A stretch of 64,000 nt of DNA from Patiria pectinifera (lineage: Eukaryota; Echinodermata; Asteroidea; Valvatida; Asterinidae). Below are positions 1-64,000 of this stretch, in pieces. The notes beneath the pieces were generated by a model that did no database searches, had not been told where the DNA came from, and saw only the letters and a program-made list of their open reading frames with translations. The DNA lies in NCBI GenBank assembly GCA_029964075.1, contig CM057149.1, positions 18,428,197 through 18,492,196 of the forward strand, written 5' to 3'. The translations under genes were made by a program, and so were the position numbers. How positions within the stretch are numbered: the first letter of the stretch is position 1; each line of letters opens with the position of its first letter.

Positions 1-149
1 AATAGGAGACCTTTTATGTTGTTCTTGTTTAATTAACCTGTTTTATTGTTTAACAAACCAATAGCACACACACAAAAAGTTGCATAGGGAAGACTTTTAT
101 TTTTCAAAATATACTATATTTTACATTTTTGGCCAAATGTGGCACTAAA

Positions 150-465
150 CACCCCTTGAAATTATTCTCCCTGGCTTGCATTCATTTGAGAGAAATCAGG
201 AAATGTAGGAGATTTCCAACAATCAGTCCATTCAGTCAATTGACTGATTTTTTTGGCACTAAAGAGTGCTGTAGACGAAATCGTGTTTCGTGATCAAACG
301 GTTGTGTGTGGTTTTTCACTGTTTTCTCGAAAAAGTGTAATATCCACTGAGCTGAAACTTCCAGCACGTTTTCAGGTTTTGAACATTCTTCTTTGGATTT
401 TGAGTTGTGTTATTATTGGAAACGAACAAATTGCATGAACAGCAAATGATCGTATATGACTTTAA
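150..465 (+). mobile_element. MITE-like element, TTAA family C, copy 1
   Basis: Non-autonomous element with no coding capacity. It shares an ordered set of words with a copy at 55784-56172: the stretch around CTAAACACCCCTTGAAATTATT, an inner TTTCCAAC followed by a TCAATTGACTGA dyad, TTTTTCACTGTTTTCTCG, and GCTGAAACTTCCA. Its right end, AGCAAATGATCGTATATGAC then TTAA at 462-465, is a terminal inverted repeat of the type seen across this group. The left end is not clear and may start nearer position 60. The open reading frame across this stretch is a by-product of the repeat and not a gene. Confidence 0.55.
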
Positions 466-1960
466 GAGTTTAACATTTGTGATGTGATCAAGCTAAATGA
501 GTCGTTTGTCGGGAATATTTATTTAAAGAGATAGCGGTACAGGCCAAAATAGGGCCACGTCATCACATCACTTCATCACATCTTCCATAATTTTTGAACT
601 AAAGATGGTATCAGCATGCAGTTTTCACAGCAGTAATGCTGAGATTGTGCTCTTTTCAAATCTGTAATAAAAAAATGTTTTGACCAATCATGTACCGGTA
701 GCTTGATCGCATCACGAATAAGTCTGAGTTCAAGTATCATACATGATCGAGTCGTGATTGTACAATGTAGGTTACTAAAATTGAGACTCAACAACAAAGA
801 GCTGTGATTTGTTTAAACAAAACAAAGAGCTGTGAAGTTCAAACGCATTTATCTGTTTTATGGATACATTATTATTGGGCCAATGTGATATATTTCAGGA
901 ACATATTTTGTGCAACGTTCTACTCCCCTTAAATGTATGAAAGCTACATGTATTTGACATCTGTTTTTGGTTAATTTTATTTGAAAGTGCACTTTTTAAA
1001 ATATTAAAAAATGTCCATGCTTTTTCTGACAAAGGAGGGTGCTGTTGTCATTTCAGGAAGACACTGTTCGGTTTAGGGGTTTTCTGTTCAAATTGTGAAC
1101 CCAAAATTTGCTCATTGAAAACATTTGTGAGAGAAATGTACTCATTGGCTTACCGTCAGGTAGTGAAACAACAATGAATCACCAAAGAGAAAAACATTTA
1201 CGACAGCAAAATATCAAAAATACTGGCAAATTTCGTTGTCGAAATAGCTGTTTGAGGTTTCTGCGTGAAATGACATCACACTTTTGCTAATGAATATGAA
1301 AAATTGCATAAGCATAAAAACCAAAAGGTACCAAAATATTCTTAAAAACTGCAAAATGAAATTTGATTATAAGGTTAAATGGGACACAAAGGTGCATATT
1401 TAAGGATTGCATTAAAAAAAATTACATTACATGAGCCTTTAAGGTTCTACAGGTATTACGGTGGTCACCCCACCAAAATCAAATCGTCCATGCGCCTGTC
1501 ATTAACATAATTGCAATGGCAATGTTTCTCTTGTCTTATTGCGTATGTATACTGTACGTGTTTATACCATAATGAGACCGATACCTGCTGCAGTGTTGCA
1601 CTAATGACTCTGTCCTCGACTTTTTGTCGTTTCATTTTTGTTGTGTTTTTTATTGGTATCGTTAGTCGTCAGGTGCGCTCTCTCGCAATTAGCTCATCAT
1701 TCAGTGCTGCGACTCATGGTTGCCAATTACCAACACGTGTCGGGATCGTTAGGGAGAAAAAAAAAGCATCTTGTATAATTGGCTTCAATTTCTGCACAAG
1801 CAGGAGCAGATAAAAAAATCCAAGAACAATTCTTTTGTCTGCATGCCATGTCTCAAATCTGTGCCAGAGCTTACAGGAGATCATTTGTATGAACTGATAA
1901 TATTTAACACCTTGTGTGGATCCCGTTTGTGAGTTGTGCATGGTTCAGGGAAGAACTAGT
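466..1960. other. Non-coding stretch, no gene recognised
   Basis: AT-rich sequence in which I see no exon with coding character, no RNA gene and no clear complete transposon. Open frames here are under about 100 codons, overlap on both strands and show no recognisable domain. The stretch near 1035-1110 has words faintly resembling family C elements, but too few to call. Confidence 0.5.
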
Positions 1961-1963
1961 TTT

Positions 1964-2262
1964 TTTCCGGAGTGAGATTTGTCAGGATTTTTCCTGATTT
2001 TAGCATTTCTTGTCAGGATTTTTCTTGATTTCAGGATTTTTTGTCAGGATTTATATCTGATTTCAGGATTTATTACTGATTTCAGGATTTTCCCTGTTTT
2101 CAGGAATTTTTGTCAGGATTTTTTCTGATTTTATAATTTTTTTGTCAGGATTTATGATTGATTTCAGAGTTTGTTGTCAGTGTTTTTCCTGATTTCAGGA
2201 TTTCTTGTCAGGTTTTCCTGATTCAGGATTTCTTGTCAGGAGATTTCCTGATTTCAGGAGCT
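1964..2262 (+). repeat. Minisatellite of TTTCAGGATTT / TTGTCAGGATTTTTCCTGA words
   Basis: A degenerate tandem array with a short unit of roughly 17-20 bases, alternating GTCAGGATTT with CTGATTTCAGGATTT. At least a dozen CAGGATTT words lie in about 300 bases. TCAGGA and TCCTGA are partly self-complementary, so single strands could fold locally. The open frames through it are artefacts of the repeat. Confidence 0.85.
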
Positions 2263-2389
2263 GTAAAGAACCCCTTTGAAAACTGGAACTCTGCTGTTTG
2301 TTTTTTAACAAGTTTACATAGAACAAAAGAAATGTTAGCAATGTCGTGTAAGCAACTGAATCCAGTTGCCAGACCCTCCAAAATATGCA

Positions 2390-2556
2390 TACATTGTACG
2401 CTTTCCCTGTTCTCTGAAATGTATGGTATTCAGTGCGCTGAAACTTCAACAAGTTAATTGTTATGCACCCTTCTTAGGATTTTGAGCAATTTTGTTGTGT
2501 CAAATGAAAAGAAATGCACAAAAATGCAAATATTGCCATGTACCTTTCAGGTTTCT
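2390..2556 (-). mobile_element. Family C MITE fragment
   Basis: Contains GCGCTGAAACTTCAACAAG, CACCCTTCTTAGGATTTTGAGCAATTTTGTTG and an end reading GCAAATATTGCCATGTACCTTT. These match the right-hand part of the family seen at 55784-56172 and 28650-28823. The left half is missing or too diverged to recognise. Confidence 0.5.
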
Positions 2557-2899
2557 TTCAAATTTTAACTTGTCAAGCCGATCGTATTAGTCATTTAGAC
2601 GGCCTGGTCATCGAGTGGCATTCGCTTCTGTTTGCATCATGACAGAAGCAGAACAGTAGATGATGTAGCACCTTTATAATGGATGTACGTGCTCCGTGCG
2701 CAGTTTAACTTCGTTGGGGTGATGTCAAGGGTCACGCAAACTGCCTGAAGAACTGGTGCAGTTTGCTGCCCCCTAGAGGCAGGTGATCCATCTCCAAAAG
2801 CCTCTCATTATTATAGTCAGGGTATGAACTCGTAGATGCCGTCTGAGTGTGCACATGCACGCGTCAATCTAAGAGACCTGTAGTAGAAACAAAGACATG

Positions 2900-3560
2900 T
2901 TCTTTAAGACCACATGCTCCATCTTAATGCTGCTGCAGTTGTCAGCGAGGTTTTTTTTACCTTCTTCTTGGTCGTCTTCACTCCATCCATCAGTCGCATA
3001 CTCAGCTTACCGTATCCCACCGCTTTGTACCAGTCGTGTAACCCTACGCGGCCCCGCGTTCCGTCGCTATTTACCAACGTGCCGTCCTCCGCGCTCTGAG
3101 CTAAGCAAACCTCTCTCCGTGGTCTGAAACCCAAAACCCACTTCCTTCCCTCGCGATTTACTCCTCTCTTGAAATACAACCAGGCTCTCGTGTGTACCGT
3201 TGCAGCGACAGAGGCCTCTGCGGAGATGAATCAAGTTGTGTGTGGAGGGGGGGGGGAAGGATGCAGAAATGCCCACTATACCTCGTCTGACGCCTTGTCT
3301 GAGACTTGTTCCCATCTTTCATCAACAAGCTTCTTTTCTCCCTGGGACAATGATGCTTGTAAGCAAATGCTACACGTGTTCGCCGGTCCTTTTACTATTG
3401 TCAGCACATAATGAATTAATCACTCCCTAGTTCCTAGCCCAGAATGCATTCTGCTCCTGAGCCGTGTATTCCCAGTCCCAGTTACTCGTAACCTCTGTGT
3501 TTCTTTGCAAGCGCGGTAACCCAAGACCAGTACACAAGCTTACTTGATCGTGGCCGCTGA
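2900..3560. other. GC/CpG-richer unique island of unknown role
   Basis: This stretch is visibly richer in G+C and CpG than its flanks and has no repeat signature. Open frames exist on both strands (for example minus 3179-2904, about 90 codons, and overlapping plus frames), but none gives a recognisable domain. I could not join them to neighbouring exons with confident splice sites. It could be a diverged exon, a promoter or CpG island, or conserved non-coding DNA. A G10 run lies at 3247-3256. Confidence 0.3.
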
Positions 3561-4256
3561 GCTGAGGCTCCTCAGTGTTGAGCCATCCCCAGGTTTATGC
3601 CTCACATCAGGGCCGTCTCAAGTTGTCAAATACCAAGCTGGTCCGGCTTGGTTACAGTGTTAATCAGAATGATGTGAAGCTCTCGTATTGCACTGACTGT
3701 ACACAAACACTGCATCATATACAAGCTCATGAGTCTCTGATTTTGAAAAAATGCTCGTCGGAATAATACAGTTTAATCCAGGAAGTGATTTTTACAACTT
3801 GATTGTTTAAAAGTTTACGTTGCTTATTGTGATAAGTCAACTTGTACTTAATACCCTGTCCCGGATATTCTTCTTTTTTTTTTACCCCATCTCAAAATGT
3901 GTCATTGTTTTTTCCCGAAATTCCTTTAGATAAAAAGTTTTATTTGGTTGCTAATTTCTCTGTGAACTACAAATGTAAAATTTTGCTTTTGGTGGGGATA
4001 TCCTTTTTATTTCACAGTTCGAACAGATTTCTTGTTAAGAAAGTTATTTTGAATGATGATTGCGTCCATGCGCCTTTATGACAGATTCAAAATGCGAAGC
4101 GTCAACATTTTTAAAGGATTTTGTAGGTTGGAGGACTGCCACCATTTCCTTTCATTCAACAAACAGAATCTACCATTATTTTCCTCTTCAGTGGTGTATT
4201 TTGGAAAATTCAAGAAAGTTCTTTGAAAAAAAAAAATGCCTAAAGAGTTCAGCTTT
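3561..4256. other. Non-coding stretch, no gene recognised
   Basis: AT-rich sequence with short overlapping open frames only. I see no domain, tRNA or clear transposon end. Confidence 0.45.
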
Positions 4257-4653
4257 AAAACCCTAACCCCCTAATAGTTCCTCAGGACTACCCTGCTAAA
4301 TCCAACAGAGTCTGACAGTTAGTCATATCCTCACTTTCCTGCTCAATCCAACAGTCCCCCACAACCCGACTTACCAAGTTGTTGAGTACCTGAAAATATA
4401 CACTTACAACCATGCTCAATCCAACAGAATCTAACGGTGCCTAATTTTTCTGTTTGCTGCTGGATCCAAACAGGGTCCAACTTGGTGTTATTTACCAGTA
4501 CCCAACAGAATCTGACTTTGAATGTTTTCAGTTGCCTGCTGAATCCAACAGATTGCAACAGGAATATATACAAAGTGTTTACTGCTTAATCCAAAAGGAT
4601 CCAACGGAAATGTTAAATAGTTGGATCCTGTTGGATTGAGCAGGGTTAGGGTT
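4257..4653. mobile_element. Telomere-word-terminated repeat element, copy F1
   Basis: The element opens with AACCCTAACCCC and closes with AGCAGGGTTAGGGTTG, which are inverted copies of one another. Between them the words CTGCTAAATCCAACAG and CCTGTTGGATTGAGCAGG recur with variation, so the interior is a loose array of about 20-30 base units that can pair with its own far end. There is no coding capacity. At least four other loci here have the same layout (42861, 50395, 51311 and, partly, 59998). Confidence 0.6.
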
Positions 4654-4916
4654 GTTAGTGCATGTTTCATCAACACAAAGTTCTAGATTTCATTGGTAAA
4701 GAAGATAGTGCACCAGGAAGTGAGTAGATCCCTAACGTTGCTCAGACTATCCCCCCAGTTCAAATATCCGTCATTATACAGTAGGCGCAGAAGTGACCTT
4801 CGTTTGATATTTACTCTTGACGTCAACATTACAAAAACCTTTTTTTTTCCTCTTCATTTTAATTAAGACACCAATGCATCAAATAATAGCGGAATGAAAT
4901 TACACCATGCTCGAGG

Positions 4917-4955
4917 CGTACGCACGTACACGCACGTACACGCACGTACTCGCTC
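4917..4955 (+). repeat. Microsatellite (ACGCACGT)n
   Basis: Tandem ACGCACGTAC units, CpG-rich and alternating purine-pyrimidine, followed by a degenerate CACGC tail to about 4972. A potential Z-DNA-forming sequence. Confidence 0.85.
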
Positions 4956-4959
4956 ACGC

Positions 4960-6040
4960 ATAAGCACACGCTGGCAACACATCTCTAAAACTTGATTGGA
5001 TCTGGTTTCTTTCTTTTCCTTTTGCGGTGGGTCTAAATGTTATCAACTCGCAACTCTGTGTTTGAGGAAAGTGGGAGGCTCGGAGACTCGCGGATAAAAC
5101 AAACAATAGCTTCAACAGGGAGGGAAATAATGCACAGCTCGGGTTGTTTCACCTGCTGGGGCGTTGGGAATAAAGTGAGCTAGTGATATGGCCGATTCAA
5201 GCTGGGTTTCCATTTGAAGACACTGTCAGTCTAATTTTATCAAAAAAGGCATTGTAACTTAATTTTGAAGAAATATACATGTACATACATGTATATGTAA
5301 TACACTGTTCATCATCACAAAATATAAAGTCTCATATGATATTTAGTGACATGTATTGCGACTGATGGCACATGTGCATTACATTTACATGTACTGTACG
5401 CTGTACATATGCTATAGTCCTATTTTGATGTATCCAGGAAATGGGCCATTCTTGTGCGACACATTGAACGGAAACATATGGTTACGTGTGTGACATTTGT
5501 GTCAGTTTACAAAGGATGGCCCAAATGTAGATCTCCTTTATACTCAAATATTTGAGCTACAGGAATGTACTATGACCTTATTCACAAGTTGGCCATATTA
5601 AATTGAAAGCGAGGTTAACCTCTTCATTTTTGGAACTTGTGAGTAGCAATGAAAGCAATGTAATAAAAAGTAATCACAAATTAATACCAGTCTGCTCTGA
5701 TGAATAATTTAAAATTTGTGATAAAACACACTCTAATGTTTTTTAGCCACAATGAAAAAAAGAAAATTGAAAGTGAGGCTTGGAACGCATTTATAGTCTG
5801 GCACCATCCCATTCAACAGTTTACAATGTATAAAATCGATTCAGGGAACATGATAGAAAATGTCTTCCTCATGATGAAGGTCTATAGTACATTTACCAGT
5901 AGTGGATCCAGGATTTTCCAAGGAGAGGTGGCTGGCTTGTTAAATTCCAATTTTTTTTTTAAGAGGGCGAAAGGATATTGGATGAGGCATGAAGCAGTGA
6001 ATCAAGGTTTGTAATACTGAGTGAAGATATTATTCATTGA
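4960..6040. other. Non-coding stretch with one G-rich module
   Basis: No exon or RNA gene is seen. Around 5897-5945 the words AGTGGATCCAGGATTTTCC followed by a purine-rich tract resemble a module found at 24522, 24826 (reverse), 39276 and 36990 (reverse). That module probably marks the end of an unidentified transposon. Confidence 0.4.
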
Positions 6041-6044
6041 ACAT

Positions 6045-6446
6045 AAATGTTGTGCAAATTTGACCTGAAACTGTTTTCGGGTCGGGTCGGTATGTCTATC
6101 ATTTCAGTCGGGTCGGGTCGGTTTCGGTTTTGCATTTGCGATTTTCGGGCGTGTCAGTCCAGCCATCTTGGAAAAACCCGAAATAAGGCGAAATAAACTG
6201 AGAAAAAAAATGAAACAGTTTGGAAATTGGCCCACCAGTAGGTCACATTGTGAGTCTACACCGATACCATACGGTATGATTCACTTACTGAGAGACGGAT
6301 TTTCATGCGACGCGGGTAAGTTCAGGCACAAAAAGCGGACAGTCAGTTTTAGGGAGTTTAGATCGGTTTCGGTTCGGATTTGGTTTGTGTCTAAAATGTT
6401 TTGGGTCGGTTTGGCCGGGTCAACCCGACCCGATGCACAACATTAA
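6045..6446. mobile_element. Inverted-repeat element carrying GGGTCGG arrays
   Basis: The left edge AAATGTTGTGCA and the right edge TGCACAACATTAA are inverted copies. Just inside lie arrays of GGGTCGG (6075-6128 and 6362-6425) and, at the far right, the complementary CAACCCGACCCGA. The sequence between has no coding signal. It is likely a foldback or MITE-type element. Confidence 0.5.
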
Positions 6447-7766
6447 TGAAATTTGGAATTTTCCTTATAATACATATTGTAAGTAGATGTATTTGTATGC
6501 TGATGTATTTATATGTATGCTCTTGTGACATTTTAAAAATAAAGTTCTATTTTTTTGGTAACAATATCAATAACTCATTTTTTCCCCCTTTCCTGGATTG
6601 GTGGTGTCTCATTTATATTCTGCATTCATTACCTCGACAAAACATGTCTTACATCACGATTCCCTCCGAGCGGATCTCAGGCAGCAAATGAAACGTTTAT
6701 CTGCGCGCCACGGTCATTTTCCAAATTTAGTGCCGTAAGTGCGCAGGCAACAGACCTGTTTTGTTTTAGCATACCCACCAAATCAGATTAATTAATTCGG
6801 AACGGGTATGAAATATGAAGGACTGGGCCTGGGGGAAGCTGGCAAGCTGCCATTGAAGTCGGAAGAAGAGGGACAATTTTTTCCCCCCTCTTTTTTTCTT
6901 TTCCTCTTGTTATTTAATCTGTGCTATCACAGGGGAATCATTAAGGCTCTGCCGAGATGCCTAGCATGCTGATGAGATGTTGAGATTTGTCATTATTTGC
7001 GCATTATGCATGTCGGCTGTTGCTTATTATGGGTCTTTTTTCCTTATTGAAAGTTTTACTCTCCATGCTATTTTTCCCCCAGAAAATGAAGCAGGCAATT
7101 TCTTTTATTTGATTTTTTAAAGGAGAAATTGATGGAGAAAAATCAAATCAGCTCATGCTTAGTTAGAATAATTACTTCACAAATTTGGAATTATTTGACA
7201 ATAATTCCCTTCTCACCGGGTAGACTGGTTCCCACCCTTCTGTCAGAAAGGATAATGTCGGGACCGGAACCAGTCGACTCGCGCAGTGGATCTGTGCATA
7301 AAAAAAGAAACCCCAAATAAAGTTGTTTTGTTTTTTTCTCTGGAAGGTTGCCGAGAACAGATGGTTTTTGAACACAAAAGGTTAAGTTCCATGCAACTGA
7401 ACATCCATTCCGTGCCAGGAGAATTTAAAAAAAATTGGCTCTTTAAGGCAAAATAAATAGAAAGTTTACAATGTACATATTTCCTCAAACAATTGTCTAT
7501 GTGCTAAAAACAGCGATCGTAAACTGGCGAGTTGTAAAGTACGACCGCCTCCTGTCGTGTGACCAAGCATGGTCACGTGACAAGTCACATGAGGGCCTCA
7601 TCAACAACACCAATTGATGAAGACACTATGACGGTGTCACAAGCTCCTGATACGAGCTCCGTAGTTTCAGTCCCAAAAATGTACCTTTCCATTCACGTGT
7701 TTCAATAATGGGACTGGAAATGAACTTTCGTTCTCGATTGTCAATGCATGTTTAAGTTGTCTGTTA
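6447..7766. other. Non-coding stretch, repeat-poor
   Basis: I see no gene. The sequence from about 6700 to 7060 has balanced composition with TAAT-type words and no repeat signature, so it could be regulatory DNA. That is inference from composition only. Confidence 0.3.
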
Positions 7767-7930
7767 GTGGTGCATACCCTGTACCTATGTTCCCCAATAC
7801 CTCTGTTCCCCAATACCGATGTTCCCCAATACCGATGTTCCCCGAAATCCTTGCCCCATAACCCTTACCCCAACCCTAACCCTAATCCTAAGGATTTCGG
7901 GGAACATAGGTATTGGGGAACATCGGGTAG
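7767..7930. repeat. Foldback array of TGTTCCCCAATACC units around a telomere-like core
   Basis: Three to four direct copies of TGTTCCCCAATACCGA on the left are mirrored on the right by inverted ATAGGTATTGGGGAACAT. The loop between holds AACCCTTACCCCAACCCTAACCCTAATCC, a degenerate telomere-like tract, and a second inverted pair, CCCCGAAATCCTT / AAGGATTTCGGGG. The unit could fold into a long hairpin. No coding capacity. Confidence 0.75.
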
Positions 7931-10740
7931 ACCCCGTCTGTTAGTGAGCACGTTTCCACTTCATCTTGTTTCTTTTGCTCATTAAAGCCAGTGTCATGTA
8001 TACATGTATACATTACGGACCTATTTACACAAGGGACACAATAACAGATCAAGAATGCATTTTGTGGTTTAGCAGGGATTTTGAAGACTTGGTGGAATGA
8101 TTTCTTGGGGGGGGGGGAGATGGGGCATGACTTGATATCTTGAGTGGCATAAACCCCAGTATTTACAACCTTGCCCTTCCTTAAGTGCTTTGAAAATGGC
8201 TGATTTAGAATCTCTGATTGAGATACTGGCTGCTCCGCCCATTGATATGATATACATCCTAATGGAGTGTACGAAAGAAAAGAGAAAGAATATGTACTAC
8301 AGGACTACAGGATCCTAAACACTTGAGCGCAGCCGGTCACACGGTCATTGACTCCATTGCTACTCTGCATTAGGAATCCATTATGGAGTGTGTTTACCCG
8401 GTACTCCGCGCAAAGCCCCGTGCAGGACTGTTGTTAAGTAGCTACAAGTCTACGCGGCACCAGTGCGACAAAAATTGTGGGAGAAAAAATCTGCCTGCAG
8501 CATTGCTGTAAGTGGTTGTTGGGTAGGGGGGGGGGGGGTTAGGACCCACTCTAGGCAGACCTCAAGTACTCGGAGCCTGCTCGGGATTACTAGCAGTCAA
8601 GCGGTCATTCAGTCTGTCCGTCGGCCGTGCGTCTGTGGATGGAATGAGGTTGTTTCCTGTCGGGCATGCTGGGTCAAGACGCCACTACAGTGGCCAGGCG
8701 GACAGACGACTCGGTCGAAAAACGATTTTTTGACAAAACGTCAGTTGCCGATTGTTGTTTGAGCTGTTGGAATTTGGCATTCAGGAGTGCGTACACTTAA
8801 GATAATGTTTGTTCATACTCTGTCAAACAGCAGAAGGTTTTATATTAGTCGTGCCCTCTCCTCATGTTTATATCCATTATGTATAGGCAGGCAATTACCG
8901 ACGAGCCTAAGAACATGACAGAATTTCTTTTTTCCAATTTAGGGTTGGGGGCTTATAAGGGGAGAGGTTAATGAGATGTGCTGTGTTAGAAACAGATTAG
9001 TGATTCTTGTCATCATATCTCTAGGCGAAGGGAAAAAATGATTTTAAGCTAACTTCCCAAAACAGTGTGTGTGTTAGTTCCAGTTTGGTGGCAGGGCGCA
9101 AAATTTTGTACTCAGAGATGAAACTTTTCCGATTTTAATCGGAAATCCGACTTTTTGAATTTTCCTACGAAATTTTCAATTTTCTTACAATGTGTCCCAC
9201 AAAATTTGATTTTGTAACGATTTTTCACAAAATGTCCTATTATTTCAATCATAATTTCTAAGAAAAGTCGATAAAAAGTCGATGGAAATGGCATGTAAAA
9301 ATCATCCTGAACGTAGTTTTAATCTCTTTACAGGCCATAACACTGATCTGTACTATAAGTACTACATTTTGTGCCTTTTGTGTGTGTTTACAGCCTTTCC
9401 CTACATGTATAGGCACATTTTGAAGCTATATTGTATACTGTGGTACAGCTTGGCTAGATGTATATCTAGACCCATAATTAGCATTGGCACTACATGTATG
9501 CAAAATTGGACCCAAAAGATGCATAAATGGAAAGGTGAATTGGAGGAAAAAGAAATTAAATAGCAAAGTTGGGTTTACCTTTAATTTGTATTAAAATACA
9601 ATTGATAGTATCCATGTTTTCACAAAGATTATGTACAATGGACCATCATATTAAGCTTCTGTTTTTTTGTTTTTTTAGCTTAAGCTCGTCACTGTTTGTT
9701 TGTTTTTGTCACAGGCAAATGTTGAATTTTTTTGCCAGAATTGCCAATATTTAGCTGTGAAAGACAGCCAGATGCTGTAGGTCTTTAAAAGTCATTGGCT
9801 TTTTTTTTCAATGACATCTAAATCTGAAGCACAGCCTACAGACAGATTTCACTGGAAGGTTTGTGGAAATTGAAACTTGCTGAGCCAAAACCGAAAAGAA
9901 TATTCTCAAACTGTTCAAAGTCTCCCTCAGTCCCTTTGCGTACTTACAGGAAACTTTACAATTCAAATTGACAACCAGGGAAATTAAGCTACTGCATATA
10001 AACTTAGAAATTAAAGAAGTTGATAATTTCCGTCGTTCTGTCAGGGGAAATTAAATTCTGTGATATAACGGAAATCTGAAGGAAAAAAAATTATGAAACA
10101 ACGACAAGAAGTATTTCTTCTCATGAATTGCATGGAAACACAGACTGAAGCTAATCAAGTGGATTGCTGAATTGGGCATATTTACTGGAAGACGCTGTGT
10201 TTGAAGTGGCCTGATTAATTGGAGAAACTGTGTTGCCAAGTTTATCTTGGTTCTTTCTCAAACCAATCTTCGTCTTCTTCAAAGTATCCTCTCTGAGACC
10301 TCTTGAGTGCCTCACATTTCCTTACCGTTCACAATTCAATTTAAATGATTATTTGTCTCCATACATATATATGCAGATTACACTCCGAGGGCTTTTACTT
10401 TTCCAGGGGAGGGATTACTGATTCAGAATCTAGATTTCCCCTGTGGCGTTCCAACCCCCTTATGTAAAATGGATTTCTCAACACTGAAAAGGCTAATGAA
10501 CCTCTTTAGCCAATCAGCGGAAAGGACACAAGTAGTGTGCGCATTAACACTGTTTTAATTAAATGGTTCGCTCCTGGCCCGAAAATTTTGTCTTTTGCCA
10601 AAATGGCTTGCTTACATCATCAGAAAATGTGACCGAACTCTAACTTATGGTAAACTCATTATTATCCGTGATTTTTGCCACATTTATTATCCAACAAACG
10701 ACATGTACATGTTGTAAGGCATTTATAAAAAAGAAAGCCT
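7931..10740. other. Non-coding stretch, no gene recognised
   Basis: Contains G homopolymers at 8107-8117 and 8526-8538 and an AT-rich tract at 9110-9295 with small hairpins such as CCGATTTTAATCGG. No exon, tRNA or complete transposon was recognised. Confidence 0.4.
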
Positions 10741-10750
10741 TATAAAACTT

Positions 10751-10930
10751 ATGTACCGGTACATAGAATCATTTGTTTTTGTGCATTTTTTTCCAGTTTG
10801 AAGTAACCAAATTGCTCAAAATATTAGTAGGGTGCAAAACGACTAACATTTTGGAAGTTTCAGCTCAGTAGATACTATACATTTGAGAAAAACAAAACAT
10901 ATTTTTGTTTGGTCTCGAAAATGGCTTTTA
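10751..10930 (+). mobile_element. Family C MITE fragment
   Basis: Begins with GGTACATAGAATCATTTG, a variant of the family terminal repeat, then carries AATTGCTCAAAATATTAGTAGGGTGC and AGTTTCAGCTCAGTAGA. These match, as reverse complement, the right-hand part of the element at 55784-56172. The second terminus is not visible. Confidence 0.45.
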
Positions 10931-13129
10931 TCGGTTGCACCTCCGATTCTAAAATTGCCATTTCACATTTATTGTCTCGTGTAAAATCTCTGAATCAGCA
11001 CTCCTGACATGATTCTCATTCAGCCTGTTAGTGTACAATATCGTCAGTGACACCATGAAGTAACACTCTTCGCTTGTACCCCCTGCCCCGCAAACAGGAC
11101 GCTGGGATACCCTGATGAATTCACGCTCTGATTGGTTGGATTTTGCGTGACCTGTGACCTGCGCGTCATCACGGTCATGACTCTGCAAGGTTTGAAATGG
11201 CCATTAAGACTGATTCATTACTCTTTTATTCCAGTTTAGAGATTTTTTTTTTCCGTTGAAAAGCGTAATAATGTAGGAAATTCTGTAAAACTTATCTGTG
11301 TTGTAAATTTACACTTCCCGTCACTTGCTCAGGCTCCATTTCGAATCACGAACGGTCGGATTGCATTATGCGACGCTCAAAATTTTGTCCACATGGTCCG
11401 CAATGAAACAGAAATCACATCTGGTATGAATGTTTGGTATTTGATACCAGTCCTATCTTCACTTTGAGCATGGTTTTTCTCATGAAATCGGTTGGTTTGT
11501 TTCCCGGTAATTACCGGTACCAATATTCCTACGCGTCTGTAAGCCTCTAGTGTTCACGCTTAGCTGCGGTCAATGCTTCCCATCTGCCTATTGTCTGCAT
11601 GCAAGTGTGTGCATCATGTGTATAAATGGAAAAACCAGCCGTAAAGTATTTGTAACATTTCACGGAGTTGTAGAAAACTGAAGTTATTGATGTGTTACTG
11701 TGAGGGTACTGTGAGTTTTGGATCCCCCCCCCCAAAAAAAAATCAGTATCTTTTCTTTCTTTTGTACTGAGTACAGTGGAAAGCCGCAATAACAAACACT
11801 GCGAGATCCACACAAATTGTTCCTAATAGCGATCGTTTGGTATAGCGATTTTAAGGTGGCGATGCTCCGGTACTCACTTTTATATAAATCGCGCTCTTCA
11901 GAACTTCACCCTGTATGCCCTGGTACATGTAGGTCTACATGTAGTTACTGAAAGACCACCTTTAACTCATGCCAATGATGTAATTTCACAATTTTTGAGC
12001 TTGCTACATACGGCCATAGGTGGCTTTCCCCTTCTTTTCCTTGGGGAAATGATAGCCACTTGTCACTTTCTGTTTATATTTTTCAACAACAATGTTCAGT
12101 ACGTTTTATACACAAAAATCAGGAGCAAGTGTGGAAAGCAAGTGTGGAAACAGAGAAAAAGGCCAAATATTTTCATGGCAAATAAAGAGAATCCTTTGGA
12201 AAAAAAAATGTCATGCATGCTTGAAATGTACACTGACCACGATCGTAATTTAATCAGACTCCCTCATTAAATATTCCACAGCCCACATCTACATGAACTC
12301 ATTATCACTTTGACGGATCAGTTTGTTGAAGAGATCCACTGATTATGAAATTGATTTCACTGTTTGCACAGTGGACAGAGAGGAGAAATTTGCCCTTTTT
12401 TCCCCCCTGCTGGTGAATAAATAGCATGTGTGCGCTCGTGCACGTATTTTCAAAGGGATTCCTCGTTGCACTGTCACTCCATTTTTTTCATTGATCACGT
12501 GTTTTTTTTATGAACACTGTCGAATTTATTTCGGTGCCTTTTTCAATTGCATGCGTCAAATTTGATTTGTGAAAAGTACACCTCACTAATTGTTGCTTCA
12601 ACTGTATGAGACATGCACAGGTTTTTTTTTTTTTGGCCAGCGATATGATAGTTGGGTTGCTGTATGCTACGCGTTTGGTACATGCATGTATGGACGAATC
12701 CAGGCCCTTGATTGCCGAGTGCTCACGAGGCCCCTTCAATGGAGAAACCATTGTACATGCTATTGCACAAAGCAACTGCCCCGTGGCGGAGTATCTGATC
12801 AATAGCTAGCACAATGCTTTCGCCATTGAAGGGGGCCTTCGTGATAGAATTGATAGCATGACCGGATTGGTCTACATGTGTCCATTGGCGCTGCTTCAAC
12901 AGATTTGAAGACTTGTATTAATGTACCTGCGCGGATTGTGTTGGTTTCGACAAAAACGCCCCTCCTAAAAATTTATTCTACAAGCCAGTTCGATAAGTCA
13001 GTATTTCAACTGCGAATGCGCACAATGATATGAGTCACAGGTTATTGGAGATAATCGAATACTTGCTGAAGGTGCACGAATGCACAAGGAGACGATCGCA
13101 CAAAAAGCATGCACACGTGTTAAAGGGAA
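10931..13129. other. Non-coding stretch with a short inverted repeat
   Basis: No gene recognised. A C10 run is followed directly by an A9 run at 11724-11742. An inverted pair lies at 12724-12742 (CACGAGGCCCCTTCAATGG) and 12823-12843 (CCATTGAAGGGGGCCTTCGTG) with about 80 bases between, which could be a degenerate foldback element. Confidence 0.4.
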
Positions 13130-13636
13130 TATACATCATTTGCTTTTGCTGTAATTTTCAGAAATGGATGGAATTGGGGGGTTGGAAATATATAGCAAAT
13201 ATAGTTACACTGACTTTTTTGAGGTTTTGGGTTCAAAAATGCTATAAAAACAATCATTTTCCTGTAGTCTGGTTCCCTGGCTCCATTTAAGAAGAAACAG
13301 AGCAGTTTACATACATAGGGGAATTGTAAGGTCAGGGAACCAGTCTAGCTGGCTTGTACCCGTTCATAGGTGTGTAATCGATTGCAAACAAGTGCGATGG
13401 TCAACTGGGGCCACGTATTTGAAGAAAAAAAGCCAGTTTTTTTCCAACGCTGATTGGCCGATCAGCGTTGGAAATTGATACAAAAATACCACTTTTCTTG
13501 AAAATGACAGTATACCAGGTGCCATGATTTTACAGGATGCTTTACACTGTCATTCACTAACAGTCCAGCAAGGTATTTCAAAATGATTTGGTAGTTTTAG
13601 TTTTTGATGTTTGCAAATGTTGTATTTTCCCTTTAA
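13130..13636 (+). mobile_element. MITE, TTAA family A, copy 1
   Basis: Flanked by TTAA on both sides, with terminal repeats TTAAAGGGAATATACATCAT and the inverted TTGTATTTTCCCTTTAA. At 13443-13475 the centre holds a perfect palindrome, TCCAACGCTGATTGG / CCGATCAGCGTTGGA. An internal inverted pair AGTCTGGTTCCCTG / CAGGGAACCAGTCT is also present. TTAA target sites are typical of piggyBac and Kolobok transposases; which one mobilised this family is not shown. Confidence 0.85.
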
Positions 13637-13637
13637 T

Positions 13638-13790
13638 GGGGACTTTTGAGACATTGGTGGCAGCAAACACACCGGTCCTTTTCAATTGTTTATGTCATGT
13701 TTAAGCTAAAGCGTACATGCTCAATATGACGCAAACAATGGAAAAATGACCAGTGTGTTTGCTGCCACCAATGTCTCAATAGTCTCCAAG
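13638..13790. mobile_element. Short foldback element with ~50 bp arms
   Basis: GAGACATTGGTGGCAGCAAA on the left is repeated in inverted orientation on the right as TTTGCTGCCACCAATGTCTC. Flanking similarity extends the arms to about 50 bases, with a loop of about 45 bases. It abuts the family A element immediately to its left. Confidence 0.75.
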
Positions 13791-14789
13791 TACCAGCAGA
13801 ATGGGCATTCGCGTAACATTGGTAACATTGCGTGTTTATCCCGAATGACCTTTGACCTGAACTACTTCATCGAGCTACCAAACTGGTGTATGGAGGCCCC
13901 ATCTCACGGAGCAGAAAACATTGTATAGCAACCGTGTTTCTGCTTAGCAAGTATCGGCAGGGAGCCAGTCAAGTAGTAGTATTCATGTAGTTTGCAGCAC
14001 ATTTTAGCCGGTAACCTGCCTTCACTAAGCAAATATTTTCTGAGCTGAAACTTCTGTTTGTGGAATTTGCCCATAGTGTCTGTGATGTCAGTACTGGTCC
14101 ATTTTCAATCTGTGTTTCCGTAGCATCCGTAGACAAGGCCTGTTTGTTACAGCGTGAAACTGAACAGACACGCACAAGTGTTATTTGGCCTGCAGGGAAA
14201 CAAGGCGATATATTTGTTTAATCATTTGGCTTGGCTCCACAGAAAGGAGGGCGATATATGCTGTTTCAGTTGCGAAACGTCTGCAACAAAAATCGGTCTA
14301 AATATTAGTAGTTACTTTGCGTTGTCAACACAACTCTGTAATTCAACTGCTTGTACAAGCACAACGCCATTCTCTGGACACTCAATGAGTGTTTTGGTCA
14401 TGGGGGGGGGGGGTGGAGGGGGAGATGCATATCCGGAGCTTTCACTGCACACTTGTGAAAAATCGCACCGCTCTCTGATAAGTGACGCCAGCCATAAATT
14501 AGGCCCCGGCTTGTGTAATGGAACTGGCACTGAGTGATTAAGAAACAGTAAATCACCCTGCTAGTGCATTACGGTCCGCGAGAGTGGCAGCGTTTGGGGA
14601 TTTTTGAAAACCGACGTCATGTCCGGGTTCGTGAAGACGACACTTGGCGCTGCCGGATACACTTGAAGAGTTGGGAGTGCTTTGCATCTGGTTTTGAAAA
14701 CAAATTGTGTACTTGTCACAGAGGATGATGTTGTCGGGGCTGTTTGAGTTTAGGGAGGGAGGAATCCTGGGGCTTCTTGTAAGGATGCT
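13791..14789. other. Non-coding stretch, no gene recognised
   Basis: Short overlapping open frames only. A G12 run lies at 14402-14413. No splice-compatible exon with a recognisable domain was found. Confidence 0.4.
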
Positions 14790-15309
14790 TTAAAGAGAAT
14801 GTACAGTACAACATTTGCTTTTGCTGCAATTTTCAGAAATAAATAAATTTGGAGGATCAGTATGTTAAAGCAAATATTGTTAAAATTACTTTTTTTCACA
14901 TTTTTGGGCTAGTATATGCTGGAAAAACCAAGGGGAAAAAAATTGTTATCTTGTAGTCAGGTTCCCCATTTAAGATGAATCGGAGCAATTTATAGACTTT
15001 GGGGGTTTTTAAGGTCAGAGAATCAGTCCAGAAGGCTTGTACCCCTTCACAGGTGTGTAATCAATTGCAAAGAAAATGGGGAATAACTAATAAGGAAAAA
15101 TTAGAAGCAGTTTTTAAAAAAAAGCCAGTTTTCTCCAACGCTGGTCGGCTGGAAAAATATCATTTTTTCTTGAAAAATGTCAGCACACCAGGAGCCAAGA
15201 TCTTACAGGATGCTTTAGACTGTCATTCCCCAACAATCTAGTGAGGTATTTCGTGAAACTTTGATCATTTCATTTTGTGATGTTTGCAAATGTTGTATCT
15301 TCCCTTTAA
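14790..15309 (+). mobile_element. MITE, TTAA family A, copy 2
   Basis: Begins TTAAAGAGAATGTACAGTAC and ends TTGTATCTTCCCTTTAA. It aligns along its length with copies at 13130 and 17387, including TTTTGCTGCAATTTTCAGAAAT, AGGTCAGAGAATCAGTCCAG and CAACGCTGGTCGG, but the right half of the central palindrome is lost. Its right TTAA is shared with the start of a family C end at 15306. Confidence 0.85.
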
Positions 15310-15410
15310 AGGTACATAGGACATTTGCTGGGTTTTTTTTTTTAATTGCTCACAATCTTAAGAAGGGTGCATTACAAGTAATTTGTTGGAAGTTTCAGCT
15401 CAATGGATAA
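15306..15410 (+). mobile_element. Family C MITE fragment abutting family A copy 2
   Basis: TTAAAGGTACATAGGACATT followed by GGTTTTTTTTTTTAATTGCTC, AAGAAGGGTGCATTACAAG and GTTTCAGCTCAATGGATAA corresponds to one end of family C. It is then replaced by a SINE. Sharing the TTAA with the preceding element suggests one element inserted at the edge of the other. Confidence 0.5.
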
Positions 15411-15735
15411 TGGGTGGCTAGTGTGTAAGGTGCTTGCCTCTCGCCACTGTGGCACTGGCTCGAATCCCCAGCTGCGGACCATATGTGAGTAGAGTTTGTG
15501 CGTTGGTGCTTTTCTGTGCCATGAGGATTTTTCTCCCGGCCCTCGGGTTTTCCTCCCTCCAGAAAAATCAAACACTTGTGATCTCTGCCTGTGCTCCGTG
15601 GTCATAGATGGGTCGTATGGCGGCTGCTTAAGGCGCCTTTACATGCCAGCGGCTCAACCACATTGTAGCCGCGTCCTTCGCAATTCAGCTTCTCGGCTGC
15701 GAGTAAGGATGATTAGCCTCCCAAATTATTATTAT
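15411..15735 (+). mobile_element. tRNA-derived SINE
   Basis: The 5' part has tRNA-like promoter words (GTGGCTAGTGTGTAAGGTGCTTGCC and the B-box-like GGCTCGAATCCCC). A conserved-looking body with CTCCCGGCCCTCGGGTTTTCC follows, then a short ATTATTATTATAC tail. This layout (tRNA head, body, short 3' repeat) is that of Pol III SINEs of marine invertebrates. Non-coding. Confidence 0.75.
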
Positions 15736-17055
15736 ACATTTTGAGAAAGCAGGGAAAACATATATGCACAAATTTTGAGGTCTAGTAACTGGATTCCTTT
15801 GCTAACGCATGTAAAAACTGCCCACATTACAGGCACATGTTCTTAAACCACACTCAATGTTTGTTCATCCGAATGATATCATTTAAGGTGGAATAATTCA
15901 CAGGGTATTTGGTACCAGTCTTATCTTCTCTTTGAGCAAGGATTTTGTACGTTTCCGGGTTATTGCAAATGTTCCATAGTGCCTCTAAAGAGGAGAATTC
16001 CCCACAAAGGACAATTTTTGGTTTTCAGATGTTTAATACCCACAAGCCCCCCCCCCCCTTGTTCTTCCTTGTCGCATGACCGATCCTTGAAAACTTTGAT
16101 ATTAGAATGGATTTGAAAACGATGACTCTCGTGTGCTTTTAAAGCTTTGATATGAATTTTTATATTCACTCGGCAATGCCTGTGTTTTTCTTTATTTTTC
16201 ATTTATTTAAGGTGTTGTTTTTTACGTAGTAAGTATGACACAATGCATTGTGGGACTTGTAGACGCTGTTTTTTTTTATCATGCCTTGCATGGTTAACTG
16301 ACGCCCCAGCAACGAGCTTCCAGGGATCCGACACTCAGTGACTACAAATCCGGACTTACTTTCTGTTTGCGTCAGGGCTCAGAACCTGGCCGGCCGTAAT
16401 ATCCAAATTAAATCCGCCCACTATACTGCTTCTCATTTTTTTTGTATGTCCCAAAGTCTTTCAATTTCCTTAATTACAAAACCTCAGAGCTGCAGTTGTG
16501 TGTCTTGCTGCAGACCGGAGTCGTGCCCAGGGCTTCATAAATCCAACGGAAATGAGAATATTTTGACGGTTGTTTTTTTTGCTTGAATGTAATTTGAATT
16601 AATGTCTCTCGGTAATCAGATTACGACATGTGATGTGGAAATTTGTTATTATTTGGACCCCAAAAAGGAGGGGAGTTTACCGGTACCTTAGTGGTTCGAG
16701 AAACAAGAGTTCTTGTTCAAACATTGAAAAGCCAGCAACAAGGTTTTTGTTGAACTGTCAAAGAAATTGACAAAAGCTATTTTTTGGGCCAAAATCAAAC
16801 TGATTTTGTACGGCTTACCAGTAATTGCTTACTGTAGGGCACACAGGCTTCCAGACATTTTGTACACAAGCAATTTTGAAAGAGTAAAATTTTGTTACAC
16901 CGCACATTTAACATCATAACAGTCCCAAAAGTGATGGTAAATTCACAGTGGCAGTGTTTCTCAGCTCAGTACAGCGGTCATTTGGGTCTCTTCACGAGAT
17001 GCAAGCAGCGCCCTCTATGTTTCATGCATGTAGCATAATATTGAAACTCGTGGGG
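15736..17055. other. Non-coding stretch containing a housekeeping-type promoter motif
   Basis: No exon recognised. A C12 run is at 16047-16058. The one notable site is the ZNF143/THAP11-like word at 16245-16262, listed separately. Confidence 0.4.
16245..16262 (-). promoter_or_regulatory. ZNF143/THAP11-type (SBS) motif
   Basis: On the minus strand this reads CTACAAGTCCCACAATGC, close to the ACTACAANTCCCAGNATGC element bound by ZNF143/THAP11 at many metazoan housekeeping promoters. The surrounding ACAATGCATTGTG makes it partly palindromic. I could not place a gene start beside it on either strand, so an active promoter is inference. Confidence 0.4.
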
Positions 17056-17059
17056 TAGT

Positions 17060-17164
17060 ACAAGTAGCCTCCCAGGGTGATCAATGGAGCTTTCTGTTTT
17101 CCCAAGGCTTAGCTGAGGGAAATGGAACGCTGCATGGATCACTAAGGGAGGCTAGTTTTACTTG
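17060..17164. other. Pre-miRNA-sized imperfect hairpin
   Basis: Left arm GTAGCCTCCCAGGGTGATCA and right arm GGATCACTAAGGGAGGCTAG pair imperfectly over about 40 bases around a loop near AAGGCTTAGCTGA. The size is like an animal miRNA precursor, but short foldback transposons look the same. No expression evidence is available. Confidence 0.4.
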
Positions 17165-17386
17165 AATTTCCTAGTTTTACTGAATTAAAGACCAATGTTT
17201 GTGAAAGTTGACTGAATGAGTGGTCGGTAATTGAAACTTCCTATGTCAGTCACTAATGTCAGCATAATAATAAATCAACCATTTGATGAATTGAAACTGT
17301 AACCAAAAAAGGAACAATACATACGTGTACTTGATAAAAAAAAAATCATATTTACTCGTGGACACATCATGTCAGCATGTACCATA

Positions 17387-17910
17387 TTAAAGGGAATGTA
17401 CAACATTTGCTTTTGCTGCAATTTTCAGAAATAAATGGATTTGGAGGATTAGTATGTTACAGCAAATGTTGTTAAACTGACCTGCTTCACGTTTTGGGTT
17501 CGGAGATGCTGGAAAATCCAAGAAAACCAACCATGTTTTTGTAGTCTGGTTCCCTGACCCACGTAAGATGAAACTGAGCAATTTATAGACTTTGGGGGAT
17601 TGTAAGGTAAGAGAATCAGTCTAGAAGGCTTGCACCCCTTCACAGGTGTGTAATCAATTGCAACGAAAATGCGGAATAACTAAATATGAAAAATTAGGAG
17701 CACTTTTTGAGAAAAAGTCAGTTTTCTCCAACGCTGGTCGGCCGACCAGCATTGGAAAAATACAATTTTTCTTGAAAATGACAGCACACCAGGAGCCATG
17801 ATTTTACAGGATGCTTTGGACTGTCATTCCCTAACAATCTAATAAGATATTTCATGATAATTTGATCATTTCGTTTTTTGATGTTTGCAAATGTTGTATC
17901 TTCCCTTTAA
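17387..17910 (+). mobile_element. MITE, TTAA family A, copy 3
   Basis: TTAAAGGGAATGTACAACAT at the left and ATGTTGTATCTTCCCTTTAA at the right form near-perfect terminal inverted repeats with TTAA at both edges. The centre at 17726-17752 is a palindrome of TCCAACGCTGGTCGG with CCGACCAGCATTGGA. It is the best preserved copy in the window and a good type sequence for the family. It encodes no protein. Confidence 0.9.
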
Positions 17911-20900
17911 CTATTAAATTCCCATCAGTTGAAGTAAGTACGATCATCAAAGTGCAGGCAGATGAGTTGGATAGGCAGTGGTCTCCAACGTTCAGCCCAA
18001 AAGTCTTCGATTAATTTTCCCGAGGAACTGCAATAACCTCCAGACTGAGTTTGTTATTATCCGGAACAAATTTCTCCCTGCAGTGATATTCCGTCGCATT
18101 TAATTTCCTTCTTTTTTCTTCAAGAGAGAGAGAGAAAAAAAAACGTAACAAGATTAATCGCCACAGTCAAGAAATTATTGCCCGATTGGCCTACAGCAGT
18201 ACTCACTCCTCCAGACAATTCAGCAATCCGAGAAGGGAGAAGAAAAAAATGAAAAAGAAAAAAAATATAGACCTTCAACTGCACTGACCCACTTCTATGT
18301 CGTTTCCTCTCACGGCACAAATCAATGGTCACACGATTACCCGGCCAAAAAAAACCCCTTCAGGTGACGCAAGTCCCCAAAGAAACCAATTTTATTGGCG
18401 ACTCCGCGGGGGGGAGACCCTCTGCCCAGTCCATTTCATCGCGAGTTTGTTTCTTGTGCTGGTAATTAATGTGATTAGCATCGCAGGGTTTTGGTTCCAT
18501 CAGCCCGTCCTCTTCTACCCTCGTCCCACTTCATTTGGGCAATATCAAATCATTCCCGTACCCTAGAAAAACAAACCTGGACTTGCCCGCCCTAATTCCT
18601 CGGCAGTCGTGTTGCTTAAACTTGCATTTAGCTTGTGGCCATTTCTGTCTTGTTTGTTTCAGTGCCTCAGGGGAGAAAAGTGCTTCTTAATAGTTTACAG
18701 AGAGGTTCATCTTCTTCAGATTGGAAATGTTTTAATATAAAGAGGGTTTTTTTTTCTCTTTGAAGATTTCTCAAAGTAAAGGAATTGAACACAACATTTA
18801 ACTTCCATGGAAAAAGCTGCGTTCCCGATCAGGTGTTATTTCTGAAACGAGCTTGACCGTATAAAAGCGGCTTGTGTAACCACAAATTAATGTAAAACAA
18901 ACTAAAAGTAAAACTACATCAATTGTGTTGATGTAGTTTTCTCTTCTTTAATTGATTTATTATTTTTTTCACATTCGTTCTAGATTAAGAAAACAAATCT
19001 GCAATAAGATTGCAGATTTATTTGATCTTATTTTAAATCTTAGACGTGTAGTTTAAATCAGTGAGCATATAAACATGATTTTAAAAGCAGTGGAAATAAA
19101 CAGGCTGTCAGGGAGATTTTTTTTTTTTTTTACTGTAATCTAGCAATGCGTTTATCCAGACCCTGTTTTCCATTAGATAATACAAATTGAAGAGATAATA
19201 ACAAAAAATATATTCATAGACCGAATGCGAGATAGAGATAAGTACGATGGCCTTCCTGTGGGCCAAATGCTAGGGGGAGAGAGAAGATTATCAAATGCCA
19301 ATTTCAAATCAACATATGGTGGATCTGTTATCGCTGTATCCCATCGTTCAGAGCATTAGCGTCCGGACCGCGGCCCAGCGTTCTAAAGCCGCGACTGATT
19401 ACCGGGCAGTCTCCCTCTAGAGGGCTGCCAGGAACCTCGGGCCTTTTCCCCTCCTTTAATTTGTCTGCCGCGGGGGAAACCCGATAGGGGCCCCGCCAAA
19501 TCTCAATTAACGTTGCGTGGATCGTTACAGCCTATTTGATTTGCCCGGGTCTGGGACCTGGGCTGCTTACTAGCGTAAACAGGTAGGCCTGGAGTACTGA
19601 CTGTGGTCTGAACTGACTGGGGCGTCGTTCGAGGCCCTGTGGTTACCTATACGATGATATCAAGATGGCTTCTTAAGGTTTTAGAAACAACACCAAAAAA
19701 AACAGAGAGGGTGATAAGATTTTTTTACTGTATAATTCCACAACCTGAGGGACTCGGTCCCTCTCGAAGTTGCAACACGCTTCATGCATTTTCATCGTGA
19801 TTGAAAACGTGCTCCGAGGCTCGTAGATAGACGGCATAAATTCAAGATAGTCGAGAGATTGTGAACGCGTAAATACACGGTTGTAAAATGAATAAATAAA
19901 GAACACGTCCTTCCGAGGGACTGGCCCGTCTCCTGTTTATTGTCACAGAGGGGGAAAGACAGACTGACACATAAACAGTCAAAAAGACCTGTTGATAACG
20001 AACCATGATAGAAAGAACTCGGAAAAGGCCATTGACATAAGTCAGGCTTTGTTCAGTTGGCTGATGCCTGCACTTGATTTCAACCCTCCGAGATTGAATT
20101 TGGAATTCATTGAAAGAGATTCCGGAATGCTTTCATTCAATCATGGACATGAAATGAGTCTTAAGTTGATTTGCAGGGGAACCCTTTTTTTTTCATTGCA
20201 ATGTATATCAATTTTGAGTGGTTTTTTTTTTTAAATATCGAATTATCTTCCACTGTGGTCAAATTGCTTGTCCCGTCTTTTGCGCAGTGACGGTCAGCCC
20301 TTCATTTTTTTTGGAAAATACAAGTGTGGGGATGTTTCTTTAAAATTGTGTAATAAAAAAAATCTTGTCTGTTATCTGAACTGTGAAGTGCCATAGGAAA
20401 AACACTTGACGAATCCACGATCAAGTTGTTTTGATGTGTATGTGCAGTCCATGAGGGTGCTCGAAGGAACGACCTGGTCATGAATTATTGTAAAAAAGGA
20501 ACACGTTCTTTTTTCTTTTTATTTGATTGCTTGAAAGTTTAGCAAAAGGAACTATAGAGTGCCACTTGCGTAATATCTAGAGTTTTGTTTCTGGGAAATA
20601 TTTGGAATATCTGTTAAGGATTGTGCACTATATCCCGTAGTTATGGCATTTATTTATTATTCATGGTTGCCTTGAACCATTTTTTTTGTGGGCAGATACA
20701 TATATGTAAAGGTACTTCTACTTTAAAGTGCTTCTTTTTTTTCCCCGGATGGTTTTACATTAATTACTAGTCTGTATTAGTTGGTCATAAATATTACATT
20801 ACTTGTGGTCTAATGTTATAAAACGAGCTAACAGTTTAAGTGCTGCAGTTGTGGCCATTTTTGTTATGTGTCATTACAATCATGATTATTATTATTATTA

Positions 20901-21295
20901 TCGATGGTGATACCTTCTCCAGGTATGGCATTCAGATTTTTATGACCTTCCATTTTTTTTTTCAATATCACTGTGACAAATTTTGAATGCCAGGCATCAC
21001 CATGGCATTTAACTTCTAGGCAAAGAATCAAAGCCATTTACCTCTTCCATAACCTAGAACAGGGGTGTGAAATCTCAGCTTTAAAGCTTGATTTCAGCTT
21101 TTTTTGTTTTGGATTTCAGCTTTTTGCCTTCACTGGTTGTGTACAAAAGTATAGGAGATTTTCAAAGTTCAGGCGTTTTTTTTAGACCTTTTTCAGCTGT
21201 TTTCAGCTATTTTTATCAGTGGTCACTCACACCCTTGCTAGAAGTTGAACAAAATTTCAACTTTCAATTGACTGAAACATGAAGACAAAAAAAAA
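17911..21295. other. Mostly unique, repeat-poor non-coding DNA
   Basis: Segments about 17990-18620 and 19230-20130 have higher and more even G+C than the surroundings, no repeat signature, and clusters of TAAT/ATTA and CAAT words. They resemble intronic regulatory DNA of developmental genes. Open frames here (for example 18297-18566) show no domain and lack supporting splice structure. A small ATT repeat lies at about 20886-20903. The regulatory role is inference. Confidence 0.3.
18910..18940. other. Perfect 13-bp hairpin
   Basis: AAAACTACATCAA and its exact inverse TTGATGTAGTTTT are separated by a 5-base loop (18923-18927). A second hairpin, AAATCTGCAAT / ATTGCAGATTT, follows about 75 bases downstream. 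No flanking T-run or gene makes this a terminator; function unknown. Confidence 0.6.
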
Positions 21296-21297
21296 AC

Positions 21298-21420
21298 CCT
21301 GAGGGGGGATTTGAGCCTGTGACCTCTAGCAAGCAATACCAGTGTCTTACCAACTGAGCTGTCCGTGGTTATATTCCACTGTCTGTCCCAAGCCTGGGAA
21401 CATGTCTATTCCCTCTGGAT
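21298..21420 (-). mobile_element. tRNA-like SINE head (reverse)
   Basis: Read on the minus strand, GGACAGCTCAGTTGGTAAGA matches a tRNA D-arm/A-box and AGGTCACAGGCTCAAATCCCC a B-box. The acceptor stem does not close, so a functional tRNA is unlikely and a decayed SINE is preferred. Confidence 0.5.
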
Positions 21421-21939
21421 GGGATTCAAGTCCATCGCAGATAGATCTTTTTTATGAGGAAGCCATTTTTTATCAGGTTCCCTGAATCTGTTTTTATAAA
21501 TTGTACACTGTTGAATGGGATGGTGCCAGACTATTTTGTGAAAGCAGTGCGTTCCAAGCCTCACTTGCGATGTTTTTTTTAAAATGTGGCTTAACCCTTA
21601 AGGGGAATCCCCTTTTCTGCGATAGCCTTAAAAAAAAGAGCTTTTATGACTTTTTAGCCTCGAGCCTTGCGCATCTTTTGACACCAAAAATATAAAAATC
21701 AGACGAGGGGTTGTCGCGCAGCGAAAAATTTTCCGGCGCTATGCGCCCTGAAAACTGAATTTTATATGCGTCGTGTATACAGACGAGAATTACCATTCGT
21801 ACATATGAATAATTAATTAGCCATAATTCCAAAACCCTTTGACCTTTGGTCATGACATTTCTTGGGTATGTTCATGAAGAGTTGCTCTATGCATGTACCG
21901 AGTTTCAACATTTTTCGTCTCTCGATGGCCGAGATCTTT

Positions 21940-21969
21940 GGGGGGGGGGGATTCTGTCCCCCCCCCCCC
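21940..21969. repeat. G11-loop-C12 homopolymer hairpin
   Basis: Eleven G, then ATTCTGT, then twelve C. The two homopolymers can form a perfect all-GC stem with a 7-base loop; each strand could also form G-quadruplex or i-motif structures. Confidence 0.85.
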
Positions 21970-22174
21970 TGAGAAATGGTCAAAATAACCCGGCCCCTTT
22001 AGGGTTAAAACGTTAGGGTATGTTTCATTACAAAGTTTAAATCATTCATCAGAGCAGACTGGTATTACTTTGGAATGAACTGTTATTTCATTGCTTTCAC
22101 TTAATTCTACTCGTAAAATGAAAAGTTTACCTCTCTTTCAATTCAATATGGCCGACTGGTGAATATTACTCCCA

Positions 22175-22330
22175 GCTAATGCTGGTACCCATTTATACTC
22201 CTGGGTCGGGAGAGCGGCGTTAGGATGATGTTGCTTGCCATGGACACAAAGCATGGCCAGCAGCAGCCTGCTGGAATCGAACCCCTGGCCCTCTGTCCAC
22301 ACCCAAATTACCAGATGGTACAATTCTGAT
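22175..22330 (-). mobile_element. SINE fragment (reverse)
   Basis: On the minus strand it contains GGTTCGATTCCAGCAGGC (B-box-like), GCCATGGCAAGC and the body/tail word CCAGGAGTATAAATGGGTACC, which is also seen as CCAGGAGTAAATGGGTACC in the SINE at 63389. It has about 80 bases of tRNA-like head and part of the body. Confidence 0.6.
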
Positions 22331-22500
22331 AAGGCTTGTGCAAAACATCCTTGCGATCATTTAATTCGTGTTGGAGGCCATCACACTGTTTCCTTGGTGA
22401 CATCGGTTCTCTCTCCTCCTATCCTGCTCACTAATAGCCTATGGTGCTTGTGCATTTTTGCACTGATTACCATTTTCATGACAGTTGTAGACATGCTACA

Positions 22501-23058
22501 TTAAAGGTAGCATCCATCAATTGTAATTTGCGCATTATGTTCGTTTGAAGCAACAAAAGTGCTCAAAATGTAAAGAAGGGTGCTGAACAACTAACCTGAT
22601 GAAATTTCAGCTCAGTGAATGCTTTATATTCCAAGAAAACAATATTCTAGGATCTCAATTTCAAATCAAAAGTTGCTGAGACATGTTTTGATTTGGGCCC
22701 AAATTCAGCATCCAAAACACGTTCTCACTGTGTCAACACTAGCGCGTGCTTCGATTGCTGATACATGTACGCGATGTCGCGGACGAATTATAGCAACCAT
22801 GCGCCCGCGTGCGTCGTGTCAACACTAGCGCGTGCTTCGCCGAAAAAAAACGAACTACTAACAGAAATTTCCAACGATGCGTCCAAAGACGCATCGTTAG
22901 AAAGGCTTTCTCTCATTGATTTCTTCAAAAATACGGCTTGCCAGAAAGACTAATTTCACAGGGAGTTTAGTCCCATTACTATCTTTAAACCATGCTTTTC
23001 AATAATAATTACGTCGGCTACTTTTTGGATAGCTGCAAATGATGGACTGTAGCTTTAA
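22501..23058 (-). mobile_element. MITE, TTAA family B, copy 1
   Basis: TTAA at 22501-22504 and 23055-23058 bound the element. Terminal repeats read TTAAAGGTAGCATCCATCA and, inverted, TTAAAGCTACAGTCCATCAT. The centre carries TTTCCAACGATGCGTC paired with GACGCATCGTTAGAAA (22868-22903). An internal CpG-rich block with a duplicated CACTAGCGCGTGCTTCG is present. It matches 56246-56789 in reverse orientation. Non-coding. Confidence 0.85.
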
Positions 23059-24499
23059 GTCTTTGTCTCCTTGTGCATGGTACATTTACGTTGCTCGCAT
23101 CAAGCACATTCGACCATCGACAGATATCATGCAAGCTCTCGTGAATTCTCAACCCCCCCCCCCAAAAAAAACCAACCCTGGATGTATTTATAATTTACAT
23201 GTACCTCCGCTGTGCCTTTTCGCCTCGCTAACGACTTGTTGTTTAGCCAGAATCTAAAAATAGCTGTTTGTCTTGTGAACAGTGACATCCATTTTACAGG
23301 AACACCTGATGCTTCTTGCCACGTTGCACTCCAGCTTGTCTGCAGTGGTCTTGATTTTCTGATACCTTTTACCCAAAAAGGTTTCCCACTTTTCTATAAT
23401 CCTCTATAATCCTATAGACAGCGTTCTTACTTTGCTACTTAAAAAAAAGATTTTATTGAGTGCCCCCCCCATAAAAAACCTGAACCCAATTTTTTCTTCT
23501 TTTTTTTTGTTTTTGTTTTGAGTGACTTTGCAAAAAAAGGCAGCCACTGCGTACACCACCCACAAAACTCAACAAAAGCAATGGATAGTGTCATCCTCCC
23601 TTGCTTTTCATATTAAATTTGGGGCAGAACATTTTTGAACCCACTATTTTGGGTAACAAAACAATGTTTTGGCCCCCCCCCCCCCCCAAAAAAAAAAAAA
23701 ACCAACACTTGTGTTCTGGATCGAGTCTTGGGGTCGTGCAACCTTTATTTCAAAGGTTTTCGAAGAGACACATGTCTTCCATTCATACATGCACGTGAGT
23801 GAGCCTCTCAATATAATTTACTCTCGCCGCAGCGCAATACTGAATTCATTATAAGCTATCCGAATGACCGATGAGTGATGACCTTTAGCTTTGCGAAGTT
23901 AAGAAGCGCAAAACACAACCCTGCACGCTCTCTCCCCAAGTCCCACACAGACACAAACGCATCATTGGTCAAGTCACTAACAGTACGACCCGAGCTCTCG
24001 TTGTCCAGAGCGATATCCCAAGAAATCCCTCACGATTGAGTCATCTTTTAGTCGTGACAATGACGGGTCGCCCCTACTATCGGTTTAGCTTGTTTTTTGG
24101 GGGGTTGTCTCAGTCTAAACCTTTTGGCAAGATTAATGGCCACCGAGGCACGTTCACTCTATCAAACCATTACTAACGGTCGCTCAGGTTGAGCCGTGAT
24201 GAGAAAATGGAGGCATGATCACCCAAGGAGCCAGTGTGGATCGTTTGGTCTCAGTAATCATTTCCATGCCGTGCACTTTGGAACGTGACACGGCACACTA
24301 CAGTGATGATTTCAGATGGCGTACCTGGTACTTCACAGGTCAATATTGTACTGCCATCATACGTGCACCTTCAGATTTTCTTTCAATATACCTTGTCACT
24401 ATTTTGTTTTCATCACATCTCTTGAAAGAAATTTTACAATGGTTAAAAGAAGTATAAAAGACAAGTTAAATTTGGTTAATGAGAATAAAAGAGTCTTTA
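23059..24499. other. Non-coding stretch with C-run/A-run junctions
   Basis: No gene recognised. C11 then A8 at 23153-23171 and C15 then A14 at 23673-23701 are the most unusual sequences here. The segment 23860-24310 looks unique and repeat-poor. Confidence 0.4.
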
Positions 24500-24862
24500 T
24501 ACAATTAGGTTGGTAATTTCAGTGGCGGATCTACAGGGAAAGGGGGCCAAGTAACTAAACCCCTCCCCCCTGGCCCCTGCAAAAGAAGTGTTGAATGTAA
24601 TAGCTATTTTATAAAAGAAAAGGATGGTATTCTTTAGTGATTATGCATATTTACGAAAATATGAAGAGTGTTACACAATTAGGTTGGTAATTTCAATGGC
24701 GTGTCTATAGGGAGAGGGGGTAGGTGGTCTAAACTCCCTCCCCCCATGGACCGCAAAAAAAATATAGGAAAGCCATGCATAAAAATGTAGCACATACCTG
24801 CAAAACCCCCTCCAATACAGCTAACATCCCCCCCCCCTAGTGAAAACTGGATCCGCCCCTGA
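24500..24862. repeat. Duplicated ATTAGGTTGGTAATTTCA module with G-rich ends
   Basis: The words ACAATTAGGTTGGTAATTTC then AGTGGCGGATCTACAGGGA at 24500-24542 recur at about 24673-24716 as a diverged copy. The right end, reverse-read from 24862, gives CAGGGGCGGATCCAG then a G run. Such GGCGGATCCAG-plus-G-tract modules recur at five places in the window and probably mark ends of an unnamed transposon family. Confidence 0.5.
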
Positions 24863-27265
24863 ATGCCATAGACTCAAAGAACATGGTCCACGGTCACGTA
24901 AGCCCCCAAAAAAGTACATTTGTAAGTTACCCAATTTGTGTTGGTGGAACACAGAAACGTACAGTGCATCTTTTTTTTTCCCTGTGTGATACGTGCCATT
25001 ATACACGTCGACACAATGCATCATCCTGTTTTTGAGGAGTGCATCAACATATCATTTCAAGCAGTCTTGTTCGTGCATCACTAAAAAGCGCAAGAGTGCA
25101 AAGTTTTCCCCCCAGATTTTGGAGTCCTATATTTGAACAAGGATGCAGAAAGTACAGACGAAGAGAACAATAATACTTTGGTTGTAATTCTGGCCATCTT
25201 TCTTGCTCACCACAAGTAGTTTATTTACAGTCTAGATGGGAGTCTAAACAAATTTGTAAAGTCTGTACCTAACCAACATTCAGTTTTATCTTTCAAACAG
25301 ACTTTTTTTTATCTTTCAACGAAAATAATGTTGATTGACGTTGCACCCTCATTATCTGTAATTAAAACAAGTCTGACAGCTGTGAGGCTGTTTGATGAGC
25401 TACTGCGGTCACAAGAGGGTGCTGTTCTCACATTTCAAAGCTTGTTCAAAACCCTGGTACACTTCATACTGTCGCCTGGTGAGCTTATTTCAGCCAACTG
25501 CCTAAACTAAACACCGCAGACGGTTGTTTTGTTTTTCTTCGGATATCGTCCACGCCTTTGGGGGAAATGGAGATTGAGTTGATCAGCTGGTGTTAGCGGT
25601 GATTACAGCGTTAGTTTTGCAATGATAAGACTCCTTCTTGGACTGACGGGGAAAAAAAACAAGTCCAGCTTTATTTTTTATCTGTTGAAATAACATCGGG
25701 GAGGCGTCCGATAGTCTTTGCATTAGCCCAGTTCTAATCATACCAACCCTTCTGGGAATTTCAGGCCGTGACAGACTGTCACAGAGTCGTCCAAGAGATA
25801 TGAGGCGTAGCGATTTGTTTTCCGTCGTGCGAAGGTAATTACGCGCCTGCGTTGAGCCCCGCACTCCGCTGCATTACCAATTAAAACATCTGCCACCCAT
25901 TAGCCGGTGCGAAAGAAAACAACGTCGCCCCCTCGTGGGCCGTTGCTTGTAGTCTTAACGCCGTACCGTTGGGAAGCGGGATTTCCGCCGCGGCAATGTG
26001 GTTTAGCCAAAATCCGAGAGAAGCTTTTTTTGCTTTTTTCCTCACTTGCGCAGCGTTAGTTTCCGGCTGATTTGCTAGAGTTTTCTTAGTATAAACGTAA
26101 ATCTTAATCAAAAGACAGATGCTTCAACACACATCCCAGACGTCTTGAGATAGGTTTTTTGGCTCTTTGCCAAGAAAGTCATCCACTAATGGAGACTTTT
26201 AGCGGATTGATTGAAAAAGCAGTAATGGGGTCCGTAAATCAATATAGATTATTCCAGCAAGTTGTCAGGTCATTGTATCTCATAGACACGACCGAAAGTG
26301 CAGACATGTTCCGTACGTGTTCCCCATTAAGCAAGTCATATACTAATGTAGCCAAGACTTTTTCAAGGGGGGGGGGGAACCCTAGCATCTGATATATGGC
26401 GGGGATGTATTTAACACCTATGTTTTCTTGGTTATTTGGGACAACATTGCTTGCTTGTTTTGTTGTGGGGAAGGGGATATTGTCACTGCTGGGAATCTGC
26501 CTCCCTGTCCGTGTACCTTACATGTATATTGGTAGAAATATGTATTGGCATATGTGACCCTCCAGCGCAAAAACCAGTCAGTTGGACCAAGTTTTAAAAG
26601 GTTGGATTTTTGGGCTCTCTGGAAAGGACATTAAATAAGTTTTCCAATGATGCATAGAATATTGGAATCGGACAAAAGCTGACGCAGTTATGTACTTTCG
26701 GAAAGTTAAAAAAATTCTAGGAATCTGTTGTTGAAGTTTCCCAAATGAAGTCCTCAGGAAATTTAAACAAATTAACTGTGTTGAAAGTGAAATCTTTTCA
26801 TTATTCTAGCTTTTAATGCTTAAATCTGAATGTCGATAATTTTTGCCTGTACAGTGTTAAACTTGCTGTATCTCAACATACGGCCGTGCAACTTCAGACT
26901 GGTTTTGTGTTGGAGACCAGGTCACATTTGAGTAAAAGCCTATAGGGAAGACCAACTGATATTCCTGCAAAGATACCTGTCATCGAAACCCCTTTTTTAT
27001 ATCGCTAACAACAAAACCAACGGCCACTCAAGGTAGCTTGTTGTCAAAAATGCTCGTTATTTAGATTTTACAAAAACAACCCACAGTGAACATTTATCAT
27101 GTCTTTTTGATATCTACAATAATAATTATTACGGGAAATGCTACCTGAGGGAGACCAATCCATAGGATTGTGCTGACACATTTTCAAATTTTCCCTTATC
27201 CTACCCCCATGAATTTTGGTACCTTTATTTTTCGGACCTTAGAGCAATCGTTCTAGCCTATTTAC
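24863..27265. other. Non-coding stretch; 25560-26200 unique and GC-balanced
   Basis: No exon confidently recognised. The 25560-26200 segment has CpG-containing, repeat-poor sequence with open frames on the minus strand (to about 93 codons) that show no domain. It may be regulatory. 26560-27180 may be a degenerate repeat, but no paired ends were found. Confidence 0.3.
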
Positions 27266-27609
27266 CAGTGTTGTATTTAGTCAAGTCCATCACAAGTCCC
27301 TGCAAGTCCATCACCAGTCCATCACCAGTCCTCCACAAGTCCATCACAAGTCCATCACAAGTCCATCACAAGTCCATCACAAGTCCATCACAAGTCCATC
27401 ACAAGTCCATCACAAGTCCATCATAAGTCCATCATAAGTTCTCTAGTCTCAAGTCAAGTCACTAGCTATTCAAAAGAACTGTTACAAAAGCATTCACTTG
27501 TCACTGTTCATCCTGTTACTTGTGACTGGACTTATGAAAGGACTTGAGACTAGACTTGTGCACGAGAGGACTTGTGAAATGACTTTTGATGGACTCGACT
27601 TCAACACTG
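27266..27609. mobile_element. Foldback element of AAGTCCATCAC units, copy E1
   Basis: The outer ends are CAGTGTTG and the inverse CAACACTG. The left half is a tandem array of about a dozen AAGTCCATCAC units (11-12 bases, best at 27333-27428). The right half carries the complement in looser form (GGACTTGTGAAATGAC, TGATGGACTCGACTTC). The centre is unique. Related copies lie at 36456-37268 and 43380-43520. Confidence 0.8.
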
Positions 27610-27746
27610 CTATTCGCAACAGTAAACTTTTGCCTCTATTAATGGGAATTGTGACATTAAGGAGACATTGAAATGTCTCTTCAATCTACCAAGTCTCCCG
27701 ACATAATGTCTCCTTAGGGGTGCATTTTCAGGAATAACAGTTTGCT

Positions 27747-28120
27747 AAGGCCAAAAAAAAAAGTCTCCGGTTTCTGGTATGGAGCTTGTCCAAAAAGTGG
27801 TGCGGCGACGCGGCTTTTTTTTTTTTTTTACCCGACTTTTTTGCTTCAAATGTCGACAGATGACTGCAAATGGTGCCCGACTAAACTTAGTGCAAATATA
27901 TGGGAGTTCAGAGAGGCCACATAAAGCTTATTCTCGATCATAACCCCATCTAAAAACACGTTAAAATTGTGCAGCAGCAGGATTCCAGTCAAACCAGTGA
28001 GTTTGGTGGTTTTGAGACATCATCTTTCATTTAAAAAAAAAACTTTTTCATTTTGCCGACGCGCATGGCTACGGCGACGCGCGCGCATACCAGAAACCGG
28101 AGACTTTTTTTTGTTAGCCT
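27747..28120. mobile_element. MITE with ~33-bp terminal inverted repeats
   Basis: The left end AAGGCCAAAAAAAAAAGTC then TCCGGTTTCTGGTATG is mirrored at the right by CATACCAGAAACCGGAGACT then TTTTTTTTGTTAGCCT. Inside the ends are CpG-rich GCGGCGACGCGG / GCGACGCGCGCG words. No coding capacity. The superfamily is not identified. Confidence 0.8.
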
Positions 28121-28649
28121 AAATGATCAATTTATACAAAAGGATAAGTCTTATGTGGTTATGTGTGCATATTAAGAGAATTTTGCATTTGATTGTGCAG
28201 AGAGAGCAACTACATCCTATGCATCTTTGGGTCTGTAACATGCCGATTCTCTCACTTGACGGCAGTCTGTCCAATCAGGCAAACGTGCCATTGCAGCCAG
28301 CTGCTTCACGCGTGCACTGTTGGTCTGGTGTGATGCCGAGCGTGGGGAATAGAAAAACAGGAGACTGATTGAAAGAAAATACTGGCTACTTTGTCAGTTA
28401 GTTGTGTCATCTGACGTCAGTGAATTGCTGTTGTCTTCTCTGCTGCAGTTGAAGATGTCACTGTACACGTGACTTCTATTGCAGGGTTCAGACAAGTGGA
28501 ATTTTATAGCAGTGACCAGTGGCGTAACTATGGGAGAGGGGGGGGGAGGGGACACTTGCTCCCAGTGGATGTCCGTGTGCCAAAATAGCCTATGAAGTTT
28601 TTGCATCAGAAATGTTTTTTCGATCTTACGGGCATTAGCAACAGAATCC

Positions 28650-28823
28650 AGTTACAAGACCCAACAAATTGTGCATATTTTCCCCCCAAAACGTAGAGTA
28701 GCCATTGAGTTGAACTTCAACAGTAAAGTGGTTATGAACCCTGCGTAAGATTGTGAGCAATTTTGTTGCTTCAAAGAAAACCAAGAAAATGCACAAAGAG
28801 CAAACGATCCTCTGTTCCTTTAA
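28650..28823 (-). mobile_element. Family C MITE fragment
   Basis: Contains TTGAACTTCAACAGTAAAG, TGTGAGCAATTTTGTTGCTTC and an end AGCAAACGATCCTCTGTTCC then TTTAA. This matches the right part of family C. The left end is missing. Confidence 0.55.
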
Positions 28824-30160
28824 AAAGTGTAAGCTCAGCATTTTGAACAGTAATATAAGCGTTGTTTGTGTCAAAAGAGAAGCTATACAGATTGAAATGT
28901 TATGCATTCTTTTCAGGACCACGCCTAACTGCAAAAAGATATTTATTGTCACAATCGTGTCAGAATGACATTTCTCTCTGTAACTTTTGTAGCGGGTCAG
29001 TAAACTCATGATTTATAAACGGGGGTATTTAGAACTTGCTGGAATTTCTCTACCTGCGAAATATGGGGCAATAATTTAGCTTAGGCAAACAGTTTGTAGA
29101 CATCCGCATATTTTGGAGTATATCCGTCTTCAGTTAAGAAACTGTATCCGCAAGCTTGCAATCTACGGCAGCGATACTTGATAATTATTAGATTTTCGGC
29201 TCCAGTCCAATAGCAACACCCTGGTCCGAGAGACTGTAAAAGGAGACACCGGCATGCCGGTGTATCTATGCCGAGTGAAACGCGAGTCGATCAGTGAACC
29301 TATATTTGTCACCTTTTCAACCTTAAAAGTTTTCATTAATTTGTCCGATAAGAGAAATCAATATCGCTGGGTATATAATACCTCGCAGGGTTGTGAGAAC
29401 AACCATCTGTGGCTTGCGGCTACGTCTGTTAGCTGTGCAGCTTGTGAGGAAAAAAAGAAAAAAAGAAAGGAGAGTTTTGGGGCTTTGTTGCGCCGGATTT
29501 CCATTTCGTCTTTGTTGAGGGGAAATTTATACGCACCGTCTTCACTTGTACGCGTACTTCTAGATTACCTAGGGAGATAGTGCTCTGTTAAAAAAAAAGA
29601 TTGAATTTTTTGGGGGAGAAAAGAACAGGACTTGGTGCTGATCTGTGTAACCTTACTCAGTTGGACATGTCTTGAGCCAAGCAACCAGGACCTCTCTGCA
29701 TTGATTGGTGGGTGTCCGGTGGACCTATCCACCCACGGATTGCTCACATGTGGCCTGGTACATGACGGTCCAACCCTGGAGCTGTGAAATCAACTCCCTG
29801 ACTTGGATTATCCCTAGTTTTTTAAACTAAGCTTAGCCTGAGTTTTTTTTTTCCATTTGGAAATGAATCCAAGCCCGTATTGTCAACTTGCCCAAGGCTG
29901 AATCCTGTGATATTGTGATATGTGCAAAAGGTGGTTTGGATGAAAGTGTTTGATAGGGAAATATGGAACTCTGGTTCAGCCCGGTTTTCCCACTTCCAAT
30001 TTAAACTTTGTGATTTCTTTTGCTATCAGTTGAATGCAAGTAAGTTTGTATGATAGCAAATAAGACGTTTTTGCCCATTTGCTTCACATCTGTTTTATCA
30101 CACTGCAGTGGAATTGTGAATCTAAGGTTTTGCCCTTCACTGTGGTATGCTCAGCTCACC
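28824..30160. other. Non-coding stretch, no gene recognised
   Basis: Short open frames without domains. It contains the perfect 18-bp palindrome ACACCGGCATGCCGGTGT at 29246-29263. Confidence 0.4.
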
Positions 30161-30164
30161 GAAA

Positions 30165-30262
30165 GAGTGTTCTGAGGAAAAAAGCTACACAAGCTTTGTC
30201 ACGTGGGACTAGAACCCCAGACCTGCTTTCTGCTAGATAGGCCTATCTTAACCAAGTCTTGT
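30165..30262 (-). mobile_element. tRNA-like SINE remnant (reverse)
   Basis: The minus strand reads TTGGTTAAGATAGGCCTATC with B-box-like GGGGTTCTAGTCCCACGTG. It is a short decayed head only. Confidence 0.4.
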
Positions 30263-30287
30263 CAGGATCAGAGGTCCAATTGAAATC

Positions 30288-30987
30288 GGGCCGATTTCAC
30301 GAAATGCCAAGACTTGCTTAGGAAGGGTTGTCTTAACTCGCGACTAGTCCTAGGATTGATTTCATCAAACTTAAGACGCGTTCAACACCTTACTTCCTTA
30401 GCAATGCGGCTGAACTTGTCTTAACTTAAGATCGGTCCGAAGTCGTCTAATCTCATTAATTTACGCGTGCATTAATTTGCATATCGCCTGGAAAACATTG
30501 CCGTTAAAAACGAGTGTTGGCCTAAAGTTATAGTTTCGAGGAAGAAAACCGTTGTAGAAACAGATTTGAAAAGATTTCTGATGCCTTGGAAGTTTTAATT
30601 AAAAAAAAGCTTGTTTACAAAATTTAATTTTACGCCAGCACCTAGTTGACTAAATTTAAAATAGAGTGATGGAACAGGGGGCAAGAATGACTGTATCATA
30701 TCTTGTGTAGACTTGCCTTGCGTGTGAAATTGATTGAGTAGAGTAATTTTTCTGGCGAGAGTTTGTATTCTATGCAAGCGCGCAGGAAGTTAGTTTCCTG
30801 CGTTTCTTTTCAACTACTGTTTCGTCAAGCTGTAAAACCAAACATGAAACAGCCATCAACTTGGAAGTTTTGATGCGTCTTGCTTAAGATGGGTTTAGTG
30901 AAAATCGGTCTGAGGACGCGTCTTAAGTAAGATCGATCTTAGAGCGGGGACTCGTCTTAAGTCCTAAGAGTTTCGTGAAATCGGCCC
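30288..30987. mobile_element. DNA transposon remnant or MITE with GGGCCGATTTCACGAAA ends
   Basis: The terminal inverted repeat GGGCCGATTTCACGAAA (30288-30304) is matched exactly by TTTCGTGAAATCGGCCC (30971-30987). Subterminal zones carry many CTTAAG/TCTTAAG words on both sides, typical of transposase-binding repeats. About 700 bases with no long open frame, so non-autonomous. Superfamily not assigned. Confidence 0.8.
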
Positions 30988-31564
30988 CTGGACTGTGATT
31001 GGTGAGAACGTCAGGGGGCGGGGCTGAGTGGATTGATCTATTGATGCCAATCAGTCACTCTGCTTTGCTATTTACTCAGCTTGGTCATTATGGACAGAGG
31101 ACACACTACACTATCCATTCAGGGTTCATCTTACCTGTCATAGAAAGCATGGAATGTCCTTGTGAAGGATACGGGAAACATCCCGCTCAGAAAAAGTTAG
31201 GAAGTATTCATAAAACAACCTGGAAACAATAGTGGTGTGGTTATATATCTGACTGTATTGTATGACTATTAGGACCATATTTGCTGAAGGCTGGCACTGT
31301 TTTAGGCCAAAGTTTTGCCGGTGGGGGTGCTTTAAATTGAAATAAGTACTTTTGGAGGACTTTATTTTTTGATATTTTGTTTTTAATTTAGCTGGGAAAA
31401 AAAGTAAAAATTGGGAATCAAGAAAAGCCAAGTTCATACAAACTGACTTTAATTACACAAAGCTTTCAATTGAGTCAATAAGACAATGGTTTGTTAACAT
31501 CAGGTTGTACCCAAAAACACAGAAATCTTGCTTTCTCATCTCACTAGCAGCCAAGATCTCTCTG

Positions 31565-31903
31565 AATTTGGGCGATTCACAACGCAGTGCGCCACCAAGA
31601 GTTTGCCCTGAAGAGTTTGCCCTGAAGAGTTCATTTTTTCAAGTTTACGGTCGACAAAACATGGCCCATTTGAACGAGCGTCAGTGGACAACTTAAGAGC
31701 TAACTTGTTATAGAGTGGGGTATAGCGTTCTGCTGCCTTACAAAAAGCACCATATTGATAAAAAAGAAAGGGGGGAATTTACTTGAATCATAGGCTTACG
31801 AAACTACTGACCGGAAAAACTAAAAATTTCAAATGTCCCGCGCTGTGAATTTGACAACCATCTCCCACAATGAACTGGGAAAAATGAACTCTCAGTGGCA
31901 AAC
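31565..31903. mobile_element. Long-TIR MITE, family D, copy 2 (right end truncated)
   Basis: Aligns with the intact copy at 57548-57911: left end GGGCGATTCACAACGCAGTG then CGCCACCAAGAGTTTGCC (with a small internal duplication of CCTGAAGAGTTTGC), then a shared interior. The right arm stops after AACTCTCAGTGGCAAA, so the last ~40 bases of the inverted repeat are missing. The open frame over it is incidental. Confidence 0.8.
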
Positions 31904-33390
31904 CCCCCCTGACACCCCAACACCCCCACACCCGGCCCCTTCCATGTTTTTTCATGATCAACCTTCATGTATGTTAGGACCCATTAGCAGACGTGAGTTG
32001 AAAAAAAAAATCTTGGTATTGATTCGCTGTCTTGACCACCTCCGCACAAGCGATTGGAGGTCTGACGAGGAGGATCAATTGTTTTTGAGTGTGGCTTGAA
32101 TTTCAGCTGGGCAATATACTCTGGTAAACCAGGCATGCAACTTTTCTTCGGATCAGCTGATTTCCTTTTTTTTTAATTTCCATATCAGCCATTTAGAATT
32201 TAAAAAAAAACACCGTACAAAGTCTTCTGATTGGAATTTCCTCTTTTTGTGTGAATTTACAGTTGCATGCATTGGTAACCACTAACCATGGCAATGGATA
32301 ACCCTGTCCGGTTTTTATTGGGGGACAAAGGTCACGTTGCATAATTGGCCCTCAATTGAAATTGATAACTTCTCTTTTGTCAAGTCAATGATAATTTGCA
32401 AAATATGGTTTAAATTGGTTGTGAATGGTACAATAGAAATTTCTTCCCGGTCAAATTTTTTTCTTTTCATAATGTAGATTGTGTGTGCGGTTGATATTAT
32501 TTAACTGTATTTCCAGTGAATCATCAACAGTGCACTGCGTAATGTTTGTGGGTTTTTAATGAAAAAAAAATAGTATCAACTTTTGCTTTATAGTAATATT
32601 GTTATCACAGCAATATTGTTTATCACAGCATTGTCCATAACTAAAATACTCTACCCCTCATTTTTAAAAGAACATTTGCTTTGGATCTAGAATTTTGTTG
32701 CTGTCTTGGAGGAATGTTATTGAAAAATGATCATTGAAACAGGCCTGAGGCATTGTCAATGGTATTATTAATTGGAAGCCTGTAATTAATAAGGCACCTG
32801 TTATTAATAAGGCGCCCGTTGTTAATTGGTCGCCTGAGATAGTATGTTGAGATACGGTGTCCCAGCTGTACGTTTGATTAGTTACAGCGGAGCTAGCAAC
32901 GCATTTGTGATTTATTATCTGTGATTTATTGAGTGTCGCTGGGAAATTGCAGCAAGTTGAGCAAATCCATCACCGTTGCTGGCATTGGTGCCATCAGCTT
33001 AATTACAGAAGCCCAAAAAAGAGAGCATTTTCAGATTGGAGTGCACCACATCATTATAGAGGCTGGGTTTTTTTTTTATTATGAACGTTCAAAGGGGTTG
33101 GACATCATTTGACACTAGAGGGCGATGTTTGTGAGATGCTAGTCAGAAACCATAAACCAATATGTACCATAGCCAGGGATCAGGCAAAAGTCACGATGCT
33201 AGCAACATTAGCAATGCTGTAAACAACACTTTGAGATCTTAAAACATTAGTGAAAGAATAAAGGTCAATATACAGTCGGCCATATTTTTGAGCAGTGTTT
33301 TATGACCTTTGTATTATAACCCAGTTTTGTTGACCGTTGTTTGGGCAGAAATGTCAACATGTCCCTCTTTGTTCTCTGTGTTTTTTTCAG
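31904..33390. other. Probable intron upstream of the 33391 exon
   Basis: No coding features. It ends in the pyrimidine tract and acceptor CTGTGTTTTTTTCAG at 33376-33390. Contains a short duplicated ATTAATAAGGC word at about 32788-32815. Confidence 0.4.
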
Positions 33391-33609
33391 CAAGCCTTCA
33401 ATGCAACAGCCGTGGTGCGTCACATGCGCAAGCTGGGGCTAGGAGAATTAGCAGCGGCGGCCAATAACAACGGCGGGCAACCGCAGGGTGCACGCAGCGA
33501 CGACAAGGATACCAGCGCTGGACGGCAGCAAAGCAACAGTACACTACCGGGCACCGGGGAAGGACAGCAGAGTGCAAGCAGCAAAGGAGCATCAGAATCA
33601 AGGAGATGA
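33391..33609 (+). CDS. 3'-terminal coding exon of an unidentified gene
   Basis: A strong acceptor (long T tract then CAG) opens a frame that begins with the residues QAFNATAVVRHMRKLGLGEL, followed by a low-complexity Q/S/G/N-rich tail of about 50 residues, and ends at TGA 33607-33609. About 72 residues are encoded in this exon. The start of the peptide (hydrophobic positions with an RHMRKL helix-like segment) looks conserved, while the tail looks disordered, typical of the C terminus of a nuclear or RNA-binding protein. It could be the last part of a zinc-finger-like helix, but no cysteine pair is in this exon, so that is speculation. The G+C and CpG content of the exon is clearly higher than its flanks. 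No upstream exon was recognised in the window, implying long introns. I do not recognise the family. Confidence 0.65.
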   Translation, partial: QAFNATAVVRHMRKLGLGELAAAANNNGGQPQGARSDDKDTSAGRQQSNSTLPGTGEGQQSASSKGASESRR

Positions 33610-34265
33610 GTCCGGGTACCAGACTTAACAACAGCGCCCTCTCCCTCTAAATACAAAAAAAAAATGTTTACCTAATTGTAACACATTTTTTGACATACAA
33701 TGCCAAAACCAGATCGTTGTGTACTGAGCTATCAGCAAATTCCACTTTTGATTCAAATTTTCTGATTAAAAAACAAACAGTCGAAATCTTTTTCTTTTTC
33801 TGCTCAGATGCAAACAATAAGCTAAGTGAACTCAAGAAAACCTAAAATTGAACTTAAACCCTACAGCAAATTAATCTGTTATAATATGAACATTTTGTGC
33901 CCAAGTTCCCTGCTTTGTTCAACATACTTTCATCGTATGTAATAATAATATTTAAAAAAAAATACCAAAAAATATAATATTTTATCTCTGGTTTGTTTCA
34001 AAACTTTTTTCCACCGTTTCTAAAAAGAGCTTCACTTGTACTATCAAGATTCTGGTTCTAGCATTGTGAGTCATGTGTAATTTATCTAAATTCAAATATG
34101 AACAATATGGGTTTTCTGTAAATATATTCAGCCTTATGATGTCCTATTCCTTCCAACATTCAGCTGCCACTGGTCAGTTTAGATTTTTAATGTCCCCCAC
34201 CCCCTGCCTGATATCCCCTCCCCCCTCACATATAAAAACGCCCCCTTTTGGATCAGCCCTTGCAT
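33610..34265 (+). other. Probable 3' untranslated region and flank
   Basis: AT-rich sequence after the TGA, with no coding signal. Candidate poly(A) words are ATTAAA near 33763 and a canonical AATAAA at 34519-34524, beyond the SINE. Which one is used cannot be told from sequence. Confidence 0.35.
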
Positions 34266-34267
34266 GT

Positions 34268-34450
34268 AGGCATGCTGGATGGCTCGGTTGGTAGAGCGCC
34301 AGTACGCCGTTCTGGTGGTCGCAGGTTCAAACCCCGCCCCAGCCAATTTCGTGGTACACTTTCTAATCATACATAGAAGGTAATAGTTCCCAGTCAACCA
34401 GTTTTCTCCCTTGCGTAGTAGAATCAAAAAGCGAAATGAGGTAGAGACGC
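34268..34450 (+). mobile_element. tRNA-derived SINE
   Basis: The head GGATGGCTCGGTTGGTAGAG forms a clean D-arm (GCTC/GAGC) and GGTCGCAGGTTCAAACCCCG a good B-box/T-arm. The acceptor stem is only partly paired (GCTGG/CCAGC), and the anticodon loop lacks the universal T33, so a working tRNA is unlikely. About 100 bases of SINE body follow. Confidence 0.6.
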
Positions 34451-35285
34451 TAAAACAAGATACTGTGTGTACCTTTGAAAAAAAAACACAACTTTCTTAT
34501 AAAAAGTGAAGCTGAAGAAATAAATGTAGCTCATGCATCTAAGTCTCATATAAAAAGGTCCGACTTTGTACATTTCCTTGAACTTTTTGATGCTGTTACT
34601 GATTCAAAACATCATTGCCTCTAAGTGTTATCAGTCAAACCATTTAAAACCTAGTTCAGTGGGCACCATATTCATACATTTATTATAAAATCAAAAAATG
34701 TTGACCTCAACTTCTGTTCAACTATCACGTAGACAACAATTGTGAAAAGTCAAACACGGGAGTCCGTGACTAGGCTAGTCAGTGTTTGGTACCTAGACTT
34801 CACACACAAAAATTGAATGTGGACTGGTGAGACTTTACACGCTCTTTTGTTGACAGAACACATCAGAAAAGTGTTGATACATTTTTGATCGCCAATTTTG
34901 GCCTTTTAAAAAAATATTGGTACCATTTTGATTCAATTTCAAACTTCCTTCATTCGTAAACACAAATTGTCTCCATCTTGGCAAAGTTTTGTCCAATGCA
35001 TTTTGGCTAATTTTTAAAAATTTGCTCTAAAGAAATGCGCTAGTATAACCGACAAAAATATAAAGAGAGTACTGGACTTAAATGTAGACCCTAAGTCCGG
35101 CTTGAGGTTTGAATATCTTTGATTCTTCGATACCTGGTACATATTAAAATCATAACTACCTTGATTTTTATAGTAAAGAGAATGAATATTAAGTCAGTAC
35201 GATTGAATTTTGAATGTGGAAAATGAAATGTTGGGTTTTCCCTTCACCTACCTTACTATCAAGCACTATACTGTCACTGCAACGA
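34451..35285. other. Non-coding stretch, no gene recognised
   Basis: AT-rich; an AATAAA at 34519-34524 is the only notable word. No exon, RNA gene or transposon end was recognised. Confidence 0.4.
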
Positions 35286-35289
35286 TCCC

Positions 35290-35410
35290 GCAAGAAAAAC
35301 TCACAAGCTTGTTTGATTGAACTTGAGTCTATGACCGCCGGCGAACTCCCATACACCTCTGCTCTAGCAAGCAGGTGGTCTTGGGCTCGAGTCCCAACAT
35401 ATCTAGTCTT
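35290..35410 (+). mobile_element. Possible tRNA-like SINE head
   Basis: GGTCTTGGGCTCGAGTCCCA fits a B box (GGNTCGANNCC) about 60 bases after a weak A-box-like region. It is decayed, and the assignment is tentative. Confidence 0.3.
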
Positions 35411-35494
35411 GGTCCACAAGACTGGATTTGAATTGTTATTCCCTTACATTGCAGGCAGTCCCGCGACAAATGCGGTAAAGTTACCGTGGCGGCG

Positions 35495-35689
35495 GAGGTC
35501 TCTATCTCAACAAGATGAATCAAAACCAGTCTTGGCAATATTGGCAGCGCTACCCAGGATATTTCGAGCATACCTCACGTGCATGCATTAGCTTGGAGAC
35601 AGAGCTCGTGAGGTGTGCTTGGAATTTCCTGGGTAGCGCTGCCAATATTGCCAAGGCTAGATTTGATTCATCTTGTTGATAGCAACCTC
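35495..35689. repeat. Long hairpin (about 85-bp arms)
   Basis: The left arm from GAGGTCTCTATCTCAACAAG to GAGCATACCTCACG is mirrored by the right arm from CGTGAGGTGTGCTTGG to CTTGTTGATAGCAACCTC. TTGGCAATATTGGCAGCGCT and AGCGCTGCCAATATTGCCAA pair exactly. The loop is about 25 bases. Either a foldback MITE or a natural double-stranded RNA source if transcribed. Confidence 0.8.
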
Positions 35690-36455
35690 GCTTTTCAAGT
35701 ACCGGCTGTATATAAAGGGAATAAAATTCAAATCCAGTTTTGGACTAAGACTACAACTTATTTAGATTTTGAGTTTTGAATTTGTATTTTTTTTTTTGCA
35801 GAATTTGAGACAGTTCTAGGTAAACAGTGCTGTGTTCTTACAAGTGTTTATAAAGACTATGTTAGTGAAGGGATAATCCAATGTTGAACACAAAACCGTG
35901 TTTGCTATTTTATATTGAAATCAATATGTTGCATCAAGGTATGGACTGGTCAAGTTGATAAATGTCAAAAATTTGATGTCCTTGTTCTCAATGCATATAT
36001 TACAATCACCTTTCTTTATTTACGTGTATGCTCGTTGTGATGTATGGTATCTTATGATTGTTGCTAAGATTTTTTTTGTAAACAAAGTTATGCTCTCCGA
36101 TACCTGCACGTTTGCTGATGCCAAAACACTCGGACAAAACCGACAGTACTTTTAAGGAGGTCGTGTTATATCTTCTTACTGTAAGATTGCAAAAGTTAAA
36201 AACATTTACAACTAAACACAATTTTTTTCGTTTTCGTGAATCAATGAAGATGCTTTCAGCATACTTCGCCGTGGGCAGTAATGTGATTGAGAGAAGGACA
36301 GGGCATTGATCATCGTGAAATTTAAGAAATGCCGGTGGGGCAAATAGGTTCGTAGCTCTTTGCTATTGACAGGGCCATCTCTGGCAAAAACAAAGTCTTG
36401 ATATATGCATTTACCAGTTGAAGAGTTTTTTCCTGCAACTATTTGCACCAACATA
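35690..36455. other. Non-coding stretch, no gene recognised
   Basis: AT-rich with short overlapping open frames and no domain. Confidence 0.4.
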
Positions 36456-37268
36456 AAGTGAAACCTGAGTTTGAGTCAAGTCTGTCACAAGTCAACCACA
36501 AGTCAACATCATCTACCAGGTCTGCTGATGGCGCGTGAGAACTTAATGTTATTTTGCATATTTTCAGACTTTGTGTGTCTCAACCAGTGGGTCCAGGTTC
36601 CTTGGATGTCCTTGAGCTGGCCACATTACCTCAATAGCTCCATGCCATCTACACATTTAGAGCAAACTGGTCGATACGATGAGGGCCAAGCTTGCTATAT
36701 TATGTGGTTGATGAAGACATTGGTACTTTTTTCAGATAGTGCTATCTTCCCCTCCCCCCAAGAGGTTGTCTTTTTTTTTTTAGTCCCACGATTTGACCTT
36801 GGTGATGTGTAAGTGACCTATTTTCGAGCAGTATAATGGGAGTGTAAGTGGCGCCACTAACGTCAAAATAGTCCCCCCCAAAAAAAAAAAAAAAAAAAAA
36901 AAAAATTCTGCGGCCAAAAATAATTTTGTTGAAATTTTTTTAACTTCTAACAAACTTGAAAAAAAAAAATTGTGAGCCTCCCCCCAAAGCCAAATCCTGG
37001 GTGCGCCGTTGGTTTTACCTGTGGACTCTGAGTCTTTCACAAGTCTATCACCAGTAAATTCACAAGCTCCATCACCAGTAACTGGTGATAACAGTAACAA
37101 AGGAATGCCTTTGACACAGATCACTTACATAGCTTGTGACTTGACTTGAAACATGATTGTGATTGACTCGACACCAGTCTTGCGATGGACTTGTGATGAA
37201 CTTGTGATGGCTTGTGATGGCTTGTGATGATTTGTGATGGACTTATGATGGACTCAGCAACACCACTG
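36456..37268. mobile_element. Foldback element of AAGTC(C/A)ATCAC units, copy E2, with inserted material
   Basis: The left end carries GTCAAGTCTGTCACAAGTCA words. The right end carries repeated GATGGACTTGTGATG units and finishes CAACACCACTG, like the CAACACTG end of copy E1. Between them lies foreign sequence including a C7-A26 junction (36873-36905) and GGCGCCACT / CAAATCCTGGGTGCGCC modules, so another element appears to have inserted. Confidence 0.6.
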
Positions 37269-37634
37269 AAAGAAGACCCCCCTCAGTAGTGAAAATGGCC
37301 AGATATTGAACGACACTTGAATGCAATTAAAAAGTCAAGAAAGTTTTTGTTATTTTATTGTAAAAAAAAGAGTGTATTTTGAGTTTCAAAATTGTGTGTG
37401 CAATGTGGCTGAACTCATTTACGACCGCTATCTGTCAGTAACTGACCTTAAAAATGCACAACGCTTTTGATTAATTTCCAGCTTTTTAAGTGTTAGTAGT
37501 GTAGTTTTGTCCATTACTAAAGCTATTTCGAGGTCATTTATGTAAAAAGTTGGTTTATCATCCTCAACAAATGCTGTTCATTTTTATCTGAGAAGGCTTT
37601 GATGATGAAGCCACAATGTAGATCCAAGATTATA
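37269..37634. other. Non-coding stretch, no gene recognised
   Basis: AT-rich spacer between two transposon-like elements; nothing else seen. Confidence 0.4.
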
Positions 37635-38001
37635 CAGGGTGAGTCAAAAACAGCGGAACCCAAATGTCGGGACCATTTTTTTTTTAGTGAAGTTCTGCAT
37701 GTAGCCCTTTCAAAATCTAGGATATTTTAAACACAACCACCGGTTTAAAGTTCTGTTCAGGGATCACAAAACGAACGCACACCTTTCTTGTGATCCGTGG
37801 ACAGAACTTTGAAACGGTGGTTGTGTTTAGAATTCTGTCACTTGAAAAGTACATGAGTGATTTGAATGATTCTTGTACATGTACTAGAAAAAAAGCTCAT
37901 GAATTGGGCTTTCATATCCTAGATTTTGAAAGTGCTACATGCAGAACTTCACTAAAACAATAGTCCTGACATTTGGGTTTCGCTTTTTTTGACTCACCCT
38001 G
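37635..38001. mobile_element. Mariner-type palindromic MITE
   Basis: Termini CAGGGTGAGTCAAAAA and TTTTTTGACTCACCCTG are inverted repeats, each flanked by TA (37633-34 and 38002-03), the Tc1/mariner target site. The two halves are inverted over much of the length (TAGTGAAGTTCTGCATGTAG / CTACATGCAGAACTTCACTA; ACAACCACCGGTTTAAAGTT / AACTTTGAAACGGTGGTTGT). 367 bases, no transposase. Confidence 0.9.
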
Positions 38002-38085
38002 TAGTTCATAACTGGTATTTAATAAGCACCTTTGATAAAGGATATATTGTACAAAGCGCTGATTATTACCTCTGTTCATCAGGTC

Positions 38086-38290
38086 ATGAGACAATTTTTG
38101 TCCCGCAGCTCAAGATCAGCGCATTCTGGTCTCTACTGAGGGTACCCACTAATACTCCAGGGTGGAGAGAGGCAATTGTAGTAAAGTGTCTTGCCCAAAA
38201 ACAAAAAACACCGTGTTCCCATTCAGGGTTCGAACCCACGCACCATGGCACGTGGGTCAAACACCGTAACTATCAGACCACAGGGCTCCC
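38086..38290 (-). mobile_element. tRNA-derived SINE (reverse)
   Basis: The minus strand reads GAGCCCTGTGGTCTGATAG, B-box GGGTTCGAACCCTGAATG, then GGGCAAGACACTTTACTAC and CCACCCTGGAGTATTAGTGG, the same body order as the SINEs at 60655 and 63389. Confidence 0.8.
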
Positions 38291-38461
38291 CTTTATTAAA
38301 AAAAAAAGAGGAAATAAACTAGGATATTATTTTTGAAATGACCGTTGAAAGAACACTTTGAATCGCTATTATTGGAGGCAATTTTTTTGCGGAGCAGTCT
38401 TTCAGTATCCATTACACAATGTTGATTTGTGATGCTGATGATCAGTTGCGTGTATTTGGTC

Positions 38462-38731
38462 TTAAAGGGAAGATACAACATTTGCAATTATCAAAAAACC
38501 AAATGATCAAATTATCACAAAATATCTTTCTGAATTGTTAGGGAATGACAGTCTAAAGCATCCTGTAAAGTTGTCACACCTGTGAAGACTACACGCCTGC
38601 TAGACTGATTCTCTGATCTAACAAAAATATGGACAAGTCGGTGTTACAATATTTGCTATAATACACTTATCCTCCAAATCCATTTATTTCTGAAAATTGC
38701 AGCAGAAGCAAATGTTGTACATTCCCTTTAA
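38462..38731 (-). mobile_element. MITE, TTAA family A, copy 4 (internally deleted)
   Basis: TTAAAGGGAAGATACAACAT at the left and ATGTTGTACATTCCCTTTAA at the right. At 270 bases it is about half the family length; the central palindrome is gone while both ends are intact. Confidence 0.85.
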
Positions 38732-39275
38732 TCGTAACAGCCCAAGAGCGACGTTGTAATTTACAGACAATGCATACCTGGAAAGTTTAACAGGGTAATA
38801 TGGATTAATTTTACCTCGTCATCATAAAAAAACTGTGGATTCAAACAAGCAATGAATATGTGACTTGATCGTGAATGAAAATGCTGGCAAATTCTGTTGC
38901 CCGTTTTCTTTCACGATTTGCAACTTTTGTCTCAGTACAATTTCTCTTATACATTTAAAATAATCGCCACAAATGGAGATATCATTTTTAGAGCTTTTGG
39001 ATTGATATTAGACTTTTCTGTTCAACAGTTTGATTAATGAGGATACGGAGTTTGTAAAAATGTGGCATATCACATCAGCGCTTATGAACCCGACTTTAAG
39101 CATGTTCAAAAAGGTGTGCAGATGTGGCCGACATTTGGAGGGGAAAGCATTTGACATAGAATCCAAATTACAAGGTAAATAAAGACAGTCGGTTTTTTTT
39201 TCTTCTTCTTTTTTTTACAATTCCATGCCTGCTATGTAGTACAGCATACCACAACTCATGGAGAATGGGGTGGGG
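38732..39275. other. Non-coding stretch, no gene recognised
   Basis: AT-rich; no exon or repeat end recognised. Confidence 0.4.
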
Positions 39276-39444
39276 GCATGGGCGTCGCCAGGATTTTTTC
39301 TAGAGGGGGGCAAAAAAAAATTTTGCCAAAAAATGCTTGTATTTCTCAACACATTCTCGATTTATCAGTTTTAGAGGGGGGCAGGGACATTTTGCCCCCC
39401 CCCCACTCAATTAATTTTCACCACTTTTGTTTTGCGCCCCCTTT

Positions 39445-39506
<62 letters not shown>

Positions 39507-39535
39507 CCGTGCCCTCTGCCCCCCCCTCATGACCA
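39276..39535. repeat. GGCGTCGCCAGGATTTTTTC module and 60-base T tract
   Basis: GGGCGTCGCCAGGATTTTTTC then GAGGGGGGC at the left is another copy of the G-rich module. A pure T60 run spans 39447-39506, flanked by C-rich words. Homopolymers this long are often mis-sized in assemblies. Open frames across it on either strand are artefacts. Confidence 0.8.
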
Positions 39536-42500
39536 TGGGTGGGGGCTCCTTTGCATGTTGACATTTGGCCAGGGATTGCTGAAATGTCAAGCCAATGCAC
39601 TTTACCTGGCTCCTTCAAGAACTGTTTGTAATTCATCCATACCTCCGTCTCATGTCCTTTTTCCCCCGCGAGTCTGAACAGGAGCGTGGTCTGAATCGTA
39701 AGTATGTGGAGCTCATGTTCCACACACAAAAAACATGAGAGCTGCGCCCACAAAACCCAGACAAAGTTGACAAATTTAGGGTTTTTAAAAAAATAGGCTT
39801 TGGCATTTTCAAATTCCTGAGGTTCTCGCATTTTAAATGATATGTGATTTGTATAGGCACCCTCACCCTATCACAGCTGGGGAAGGATTAAGTGATAAAA
39901 CCCTGCCAACCCGTTAATGAGATAAACGTGTATTGAAATAATATTTGTGTAGATTTCTATGCACATTTTTTTTCACTAAATCGAGCCAAAAAAGACAATT
40001 TTGCTTGATGGATTATATATTTATATTTTGGGAAATTGTAAATTCATAGTTGCTGATTCAGAAAACCTCAAAATGGTCAGTTCCACCCCAAAATGATTCA
40101 CGTGCCCTTTGTGCAAACAAACAAACAAACCTCTGCAAGTTTTTTTCCGGGTTTCGTGGGAGCAAATCTCATTAAAACACTGTTGTTCTTGTCGTGTATA
40201 TTACATTTTGTAAAATTTAATGCCATATAATCATCATGGTGAATAATTTGTATGAAACTAAAAATGCATATTTTGTGTACAAACGTTGACATTGGGGAAA
40301 AAAAGTACTTAAAAGGTGTAAGTAGCAAAATTAACATTACGTAGAGTTTTGATATTAAACTGTGCTCCTATTTGCATATATATTTCTTTGGGAAAGTTAG
40401 GATTCCTTGAACAGCGACTTGTAAGTTTAAAGCTTCGTTAGAAAGATATTTTTTTTATAGATGCTAACATTGAAAGATACGTTTGAAGTTAATGGAATAT
40501 ATCCAATCCGCTATTTAAACTTCATCTTAAAAAATTTCCACAATTGAAGCAAATTATATGAAGCCATGTTAAACTTTCATCACTGTTTATGAAATGGTAC
40601 AGAATATATTCACCCTATCAATACAAAAAATAATAAATAAATAAATAACTCAAGAAAATACTTTAATTCTAGCAAGGTCAAAACTACGTGGCGGTTTCAG
40701 AATGTTGTTGTCCAAGAAAATTGAAGTTTTGTGCAATTTTTTATAGGAAGCAGCGGAAGTTTGTTCTTCAGAAAAATCAAAGCATAATTTCAGTCAGCGG
40801 CTAAGCAGCCATGTATGCTTAGCACATTTCATTGTTTAGCAATTATCAGCCGAGTACCATCCATATGCAGCATACACAGTATGGCATTTTTGACATGTAA
40901 CCTGTTCTTGCTGAGCAGATTTGTTTTGTGCTAAGCGAGTTTCTGTGCTCAACATCTCCAGCTAGACCCTGTGTTCCAAGTTAGAACGTCGCAATGAAAA
41001 CTTAACTGTTGACATCATGAAATTCGCTTTGCTTTCACTTGAACCGGCCTTGACTGAACCCGCCTTGACAATGATTTGATTTATGTGTCAATATTGTGGC
41101 AAAAAGGAGAGTGAGAATTATTTTAAGCGATAAGCTTCCTTTAAAAAACCAAAAAAAAAGGAGAATTCAACCCAAAAAAGTAATCAAACAAAAAACAAAT
41201 TAACAGTCTATCTTCCTCAAAGTCAAATCCAAAAAATTAATGTGGCCTGACGTTGCAGACTTAACAAGTCCTTCTTCGGTGACAAAAGTCATGTAGATTT
41301 TGTATATCTTGAATATCTTCTTGACCTTTCAGGTTACATCTTAAGAATCTAGTTAATAGCTTAGAAGTTATCATTGGCTTTAAAATGAAGTCGCTGTCGA
41401 GAGAATGTCCATTTGGAAAGTGAGGAGAAGAGGTTTCGAGCTCATGGGCCAAAATGATAGCGATAGTGATATTACAAAGGGCTCCCGCATTAGGCAAGAA
41501 ATCAGAACACATGCCTAGCTGTCACGAACTGTAGTTCCTCCCATCAGTCTGTAGCGCATGTAGATCGCGAGTGAAAGCCCTCAACAGACCACACGTTTCG
41601 GGTCAAACTTGTACATTTTTGAGTGCCTTTTTAATAAAAAATGCAAATGGGAGCTTCTATCAAAAGTGTGTGGTTATTATTACAAAACGGAAATCATTTT
41701 TGGTCGTTTCCGGATTGTTTGTTGATTATATTCCTTCTCCTTATATAAAAAAAAAATTATCTGAATTATATATACAGGTCTATTTGTTTGTATATGTGAG
41801 GCTTTGTGAAATAGGACGATATATTGGTATTGTACAGTACGTATACATGTACGTGTGTAGAAATAGACGCAGTTGTATGTGCATTATAGATGTCATGTTA
41901 AACTTTTGTTTAATTATTCTGACCAGTGATTTCAAACATTTTTGTATCATCAAGTTTACAAATTTATGTAAAAAGTGACTATGTAGAAGTTAAAATAAAC
42001 TTTTTTGTTGCCCGAGATGGAATGGGGAAAATAATATTTTGGGGTGGGTGTTGTCCAGTTATTTACATGTTGTGGAATCGTTGGTTTAGAAAGAAAAAAA
42101 ATTTTTTGGCTTATCATTTGTGGTATAAAAACAGAAAAGGTGTTGATTGAGATATTACAATTAGCACCAACCAATAACCACAACCTTTTTTAAGGGGGGG
42201 GGGGGATAAAGCGAACATAGACATAAACAAATATAAATGGGTCAGCAGCAGTCCTTACTTCAATCCAAATGTATTTAATCTCAAAAACAACTCAAAATCT
42301 GTTATTTTATATTACACTGATCAAAATGCAAGGGTTACTAGTTTAAACAATTTCTGAGTATTTTCAATGGTATTCAAATCAGTTGACTGCACAGAACTTT
42401 AGAAGTCAGGACACGGCTACATCAGACTATATAAGTTATCCCGTGAGTGGAACACCGAATAATGTGCATGTGTCCCACATACTAAAAGGCCAAAGGCTGA

Positions 42501-42690
42501 GTGGTATGTCGGACAGACGCAAATCACGCAATACATTTTCCGTGTTCCACGAGCGCGATAACGAATTTATCTTCAAGCAAACTTGGCACACAGTAAAGAT
42601 GGAACACGCATTCAGTGCACAATCTTTTCAGTGGTTATCCTATTACAGGTGCGTGTTGTACGATATGATGCGCGCATCTTAGAAAAGCGC
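39536..42690. other. Non-coding stretch, no gene recognised
   Basis: Mostly AT-rich sequence with short open frames. It includes an AAAT repeat at about 40627-40647 and a G12 run at 42194-42205. No exon with a domain, no tRNA and no paired transposon ends were found. Confidence 0.4.
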
Positions 42691-42718
42691 AATACGCAGA
42701 GTGCGATATGGACCGTGG

Positions 42719-42746
42719 CCGTGCTACATGGTTATATGTAGCACGG
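42719..42746. other. Perfect 11-bp hairpin
   Basis: CCGTGCTACAT and ATGTAGCACGG are exact inverses around GGTTAT. Flanking ACCGTGG/CCATGGAT words add weak pairing. Role unknown. Confidence 0.65.
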
Positions 42747-42860
42747 CTTGTTGCCATGGATTGACCAATCAGGATCGAGGATTCAAGTTTACTTGAAGAT
42801 AAAACCACTTGAAACAAACTATCATGCTCCAGTTTGTTTGTTGATTTAGAAATAACTTTT

Positions 42861-43147
42861 TAACCCTAACCCCATGAGCACTTTTACTAGAAAGTATCCT
42901 GAATCTGCCAAAATCCAACAATTTTGTCATGCAAAAAAATGTTGGTGTCCCGAGTCCACCAGAAAAGTACATATACCTCATACACACCAAACATTTGAGA
43001 TCCTGAATCCATTAAAGTCCCCCAACTGCTCAATATGGAGGTATCCTGCATCCATCAAAATCCCGCAGTACTGCTAGGCTGTCCTAAATCTGCCCAAATC
43101 CTCCAAAACAGGGGTGTGGATTTTGATGGATGCAGGTATGTTAGGGT
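42861..43147. mobile_element. Telomere-word-terminated repeat element, copy F3
   Basis: Opens TAACCCTAACCCCATGAGCA and ends TATGTTAGGGTCA. The interior repeats a unit containing (A)TCCTGAATC(T/C)(G/A)CCAAAATCC, visible at about 42896, 43000, 43045 and 43082. The far end carries the inverse, GGATTTTGATGGATGCAGG. Same layout as 4257-4653. Confidence 0.6.
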
Positions 43148-43379
43148 CAATTATCTTATGCCAACTTATGGCTCTCTGCAGGTTCCATGCAAAACAAGGG
43201 TGCCATGGGATCTATTTGAAACACCAAGTCGGAGGAGAACATTGTCCACTGATGGCACACAAACCAATTTTGTGCAACGAAACAAAGCCTCTGCCCTAAC
43301 GACCGCATCCATGAACATGACATTATTCTTGTACAATAATTAACAAAGCATTTTCATACCCTTTTAGAAACAGAGTTTT

Positions 43380-43520
43380 ATACCAGTCTGTCACACGCCA
43401 CCACAAGTCATCCACTCTTACAAGCTTTTCAAATGAACTGTAAAAAAAAGTATTCCTTTGTCACCGTTCTCCTGTTAACGCGATTGACTTGTGATCATCT
43501 TGTGATTGACCGATTAACAT
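43380..43520. mobile_element. AAGTC/GACTTGTGAT foldback remnant, copy E3
   Basis: CTGTCACACGCCACCACAAGTC at the left and GATTGACTTGTGATCATCTTGTGATTG at the right flank a centre with CTTTTCAAATGAACTGT and CTTTGTCACCGTTCTCCTGTTA, which resembles the centre of copy E1. Confidence 0.55.
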
Positions 43521-43584
43521 AATTCCCGTAAGAGCCATATTTATAAAGCTCCCATTCACAGCAAAGGACAGCACTACAATGCCT

Positions 43585-44401
43585 TACTGTGTTTAATAGC
43601 AGTTTATTATAAAACTCTCACCCAAAAAAAAAATATGAAAAAAAAATAATCTGAACTAGATTCAGAACATTGGGTTTCTGTAGCCGTTCTCAACATTCCT
43701 CCGATATCAGACTTCACAGATACTGGATCTGTACGTAAAATGTTCAACTGTCATATTGATTCCAATTGTCTGGATCTCTCATCATGTTGCGACTTGGCGT
43801 ACTCTCACTTTGACACAAATAATGCACACTCAAGTGCAAACTTTGGGTTTGCAGTGGGTACGTTACCTTTCAGAAATCTTTCATGCAATACGTGGGTTTT
43901 TTTGCCATCACTGCTCAACTTCAACAGAATATTACAAATCAAATATTTTAGGGAAACACATTCCTGTCAAACAAAATTTGTTCCTACTTTACTAATTATT
44001 TTTATACAATAATGCAAACTGACGTATCACTGGAGTAGATTTACCCACGTCTCTCAGGGAACAGGAATAAAACCACAAAATGAGATGCAAGAAATGATCA
44101 TGCTCAACTTTCAAGTCACAGTTGACTTTTACAGAGCTTCCAAAAGCGGTACAGATGATTATGTACCACAAAACATCAATGTGCGTACAGTGAACGTTAA
44201 ATGTCTGTGCACTTCAAAAGCACAGTAAACCGCACAAATGCCTGCAAACTACACATGAACATTTTCTTCCGTTCACAACTGCTCGAAATTTCTGTTGGAT
44301 AAAAGTCACTGTGATTGGACAAAGGGTGTCATTTCTGACCAGTGATACATCAATTTGACCAATCAGATTCCTTGTTTTCTAAATCAAAGACCCCGATCCC
44401 C
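43585..44401 (-). other. NDUFB11: Probable 3' UTR of NDUFB11
   Basis: Non-coding sequence after the NDUFB11 stop. A canonical AATAAA on the minus strand lies at 43608-43603, giving a predicted 3' UTR of about 0.8 kb. The end point is inference. Confidence 0.35.
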
Positions 44402-44561
44402 CTAGCGATTGAGATTCTTCCACACTCTCTCTTCCTCTTCTTCCGACGGCAGGACGATTTTGTCTGGATCGCTCATGTTGGCATCGATCAGCGGTATACC
44501 CTTCTTTCGCCGCTCGTTGATGACAATCTCTGCCTGTCTCCGTGCCCACTGACGACCGTTG
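44402..44561 (-). CDS. NDUFB11: NDUFB11 exon 3 (terminal)
   Basis: The acceptor TTTTTTTTCCTCTTCAG (minus strand) leads into one base completing a split Ser codon, then 51 further residues, ending at TAG (44404-44402). It encodes the matrix- or intermembrane-facing C-terminal helix and a Glu-rich tail. Confidence 0.93.
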
Positions 44562-46748
44562 CTGAAGAGGAAAAAAAACAACCGAAAAATCTTTGGCTTT
44601 GCACAGTGGAGAGCACAAATTGGAAGATCTTTGCAGATGCACTGTGTGAACCACAGATGTTTAACTAACTCTTCTTGTTCTTTTCGGAACTATTTTTCTA
44701 TGATTTAGAAAAAATGATGTGATGGCATTTATATTACGCCCGAACTAAAGCAAAGGCCCCAACTACAAATGGGACTGTCCATAGCACTGTGCAGTACACC
44801 TTACAGCATGACAGAGTCCTGCAGTCTTGGAGTGCTCCTACTGCACTGAGGCAGATTATCAGTGACAATGAAAAAAACAAAGTGTGTGCCCATCACAGTT
44901 GAACGAAGACTAGCCCCATAAAACTTCCTTCATATTGTGAGCTACACACCAATGCCCCCAAAATTTCCTGAAAAGTTGTGAAAATCTTGAAAAGCTTGAA
45001 ATCTACACATTTAAAAACAAAAATATGATATTCACTATGGAAACTACTTTCCTGATTAATAACCAGGAAAAAAATCACAAAGTCAAATATTCATGACCTC
45101 GAGAAAAATACTGCAGTAAAGTTTGGGCAAACATTATGCTAATTTCGCCTGAAAATAACAGGATAACTAGACATCTAGGCAAGTAACTTCCATAGTGAAT
45201 ATCAAGTGATAAAGACGTCCCAATTAAACACAACTTTTCCCGACACATAGCCATCACCACCGTGTGGCTCACAATATGGAGGGGTCCAGTATTTGAGCCA
45301 CATTTGGGGCTAGGATGAAGGTAGTCTAAGGATCAGACATTCACATGTGCAGAGCCATGGTCGAACATAACATGCAAAATTTTATGCAACCCCGCGCGCC
45401 AGCCAATCGGAGTGAACTTTAGAAACTGTGACGTCATTTCGATCAGACATGTGGACTCGGCTGTTGATTGGTCAATTTGGATGCCATTAGAAGGCGCCCG
45501 CTGAATGGTCAGAATTTCGAGGTCAAGACGCAGTCTAGTTGCATAATCACTCGCCGAATCTGCTCGTATATTACCCTTGGGGATCTTCCATAGACTAGGG
45601 TGAAGACGGACTTTCTCTGAAATCTGGTGAAACCCAAGGCCAGGCTCTACTCACCTTTCAGGTAGGTAATGTATATACAGCGGCGCAACCACCATTAAAA
45701 TGGAGAAGCCCATAAAGAAGATCCAACGATACGACCACGTGTCAATATGGGGGTCCTTGCTGAAGCCGTGGGAGACATAACCCTGCAAACCACACGATTG
45801 AAAAAAGTAAACAAAAATTCAAATGTTTTTCTTCAGATGTTTACTGCAAAGGAGCAATATCCCACGACTCTTCTTCAGATTTTTGCAAGTAAACGCATCA
45901 CTACATAACGTTAAGGGCCTAAGCCCTGTGCCCAAGTAAAAATGTTTTCAACTTTTGCCAATGCAAGGACTTTGTACTTTACTCTACATTAACTAAACAA
46001 TATAAAACATACACATTTGAGGGGGAAAAAAGGGAAAAAATGTTGCAACCCGACGCCACTTTTCTCTTCATATATCATCTCAATGAAGGTCAGTCGATGC
46101 AAAAATGATGAAAAGACATGAATCTGGGACTGAGAAACGTTTCCAATTTTGTTAAGAAATATTTATCGTCAGACCCCCTAAAATGACGAGGATATGTTTT
46201 GACGCACTTGCATTCAATTTGCATTGGACAACGCGTGCGGGTTGCAAGCGTTATCTGTGTCAATTATGGTGACTCGGGGATACAATATTTTCTTGACTCT
46301 CCATACATTCATTGCCATATAGACTTTGTACACAACCGCTGAAGTGGCGTCAGGTTACCCAAATTCCCTGCATTAAATCAACTTTTCTGAACTAGCCTAG
46401 AAACTGCACTTTTACACAAACAAGTCTTTAAATGTTATCAATGTATAAAATATTTTAAGTCTGTTCATCCCACCCCCACCCCTGCAGCTAAACCACGCCC
46501 ACACTCACCGGGTCGTTTGGGTCCAAACTCGGTTCTCTCTTGCCTTCCCTGATAATTTCTTGAATTCTTTCCTCATCAACTTCTGTCCGCCTACCGGTGA
46601 CGTATTCTGACTGATTCACTTTCTTACTTGTGGAACTATAAATACGAACTGGTACTGCAGGAATATGCGTTCTTAATCTTGGAGAATTCCGCTGTAAAAG
46701 GGTCATCAAACGTGAACCAACTCTCGTTCCTCTCACGAGGGCCGCCAT
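44402..46748 (-). CDS. NDUFB11: NDUFB11, complex I subunit ESSS (3 exons, 175 aa)
   Basis: Accessory subunit of mitochondrial NADH:ubiquinone oxidoreductase, placed in the inner membrane arm. Exons 46748-46509, 45782-45655 and 44561-44402 join in frame (phase 0, then phase 2) through GTGAGT donors and CAG acceptors to give 175 residues. Residues 1-40 are Arg-rich without acids, as in a mitochondrial presequence. The diagnostic family core VSHGFSKDPHIDTWSYRW (83-100) corresponds to the vertebrate SHGYDKDP..D.WN.R motif and is followed by the single membrane helix (about 100-120) and YLPE. The C-terminal helix WARRQAEIVINERRKKGIPL and acidic tail also match the family. Vertebrate NDUFB11 is about 153 residues; the extra length is in the presequence and linker. 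The start is the ATG in AAGATGGCGGCC. The gene is divergent to ATRIP. Confidence 0.93.
44562..45654 (-). other. NDUFB11: NDUFB11 intron 2, with CRE and CCAAT words
   Basis: About 1.1 kb intron. It contains a full palindromic TGACGTCA at 45429-45436, with CCAATCGG upstream (about 45403) and ATTGGTCAAT downstream (about 45463). No exon seen. Confidence 0.5.
45429..45436. promoter_or_regulatory. Palindromic CRE (TGACGTCA) inside NDUFB11 intron 2
   Basis: Exact CREB/ATF consensus, flanked within 40 bases on each side by CCAAT-type words in opposite orientation. That grouping is typical of promoters, but here it lies inside a gene. An alternative start or antisense promoter is possible; chance cannot be excluded. 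Confidence 0.4.
45655..45782 (-). CDS. NDUFB11: NDUFB11 exon 2
   Basis: 128 bases between a TTTGCAG acceptor and an AAAG|GTGAGT donor. It encodes residues 81-122 plus two bases of the next codon: the conserved SHGF.KDP motif and the membrane helix. Confidence 0.94.
45783..46508 (-). other. NDUFB11: NDUFB11 intron 1 with weak inverted repeat
   Basis: About 0.7 kb. ACCCGACGCCACTT near 46047 and AAGTGGCGTCAGGTTACC near 46343 are inverted, suggesting a degenerate foldback element filling the middle. No exon seen. Confidence 0.45.
46509..46748 (-). CDS. NDUFB11: NDUFB11 exon 1
   Basis: Encodes residues 1-80, including the mitochondrial presequence, and ends at CCG|GTGAGT. ATG at 46748 has an A at -3 and G at +4. 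An upstream ATG at 46768 opens a 4-codon reading frame that closes at 46754, just before the true start. Confidence 0.92.
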
Positions 46749-46775
46749 CTTGATTACCCACAATGCATCTTCAGA
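46738..46775 (-). promoter_or_regulatory. NDUFB11: NDUFB11 core promoter/start region: YY1-type and ZNF143-like words
   Basis: On the minus strand ATGCATTGTGGGTAATC is followed by AAGATGGCGGCC. AAGATGGCGGC is the YY1 consensus that often overlaps the start codon of housekeeping and mitochondrial genes. GCATTGTGGG resembles the ZNF143/THAP11 core. The placement at the start codon fits a TATA-less housekeeping promoter. Confidence 0.5.
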
Positions 46776-48134
46776 AACGGTAACAGTTTTCTGGGGTAGA
46801 CCATTTCAGGAGAGGGTGGAAATAAATTTTGTGTATTGATAGACATCTTTTAAATGGGCTTAAAGCTTGATTGTAGCACCTACAAAATCTGAAATTATTT
46901 TTAGATCGAAGGTCATACTTATATAGTACAGTATGTGTCATTTGTTGACGAAATATTTTGTATTTATCGACAGTGTAGATTTTTATCCCCTACTACAACT
47001 TGGAACTTCCAGAAAAAAACACATGTCTCCGCGCTCCGAAAACAAAGTTGGCAGTGCCAGATTTTGGGGTAGGAATCTATTTTTTGTAGGGTTTTAAAGT
47101 AATTTGTAATGAAGTATTTGGCATAACAAAGCATGTGAAGATCGTAGTTTGTTAATACAAACACTTCACCCTCTTAAATTGTATTAAAGTGTGAATTAAA
47201 TAGGGCTAATTTGATACAAATTGGTGACCTGATGACTGTGCGTTGGAATTTTCTCGCCAATTGCCGACATGGCCATGATGGCCGAGTTTCGAAATGTAGC
47301 TTGGGAAAACCCCTAATTCTCATGACATCATAGGGTTTCTCAAGCTAATTTATACACTTTCAGTTACCCTAATTTTCATCAACAATGCTGAAATGCCTCA
47401 GTGACTCCATGTGGCTGAACACAACTAAATCATGTTGGCCTACAACATTATTATCACAAGTTACAATTTACATGAAGATGAATTGTTGGCTTACAAACAT
47501 ACATAGGCCTATGTGAAACTTCATTATTTCATGATCTGCATCATGGTCTGATTCTTGTCAACCACTTGTGCTTGAAGTGATAAAGGTACATGTACTTTAC
47601 ACAGAAAGATTCCCATATCTGGCCATCACTTGTCACCCTGTGCACAAACCCTATGAGACTGGTTTGAAAATTTCTAAGAGTTTCTCAGTAAATACTTCAA
47701 TATTTTCCCTGCTAAATTTGACATTTTAGGACATATTATCACTTTCTGATGGCTGATAGGTCACTGAAGGGAAAAATTAGTGATGGCCAGATATCGGAAC
47801 CTTTCCCTTTACACCACTATTAATTAAGGTAATGTTACGAACATGTCAGTTGAATAAGGTGTTTAGCGGTAATATGCGCCATCTTGCTCAGGGGGCAATT
47901 CTACACGCGTTGCTGTGTACGCATCATCAAAAAAAAACTTTTGCGCTTCAAAGTCGTCATGCGTCCATTCCAAAATGCGCCCAAGATGGCGCATTTTACC
48001 CTGAAACTGCTTATTAATTGTCAGGTTGTGAGTGACCTCTATCTGCTTTGAACAGAAAAGGCCTGTGTTTTTCCATTCCCCCCCCCCCCACGCCCACTAA
48101 CCGTACAATGTGTTTTTTTATTATTTCTTTCCAG
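46776..48134. other. Intergenic region between divergent NDUFB11 and ATRIP
   Basis: About 1.4 kb without coding signal. It presumably holds both promoters and any ATRIP 5' untranslated leader exon. Inverted CAAGATGGCGC words occur near 47880 and 47985. A C12 run lies at 48078-48089, just before the ATRIP acceptor. Confidence 0.45.
47877..47992. promoter_or_regulatory. Pair of inverted YY1-like sites upstream of ATRIP
   Basis: GCGCCATCTT at 47877-47886 and AAGATGGCGC at 47983-47992 are exact inverses about 100 bases apart, with flanking similarity (AATATGCGCCATCTTG against CAAGATGGCGCATTTT). They may be ATRIP promoter sites or the arms of a small foldback element. Confidence 0.4.
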
Positions 48135-48167
48135 AGAAGTCTGGTACGTTTGTAGCAAGCACAGAGC
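48135..48167 (+). other. ATRIP: ATRIP 5' UTR after a probable leader intron
   Basis: TTTATTATTTCTTTCCAG ends at 48134 and looks like a true acceptor, so a non-coding leader exon probably lies upstream. The remaining 33 bases contain the in-frame stop TAG, and ATG follows with A at -3. Confidence 0.5.
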
Positions 48168-49292
48168 ATGTCTGTCAATCCACTGTTCTCCGGGCCTGTG
48201 CCAAACAAGCGTCCTCCCATCTACAACAGTGCTTCCCCTGGACAGAGAAGGGCCAATATCTTGCGTCAGACTAACATCAACTCCGGCAACATGAACGTCC
48301 GGGACTCGCCTGCTCCGAGGAAGAAACCTCGGATTGGAGACATCGGAGAAACGGGGACCACCAACGACTCGGATCCATTCCATGACTTTGATAGTTTCAC
48401 CGAGGACGACTTGGAGTCGTTTGACATGATAGCATCCCAGGCGTTGAGCCAGCAGCCTCACCCTGAGCTCCGCCCACCCACACACACCCTCAAAAGGCCT
48501 GCCAGTGCCCCAAAGTTCCCGAATCAGGTGAAAACAAACCTCATACCACCAGCGCCCTACAGCCAAACTGTAAACAAGAGCAGCATTGTAAATAACAAAC
48601 AACCATCAAGTAGTTCCGGATCGTTGCAACAATCCCACGCCAGTGTTGGTAACGCAAGCTCTAAATTCTCCTTCAAATCGACAAACTCACGAGGAGGTCG
48701 ACCACAAGCCCAGGCCCCCTCCGGATTGCCGAATCGTACGCCGACTCCCACGTTTCCTCAAGCCCAAAGCACAAGCCACACAAGGCAAAGTAATGTCACA
48801 GGAACTAAGATCTATTACTCCTCACAGTATCACGGTGGAAGCACGCCACCAGGCAGTCACCAGCAGGCAGAGAATTTGGCTTCAACCAAAACCCCAAATC
48901 TCCCACCGAACAGGGTAACAGGGCCTCATAAGCACACCATCCAATCCAACGTCGGTGCCAAAGTCACAAATTCTTCTACATCCACCTTTCCAGCTAGAAG
49001 TACTCTACAGAATCTCCACATTGACAGGAGCAGCCGAAGTAATCCCGTCCCTTACAATACAAAACCGGGGGCCATCTCTAACAACTCTAACATGGGAGCG
49101 GGGTTCCACTCTGTACCCCCTCAGGGCGGGGGACGGAGCACCGCGAGTCTAACCCCTCCCAAGGGGGCGATAGCGAGGGAATCGCCGGGTCTACCGTCCA
49201 CAGAAAGGGGCACTGGATCGTCCCAGATCGCCACACTTCAGCAGCAACAGGTGGCCAAGTACAAGTCTGAATGCGAGACAATCAAGAAGCAG
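48168..49292 (+). CDS. ATRIP: ATRIP exon 1
   Basis: 375 whole codons, ending GAAGCAG|GTAGGA. It encodes a basic N terminus with a PRKKPR nuclear-localisation-like motif (50-55), the acidic RPA-binding helix (67-96), a long disordered Ser/Gln/Pro/Asn-rich region, and the first heptads of the coiled coil (QQQQVAKYKSECETIKKQ). Confidence 0.94.
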
Positions 49293-52200
49293 GTAGGACT
49301 CCTTGCCAGCTCCCCAGGCACTCCGTCTTGGAACCTTCCTTTAAAATCTTCCCAAATTTCGCATGGCAAAAACCCAACAGCCCATTCTTGGCCCTCAAAC
49401 TTTCCAATGGGCATCAATTCTTATTTGAAGAAATAAGTGTCTGGACACTACATCAATTTTGCAAAATCCTCACAAATCACGCTGTTGGATTTTCAAAGAT
49501 CTGGGCGGGATGGGTTTTAGTCAATCTTTCTCACAAATCTGCCCATTCTGTTACTGTGTTCCCCAAAATACCAAATAATGGACCTTGCGAATCTCTTTAT
49601 TGCATGGTTACTTTTTGTGTGAACTCTCTGTACCAAATTCTGCCAAATGTAAGCATTTACTCATTTGTTTATTTCAACCAGTAATTTACCAGTAGCAGGA
49701 TCAAATGATAGCAACTGGAGGTCAGCTGTGTAAATTTTGTGCTTTTTGTCCTCTTTAAAAAAGTGTCAGCTCTGTAGGTGGAAATGAGCTCAAATTTTAC
49801 TTTAGCTACTAGACCGGAAGAAATATTCCAAGGTTGTACGTATACAGGCCCCCATTTTTTGCTTAGGGTTCGGTGCCCAAATTGTCTACAAATAAAGTGC
49901 AATTTGAGTTCCCTCAAAGTGTTTGGTTTGGGCAGGATCAATAGATGCGAATTGGAAGGAAATAAAAAAACTCGGTGTCCTTCCTTCTTTATTTTTACTC
50001 TAAAAATGTGTTTTTGTGATACTTTTTACATGGTGGGATGACGCAATGTCACTTCTGAAGTAGCCTGCTCAGCAGAATTCACGAGAAACAAATAAGAATG
50101 ATAACGCGACTTCTCTTGACTACATGTTGTGTTTGTTTTCTTCGCCAGCTGGAGCTCCTAACCAAAGAGATGTTCAGCAAGGAGGGGGAGATACAGGTAC
50201 TGAGACAGAACCTCACCAAATCTAAGGTGGAGACTAGCCGGCTGCAGATGGAACGCTTACAAGCCGAGGAACAGAGGAAACAACAGCTCAGTGAGGTAGA
50301 GAGGGAACTCAAGAAGGAGGTGAGTGTCTGGGAACCAGACCTAAGATGCCTGTTGCATAACATGTTTGATAGGCTGTGCCCGAATCTCTTGCGTAGCCCT
50401 TACCCTGCCAAAAGTAACGGAAAGCAACAGTGGTAAAAAGTTGTTGCATACTGTTGCATTTAGCAGTCAAGTCTCATGTTGCGTTGCATCTTGTTGCATT
50501 TAGCAGGGTAAGTGCCTGTAGTGCCAAGGCTGATACAACAGAATCTACTGTTGCAATTTGTTGCGTTTAGCAGGGAAACTGTTAGAGTCAAATACAACAG
50601 AATCTACTGTTGCAGTTTGTTGCATTTAACAGGGCAACTGCACAGTGCCAAGGCTGATACAACATAAGCCACTGTTGCAATCTGTTGCATTTAGCCGGGT
50701 TATCATTTCGGCTGTGTTGCATGCTGTTGTATTTAGCAGGGTGTCCATAGAAACTCTGATTGGGGTTAGGGCTTAAAAGGTATTGATTGTTGAGGTCATT
50801 TTTTTCTGTTACAACTGGCAATTAGCATAGCCATAGCTCTGGAAGCATGGACGCAGTCTTTACTAGCTTAATTTTATCAGAGCTAAGTTTGATTAAAAAA
50901 CAGCTTCCACTTGCCTATCTGCATAGTGTCAGGGTAATGAAATGGGTCAAAATCACTCTCACTGACAAAAAATGAATTCAGAAACGAAGACATGTGACAG
51001 TAAAATTTTGCATTTTGACCACTGGAGGCATAGCTCAGTGGATCTGCTATTTAGGCATGGTAGTATCGAAAATGAAGTCCCCTTAAAACGAAGACCAAAG
51101 ATCGAAGACCCGCTCAAAAACAACGAACCACTTGAAAACGAAGACCCACTCGAAAACCAAGACCCACTCAAAAACAGTCTTCATTTTCGAGTGAGTCTTT
51201 GTTTTCGAGTGGGTCTTCGGTCTTTATTTTAGGGGTCTTCATTTTCGATACTACCACTTAGGCATTTATAGTGTATTGAAGAGACCAGTTTTAGGCCTAC
51301 TGTTAATTGTCAACCCTAACCCTCCGCAATCCTCCAAATCCAAGCAAGCTGTCTTGGAGGATTTTAGAGGATTGAGGCTGTTTGCCACAAAGGTGTCGGG
51401 TGATTTGGAAGAATACATTGTGTCTGGGTCTTAAGCTGTTTCCTGTATTGTTTATGTTCAGCTATGCATTATTGAGGCCTACAATATACCGGACATCATC
51501 CACACTGCTTCTGGATATCATCCCCACTTCCTCAATGTATTCACAGTGACTGTTGGAGGATTTTAAGGGATTGAGGCAGTGGTTACACCTCCACTGTACA
51601 AATTCAAAATACGAGGATTGAGGCTGTATCGATCGATACGTGGTGGCAGTTGGAGGATTTTGCAGGATTGGAGAATGGATCCTAGTAAAAAGGGCCTAGG
51701 TGGTTAGGGTTTTAATTGTAGCTGTGATCTGCCATTTTGTTATCCCGAGAATTACTAGGTTTTTTTTTTTTTAACTGAATGACAGAACGAAAGCTTGAAA
51801 ACCCAACTTCAGTTCAAGGAGGTGGAGCTGATGCAAGCACAGAGTGCCAGTCAGAACCATCGAACCAGACCGCCCATTTCCTCCGGCTTGAACCACGCCC
51901 CGACCACACCCACAAAGCAACCCTCAACGCCAGCGGCCAGTAAGACTGAAGATGACATCAGAGACTCGGACATGTTTCCAACGCAGCAGTCATTTATGGC
52001 GGACAATCCGAAGGTCGAGAGGGGTCAACTGAGGTCGCCCAGGGTCAGGACGCTGTCAGAAGGTCAGCCAGCCCGCAGTAGTCCCAAGAGGAGTCCAAGG
52101 CGAGGTTTGGCCAGCAAAAGTCCGGGTAAAAACTTTGGAAATAACCTTTTTGTTTTTTAGATAATTTGGCAAAATTACATATTTTCAAAATTTAAATTTC

Positions 52201-55200
52201 ACACTGCTGACTTTCTGTTAATTACCAATTTTTCTTCAGACATTTGTTTTGTCGTTATCTTGGTTCATATTTATACATTTTTTTAATGTTTTTTTTTTTC
52301 TTAGGCAAGGTATCACCATCAATTCACACCTCCGTTCCAGCCTCAAGTTCCAGCTCCTCTACCCCATACGGCAAGCCGCCCAGGAATGCCAAGAAATCCT
52401 CGTTGGTGTCAGATAGGCTTCAGAAAGGTTAGCTCTAATGCCCTTTTCACACTATCCAAAATCTCCCCGTATGATCCCCCGATATTTTCAGGAACCTCTT
52501 TCACTCGAGCAAGAATCCCACACAGCTGTTACGTGGGTCCAGCACTCTTCGTGGGTAAAACCCAAGCCCTGTCGAGGCTCTACACGGCTAGACAATTCAT
52601 AATCTAAGTCTGACCCATGTACAGACAGATGTATTAAGTGCGACTTGGTTCTGCCCATGGTGGGTGAGATATACAGATAGGTGAGACGAAAGCCTCAACA
52701 GAATTGGTGGAAAATATTAGTCCGTGTCCTATTGAGGAATCTTTGATGTCACAGGTCGGGGGTCACCCACACGCCCGCCATATTGGGCTTCTACCTAGTG
52801 CGCAAACATGCATGATGTTGTGTCGCTCAGTTACAGACTTCTTTTAGTATTACCTCCAATTGCCGTGCAATCATGATGGAATTGACAGAATATAGATCCA
52901 CAATAGAATCCACAATAGACCCAAGACCTAATGATGTCACGCTTTGTTTATGCGTGTGCTTTCCTACGAGAGCCTGGTGGTACGCATCCCACCTGGCTCT
53001 CATAGGAAAGCGCACATGTAAACAAAGCGAGACGTCATTTAAGTCTTGGGTCTATTATGTCAACGTCTGTCCAGCATGCTCAGGGTGAAAGTCAACAGAG
53101 ATACGCCGATAAATTATCTCAGCTGGGAACAAACGATCCCTATTAGTGTCAACCTGAGTCGGCAGGGCTGGGGAAGTGGTAGAATGAGAGAACAGAGCCA
53201 TTTTCTTCTCTGTTATTACAGCAAACAACCAGAAGTCAAGCCGAAAAATCTCCCAAAGCCACAGTTGAACACAAAGCTCGGATTTTGAAAAAAAACTGCT
53301 GAATCTCATGCTTTCCTGTCGCTAGGAGTGGAGCCCACAATAAACGTCTGTTCTGTTCTTTTTTTTTTCTTTTCGAAGCTTCGTCCGCAGAGGCCCAGCT
53401 CATTGGCATTTTGTTAGAAGACACAGAGAAGCAAGCCACCACGGCTGGATCCGTGGGTGGGTTGATGGGTCTAGTCCAGAGTACTGGGTACGACAGGGTA
53501 CCACCCAGCGATGGAACGGATGCTGTGATACCAGGACAACCGTTGCCTGCCAAACCCAAAAAGTAGGTCAAAAACTACGCCCAATTTTTCTCGAAGTAAA
53601 ATCTTCCTCCTGAAACAACTTCATTTTTTTGTCTGAGCGCAAGCTACCTCTGCTCTGGGCCTAATTTCATATTGCTGCTAAGCACACCATTTTCTGCTAA
53701 CAGAGCCTCCATCTATTTCATAGATGGAGACCGTAGGCAGTAAGCTTACCTCAGAGCAAAATGTTGCTTAAATCCTTGATGCAACAATATAAATCTCCGT
53801 GTGCACGCAACCATTAGCACATCTACGCCTTGAAATAGTGCTTAAGGTTAGCAAAACTTTCTGCTATAGTTAGTACAACTTTGAGGTTAGGTTAAATCTG
53901 GAGAAATTCTTCCCAACTCCTATTTTTGCGGAAATAACTTTGCTCTTTTATTCCCAAGTTTAATGGTAGAGCATTTCATTTGTCATTTGTTCTTTTTTTT
54001 TTCGTTTAAAGCAACGAAAGTGCTCAAAATCTAAAGGAGGGTGCTTAACAACTAACCTGATGAAGTTTTAGCTCAGTGAATGCTGTATATTCCGAGAAAA
54101 AAAATATTCTATGATCTCAATTTCAATTCAAAAGTTGCCAAGTCATATTTTGCATTGCACCCGAAATCAGCGTCCTGGACACGTTCTCATTCAGCCGATT
54201 GCAGCTGCATGATGTCACACACTGAACCGATGAATTATAGTAACCACACGCGTGTATGTCATGTCAACGCCTGCACGCACCCATTCACGGCTTCGCCAAA
54301 TTAAAAACAAACTACTGATGGAAATTTCCAAAAATGCGTCTTTAGACACATCTTTGTAAATGACCTTCTTTTATTGTTTTCTTCAAAATGACAGCATGCC
54401 AAAAAGAACAATTTCACAGGGAGTTTTGTGCCATTACTATCTTTAAACCAAGTATGGTTTTCAGCAATAATATCAACAATTACTTTTTGCTGTAAAAAAT
54501 ATACTCTACCTTTAATTCTAGTTTCTGCTAAATTGCACTCTGCATATTTCTTCATTCTGTTTCATTATGTATGAAACGTTTGCAATGGTGTTCCTCCCTT
54601 TTTTCAAATGATAATTAGAGTGTTTGAAACAAGGTTTTGTTTCAACATTAACAAGGTTGTGTTTGTTCATGTTATGATTTGTCTCAGTTTCCGTTTTGTC
54701 CTGCCTAGAATTTAAAAAGTAATTCCTTATTTCCTTTACCTTTTCTTTTTAGAGTCTCACCAAACAAGAGGCAGCTGATTCATCACAATGAAAATCCCTC
54801 GCATCGCAGTGTAGAGCTAGCAACCAAGGCCATCTCTAACATCCTGAATCCGCCCCGCATCCCACCGCTGCCACCAAATGTCGCCCACCAAGTACCTCCC
54901 CACAAACCACCAATGGGCAAATCTCAGGACCTGGAGTACCAAGACCCTGCAACCTACATCACGGACCTCTTGCCTCTCATGGAGGATCAGTTGACCTCCT
55001 ACATTGACACGACCCACAGCATAACCCAGAACAATGCCCCAGCCCTCTGCTCTACCTGTCCCAGTAGCAGCAGCGGTGGTGGCAGCGGGGGTCGGAGCCT
55101 GGAGTCCTCCCTCGACTCTTCCGGATCCAGCAGTCCCAGCGAGGAGCTCATGGCGTTAGGCCGTGCCGAATCAGCAGTGCTCACCTCCTTGACTGCCTTG

Positions 55201-58200
55201 GGTAAGATGGTGACTTGTTCTCCCACCGTGCAGACTGCTATCCTCCATGCTGGGACCTACAAGGACCCCGAATCCCCTGGAAGCGATGAAGACGTTTCAG
55301 CCATGGAGATAGACCCATCGGCACCTCTCATTGATGTGAGTTGTCTAATTTAACCTAAGCACTAAGAGTAAACTATAACTTTACCCTTTTGAAAGAATGT
55401 CAGTCTGCCAGACATTGAGTGAATTTCAGGATGCAAACTGCAATCTCTAAGGACACAAACTGGAGCGATTTGGAAGGTGCTCATTTTCTTATCGGAGGCT
55501 CAGCTTGACATTCCTCAGAGATTGTGGCTGCTCAACCTGCATATAAACTCATGCAAATAATGGCATTTTGGAGGGTCTAGTAACACAATGGTCAAAGTTT
55601 TAAAAATGGAGGTCAACATTCGTTAGTGATACTTCCAAAAACCTACATCACTAAATATAGGAATTTAATTTTCTAATAGCTAAGACTTGTTTTCACAGTG
55701 AAATTCTGATTAAGGGTCAAAAACTAAAGCTACAAGTGTGTGATAATCATTTAAGTCAGTTTTACCATTTTTGTCTGTGTAGCTTAAAGGCACATAGGAT
55801 CATTTGCATTTGCCCCAAAGGGTAACATACCAAATTATTATCAAAAAGCTTACTTGAATTAAAGATCGTACTGGTACTAAACACCCTGTGAAATTATTCC
55901 GTCTGGCTTGCTGTCATAAAGAAAAAATCAAGAAACGTTGGTGATTTCCAACGATCACTTCAATTGACTGATGCTTGGAATATTCAAAATGCTATTGAAG
56001 AAACAGTGTTTCGTGCTCCAAAGATTGTGCATGGTTTTTCACTGTTTTCTCGAAAAGTGAATTATCCACTGAGATGAAACTTCAACAGTTTAGGATTTGA
56101 ACATTATTCTGTGGATTTGGAGTGGTGATGTTATTTGAAATGAATAAAATGCATCGAAAGCAAATGATGCTAATATTTGGATGCAAATATCTCACAAATA
56201 TGAGCCATACGCTCAAAGAAGATTTTACCACTCACTTTTACCTACTTAAAGCCAGAGTCCATCATTTGCAGCTATCCCAAAAGTAACTGGCATAATTACT
56301 GTTGAAAAACATACTTGGTTGAAATATAGTAAGGGGACTAAACTCCCTGTGAAATTATTTTTTCTGGCAAGCTGTCATTTTGAAGAAATCAACGAAAGAA
56401 GGCCTTTCCAACGGTGCGTCTTAAGAAGCACCGTTGGAAATTCCCGTTGGCAACTAGTTCGTTTTTTTATTCGGCGAAGCGCACGCAAGCATTGACACGA
56501 CTCACACGATCGCGCAGTTCGTCGGATCGGTGCGCGACATTGATAGCTGCAATCGGCTCAGTGAGAACGTGTCTCGGACGCTGAATTCAGGCCCAATTCA
56601 AAACACGATTCAGCAACTTTTGATTTGAAATTGAGATCCTAGAATGCTGTTTTTCTCGGAATATACAGCTGAAGCTGAGCTGAAACTTCATCAGGTTAGT
56701 TGTTCAGTGCCCATCTCTAGATTTTGAGCACTTTCGTTGCTTCAAACGAACAAAATGCACAAATTACAAATGATGGACTATATCTTTAACATATTTTGCT
56801 ATAAGAGTCTGCCTGTTTTCCCATATACAGCCAACTCAAGCTCCGTCTAAATCAGCCGGCCATTCATCCGTCGTCCATGAGCCCCAACCACCTCAGCCGC
56901 CCACTGACAGCTTCCCAAACCGGCGCAGTAATCATATCTTGAGCAAACTGATGAGGATTGCTAGTATGCAGCACGGGCTGGGCAACTGTGGTGCTGTCGT
57001 GGAGTCTTCCATGGACCTGCTGCGGATTATTGTCCAGAAGTCAAACAAGGAGGAATATGAAAGGTATGTAGGGTTTCCAACGAGACCACAGCAAAAACCT
57101 CAATTTGAATGAGCCTTGTATTTACCTTTTTCATTGAGTCATGTATATCTACTTATAGTGCTGCAGCCGAACCGCCGAACCGAGCTAAAAATAGCAGAAC
57201 TTGGCCTTCCAAACCAAACCTAACCCAAACGTCGGTTCGGAAGAGCTCGGCAAGTATTTGTTGCTAGCGCTAGAAATGCTTATGCTTGCAATGAAAGGGC
57301 AAAATTAAAGTGCATGGATGCTTGAATTTACCATGTTGACAAGTCACTGCGTTCATCTTCATTATTTGCAGTGTTCTAGCAAGGCATACAATAGGATATC
57401 GGGCCGATACGCTTTGAAAAAAATCGTACGCACCTTGCGATTTTCTCAATGAAAAGTGTGCTCTTTGCATGTAATTCATCCAGCGTGGTCAGTATCCGGC
57501 CCTGCTGCGCCGTGTTCCAGCGTGACGTAGTACGTTTGGACCAAACCAATTCGGGCGATTCACAATGCAGTGCGCCACCAAGAGTTTGCCACGGAGAGTT
57601 CATTTTTCAAGTTTACGGTTGACAAAACACGGCCCATTTGAACGAGTGTCAGTAGACAACTTGAGCTATTTTGTTAAGGATTGGAGCACAGCGTTCTGCC
57701 GTCTTACAAAAAACACCATATTGATAAAAAGAAAAGAAAAAGGCAAACAGATACTTGAATCATACGCTTACAAAACTACTGACCGGAAAATTGAACAATT
57801 TCAAATGTCCCGCGCTGCAAATTTGTCGACCATCTCCCACAATGTACTGGGAAAAATGAACTCTCCGTGGCAAAGTCTTGGTGGCGCACTGCATTGTGAA
57901 ACGCCCGAATTGCGGTGAAGGGTATGCTTTCCTTGGCAAAATTTACCAGCATTTTTAGTTTTTTTCACCGTGTCAAAATTAAAAAAAATACTTTTTATGG
58001 AGTCTGAAACCTTTCCCATGTTCAGAATAAGTTCTAAATTTTCGCAAGATATTTTTTTTCGCAAAGGATGTATACCAAAAACGATGTAATCTCCCAAAAG
58101 AGGGTGAAACACCCTTTACAAAATTAATGGATCCGTCCAATCGCGAATCAAAAAGTTATTATTTTTTTTACGGTAGCTACTTGTCAGCTTGTTGTTAAAA

Positions 58201-61200
58201 TAATTATGATTTCATTAGTTTGGCACAGTAAAAGTTTGGAAGATTGAGGATGGTACCTAGCAAAAATGTCCTAGGGGCTTAGGGTTTAGCCAGCCTTTAG
58301 CGTTTAGAGAAATTGGCCTGATCATGTTTCACATGTTTTTCCTGTAATTTACAGCTCAATCTTGTGAAAGTCCTGCAGCAAACTTAAGCCTTGTTAAATC
58401 TTATTTCCCGTGTAGGTTACAATCCCTCCTAGTCCACGACGCTCTGTTCAACGCCATGTGTCGAGACAGCACCTTCACCCAGGTGTCTCATGCCCTAGAC
58501 ATCGTGAAAGCATTGAGTTCATCCTGGAAGCTTACTTGCAAGCTGTGTAACCAGTCAGGTAAGTTGGCTGGCGCCCGTTTCAGGCCAGTGTTCTTCCTTA
58601 TTACTCTGAAGATTTCAATTAAGTCGACATTTAAAGGGAATATACAACACTTGTAAACATCAACAACAACAAAACTACAAAATTATAATGAAACACCTTA
58701 CTTGACCGTCGTTGGAAAATAACAGACTTTTTGAAAATACTGCCCCCAATTTACCAAATGTAGTTAGTGCACATTTTGTTTGCACATCCGTGACACATCA
58801 GTTAAACGTCCGTGAACGGGTGCAAGCCAACTACACTGGTTCCCTGACCTAACAATTCCCCGACGTCTATAAATTGCTCCCTTTTGTCTGAAGTAGGGTC
58901 AGGGAACCAGACTACAAGAACAGCATTTGCTTCTTGGTTTTTCCACTATCTACATGTATGAACACACAATTTAAACGGGTCAGTGTAGCAATATTTGCTA
59001 TAAAATACTAACCCCTGAATCCATCCATTTCTGAAAATAACGGCAAAAGCAAATGTTGTATATTACCTTTAAAATAGTTCTGAGCAACTGCACGCTCAAG
59101 ATGTCAGATCAAAGGATTCAAGATCAACTGTTCGGAGAGGCAAAATATGATTTTGTAATAAATTTCAATGGATTCATTGAAAACAGCACGTCTGTATTGC
59201 GAGAGATCGGGGAAGGGAGATTGGAAGAGGGTAGGGCGCTCCGGTTCCCCAGCCTATTTTCAGATTTTTGTTTAAGATGAAAGGTTGAACTCATATTTTC
59301 CTTGTTTTTCTTCTGTTAGATTCCTGTCTGCTGCTACAGTGTTATCAATGTGGTGTTCATGGATCTCAGAGTTGCAGCAATCAACAGAAAGTCCAGCTTA
59401 CTGTCAAGGTACCGTCAAATTGTCAAAATTATGCCAGACAAAAAGCCAATGACCTTCCCATTTCTAATGAAAAGCCTTTAAATTTATTGAGAATTGTGAA
59501 AATGCTGGAAAATTGTCCCTTTTCTTATTTGTAATGCAAGTTTGTCTCGTTACATACTGGAAACTCATTCACCTTTGTTTAAAAGCTAAAAATCTTTTAG
59601 AGTTTTACCTTTTGATGTTTGCAAATGTATATGTTTGCAAAAGTTTGCAAATGTATATAAACCAATTTGAAATGAAATGAAATGAAATAATACCATTAAC
59701 CTTTATCACTTTGTGCCCGTTCAGGTGATCTCTATTCTATGGAGGATCATAGGCACACACCACCAGGGACCCACCATGCTGTTAGACGCTGACTGCCAGT
59801 GTAGTCTGGAGGTAGGATTACAAAGTAAAACTAATGCCTGTCCCAAGCCAATATGGCCCATAATTCTGGTGTTTATCTCCGGTTCCTTGGTATAAAACCA
59901 TTGACATTATTTCTATTTATTTTAATATTGGAGTCTTATATAGCGCACGTGTCTACCAACAATTAGGTACTCAAGGCACTGGAAATTATTTCTATTATTA
60001 ACCCTACCCATCCTCAAAAAAAGCAAAAAAGTGTCGGTTGATTTTGGAGGATGCATTGTATCAAGTTTTCGGGCTGTAACCAGCATTGTTTATGTTCAGC
60101 CATGCTAAAATTGAGCCTTGCATTATGCTCGATATCATCCGCACTGAGGATATATCATACAGAACGTCACCGGCACTGCCTCGACCCATTAGCAGGGATT
60201 GTTGGAGGATTTTGAAGGATTGAGGCAATGGTCACCCCGCCACTGAACAAATTCAAGAAATAGTGCATGTTTTGATGGATTGAGGCTGAATCCAATTTTT
60301 TCATGGTGGCAATTGGAGGATTTTGCAGAATTGAGGATCCACAAATGCATCACAATGGTGCATTGAACATGCAACAAGTATAGAGCATACATGCATAAAA
60401 AAGGAAGTACAATAGACCGGAATGCAAATAGGAAGACTGCCATAGCCAAATATTATGCATCACCACGTATGTATTGTTCACGATTCAGTTACTTTTCCAT
60501 TACTTTTTTTCTTGCGGTATCAACTTTCCATGACTCATTATAAAATAAGGAAACCCCACCGCTTTCTGTGGTAGCTTTGAATTCCATGATTTTTCCATGA
60601 CTGCGGGAGCCCTAAAATTAGCTGGGGGAGTAACATGCATCCAATCCAGGGTGGGGTGCTGTGGTACTATGGTTACGGTGTTCGACTCATGTGCCGTGGT
60701 AAATTGGTTATGGGTTCGAATGCTGACCGTGGGAACATGGTACTTGTGCTCTTGAGCAAGGCACTTTACCATTATAATGCTTCGTCCTTCGGATGGGACG
60801 TAAAGCTGTAAGTCCCATGTGTTGTGCAATGCACGTTAAGAGAGGTGAGTAAGTGGAGGGGAAGTGATGGCATATTTACCGGTATGTTGTGTTGATTATT
60901 GTATTCCTTTGTTTTTGGTTTCTCTGTAGCTTGTCAGTGCAGTGGTATTGATGCTCAGGAGGATGTTGAATGTAATGCAGTTGACGATGAACTACCAGCA
61001 TCCCACTCAGTACTGGTCAGTGTAGCATTGAATCATTTCAAACGTTCCACTGTGAACACCGCCTGTTCAATTTCAACCCGTAGTGTACTGCCGGGAACAC
61101 AACCTGCTCAAATTTGGACACGTGGTGTTCTGCTGGGAACGCCACCTGTTCAAATATGAATACATTGCGTACTGTAGAGAACACCACCTGTTCAAAGTTA

Positions 61201-62460
61201 AACACATGGTGTTCAGCTTGGAACGCCACCTGTTCAAATATGAATACATTGCGTACTGCTGGGAACACCACCTGTTCAATTAGAAGTCATGGTTCTCTGC
61301 TGGGAAAACCCCCTGTTCTTAGCAAACATGTCCATATGGAATACCACCTGTTCGATTTGAACTCATGCTACTGTCATTTTAAATACCTGCTGATTCCACA
61401 TGAGGGCTACGTTCCACCAGAGAAGCCCATTCGATTTGAGAGCATGATATGTCGTCATCATGAAAGCACATCCAGTATTCCCAACAAGAAAATCCTGATA
61501 ATGGAGCACTAAGCTTTCAGAGATTTTATACTAACTAAAATCCGTGGAGTCTACACAGGCTTAACACAGAATTTTCCATTGAAATTCCTTGTCTTCCTTT
61601 TTTGCTACAGGAGGTACGTCTTGCATGAAGGCCTGCTGGTGCTTCACTGTCTGGCCATGCATGACAGAAACTTCACGGATCACCGACTGGACGTGGAGAA
61701 GGTCTACGTGGCTTTAATCACCGCGCTGAACAAACTCTACCACAGGCTCCCCGACGCGACCGACAATGAAAGTGAGACACTACTCTGTCTTGTCATGTTA
61801 CTGAAAACAAAATAGTTTTCACAACAAAAGTCCTTTGTTTAAAAACGTCCACACCTGTATTGTATTGTATGACACTGATGAAGAAATTTTTATGCATTCT
61901 GTTTTTTAAATTTATTTTCTATTAAGTTCTAATCACTGCTTCAATTTTGTTTTACCCATGAGGGCTGTTTTGCTGTGAGGTCTATTTTGGCTTTCACTTT
62001 ACAACTCAATCACTTTTTCAGAGATTTTCTGTACAAATTATGAGCTTAATGTGCTGCTCTTTATAGCAGTGACTTTGTTGATCAAACTGTTTTGCTGGAA
62101 AATCGAAAAATTTGCATCAGGAATAAACATGCGATGTTGGAGAAAAAAAATTCACTATAGATCAGAAATACGAAGACTAATAAGGAAAGGACGACTTTTT
62201 CTGGACTGAAATCTTTGGATGTCTTCCATTTTTTTTATATGGGAGCTACAGGAGAGTATTAATAATTGTTCCTACATTTCATTTGTATGCGATTTTATAG
62301 AAAAAATAAAAACCTTCAATTTTTGCTTTCTTCCACAGCTGGTTTAGTGCAGGACTTATGGGACTTCGTACATTGGGATGAAACAGAATGGGAACTGGAG
62401 GAGGAAGATGAAGAAAATGAAGATGAGCAACAGGGCGTGGCCAAGATGGAGATGGAATAG
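48168..62460 (+). CDS. ATRIP: ATRIP, ATR-interacting checkpoint protein (13 coding exons, 1148 aa)
   Basis: Obligate partner of the ATR kinase; brings it to RPA-coated single-stranded DNA in the nucleus. Exons are 48168-49292, 50149-50319, 51786-52125, 52305-52427, 53379-53562, 54753-55335, 56831-57063, 58416-58558, 59320-59408, 59725-59811, 60930-61015, 61611-61771 and 62339-62460; their sum (3447 nt) is a whole number of codons and every junction phase fits. Residues about 67-96 hold the acidic RPA70-binding motif (DPFHDFDSFTEDDLESFDMI then ASQALSQ). Residues about 360-460 form the coiled coil. The C-terminal half aligns with vertebrate ATRIP, including DADCQCSLE (vertebrate SNCQCNVE) and the final LHEGLLVLHCLAMHD region before an acidic tail. 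Human ATRIP is about 791 residues; the excess is Ser/Pro/Gly/Gln-rich linker in exons 1, 3, 4 and 6. An in-frame TAG at 48153 supports the chosen ATG. Confidence 0.95.
49293..50148 (+). other. ATRIP: ATRIP intron 1
   Basis: GTAGGA donor to TTCGCCAG acceptor, 856 bases. The exon 1 reading frame runs on by chance to 49436. No other feature recognised. Confidence 0.7.
50149..50319 (+). CDS. ATRIP: ATRIP exon 2
   Basis: 57 codons between TTCGCCAG and GAG|GTGAGT. It is entirely coiled coil (LELLTKEMFSKEGEIQVLRQ onwards), matching the human LTEELKLKDGEIKILRDSL heptads. Confidence 0.95.
50395..50772. mobile_element. Telomere-word-terminated repeat element, copy F4 (ATRIP intron 2)
   Basis: Begins AGCCCTTACCCTGCCAAAAG and ends GGGGTTAGGGCTTAAAA. 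The interior is about five units of TGTTGCATTTAGCAGGG with the inverse CAACAGAATCTACTGTTGCA. It is clearly a relative of 4257-4653, where the inverse words CTGCTAAATCCAACAG appear. Confidence 0.7.
51053..51256. mobile_element. Foldback element of CACTCGAAAACGAAGACC units (ATRIP intron 2)
   Basis: Terminal repeats GGTAGTATCGAAAATGAAG and inverse CTTCATTTTCGATACTACC bound about 190 bases. Inside, the left half is a tandem array of AAAACGAAGACCCACTCG-like units and the right half is the inverse array (CGAGTGGGTCTTCGGTC), so the whole folds back. TTAGGCAT lies directly before and 2 bases after the element, a probable 8-base target duplication as made by hAT-type insertion. Confidence 0.8.
51311..51713. 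mobile_element. Telomere-word-terminated repeat element, copy F5 (ATRIP intron 2)
   Basis: Begins CAACCCTAACCCTCCGCAAT and ends AGGTGGTTAGGGTTTT. The interior repeats TTGGAGGATTTTAGAGGATT and GAGGATTGAGGCTG words at least four times and has the inverse CAATCCTCCAAATCC at its left edge. Related to 59998-60341. Confidence 0.7.
51786..52125 (+). CDS. ATRIP: ATRIP exon 3
   Basis: Starts with the last heptads (SLKTQLQFKEVELMQAQ, human SLQSELQFKDAEMNELR) and continues into a Ser/Pro/Thr-rich linker with several SP/SPK/SPR motifs. Phase 1 donor CCGG|GTAAAA. Confidence 0.93.
52305..52427 (+). CDS. ATRIP: ATRIP exon 4
   Basis: A pyrimidine tract with TTAG precedes 41 codon-equivalents of Ser-rich linker. 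Donor AAAG|GTTAGC. Both junctions are phase 1. Confidence 0.88.
52428..53378 (+). other. ATRIP: ATRIP intron 4
   Basis: About 0.95 kb. An imperfect inverted pair is present around CTTTCCTACGAGAGCCTGGTGG (about 52960) and CCACCTGGCTCTCATAGGAAAG (about 52987), with ACCCAAGACTTAAATGACGT and matching inverse words farther out, so most of 52905-53060 can fold as one hairpin. No exon seen. Confidence 0.55.
53379..53562 (+). CDS. ATRIP: ATRIP exon 5 (tandem alternative acceptors)
   Basis: Two acceptors 12 bases apart, ending at 53378 (CGAAG) and 53390 (CCGCAG), are both in frame and would differ by four residues (ASSA). The first follows the pyrimidine tract directly and is preferred. It encodes AQLIGILLEDTEKQ, the start of the helical region. 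Donor AAAAA|GTAGGT, phase 2. Confidence 0.88.
54006..54515 (-). mobile_element. MITE, TTAA family B, copy 2 (ATRIP intron 5)
   Basis: TTAA at both edges. The right end reads ATACTCTACCTTTAA. The interior shares GAAAGTGCTCAAAATC, TGATGAAGTTTTAGCTCAGT and TTTCCAAAAATGCGTC with 22501-23058. The outer left terminal repeat is deleted. Confidence 0.75.
54753..55335 (+). CDS. ATRIP: ATRIP exon 6
   Basis: Acceptor CTTTTTAG; 194 residues plus one base. It includes LEYQDPATYITDLLPLMEDQ, a Ser/Gly-rich insert, and AVLTSLTALGKMVTCSPTVQ, which aligns with the vertebrate FSVTALSILQHLVCHSGAVV segment. Donor GAT|GTGAGT. Confidence 0.93.
55784..56172 (+). mobile_element. MITE, TTAA family C, copy 2 (ATRIP intron 6)
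   Basis: Left end TTAAAGGCACATAGGATCAT then TTGC; inner TTTCCAACGATCA and TGATGCTTGGAA as a degenerate central palindrome; TTTTTCACTGTTTTCTCG; right end AGCAAATGATGC without the final TTAA. It is the best left end of this family. Confidence 0.75.
56246..56789 (+). mobile_element. MITE, TTAA family B, copy 3 (ATRIP intron 6)
   Basis: TTAAAGCCAGAGTCCATCAT at the left and ATGATGGACTATATCTTTAA at the right. The central palindrome TTTCCAACGGTGC / GCACCGTTGGAAA lies at 56405-56440. It is the type copy of family B, 544 bases, and lies only about 75 bases from family C copy 2. Confidence 0.9.
56831..57063 (+). CDS. ATRIP: ATRIP exon 7
   Basis: Acceptor CATATACAG; donor AAAG|GTATGT, phase 2. It encodes a Pro-rich start, then ILSKLMRIASMQHGLGNCGA, equivalent to the vertebrate LLKMLLHLLAF region. 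Confidence 0.92.
57161..57262. repeat. CCGAACCG / CGGTTCGG inverted words (ATRIP intron 7)
   Basis: GCCGAACCGCCGAACCGAGC on the left and ACGTCGGTTCGG then GAGCTCGG on the right form a short imperfect foldback. It resembles the GGTTCGG/GGGTCGG words in the 6045-6446 element. Confidence 0.4.
57548..57911. mobile_element. Long-TIR MITE, family D, copy 1 (ATRIP intron 7)
   Basis: Arms of about 60 bases: AATTCGGGCGATTCACAATG...AGAGTTCATTTTT and the inverse AAAAATGAACTCTCCGTGG...CGCCCGAATT. It is 364 bases in total. The interior is AT-rich with no transposase. The copy is near-identical in layout to 31565-31903. Confidence 0.9.
58416..58558 (+). CDS. ATRIP: ATRIP exon 8
   Basis: Acceptor CCCGTGTAG; donor CAG|GTAAGT, phase 1. 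Helical repeat segment (VHDALFNAMCRDSTFTQVSH). Confidence 0.93.
58631..59072 (-). mobile_element. MITE, TTAA family A, copy 5 (ATRIP intron 8)
   Basis: TTAAAGGGAATATACAACAC at the left and ATGTTGTATATTACCTTTAA at the right. It contains GTCAGGGAACCAGACTACAAG in reverse orientation relative to 17387. The central palindrome is lost. Confidence 0.85.
59320..59408 (+). CDS. ATRIP: ATRIP exon 9
   Basis: Acceptor CTTCTGTTAG; donor AAG|GTACCG. It encodes DSCLLLQCYQCGVHG, aligned with vertebrate GCLLLLLYMYITS. Confidence 0.92.
59725..59811 (+). CDS. ATRIP: ATRIP exon 10
   Basis: Acceptor CCCGTTCAG; 29 whole codons; donor GAG|GTAGGA. Contains the diagnostic DCQCSLE. Confidence 0.94.
59998..60341. mobile_element. 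Element related to F5, right terminus lost (ATRIP intron 10)
   Basis: Starts TTAACCCTACCCATCCTC. It shares GTTTATGTTCAGCCATGC, TTGTTGGAGGATTTTGAAGG, GGCAATGGTCAC and GGTGGCAATTGGAGGATTTT with 51311-51713, but its closing TTAGGG is absent; GAATTGAGGATCCAC is the last shared word. Confidence 0.6.
60655..60845 (+). mobile_element. tRNA-derived SINE (ATRIP intron 10)
   Basis: Head TGCTGTGGTACTATGGTTAC, B-box ATGGGTTCGAATGCTGACCG, body CTTGAGCAAGGCACTTTACC and CTTCGGATGGGACGTAAAG. No clear 3' tail repeat. Confidence 0.8.
60930..61015 (+). CDS. ATRIP: ATRIP exon 11
   Basis: Acceptor TCTCTGTAG; donor CTG|GTCAGT, phase 2. It encodes LVSAVVLMLRRMLNVMQLTM, corresponding to vertebrate VVRALTVMLHRQWL. 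Small, but required for phase and homology. Confidence 0.9.
61016..61610 (+). other. ATRIP: ATRIP intron 11 with a GAACACCACCTGTTCAA array
   Basis: From about 61050 to 61360 a unit of about 45-60 bases containing GGAACACCACCTGTTCAA is repeated six or seven times, alternating with ATGAATACATTGCGTACTG. It is a minisatellite with no coding role, although it keeps frames open on both strands. Confidence 0.75.
61050..61360 (+). repeat. Minisatellite, GGGAACRCCACCTGTTCAA unit
   Basis: Six to seven imperfect copies. Two adjacent higher-order units (61138-61191 and 61222-61274) are nearly identical over about 50 bases, showing recent duplication. Confidence 0.8.
61611..61771 (+). CDS. ATRIP: ATRIP exon 12
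   Basis: Acceptor TTTTTGCTACAG; donor GAAA|GTGAGA, phase 1. It encodes LHEGLLVLHCLAMHDRNFTD and ALNKLYHRLPD, matching the vertebrate LLLHGLSQKDKLF..H..EVLHQF and IRGLPD segments. Confidence 0.94.
62339..62460 (+). CDS. ATRIP: ATRIP exon 13 (terminal)
   Basis: Acceptor TTCTTCCACAG; 40 residues then TAG 62458-62460. It encodes an aromatic LWDFVHWDETEWELEEEDEE acidic tail, equivalent to the vertebrate LDDLCAAETDVEDPE end. Confidence 0.94.
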
Positions 62461-62650
62461 TAGTCAGGTATGAGGCAGGGGGAGTAGAGTAGGAGCAGTA
62501 GGGCACATAATCGGTATGTTTTTAAAACTGAATTCCCTTTTCCAAAATGGGACTTTTGTGAATTCCGTCCATGTACCACTCGAGCACAAATAGTCGTTGG
62601 CCTGCCTTTGTCCTGCATTTATCACTTAAATATAGGACTGACAGAATATC
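62461..62650 (+). other. ATRIP: Start of ATRIP 3' UTR
   Basis: Sequence after the TAG without coding signal. I found no canonical AATAAA between the stop and the LINE fragment, so the transcript end is undefined. Confidence 0.4.
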
Positions 62651-62680
62651 ATCATCATCATCATCATCATCATTATCATT
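62648..62680 (+). repeat. (ATC)n microsatellite
   Basis: About ten ATC units with one ATT interruption. Unrelated to coding. Confidence 0.9.
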
Positions 62681-62697
62681 GGTTGTCTGCAGCTTCA

Positions 62698-63110
62698 CTA
62701 CTTGTGTCGGGCACGATGATGGACACACCACATGTCCTGTTCCATCGTCAGTGCCCCAAGTTCATCTGCAGTTGCGGCGCCACTGTCCTCCATCAGGGCC
62801 TTCACCTTGGTTTTGTACGGGCGCCCATGATTCACCCGCCCATGGGGTGGTACCCAGATGATGACTTTGCTGGCGGGCAGCTCTGGGTGTTGCAGGCAGT
62901 GCCCTGCTATCTTGTTGGTCAACTTAGGACTGAATATCCCATGGTTTTGTACGGGCGCCCATGATTCACCCGCCCATGGGGTGGTACCCAGATGATGACT
63001 TTGCTGGCGGGTAGCTCTTGGTGTCGCAGGCAGTGCCCTGCTATCTTGTTGGTCAACTTAGGACAGAATATCCCAAGAATGAATACCCAAAGGATCAAGA
63101 TCATGTAGCG
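62698..63110 (-). pseudogene. LINE reverse-transcriptase ORF 3' fragment, with tandem duplication
   Basis: The minus strand encodes LTNKIAGHCLRHQELPASKV followed by a Gly/Arg-rich GRVNHGRPYKT and, in the inner copy, VKALMEDSGAATADELGALT with an MWCVHHRAR end. The pattern (GH-x-LRH/RM, then HGRxxxGRP, then a small acidic domain ending in a W..-R-R motif) is that of the C terminus of non-LTR retrotransposon ORF2 proteins. Two copies of a 134-base unit (from 62809 and 62943) are arranged head to tail, which breaks the frame. It is a dead remnant. Confidence 0.65.
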
Positions 63111-63388
63111 TAAATGTGCCTTATTATTAAAAGCCAAAGTTCTTGAGCTGCGTTCTTGCAGTTTTGCTTCGAAACATTCCTGAATATTCCACAGTCCTCC
63201 AACAGACCGATCTATTAACCCCTCCCATTACGCACACAAGATGTCTTCCTCTCAAGTGCCACACTTAGAGAGGCACACATGCTGTTGCCCATGTGGTAGT
63301 GTTCACACGGCATGTCAGGGGTGTGCATTCACGGGTAGTACAGGAATCGATTGAAAAAACAGCATGGGTATCCAAGTACTGTGGCGTA
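63111..63388. other. Non-coding spacer
   Basis: No gene or repeat recognised between the LINE fragment and the SINE. Confidence 0.4.
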
Positions 63389-63760
63389 CTGTGGAGTACT
63401 GTGGCCTCGTGGTTAAGGGCACTGATTCGTGGTCTGTGGGTAAAGCTACAGGTTGTGGGTTCGAGTCCTGGCGGGGTCATGGTGCGTGTGCCCTTGGGCA
63501 AGGCACTTTGTCACTCATTGCTTCTCTCCACCCAGGAGTAAATGGGTACCTGTGAGGGCAGAGATGGTTATTGTGATTGAATTAGCTTCCTTGCGCCTAA
63601 CAGGCTGCATCGAGCTGTATACTCCCCAGGGAGCTGAGATGGTATTTAGAATGTTTCATGTGCCCAATAGCAGGGGTAATAATGATGTAGCACCTTGAGC
63701 ACCAGTCCTGGTGGATACGTGCGCTTTATAAATATCCACTATTATTATTATTATTACCCG
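63389..63760 (+). mobile_element. Near-complete tRNA-derived SINE
   Basis: Head CTCGTGGTTAAGGGCACTGA (A box), GTGGGTTCGAGTCCTGGCGG (B box), body GGGCAAGGCACTTTGTCACT and CCACCCAGGAGTAAATGGGT, 3' part GTGCGCTTTATAAATATCCA, and an (ATT)n tail at 63740-63757. It is the longest SINE copy in the window and serves as the reference for the others. Confidence 0.88.
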
Positions 63761-64000
63761 TTAAAAAATCCGACCCCAAAATTTGAATCTCTTAAGTTGC
63801 TGTTCACATTGTTTATAAACCACCGCACTATAATACTACCACATCGGTGCGTCAATACAGCAAATTACAAGTCTGCTCCGTGACCTCTTTAGCTTTACGG
63901 TGTCAATTGCATTTTCGCAAGCTTCATAAACGTGAATCTGTTTTGTTTTTCCACGTAGCCTGGTTTTCATTTTGAAAATTCCCCACAAATGGCATTTAGA
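63761..64000. other. Non-coding end of window
   Basis: Nothing recognised. Confidence 0.4.

Follow-up and report, generated by a model that had tools for sequence, protein, structure and literature searches.

TTAA-flanked elements in the window

Several short transposon-derived elements in this stretch of DNA carry a palindrome in their interior, which raises the question of whether such a centre is retained as a sequence, as a symmetric structure, or simply by descent. We examined this question in the window, meaning the whole 64-kb stretch of DNA analysed, and in copies from the surrounding 613.5-Mb genome (1020 contigs), where TTAA-flanked MITEs with AG...CT (Kolobok-type) ends are abundant. 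The elements are short and non-coding, as judged from the stop-to-stop frame list of the window, have inverted ends of 24 nt, and are present in high copy number, and therefore classify as MITEs. Their positions, together with those of their palindromes, are given in Table 1.

A preliminary description of this DNA had listed copies of three families, A, B, and C. These elements are real, but several had been misdescribed. The TTAAAG start reported for them was recovered in family A at 13120, 14790, 17387, 38462, and 58631, in family B at 22501 and 56246, and in family C at 55784, with the first of these positions corrected from 13130. Position 54006, taken for an end of family B, lies inside a truncated copy on the reverse strand whose one end is at ~54512–54515, and the C copies lack either the right end (C1) or the left end (C2). 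Copies absent from the preliminary description are C3 (15306–15988), which represents in the window a fourth family, D, found in this analysis, and half-copies at ~2401–2546, 10761–11029, and 28669–28822.

TTAA is present at both ends of seven window elements (A1–A5, B1, and B3), and a single TTAA at 15306–15309 is common to A2 and C3, as expected from a 4-bp TTAA target duplication. A search of the window with joined flanks, run without a shuffled control, found no empty site, with best scores of 17–20 for A2, A3, A4, A5, B1, and B3 and higher scores for A1 (34) and C3 (43); we therefore infer the TTAA duplication itself.

Other features were observed in or beside these elements. The interior of C3 (window positions ~15415–15725) contains an insert with a tRNA-like head and a stretch that, by eye, resembles MetaSINE central domains. 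Rfam and tRNA scans of the window did not report this insert, and neither of the two places that they did report lies within an element. A Pfam scan of nine window frames gave one match, below its cut-off, and solved-structure searches with three window frames gave weak matches only. Directly adjoining A1, at 13637–13788, is an inverted repeat with 46-bp arms separated by 60 nt. Exon-like frames on the + strand extend over window positions 48156–61815, which would make B2, C1, B3, and A5 intronic; the frame at 61513–61812 weakly resembles ATR-interacting protein chains (E 0.19), a gene name that serves as a lead only. This resemblance and the layout of the window suggest animal DNA.

Table 1. 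Elements of families A–D, their relatives, and their central palindromes in the 64-kb window.
Feature	Description	Position	Strand	Remarks
A1	Family A MITE, 517 bp	13120..13636	-	TTAA at both ends
A2	Family A	14790..15309	-	One palindrome arm partly lost; right TTAA common with C3
C3	Family D copy	15306..15988	-	SINE-like insert, decayed centre; other terminal TTAA changed to CTAA
A3	Family A, 524 bp	17387..17910	-	
B1	Family B, 558 bp	22501..23058	-	
A4	270-bp deletion derivative, without palindrome	38462..38731	+	
B2	Family B, one end truncated	54000..54515	-	54006 not a terminus
C1	Family C, right end lost	55784..56170	+	
B3	Family B, 544 bp	56246..56789	+	
A5	Family A, 442 bp, single palindrome arm left	58631..59072	+	
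C2	Family C, left end lost	140..465	+	Palindrome persists at about 213–262
D1	Right-half relative	2401..2546	+	
E1	Diverged relative	10761..11540	-	Clear match 10761–11029; weak match 11436–11540 (E 0.017)
F1	Right-half relative	28669..28822	+	
A1 centre	Central palindrome	13441..13474	.	16/17 pairs
A3 centre	Central palindrome	17727..17756	.	
B1 centre	Central palindrome	22868..22903	.	
B2 centre	Decayed central palindrome	54325..54360	.	
C1 centre	Decayed central palindrome	55945..55980	.	
B3 centre	Central palindrome	56405..56440	.	17/18 pairs

Palindromes in the window copies

Six near-perfect palindromes (arm ≥14, mismatch ≤1, loop ≤6) occur in the 64 kb. B3, A1, and B1 have the three longest at their centres, and the one at the centre of A3 shares fourth place with an unrelated palindrome at 18991–19023. 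It had been claimed that all copies carry TTTCCAACG, usually as a perfect palindrome. Both arms are exact in only two of the ten listed copies, A1 and B3, each of which has one mismatch further in; the arrangement TTTCCAACG...CGTTGGAAA occurs exactly in these two places in the window and in none of 100 shuffles. TTTCCAACG is exact on one arm in B1, C1, and A5 and present only as variants in A3, C2, and B2, and the palindrome is partly lost in A2 and wholly lost in A4. The window contains nine sites of the TTTCCAACG 9-mer, two of which (51975 and 57074) fall outside all elements, in stop-free exon-like frames. Among IMG/VR viral contigs there were no matches to the family A end; 22 stretches with the 9-mer palindrome were set aside as likely chance matches, judged from short contexts alone, and one match to an echinoderm-type MITE end was by eye no MITE end.

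Homology between families

Genome queries with B3, A3, C1, and half of C3 returned 4986, 5329, 4319, and 1126 first-look, unscored candidates, respectively; 40 places were scored per query, and all 40 matched. For each of the four families we fetched 20 copies, chiefly those ranked highest, and these therefore lean towards the query. Two pairs of A copies (L053/L054 and L057/L058) are likely segmental duplicates by their flanks, and all four were kept in the consensus. Consensus lengths were 524 (A), 550 (B), about 396 (C), and 396 (D), and median divergence from consensus, window copies included, was 0.035 for A, 0.036 for B, and 0.081 for C.

According to the preliminary description, the families differ over most of their length. 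Once A is reversed, however, the interior from one end to the palindrome proves to be homologous in A, B, and C (0/300 shuffles). A family B profile matched reversed A over its first 195 positions in A3 (E 4.8e-9) and A1 (E 2.1e-5) and more weakly in A2 (positions 1–148, E 0.023), and a family A profile matched C1 (E 8.4e-7) and B3 (E 2.3e-6). After removal of ends and palindrome, A1 and A3 compared with B1, B2, B3, and C1 gave z scores of 4.0–5.4 (0/300 shuffles each), and six control comparisons with the other half of A gave z scores of −1.0 to 0.9. Left-half interiors gave z scores of 6.0 for A–B, 7.8 for A–C, 3.9 for A–D, 19.1 for B–C, 8.9 for B–D, and 13.5 for C–D, with 0/500 shuffles in each case. 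The other half is common to B1, B3, C2, C3, D1, and F1 (0/300 shuffles in all 15 pairs) and has no clear similarity in A, where the best comparisons were A3 with B1 (2/300) and consensus A with consensus D (16/500). Family D shares both halves with B and C, and its central palindrome is of unrelated sequence. The earlier picture of a related, radiating set of TTAA MITEs with common ends is supported, but not its claim that nothing besides ends and centre is retained: with ends and palindrome set aside, one entire half is homologous across the four families, and between D and the other families it is the sequence of the centre that has changed completely.

Position and symmetry of the palindrome across families

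Consensus palindromes have 18/19 (A), 18/18 (B), 16/18 (C), and 12/12 (D) pairs, the last being a perfect palindrome of 24 bases with a sequence unrelated to those of A–C. The best zero-loop palindrome is centred 169 (A), 177 (B), 178 (C), and 178 (D) nt from the left TTAA, and each exceeds all of its 300 mononucleotide shuffles, D narrowly (12 vs a maximum of 11). A conserved, potentially functional central palindrome had been proposed; what is conserved over the four consensuses is its position and symmetry, but not its sequence. That a symmetric stretch persists at a similar distance from one end, despite changed letters, hints that symmetry rather than sequence matters.

Among the A, B, and C consensuses, five of the nine inner stem pairs have both partners altered and form a pair in each consensus that contains them; one of the five is a gap in A. 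Little change is seen in the outer nine pairs of A and B and on one arm of C, the C consensus having two outer pairs broken. Pair 10 is C-G in all 22 A copies having both arms, G-C in more diverged A copies of a random sample (L127, L119:3774, and L114), and A-T in B1, B2, and C. Of the 116 cells in a hand alignment of seven window copies, 100 were Watson-Crick pairs, compared to a shuffle mean of 80.9 (0/5000 shuffles as high), a comparison that ignores relatedness. One alternative is that a single ancestral palindrome was inherited by families too young for it to have decayed. The near-constancy of the outer nine pairs agrees with such descent, but both partners of inner pairs have changed between families, and in D an entirely different palindrome occupies this position. 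This last observation largely refutes descent alone, unless the D palindrome arose by chance, and we regard descent alone as improbable.

The random sample comprised 20 stretches of 10 kb, in which 11 element stretches were read across the centre, leaving out centre-reaching pieces in L113 (C), L123 (C), and L125 (A). A recognisable palindrome was present in 7/7 A and 1/2 C stretches and in 0/1 B and 0/1 D stretches. The D copies are diverged, and several of the 20 lack a symmetric centre by eye. A second internal inverted repeat (CTGATTCTCTGACC / GGTCAGGGAACCAG) was observed at about positions 291–365 of the family A consensus.

Decay of the palindrome within families

The preliminary description had suggested looking for compensating changes in the stem, and the answer is divided: between families, changes are two-sided and still paired, but within families the copies show one-sided decay. 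Leaving out A2 and A5, each of which lacks one arm, one-sided changes compared to two-sided paired changes numbered 13 vs 2 in A (22 copies), 43 vs 3 in B (23 copies), and 50 vs 1 in C (22 copies), or 106 vs 6 in total. One-sided decay in resident copies combined with two-sided paired change between families indicates that pairing was kept in family-founding lines. Imperfect forms have multiplied too, as 17/23 B copies are mismatched at pair 14 of the stem, in one of two ways. The two principal subfamily forms of this pair mirror each other (G.A vs T.C), as inversion of the hairpin tip would produce; two independent changes may also account for it.

We also compared divergence of the palindrome with that of the neighbouring interior in fetched copies (L054, L058, and the window copies left out), a comparison on which the original proposal of a conserved centre had been staked. 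The centre is less diverged than its neighbourhood in A but not in B or C. In family A, 3/540 non-CpG positions differed in the palindrome vs 277/7539 in the interior (p 8e-6), and 9/144 vs 54/324 CpG positions. The corresponding values in family B were 12/560 vs 184/8147 for non-CpG positions and 23/160 vs 111/1149 for CpG positions, at which the palindrome is if anything more diverged (p 0.07), and in family C they were 43/677 vs 350/6102 and 4/40 vs 66/276.

A probable fold-back origin

The left half of D resembles its own inverted right half (global 0/500 shuffles; local z 5.6, 0/500) and also the inverted right halves of B (0/300) and C (2/300). The same shuffle test detected no signal between the left half and the inverted right half of B or of C, self-comparison of A was weak (20/500 global, 98/500 local), and the other ten cross-comparisons of inverted halves were weak or not significant (lowest 17/300). 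Because the halves of D are still alike when inverted, a fold-back element is the probable starting point of the lineage; this ancestry, read mainly from D, is the simplest account. The same genome contains a TTAAAGAGG family of nearly full-length fold-backs with TTAA ends, of 500 bp (L119:5206–5705) and 471 bp (L130:1713–2183).

Copies without the palindrome

The palindrome is missing in A4 and at two other loci, L133 and L134, which appear to have one common deletion junction; L132 represents a different deletion. A search with L133 gave a contiguous match over the deletion in 4/40 scored places, query included; three of the matches lie within 68 kb on one contig (C10) and are candidates for a common junction by match alone. 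The presence of apparently one deletion at different loci suggests that the palindrome is probably not strictly required. The deletion also takes out other sequence and so provides no clean test of this need. Elements without the palindrome did not spread much, such derivatives being rare among the 40 scored places.

Discussion

Classification of the lineage

The Kolobok superfamily is characterized by a TTAA target and 5'-RR...YY-3' termini (PMC9587614). A TTAA target is found in the window elements and in most A and B genome copies, with TTAA within a few bases of the expected ends in 19/20 (left) and 17/20 (right) fetched copies of A and in 20/20 and 18/20 of B, and in fewer copies of the older family C (11/20 and 8/20). 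Consensuses of A, B, C, and D all have AG...CT termini.

A close parallel is the Xenopus T2-MITE of the Kolobok superfamily, which likewise combines a TTAA target, ends that begin with AG, and a long-lived set of multiple families (PMC6004289). T2-MITEs are defined by TTAA plus terminal AGGRR (PMC6004289), whereas here this motif is found in family A only (AGGGA), with AGCTA in B, AGGCA in C, and AGGCA/AGGTA in D. The string 'palindrom' occurs 0 times in the main text of the T2-MITE paper (PMC6004289). Like fold-back MITEs, the elements combine an inverted repeat with a hairpin tip; unlike them, families A–D are clearly symmetric only at the ends and the tip. Central palindromes, again of a different sequence, also occur in abundant echinoderm MITEs with TTAAAGGCAC ends. 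Among the matches listed for the Kolobok/TTAA/T2, echinoderm, and palindromic or hairpin MITE literature we recognised no paper on these elements, which does not imply their absence from print, and the matches listed for the terminal strings were all unrelated by title.

Mobilisation by piggyBac, as for the coral CMITEs, appears highly improbable: CMITEs are also TTAA MITE families with an internal region conserved between families, but they are about 100 bp long, keep internal sequence rather than internal symmetry, and have piggyBac-type CCC ends, the piggyBac signature being CC[C/T]T (PMC2872659), whereas the elements here begin with AG and end with CT. Identification with KolobokP solo LTDRs is hardly credible: these apparently non-autonomous units resemble our elements in their RR/YY termini, short inverted ends, and size of several hundred bp, but they form part of composite elements, fall into two length classes (about 450 or 660 bp), and make 3–5 bp duplications without a strong sequence preference or strict TTAA (PMC9587614), in contrast to the near-constant TTAA in the younger families A and B and the consensus lengths of about 396–550 in A–D. 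We therefore set both candidates aside on the basis of ends, target, and length.

How the tip may have stayed symmetric

Our preferred reading, to which we give roughly even odds (about 0.5) as a whole, is that families A, B, C, and D belong to a single old, non-autonomous, Kolobok-type TTAA DNA-transposon lineage derived from a fold-back element, in which the hairpin tip was kept symmetric in propagating copies. The common halves, the TTAA ends, the position and symmetry of the palindrome in four consensuses, the two-sided changes between families, and the one-sided decay within them are direct observations; mobilisation would be by a Kolobok transposase acting in trans. On this account, the lineage would have started as a single long inverted repeat; its two arms would later have diverged from each other, with one half probably replaced in A. 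The ends would have stayed symmetric because a transposase must recognise them, and the tip, about 169–178 nt from the left TTAA, would have stayed symmetric as well. In copies that seed new insertions, the bases of the tip would be replaced over time without loss of self-complementarity; the likeliest reason is that a dyad site, or a hairpin or cruciform, at the tip helps transposition or amplification. Dead copies would lose pairing through ordinary mutation. As we read the data, symmetry in propagating copies was kept by selection or by template switching, with selection as the cause in the scheme just outlined.

Neutral upkeep is the alternative with a real, if lesser, chance of being right. 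Template switching in replication, which would work best near the tip, could keep the tip of an old fold-back symmetric with no need for a function. Such switching is able to generate and restore perfect stems (PMC8794818), nearly full-length TTAAAGAGG fold-backs are present in the same genome, the complete sequence turnover with retained symmetry in D fits creation of a new stem, and the two main variants of B pair 14 are mirror images. However, one-sided decay in resident copies far exceeds two-sided paired change in A, B, and C, and subfamily forms differ mostly by single pairs, not by blocks.

A further reading is more speculative. A site fixed in its distance from one end and in its self-complementarity, but free in its letters, might constitute a third, sequence-independent cis element beside the two ends, acting as a hairpin or cruciform, or as a dyad bound by shape, in transposition or amplification; we put this reading forward only tentatively. 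Internal sequences are known to raise or lower the mobility of mPing (PMC9921582).

MITEs are usually described by their ends. In B, C, and D, which have both halves in common, and in A, which shares one half with them, a palindrome has been kept at one position while its sequence was replaced. The lineage thus lets one ask, as in a natural experiment, whether mobility depends on internal secondary structure, and its numerous copies, which differ in age within one genome, offer a means of distinguishing selection from repair by template switching.
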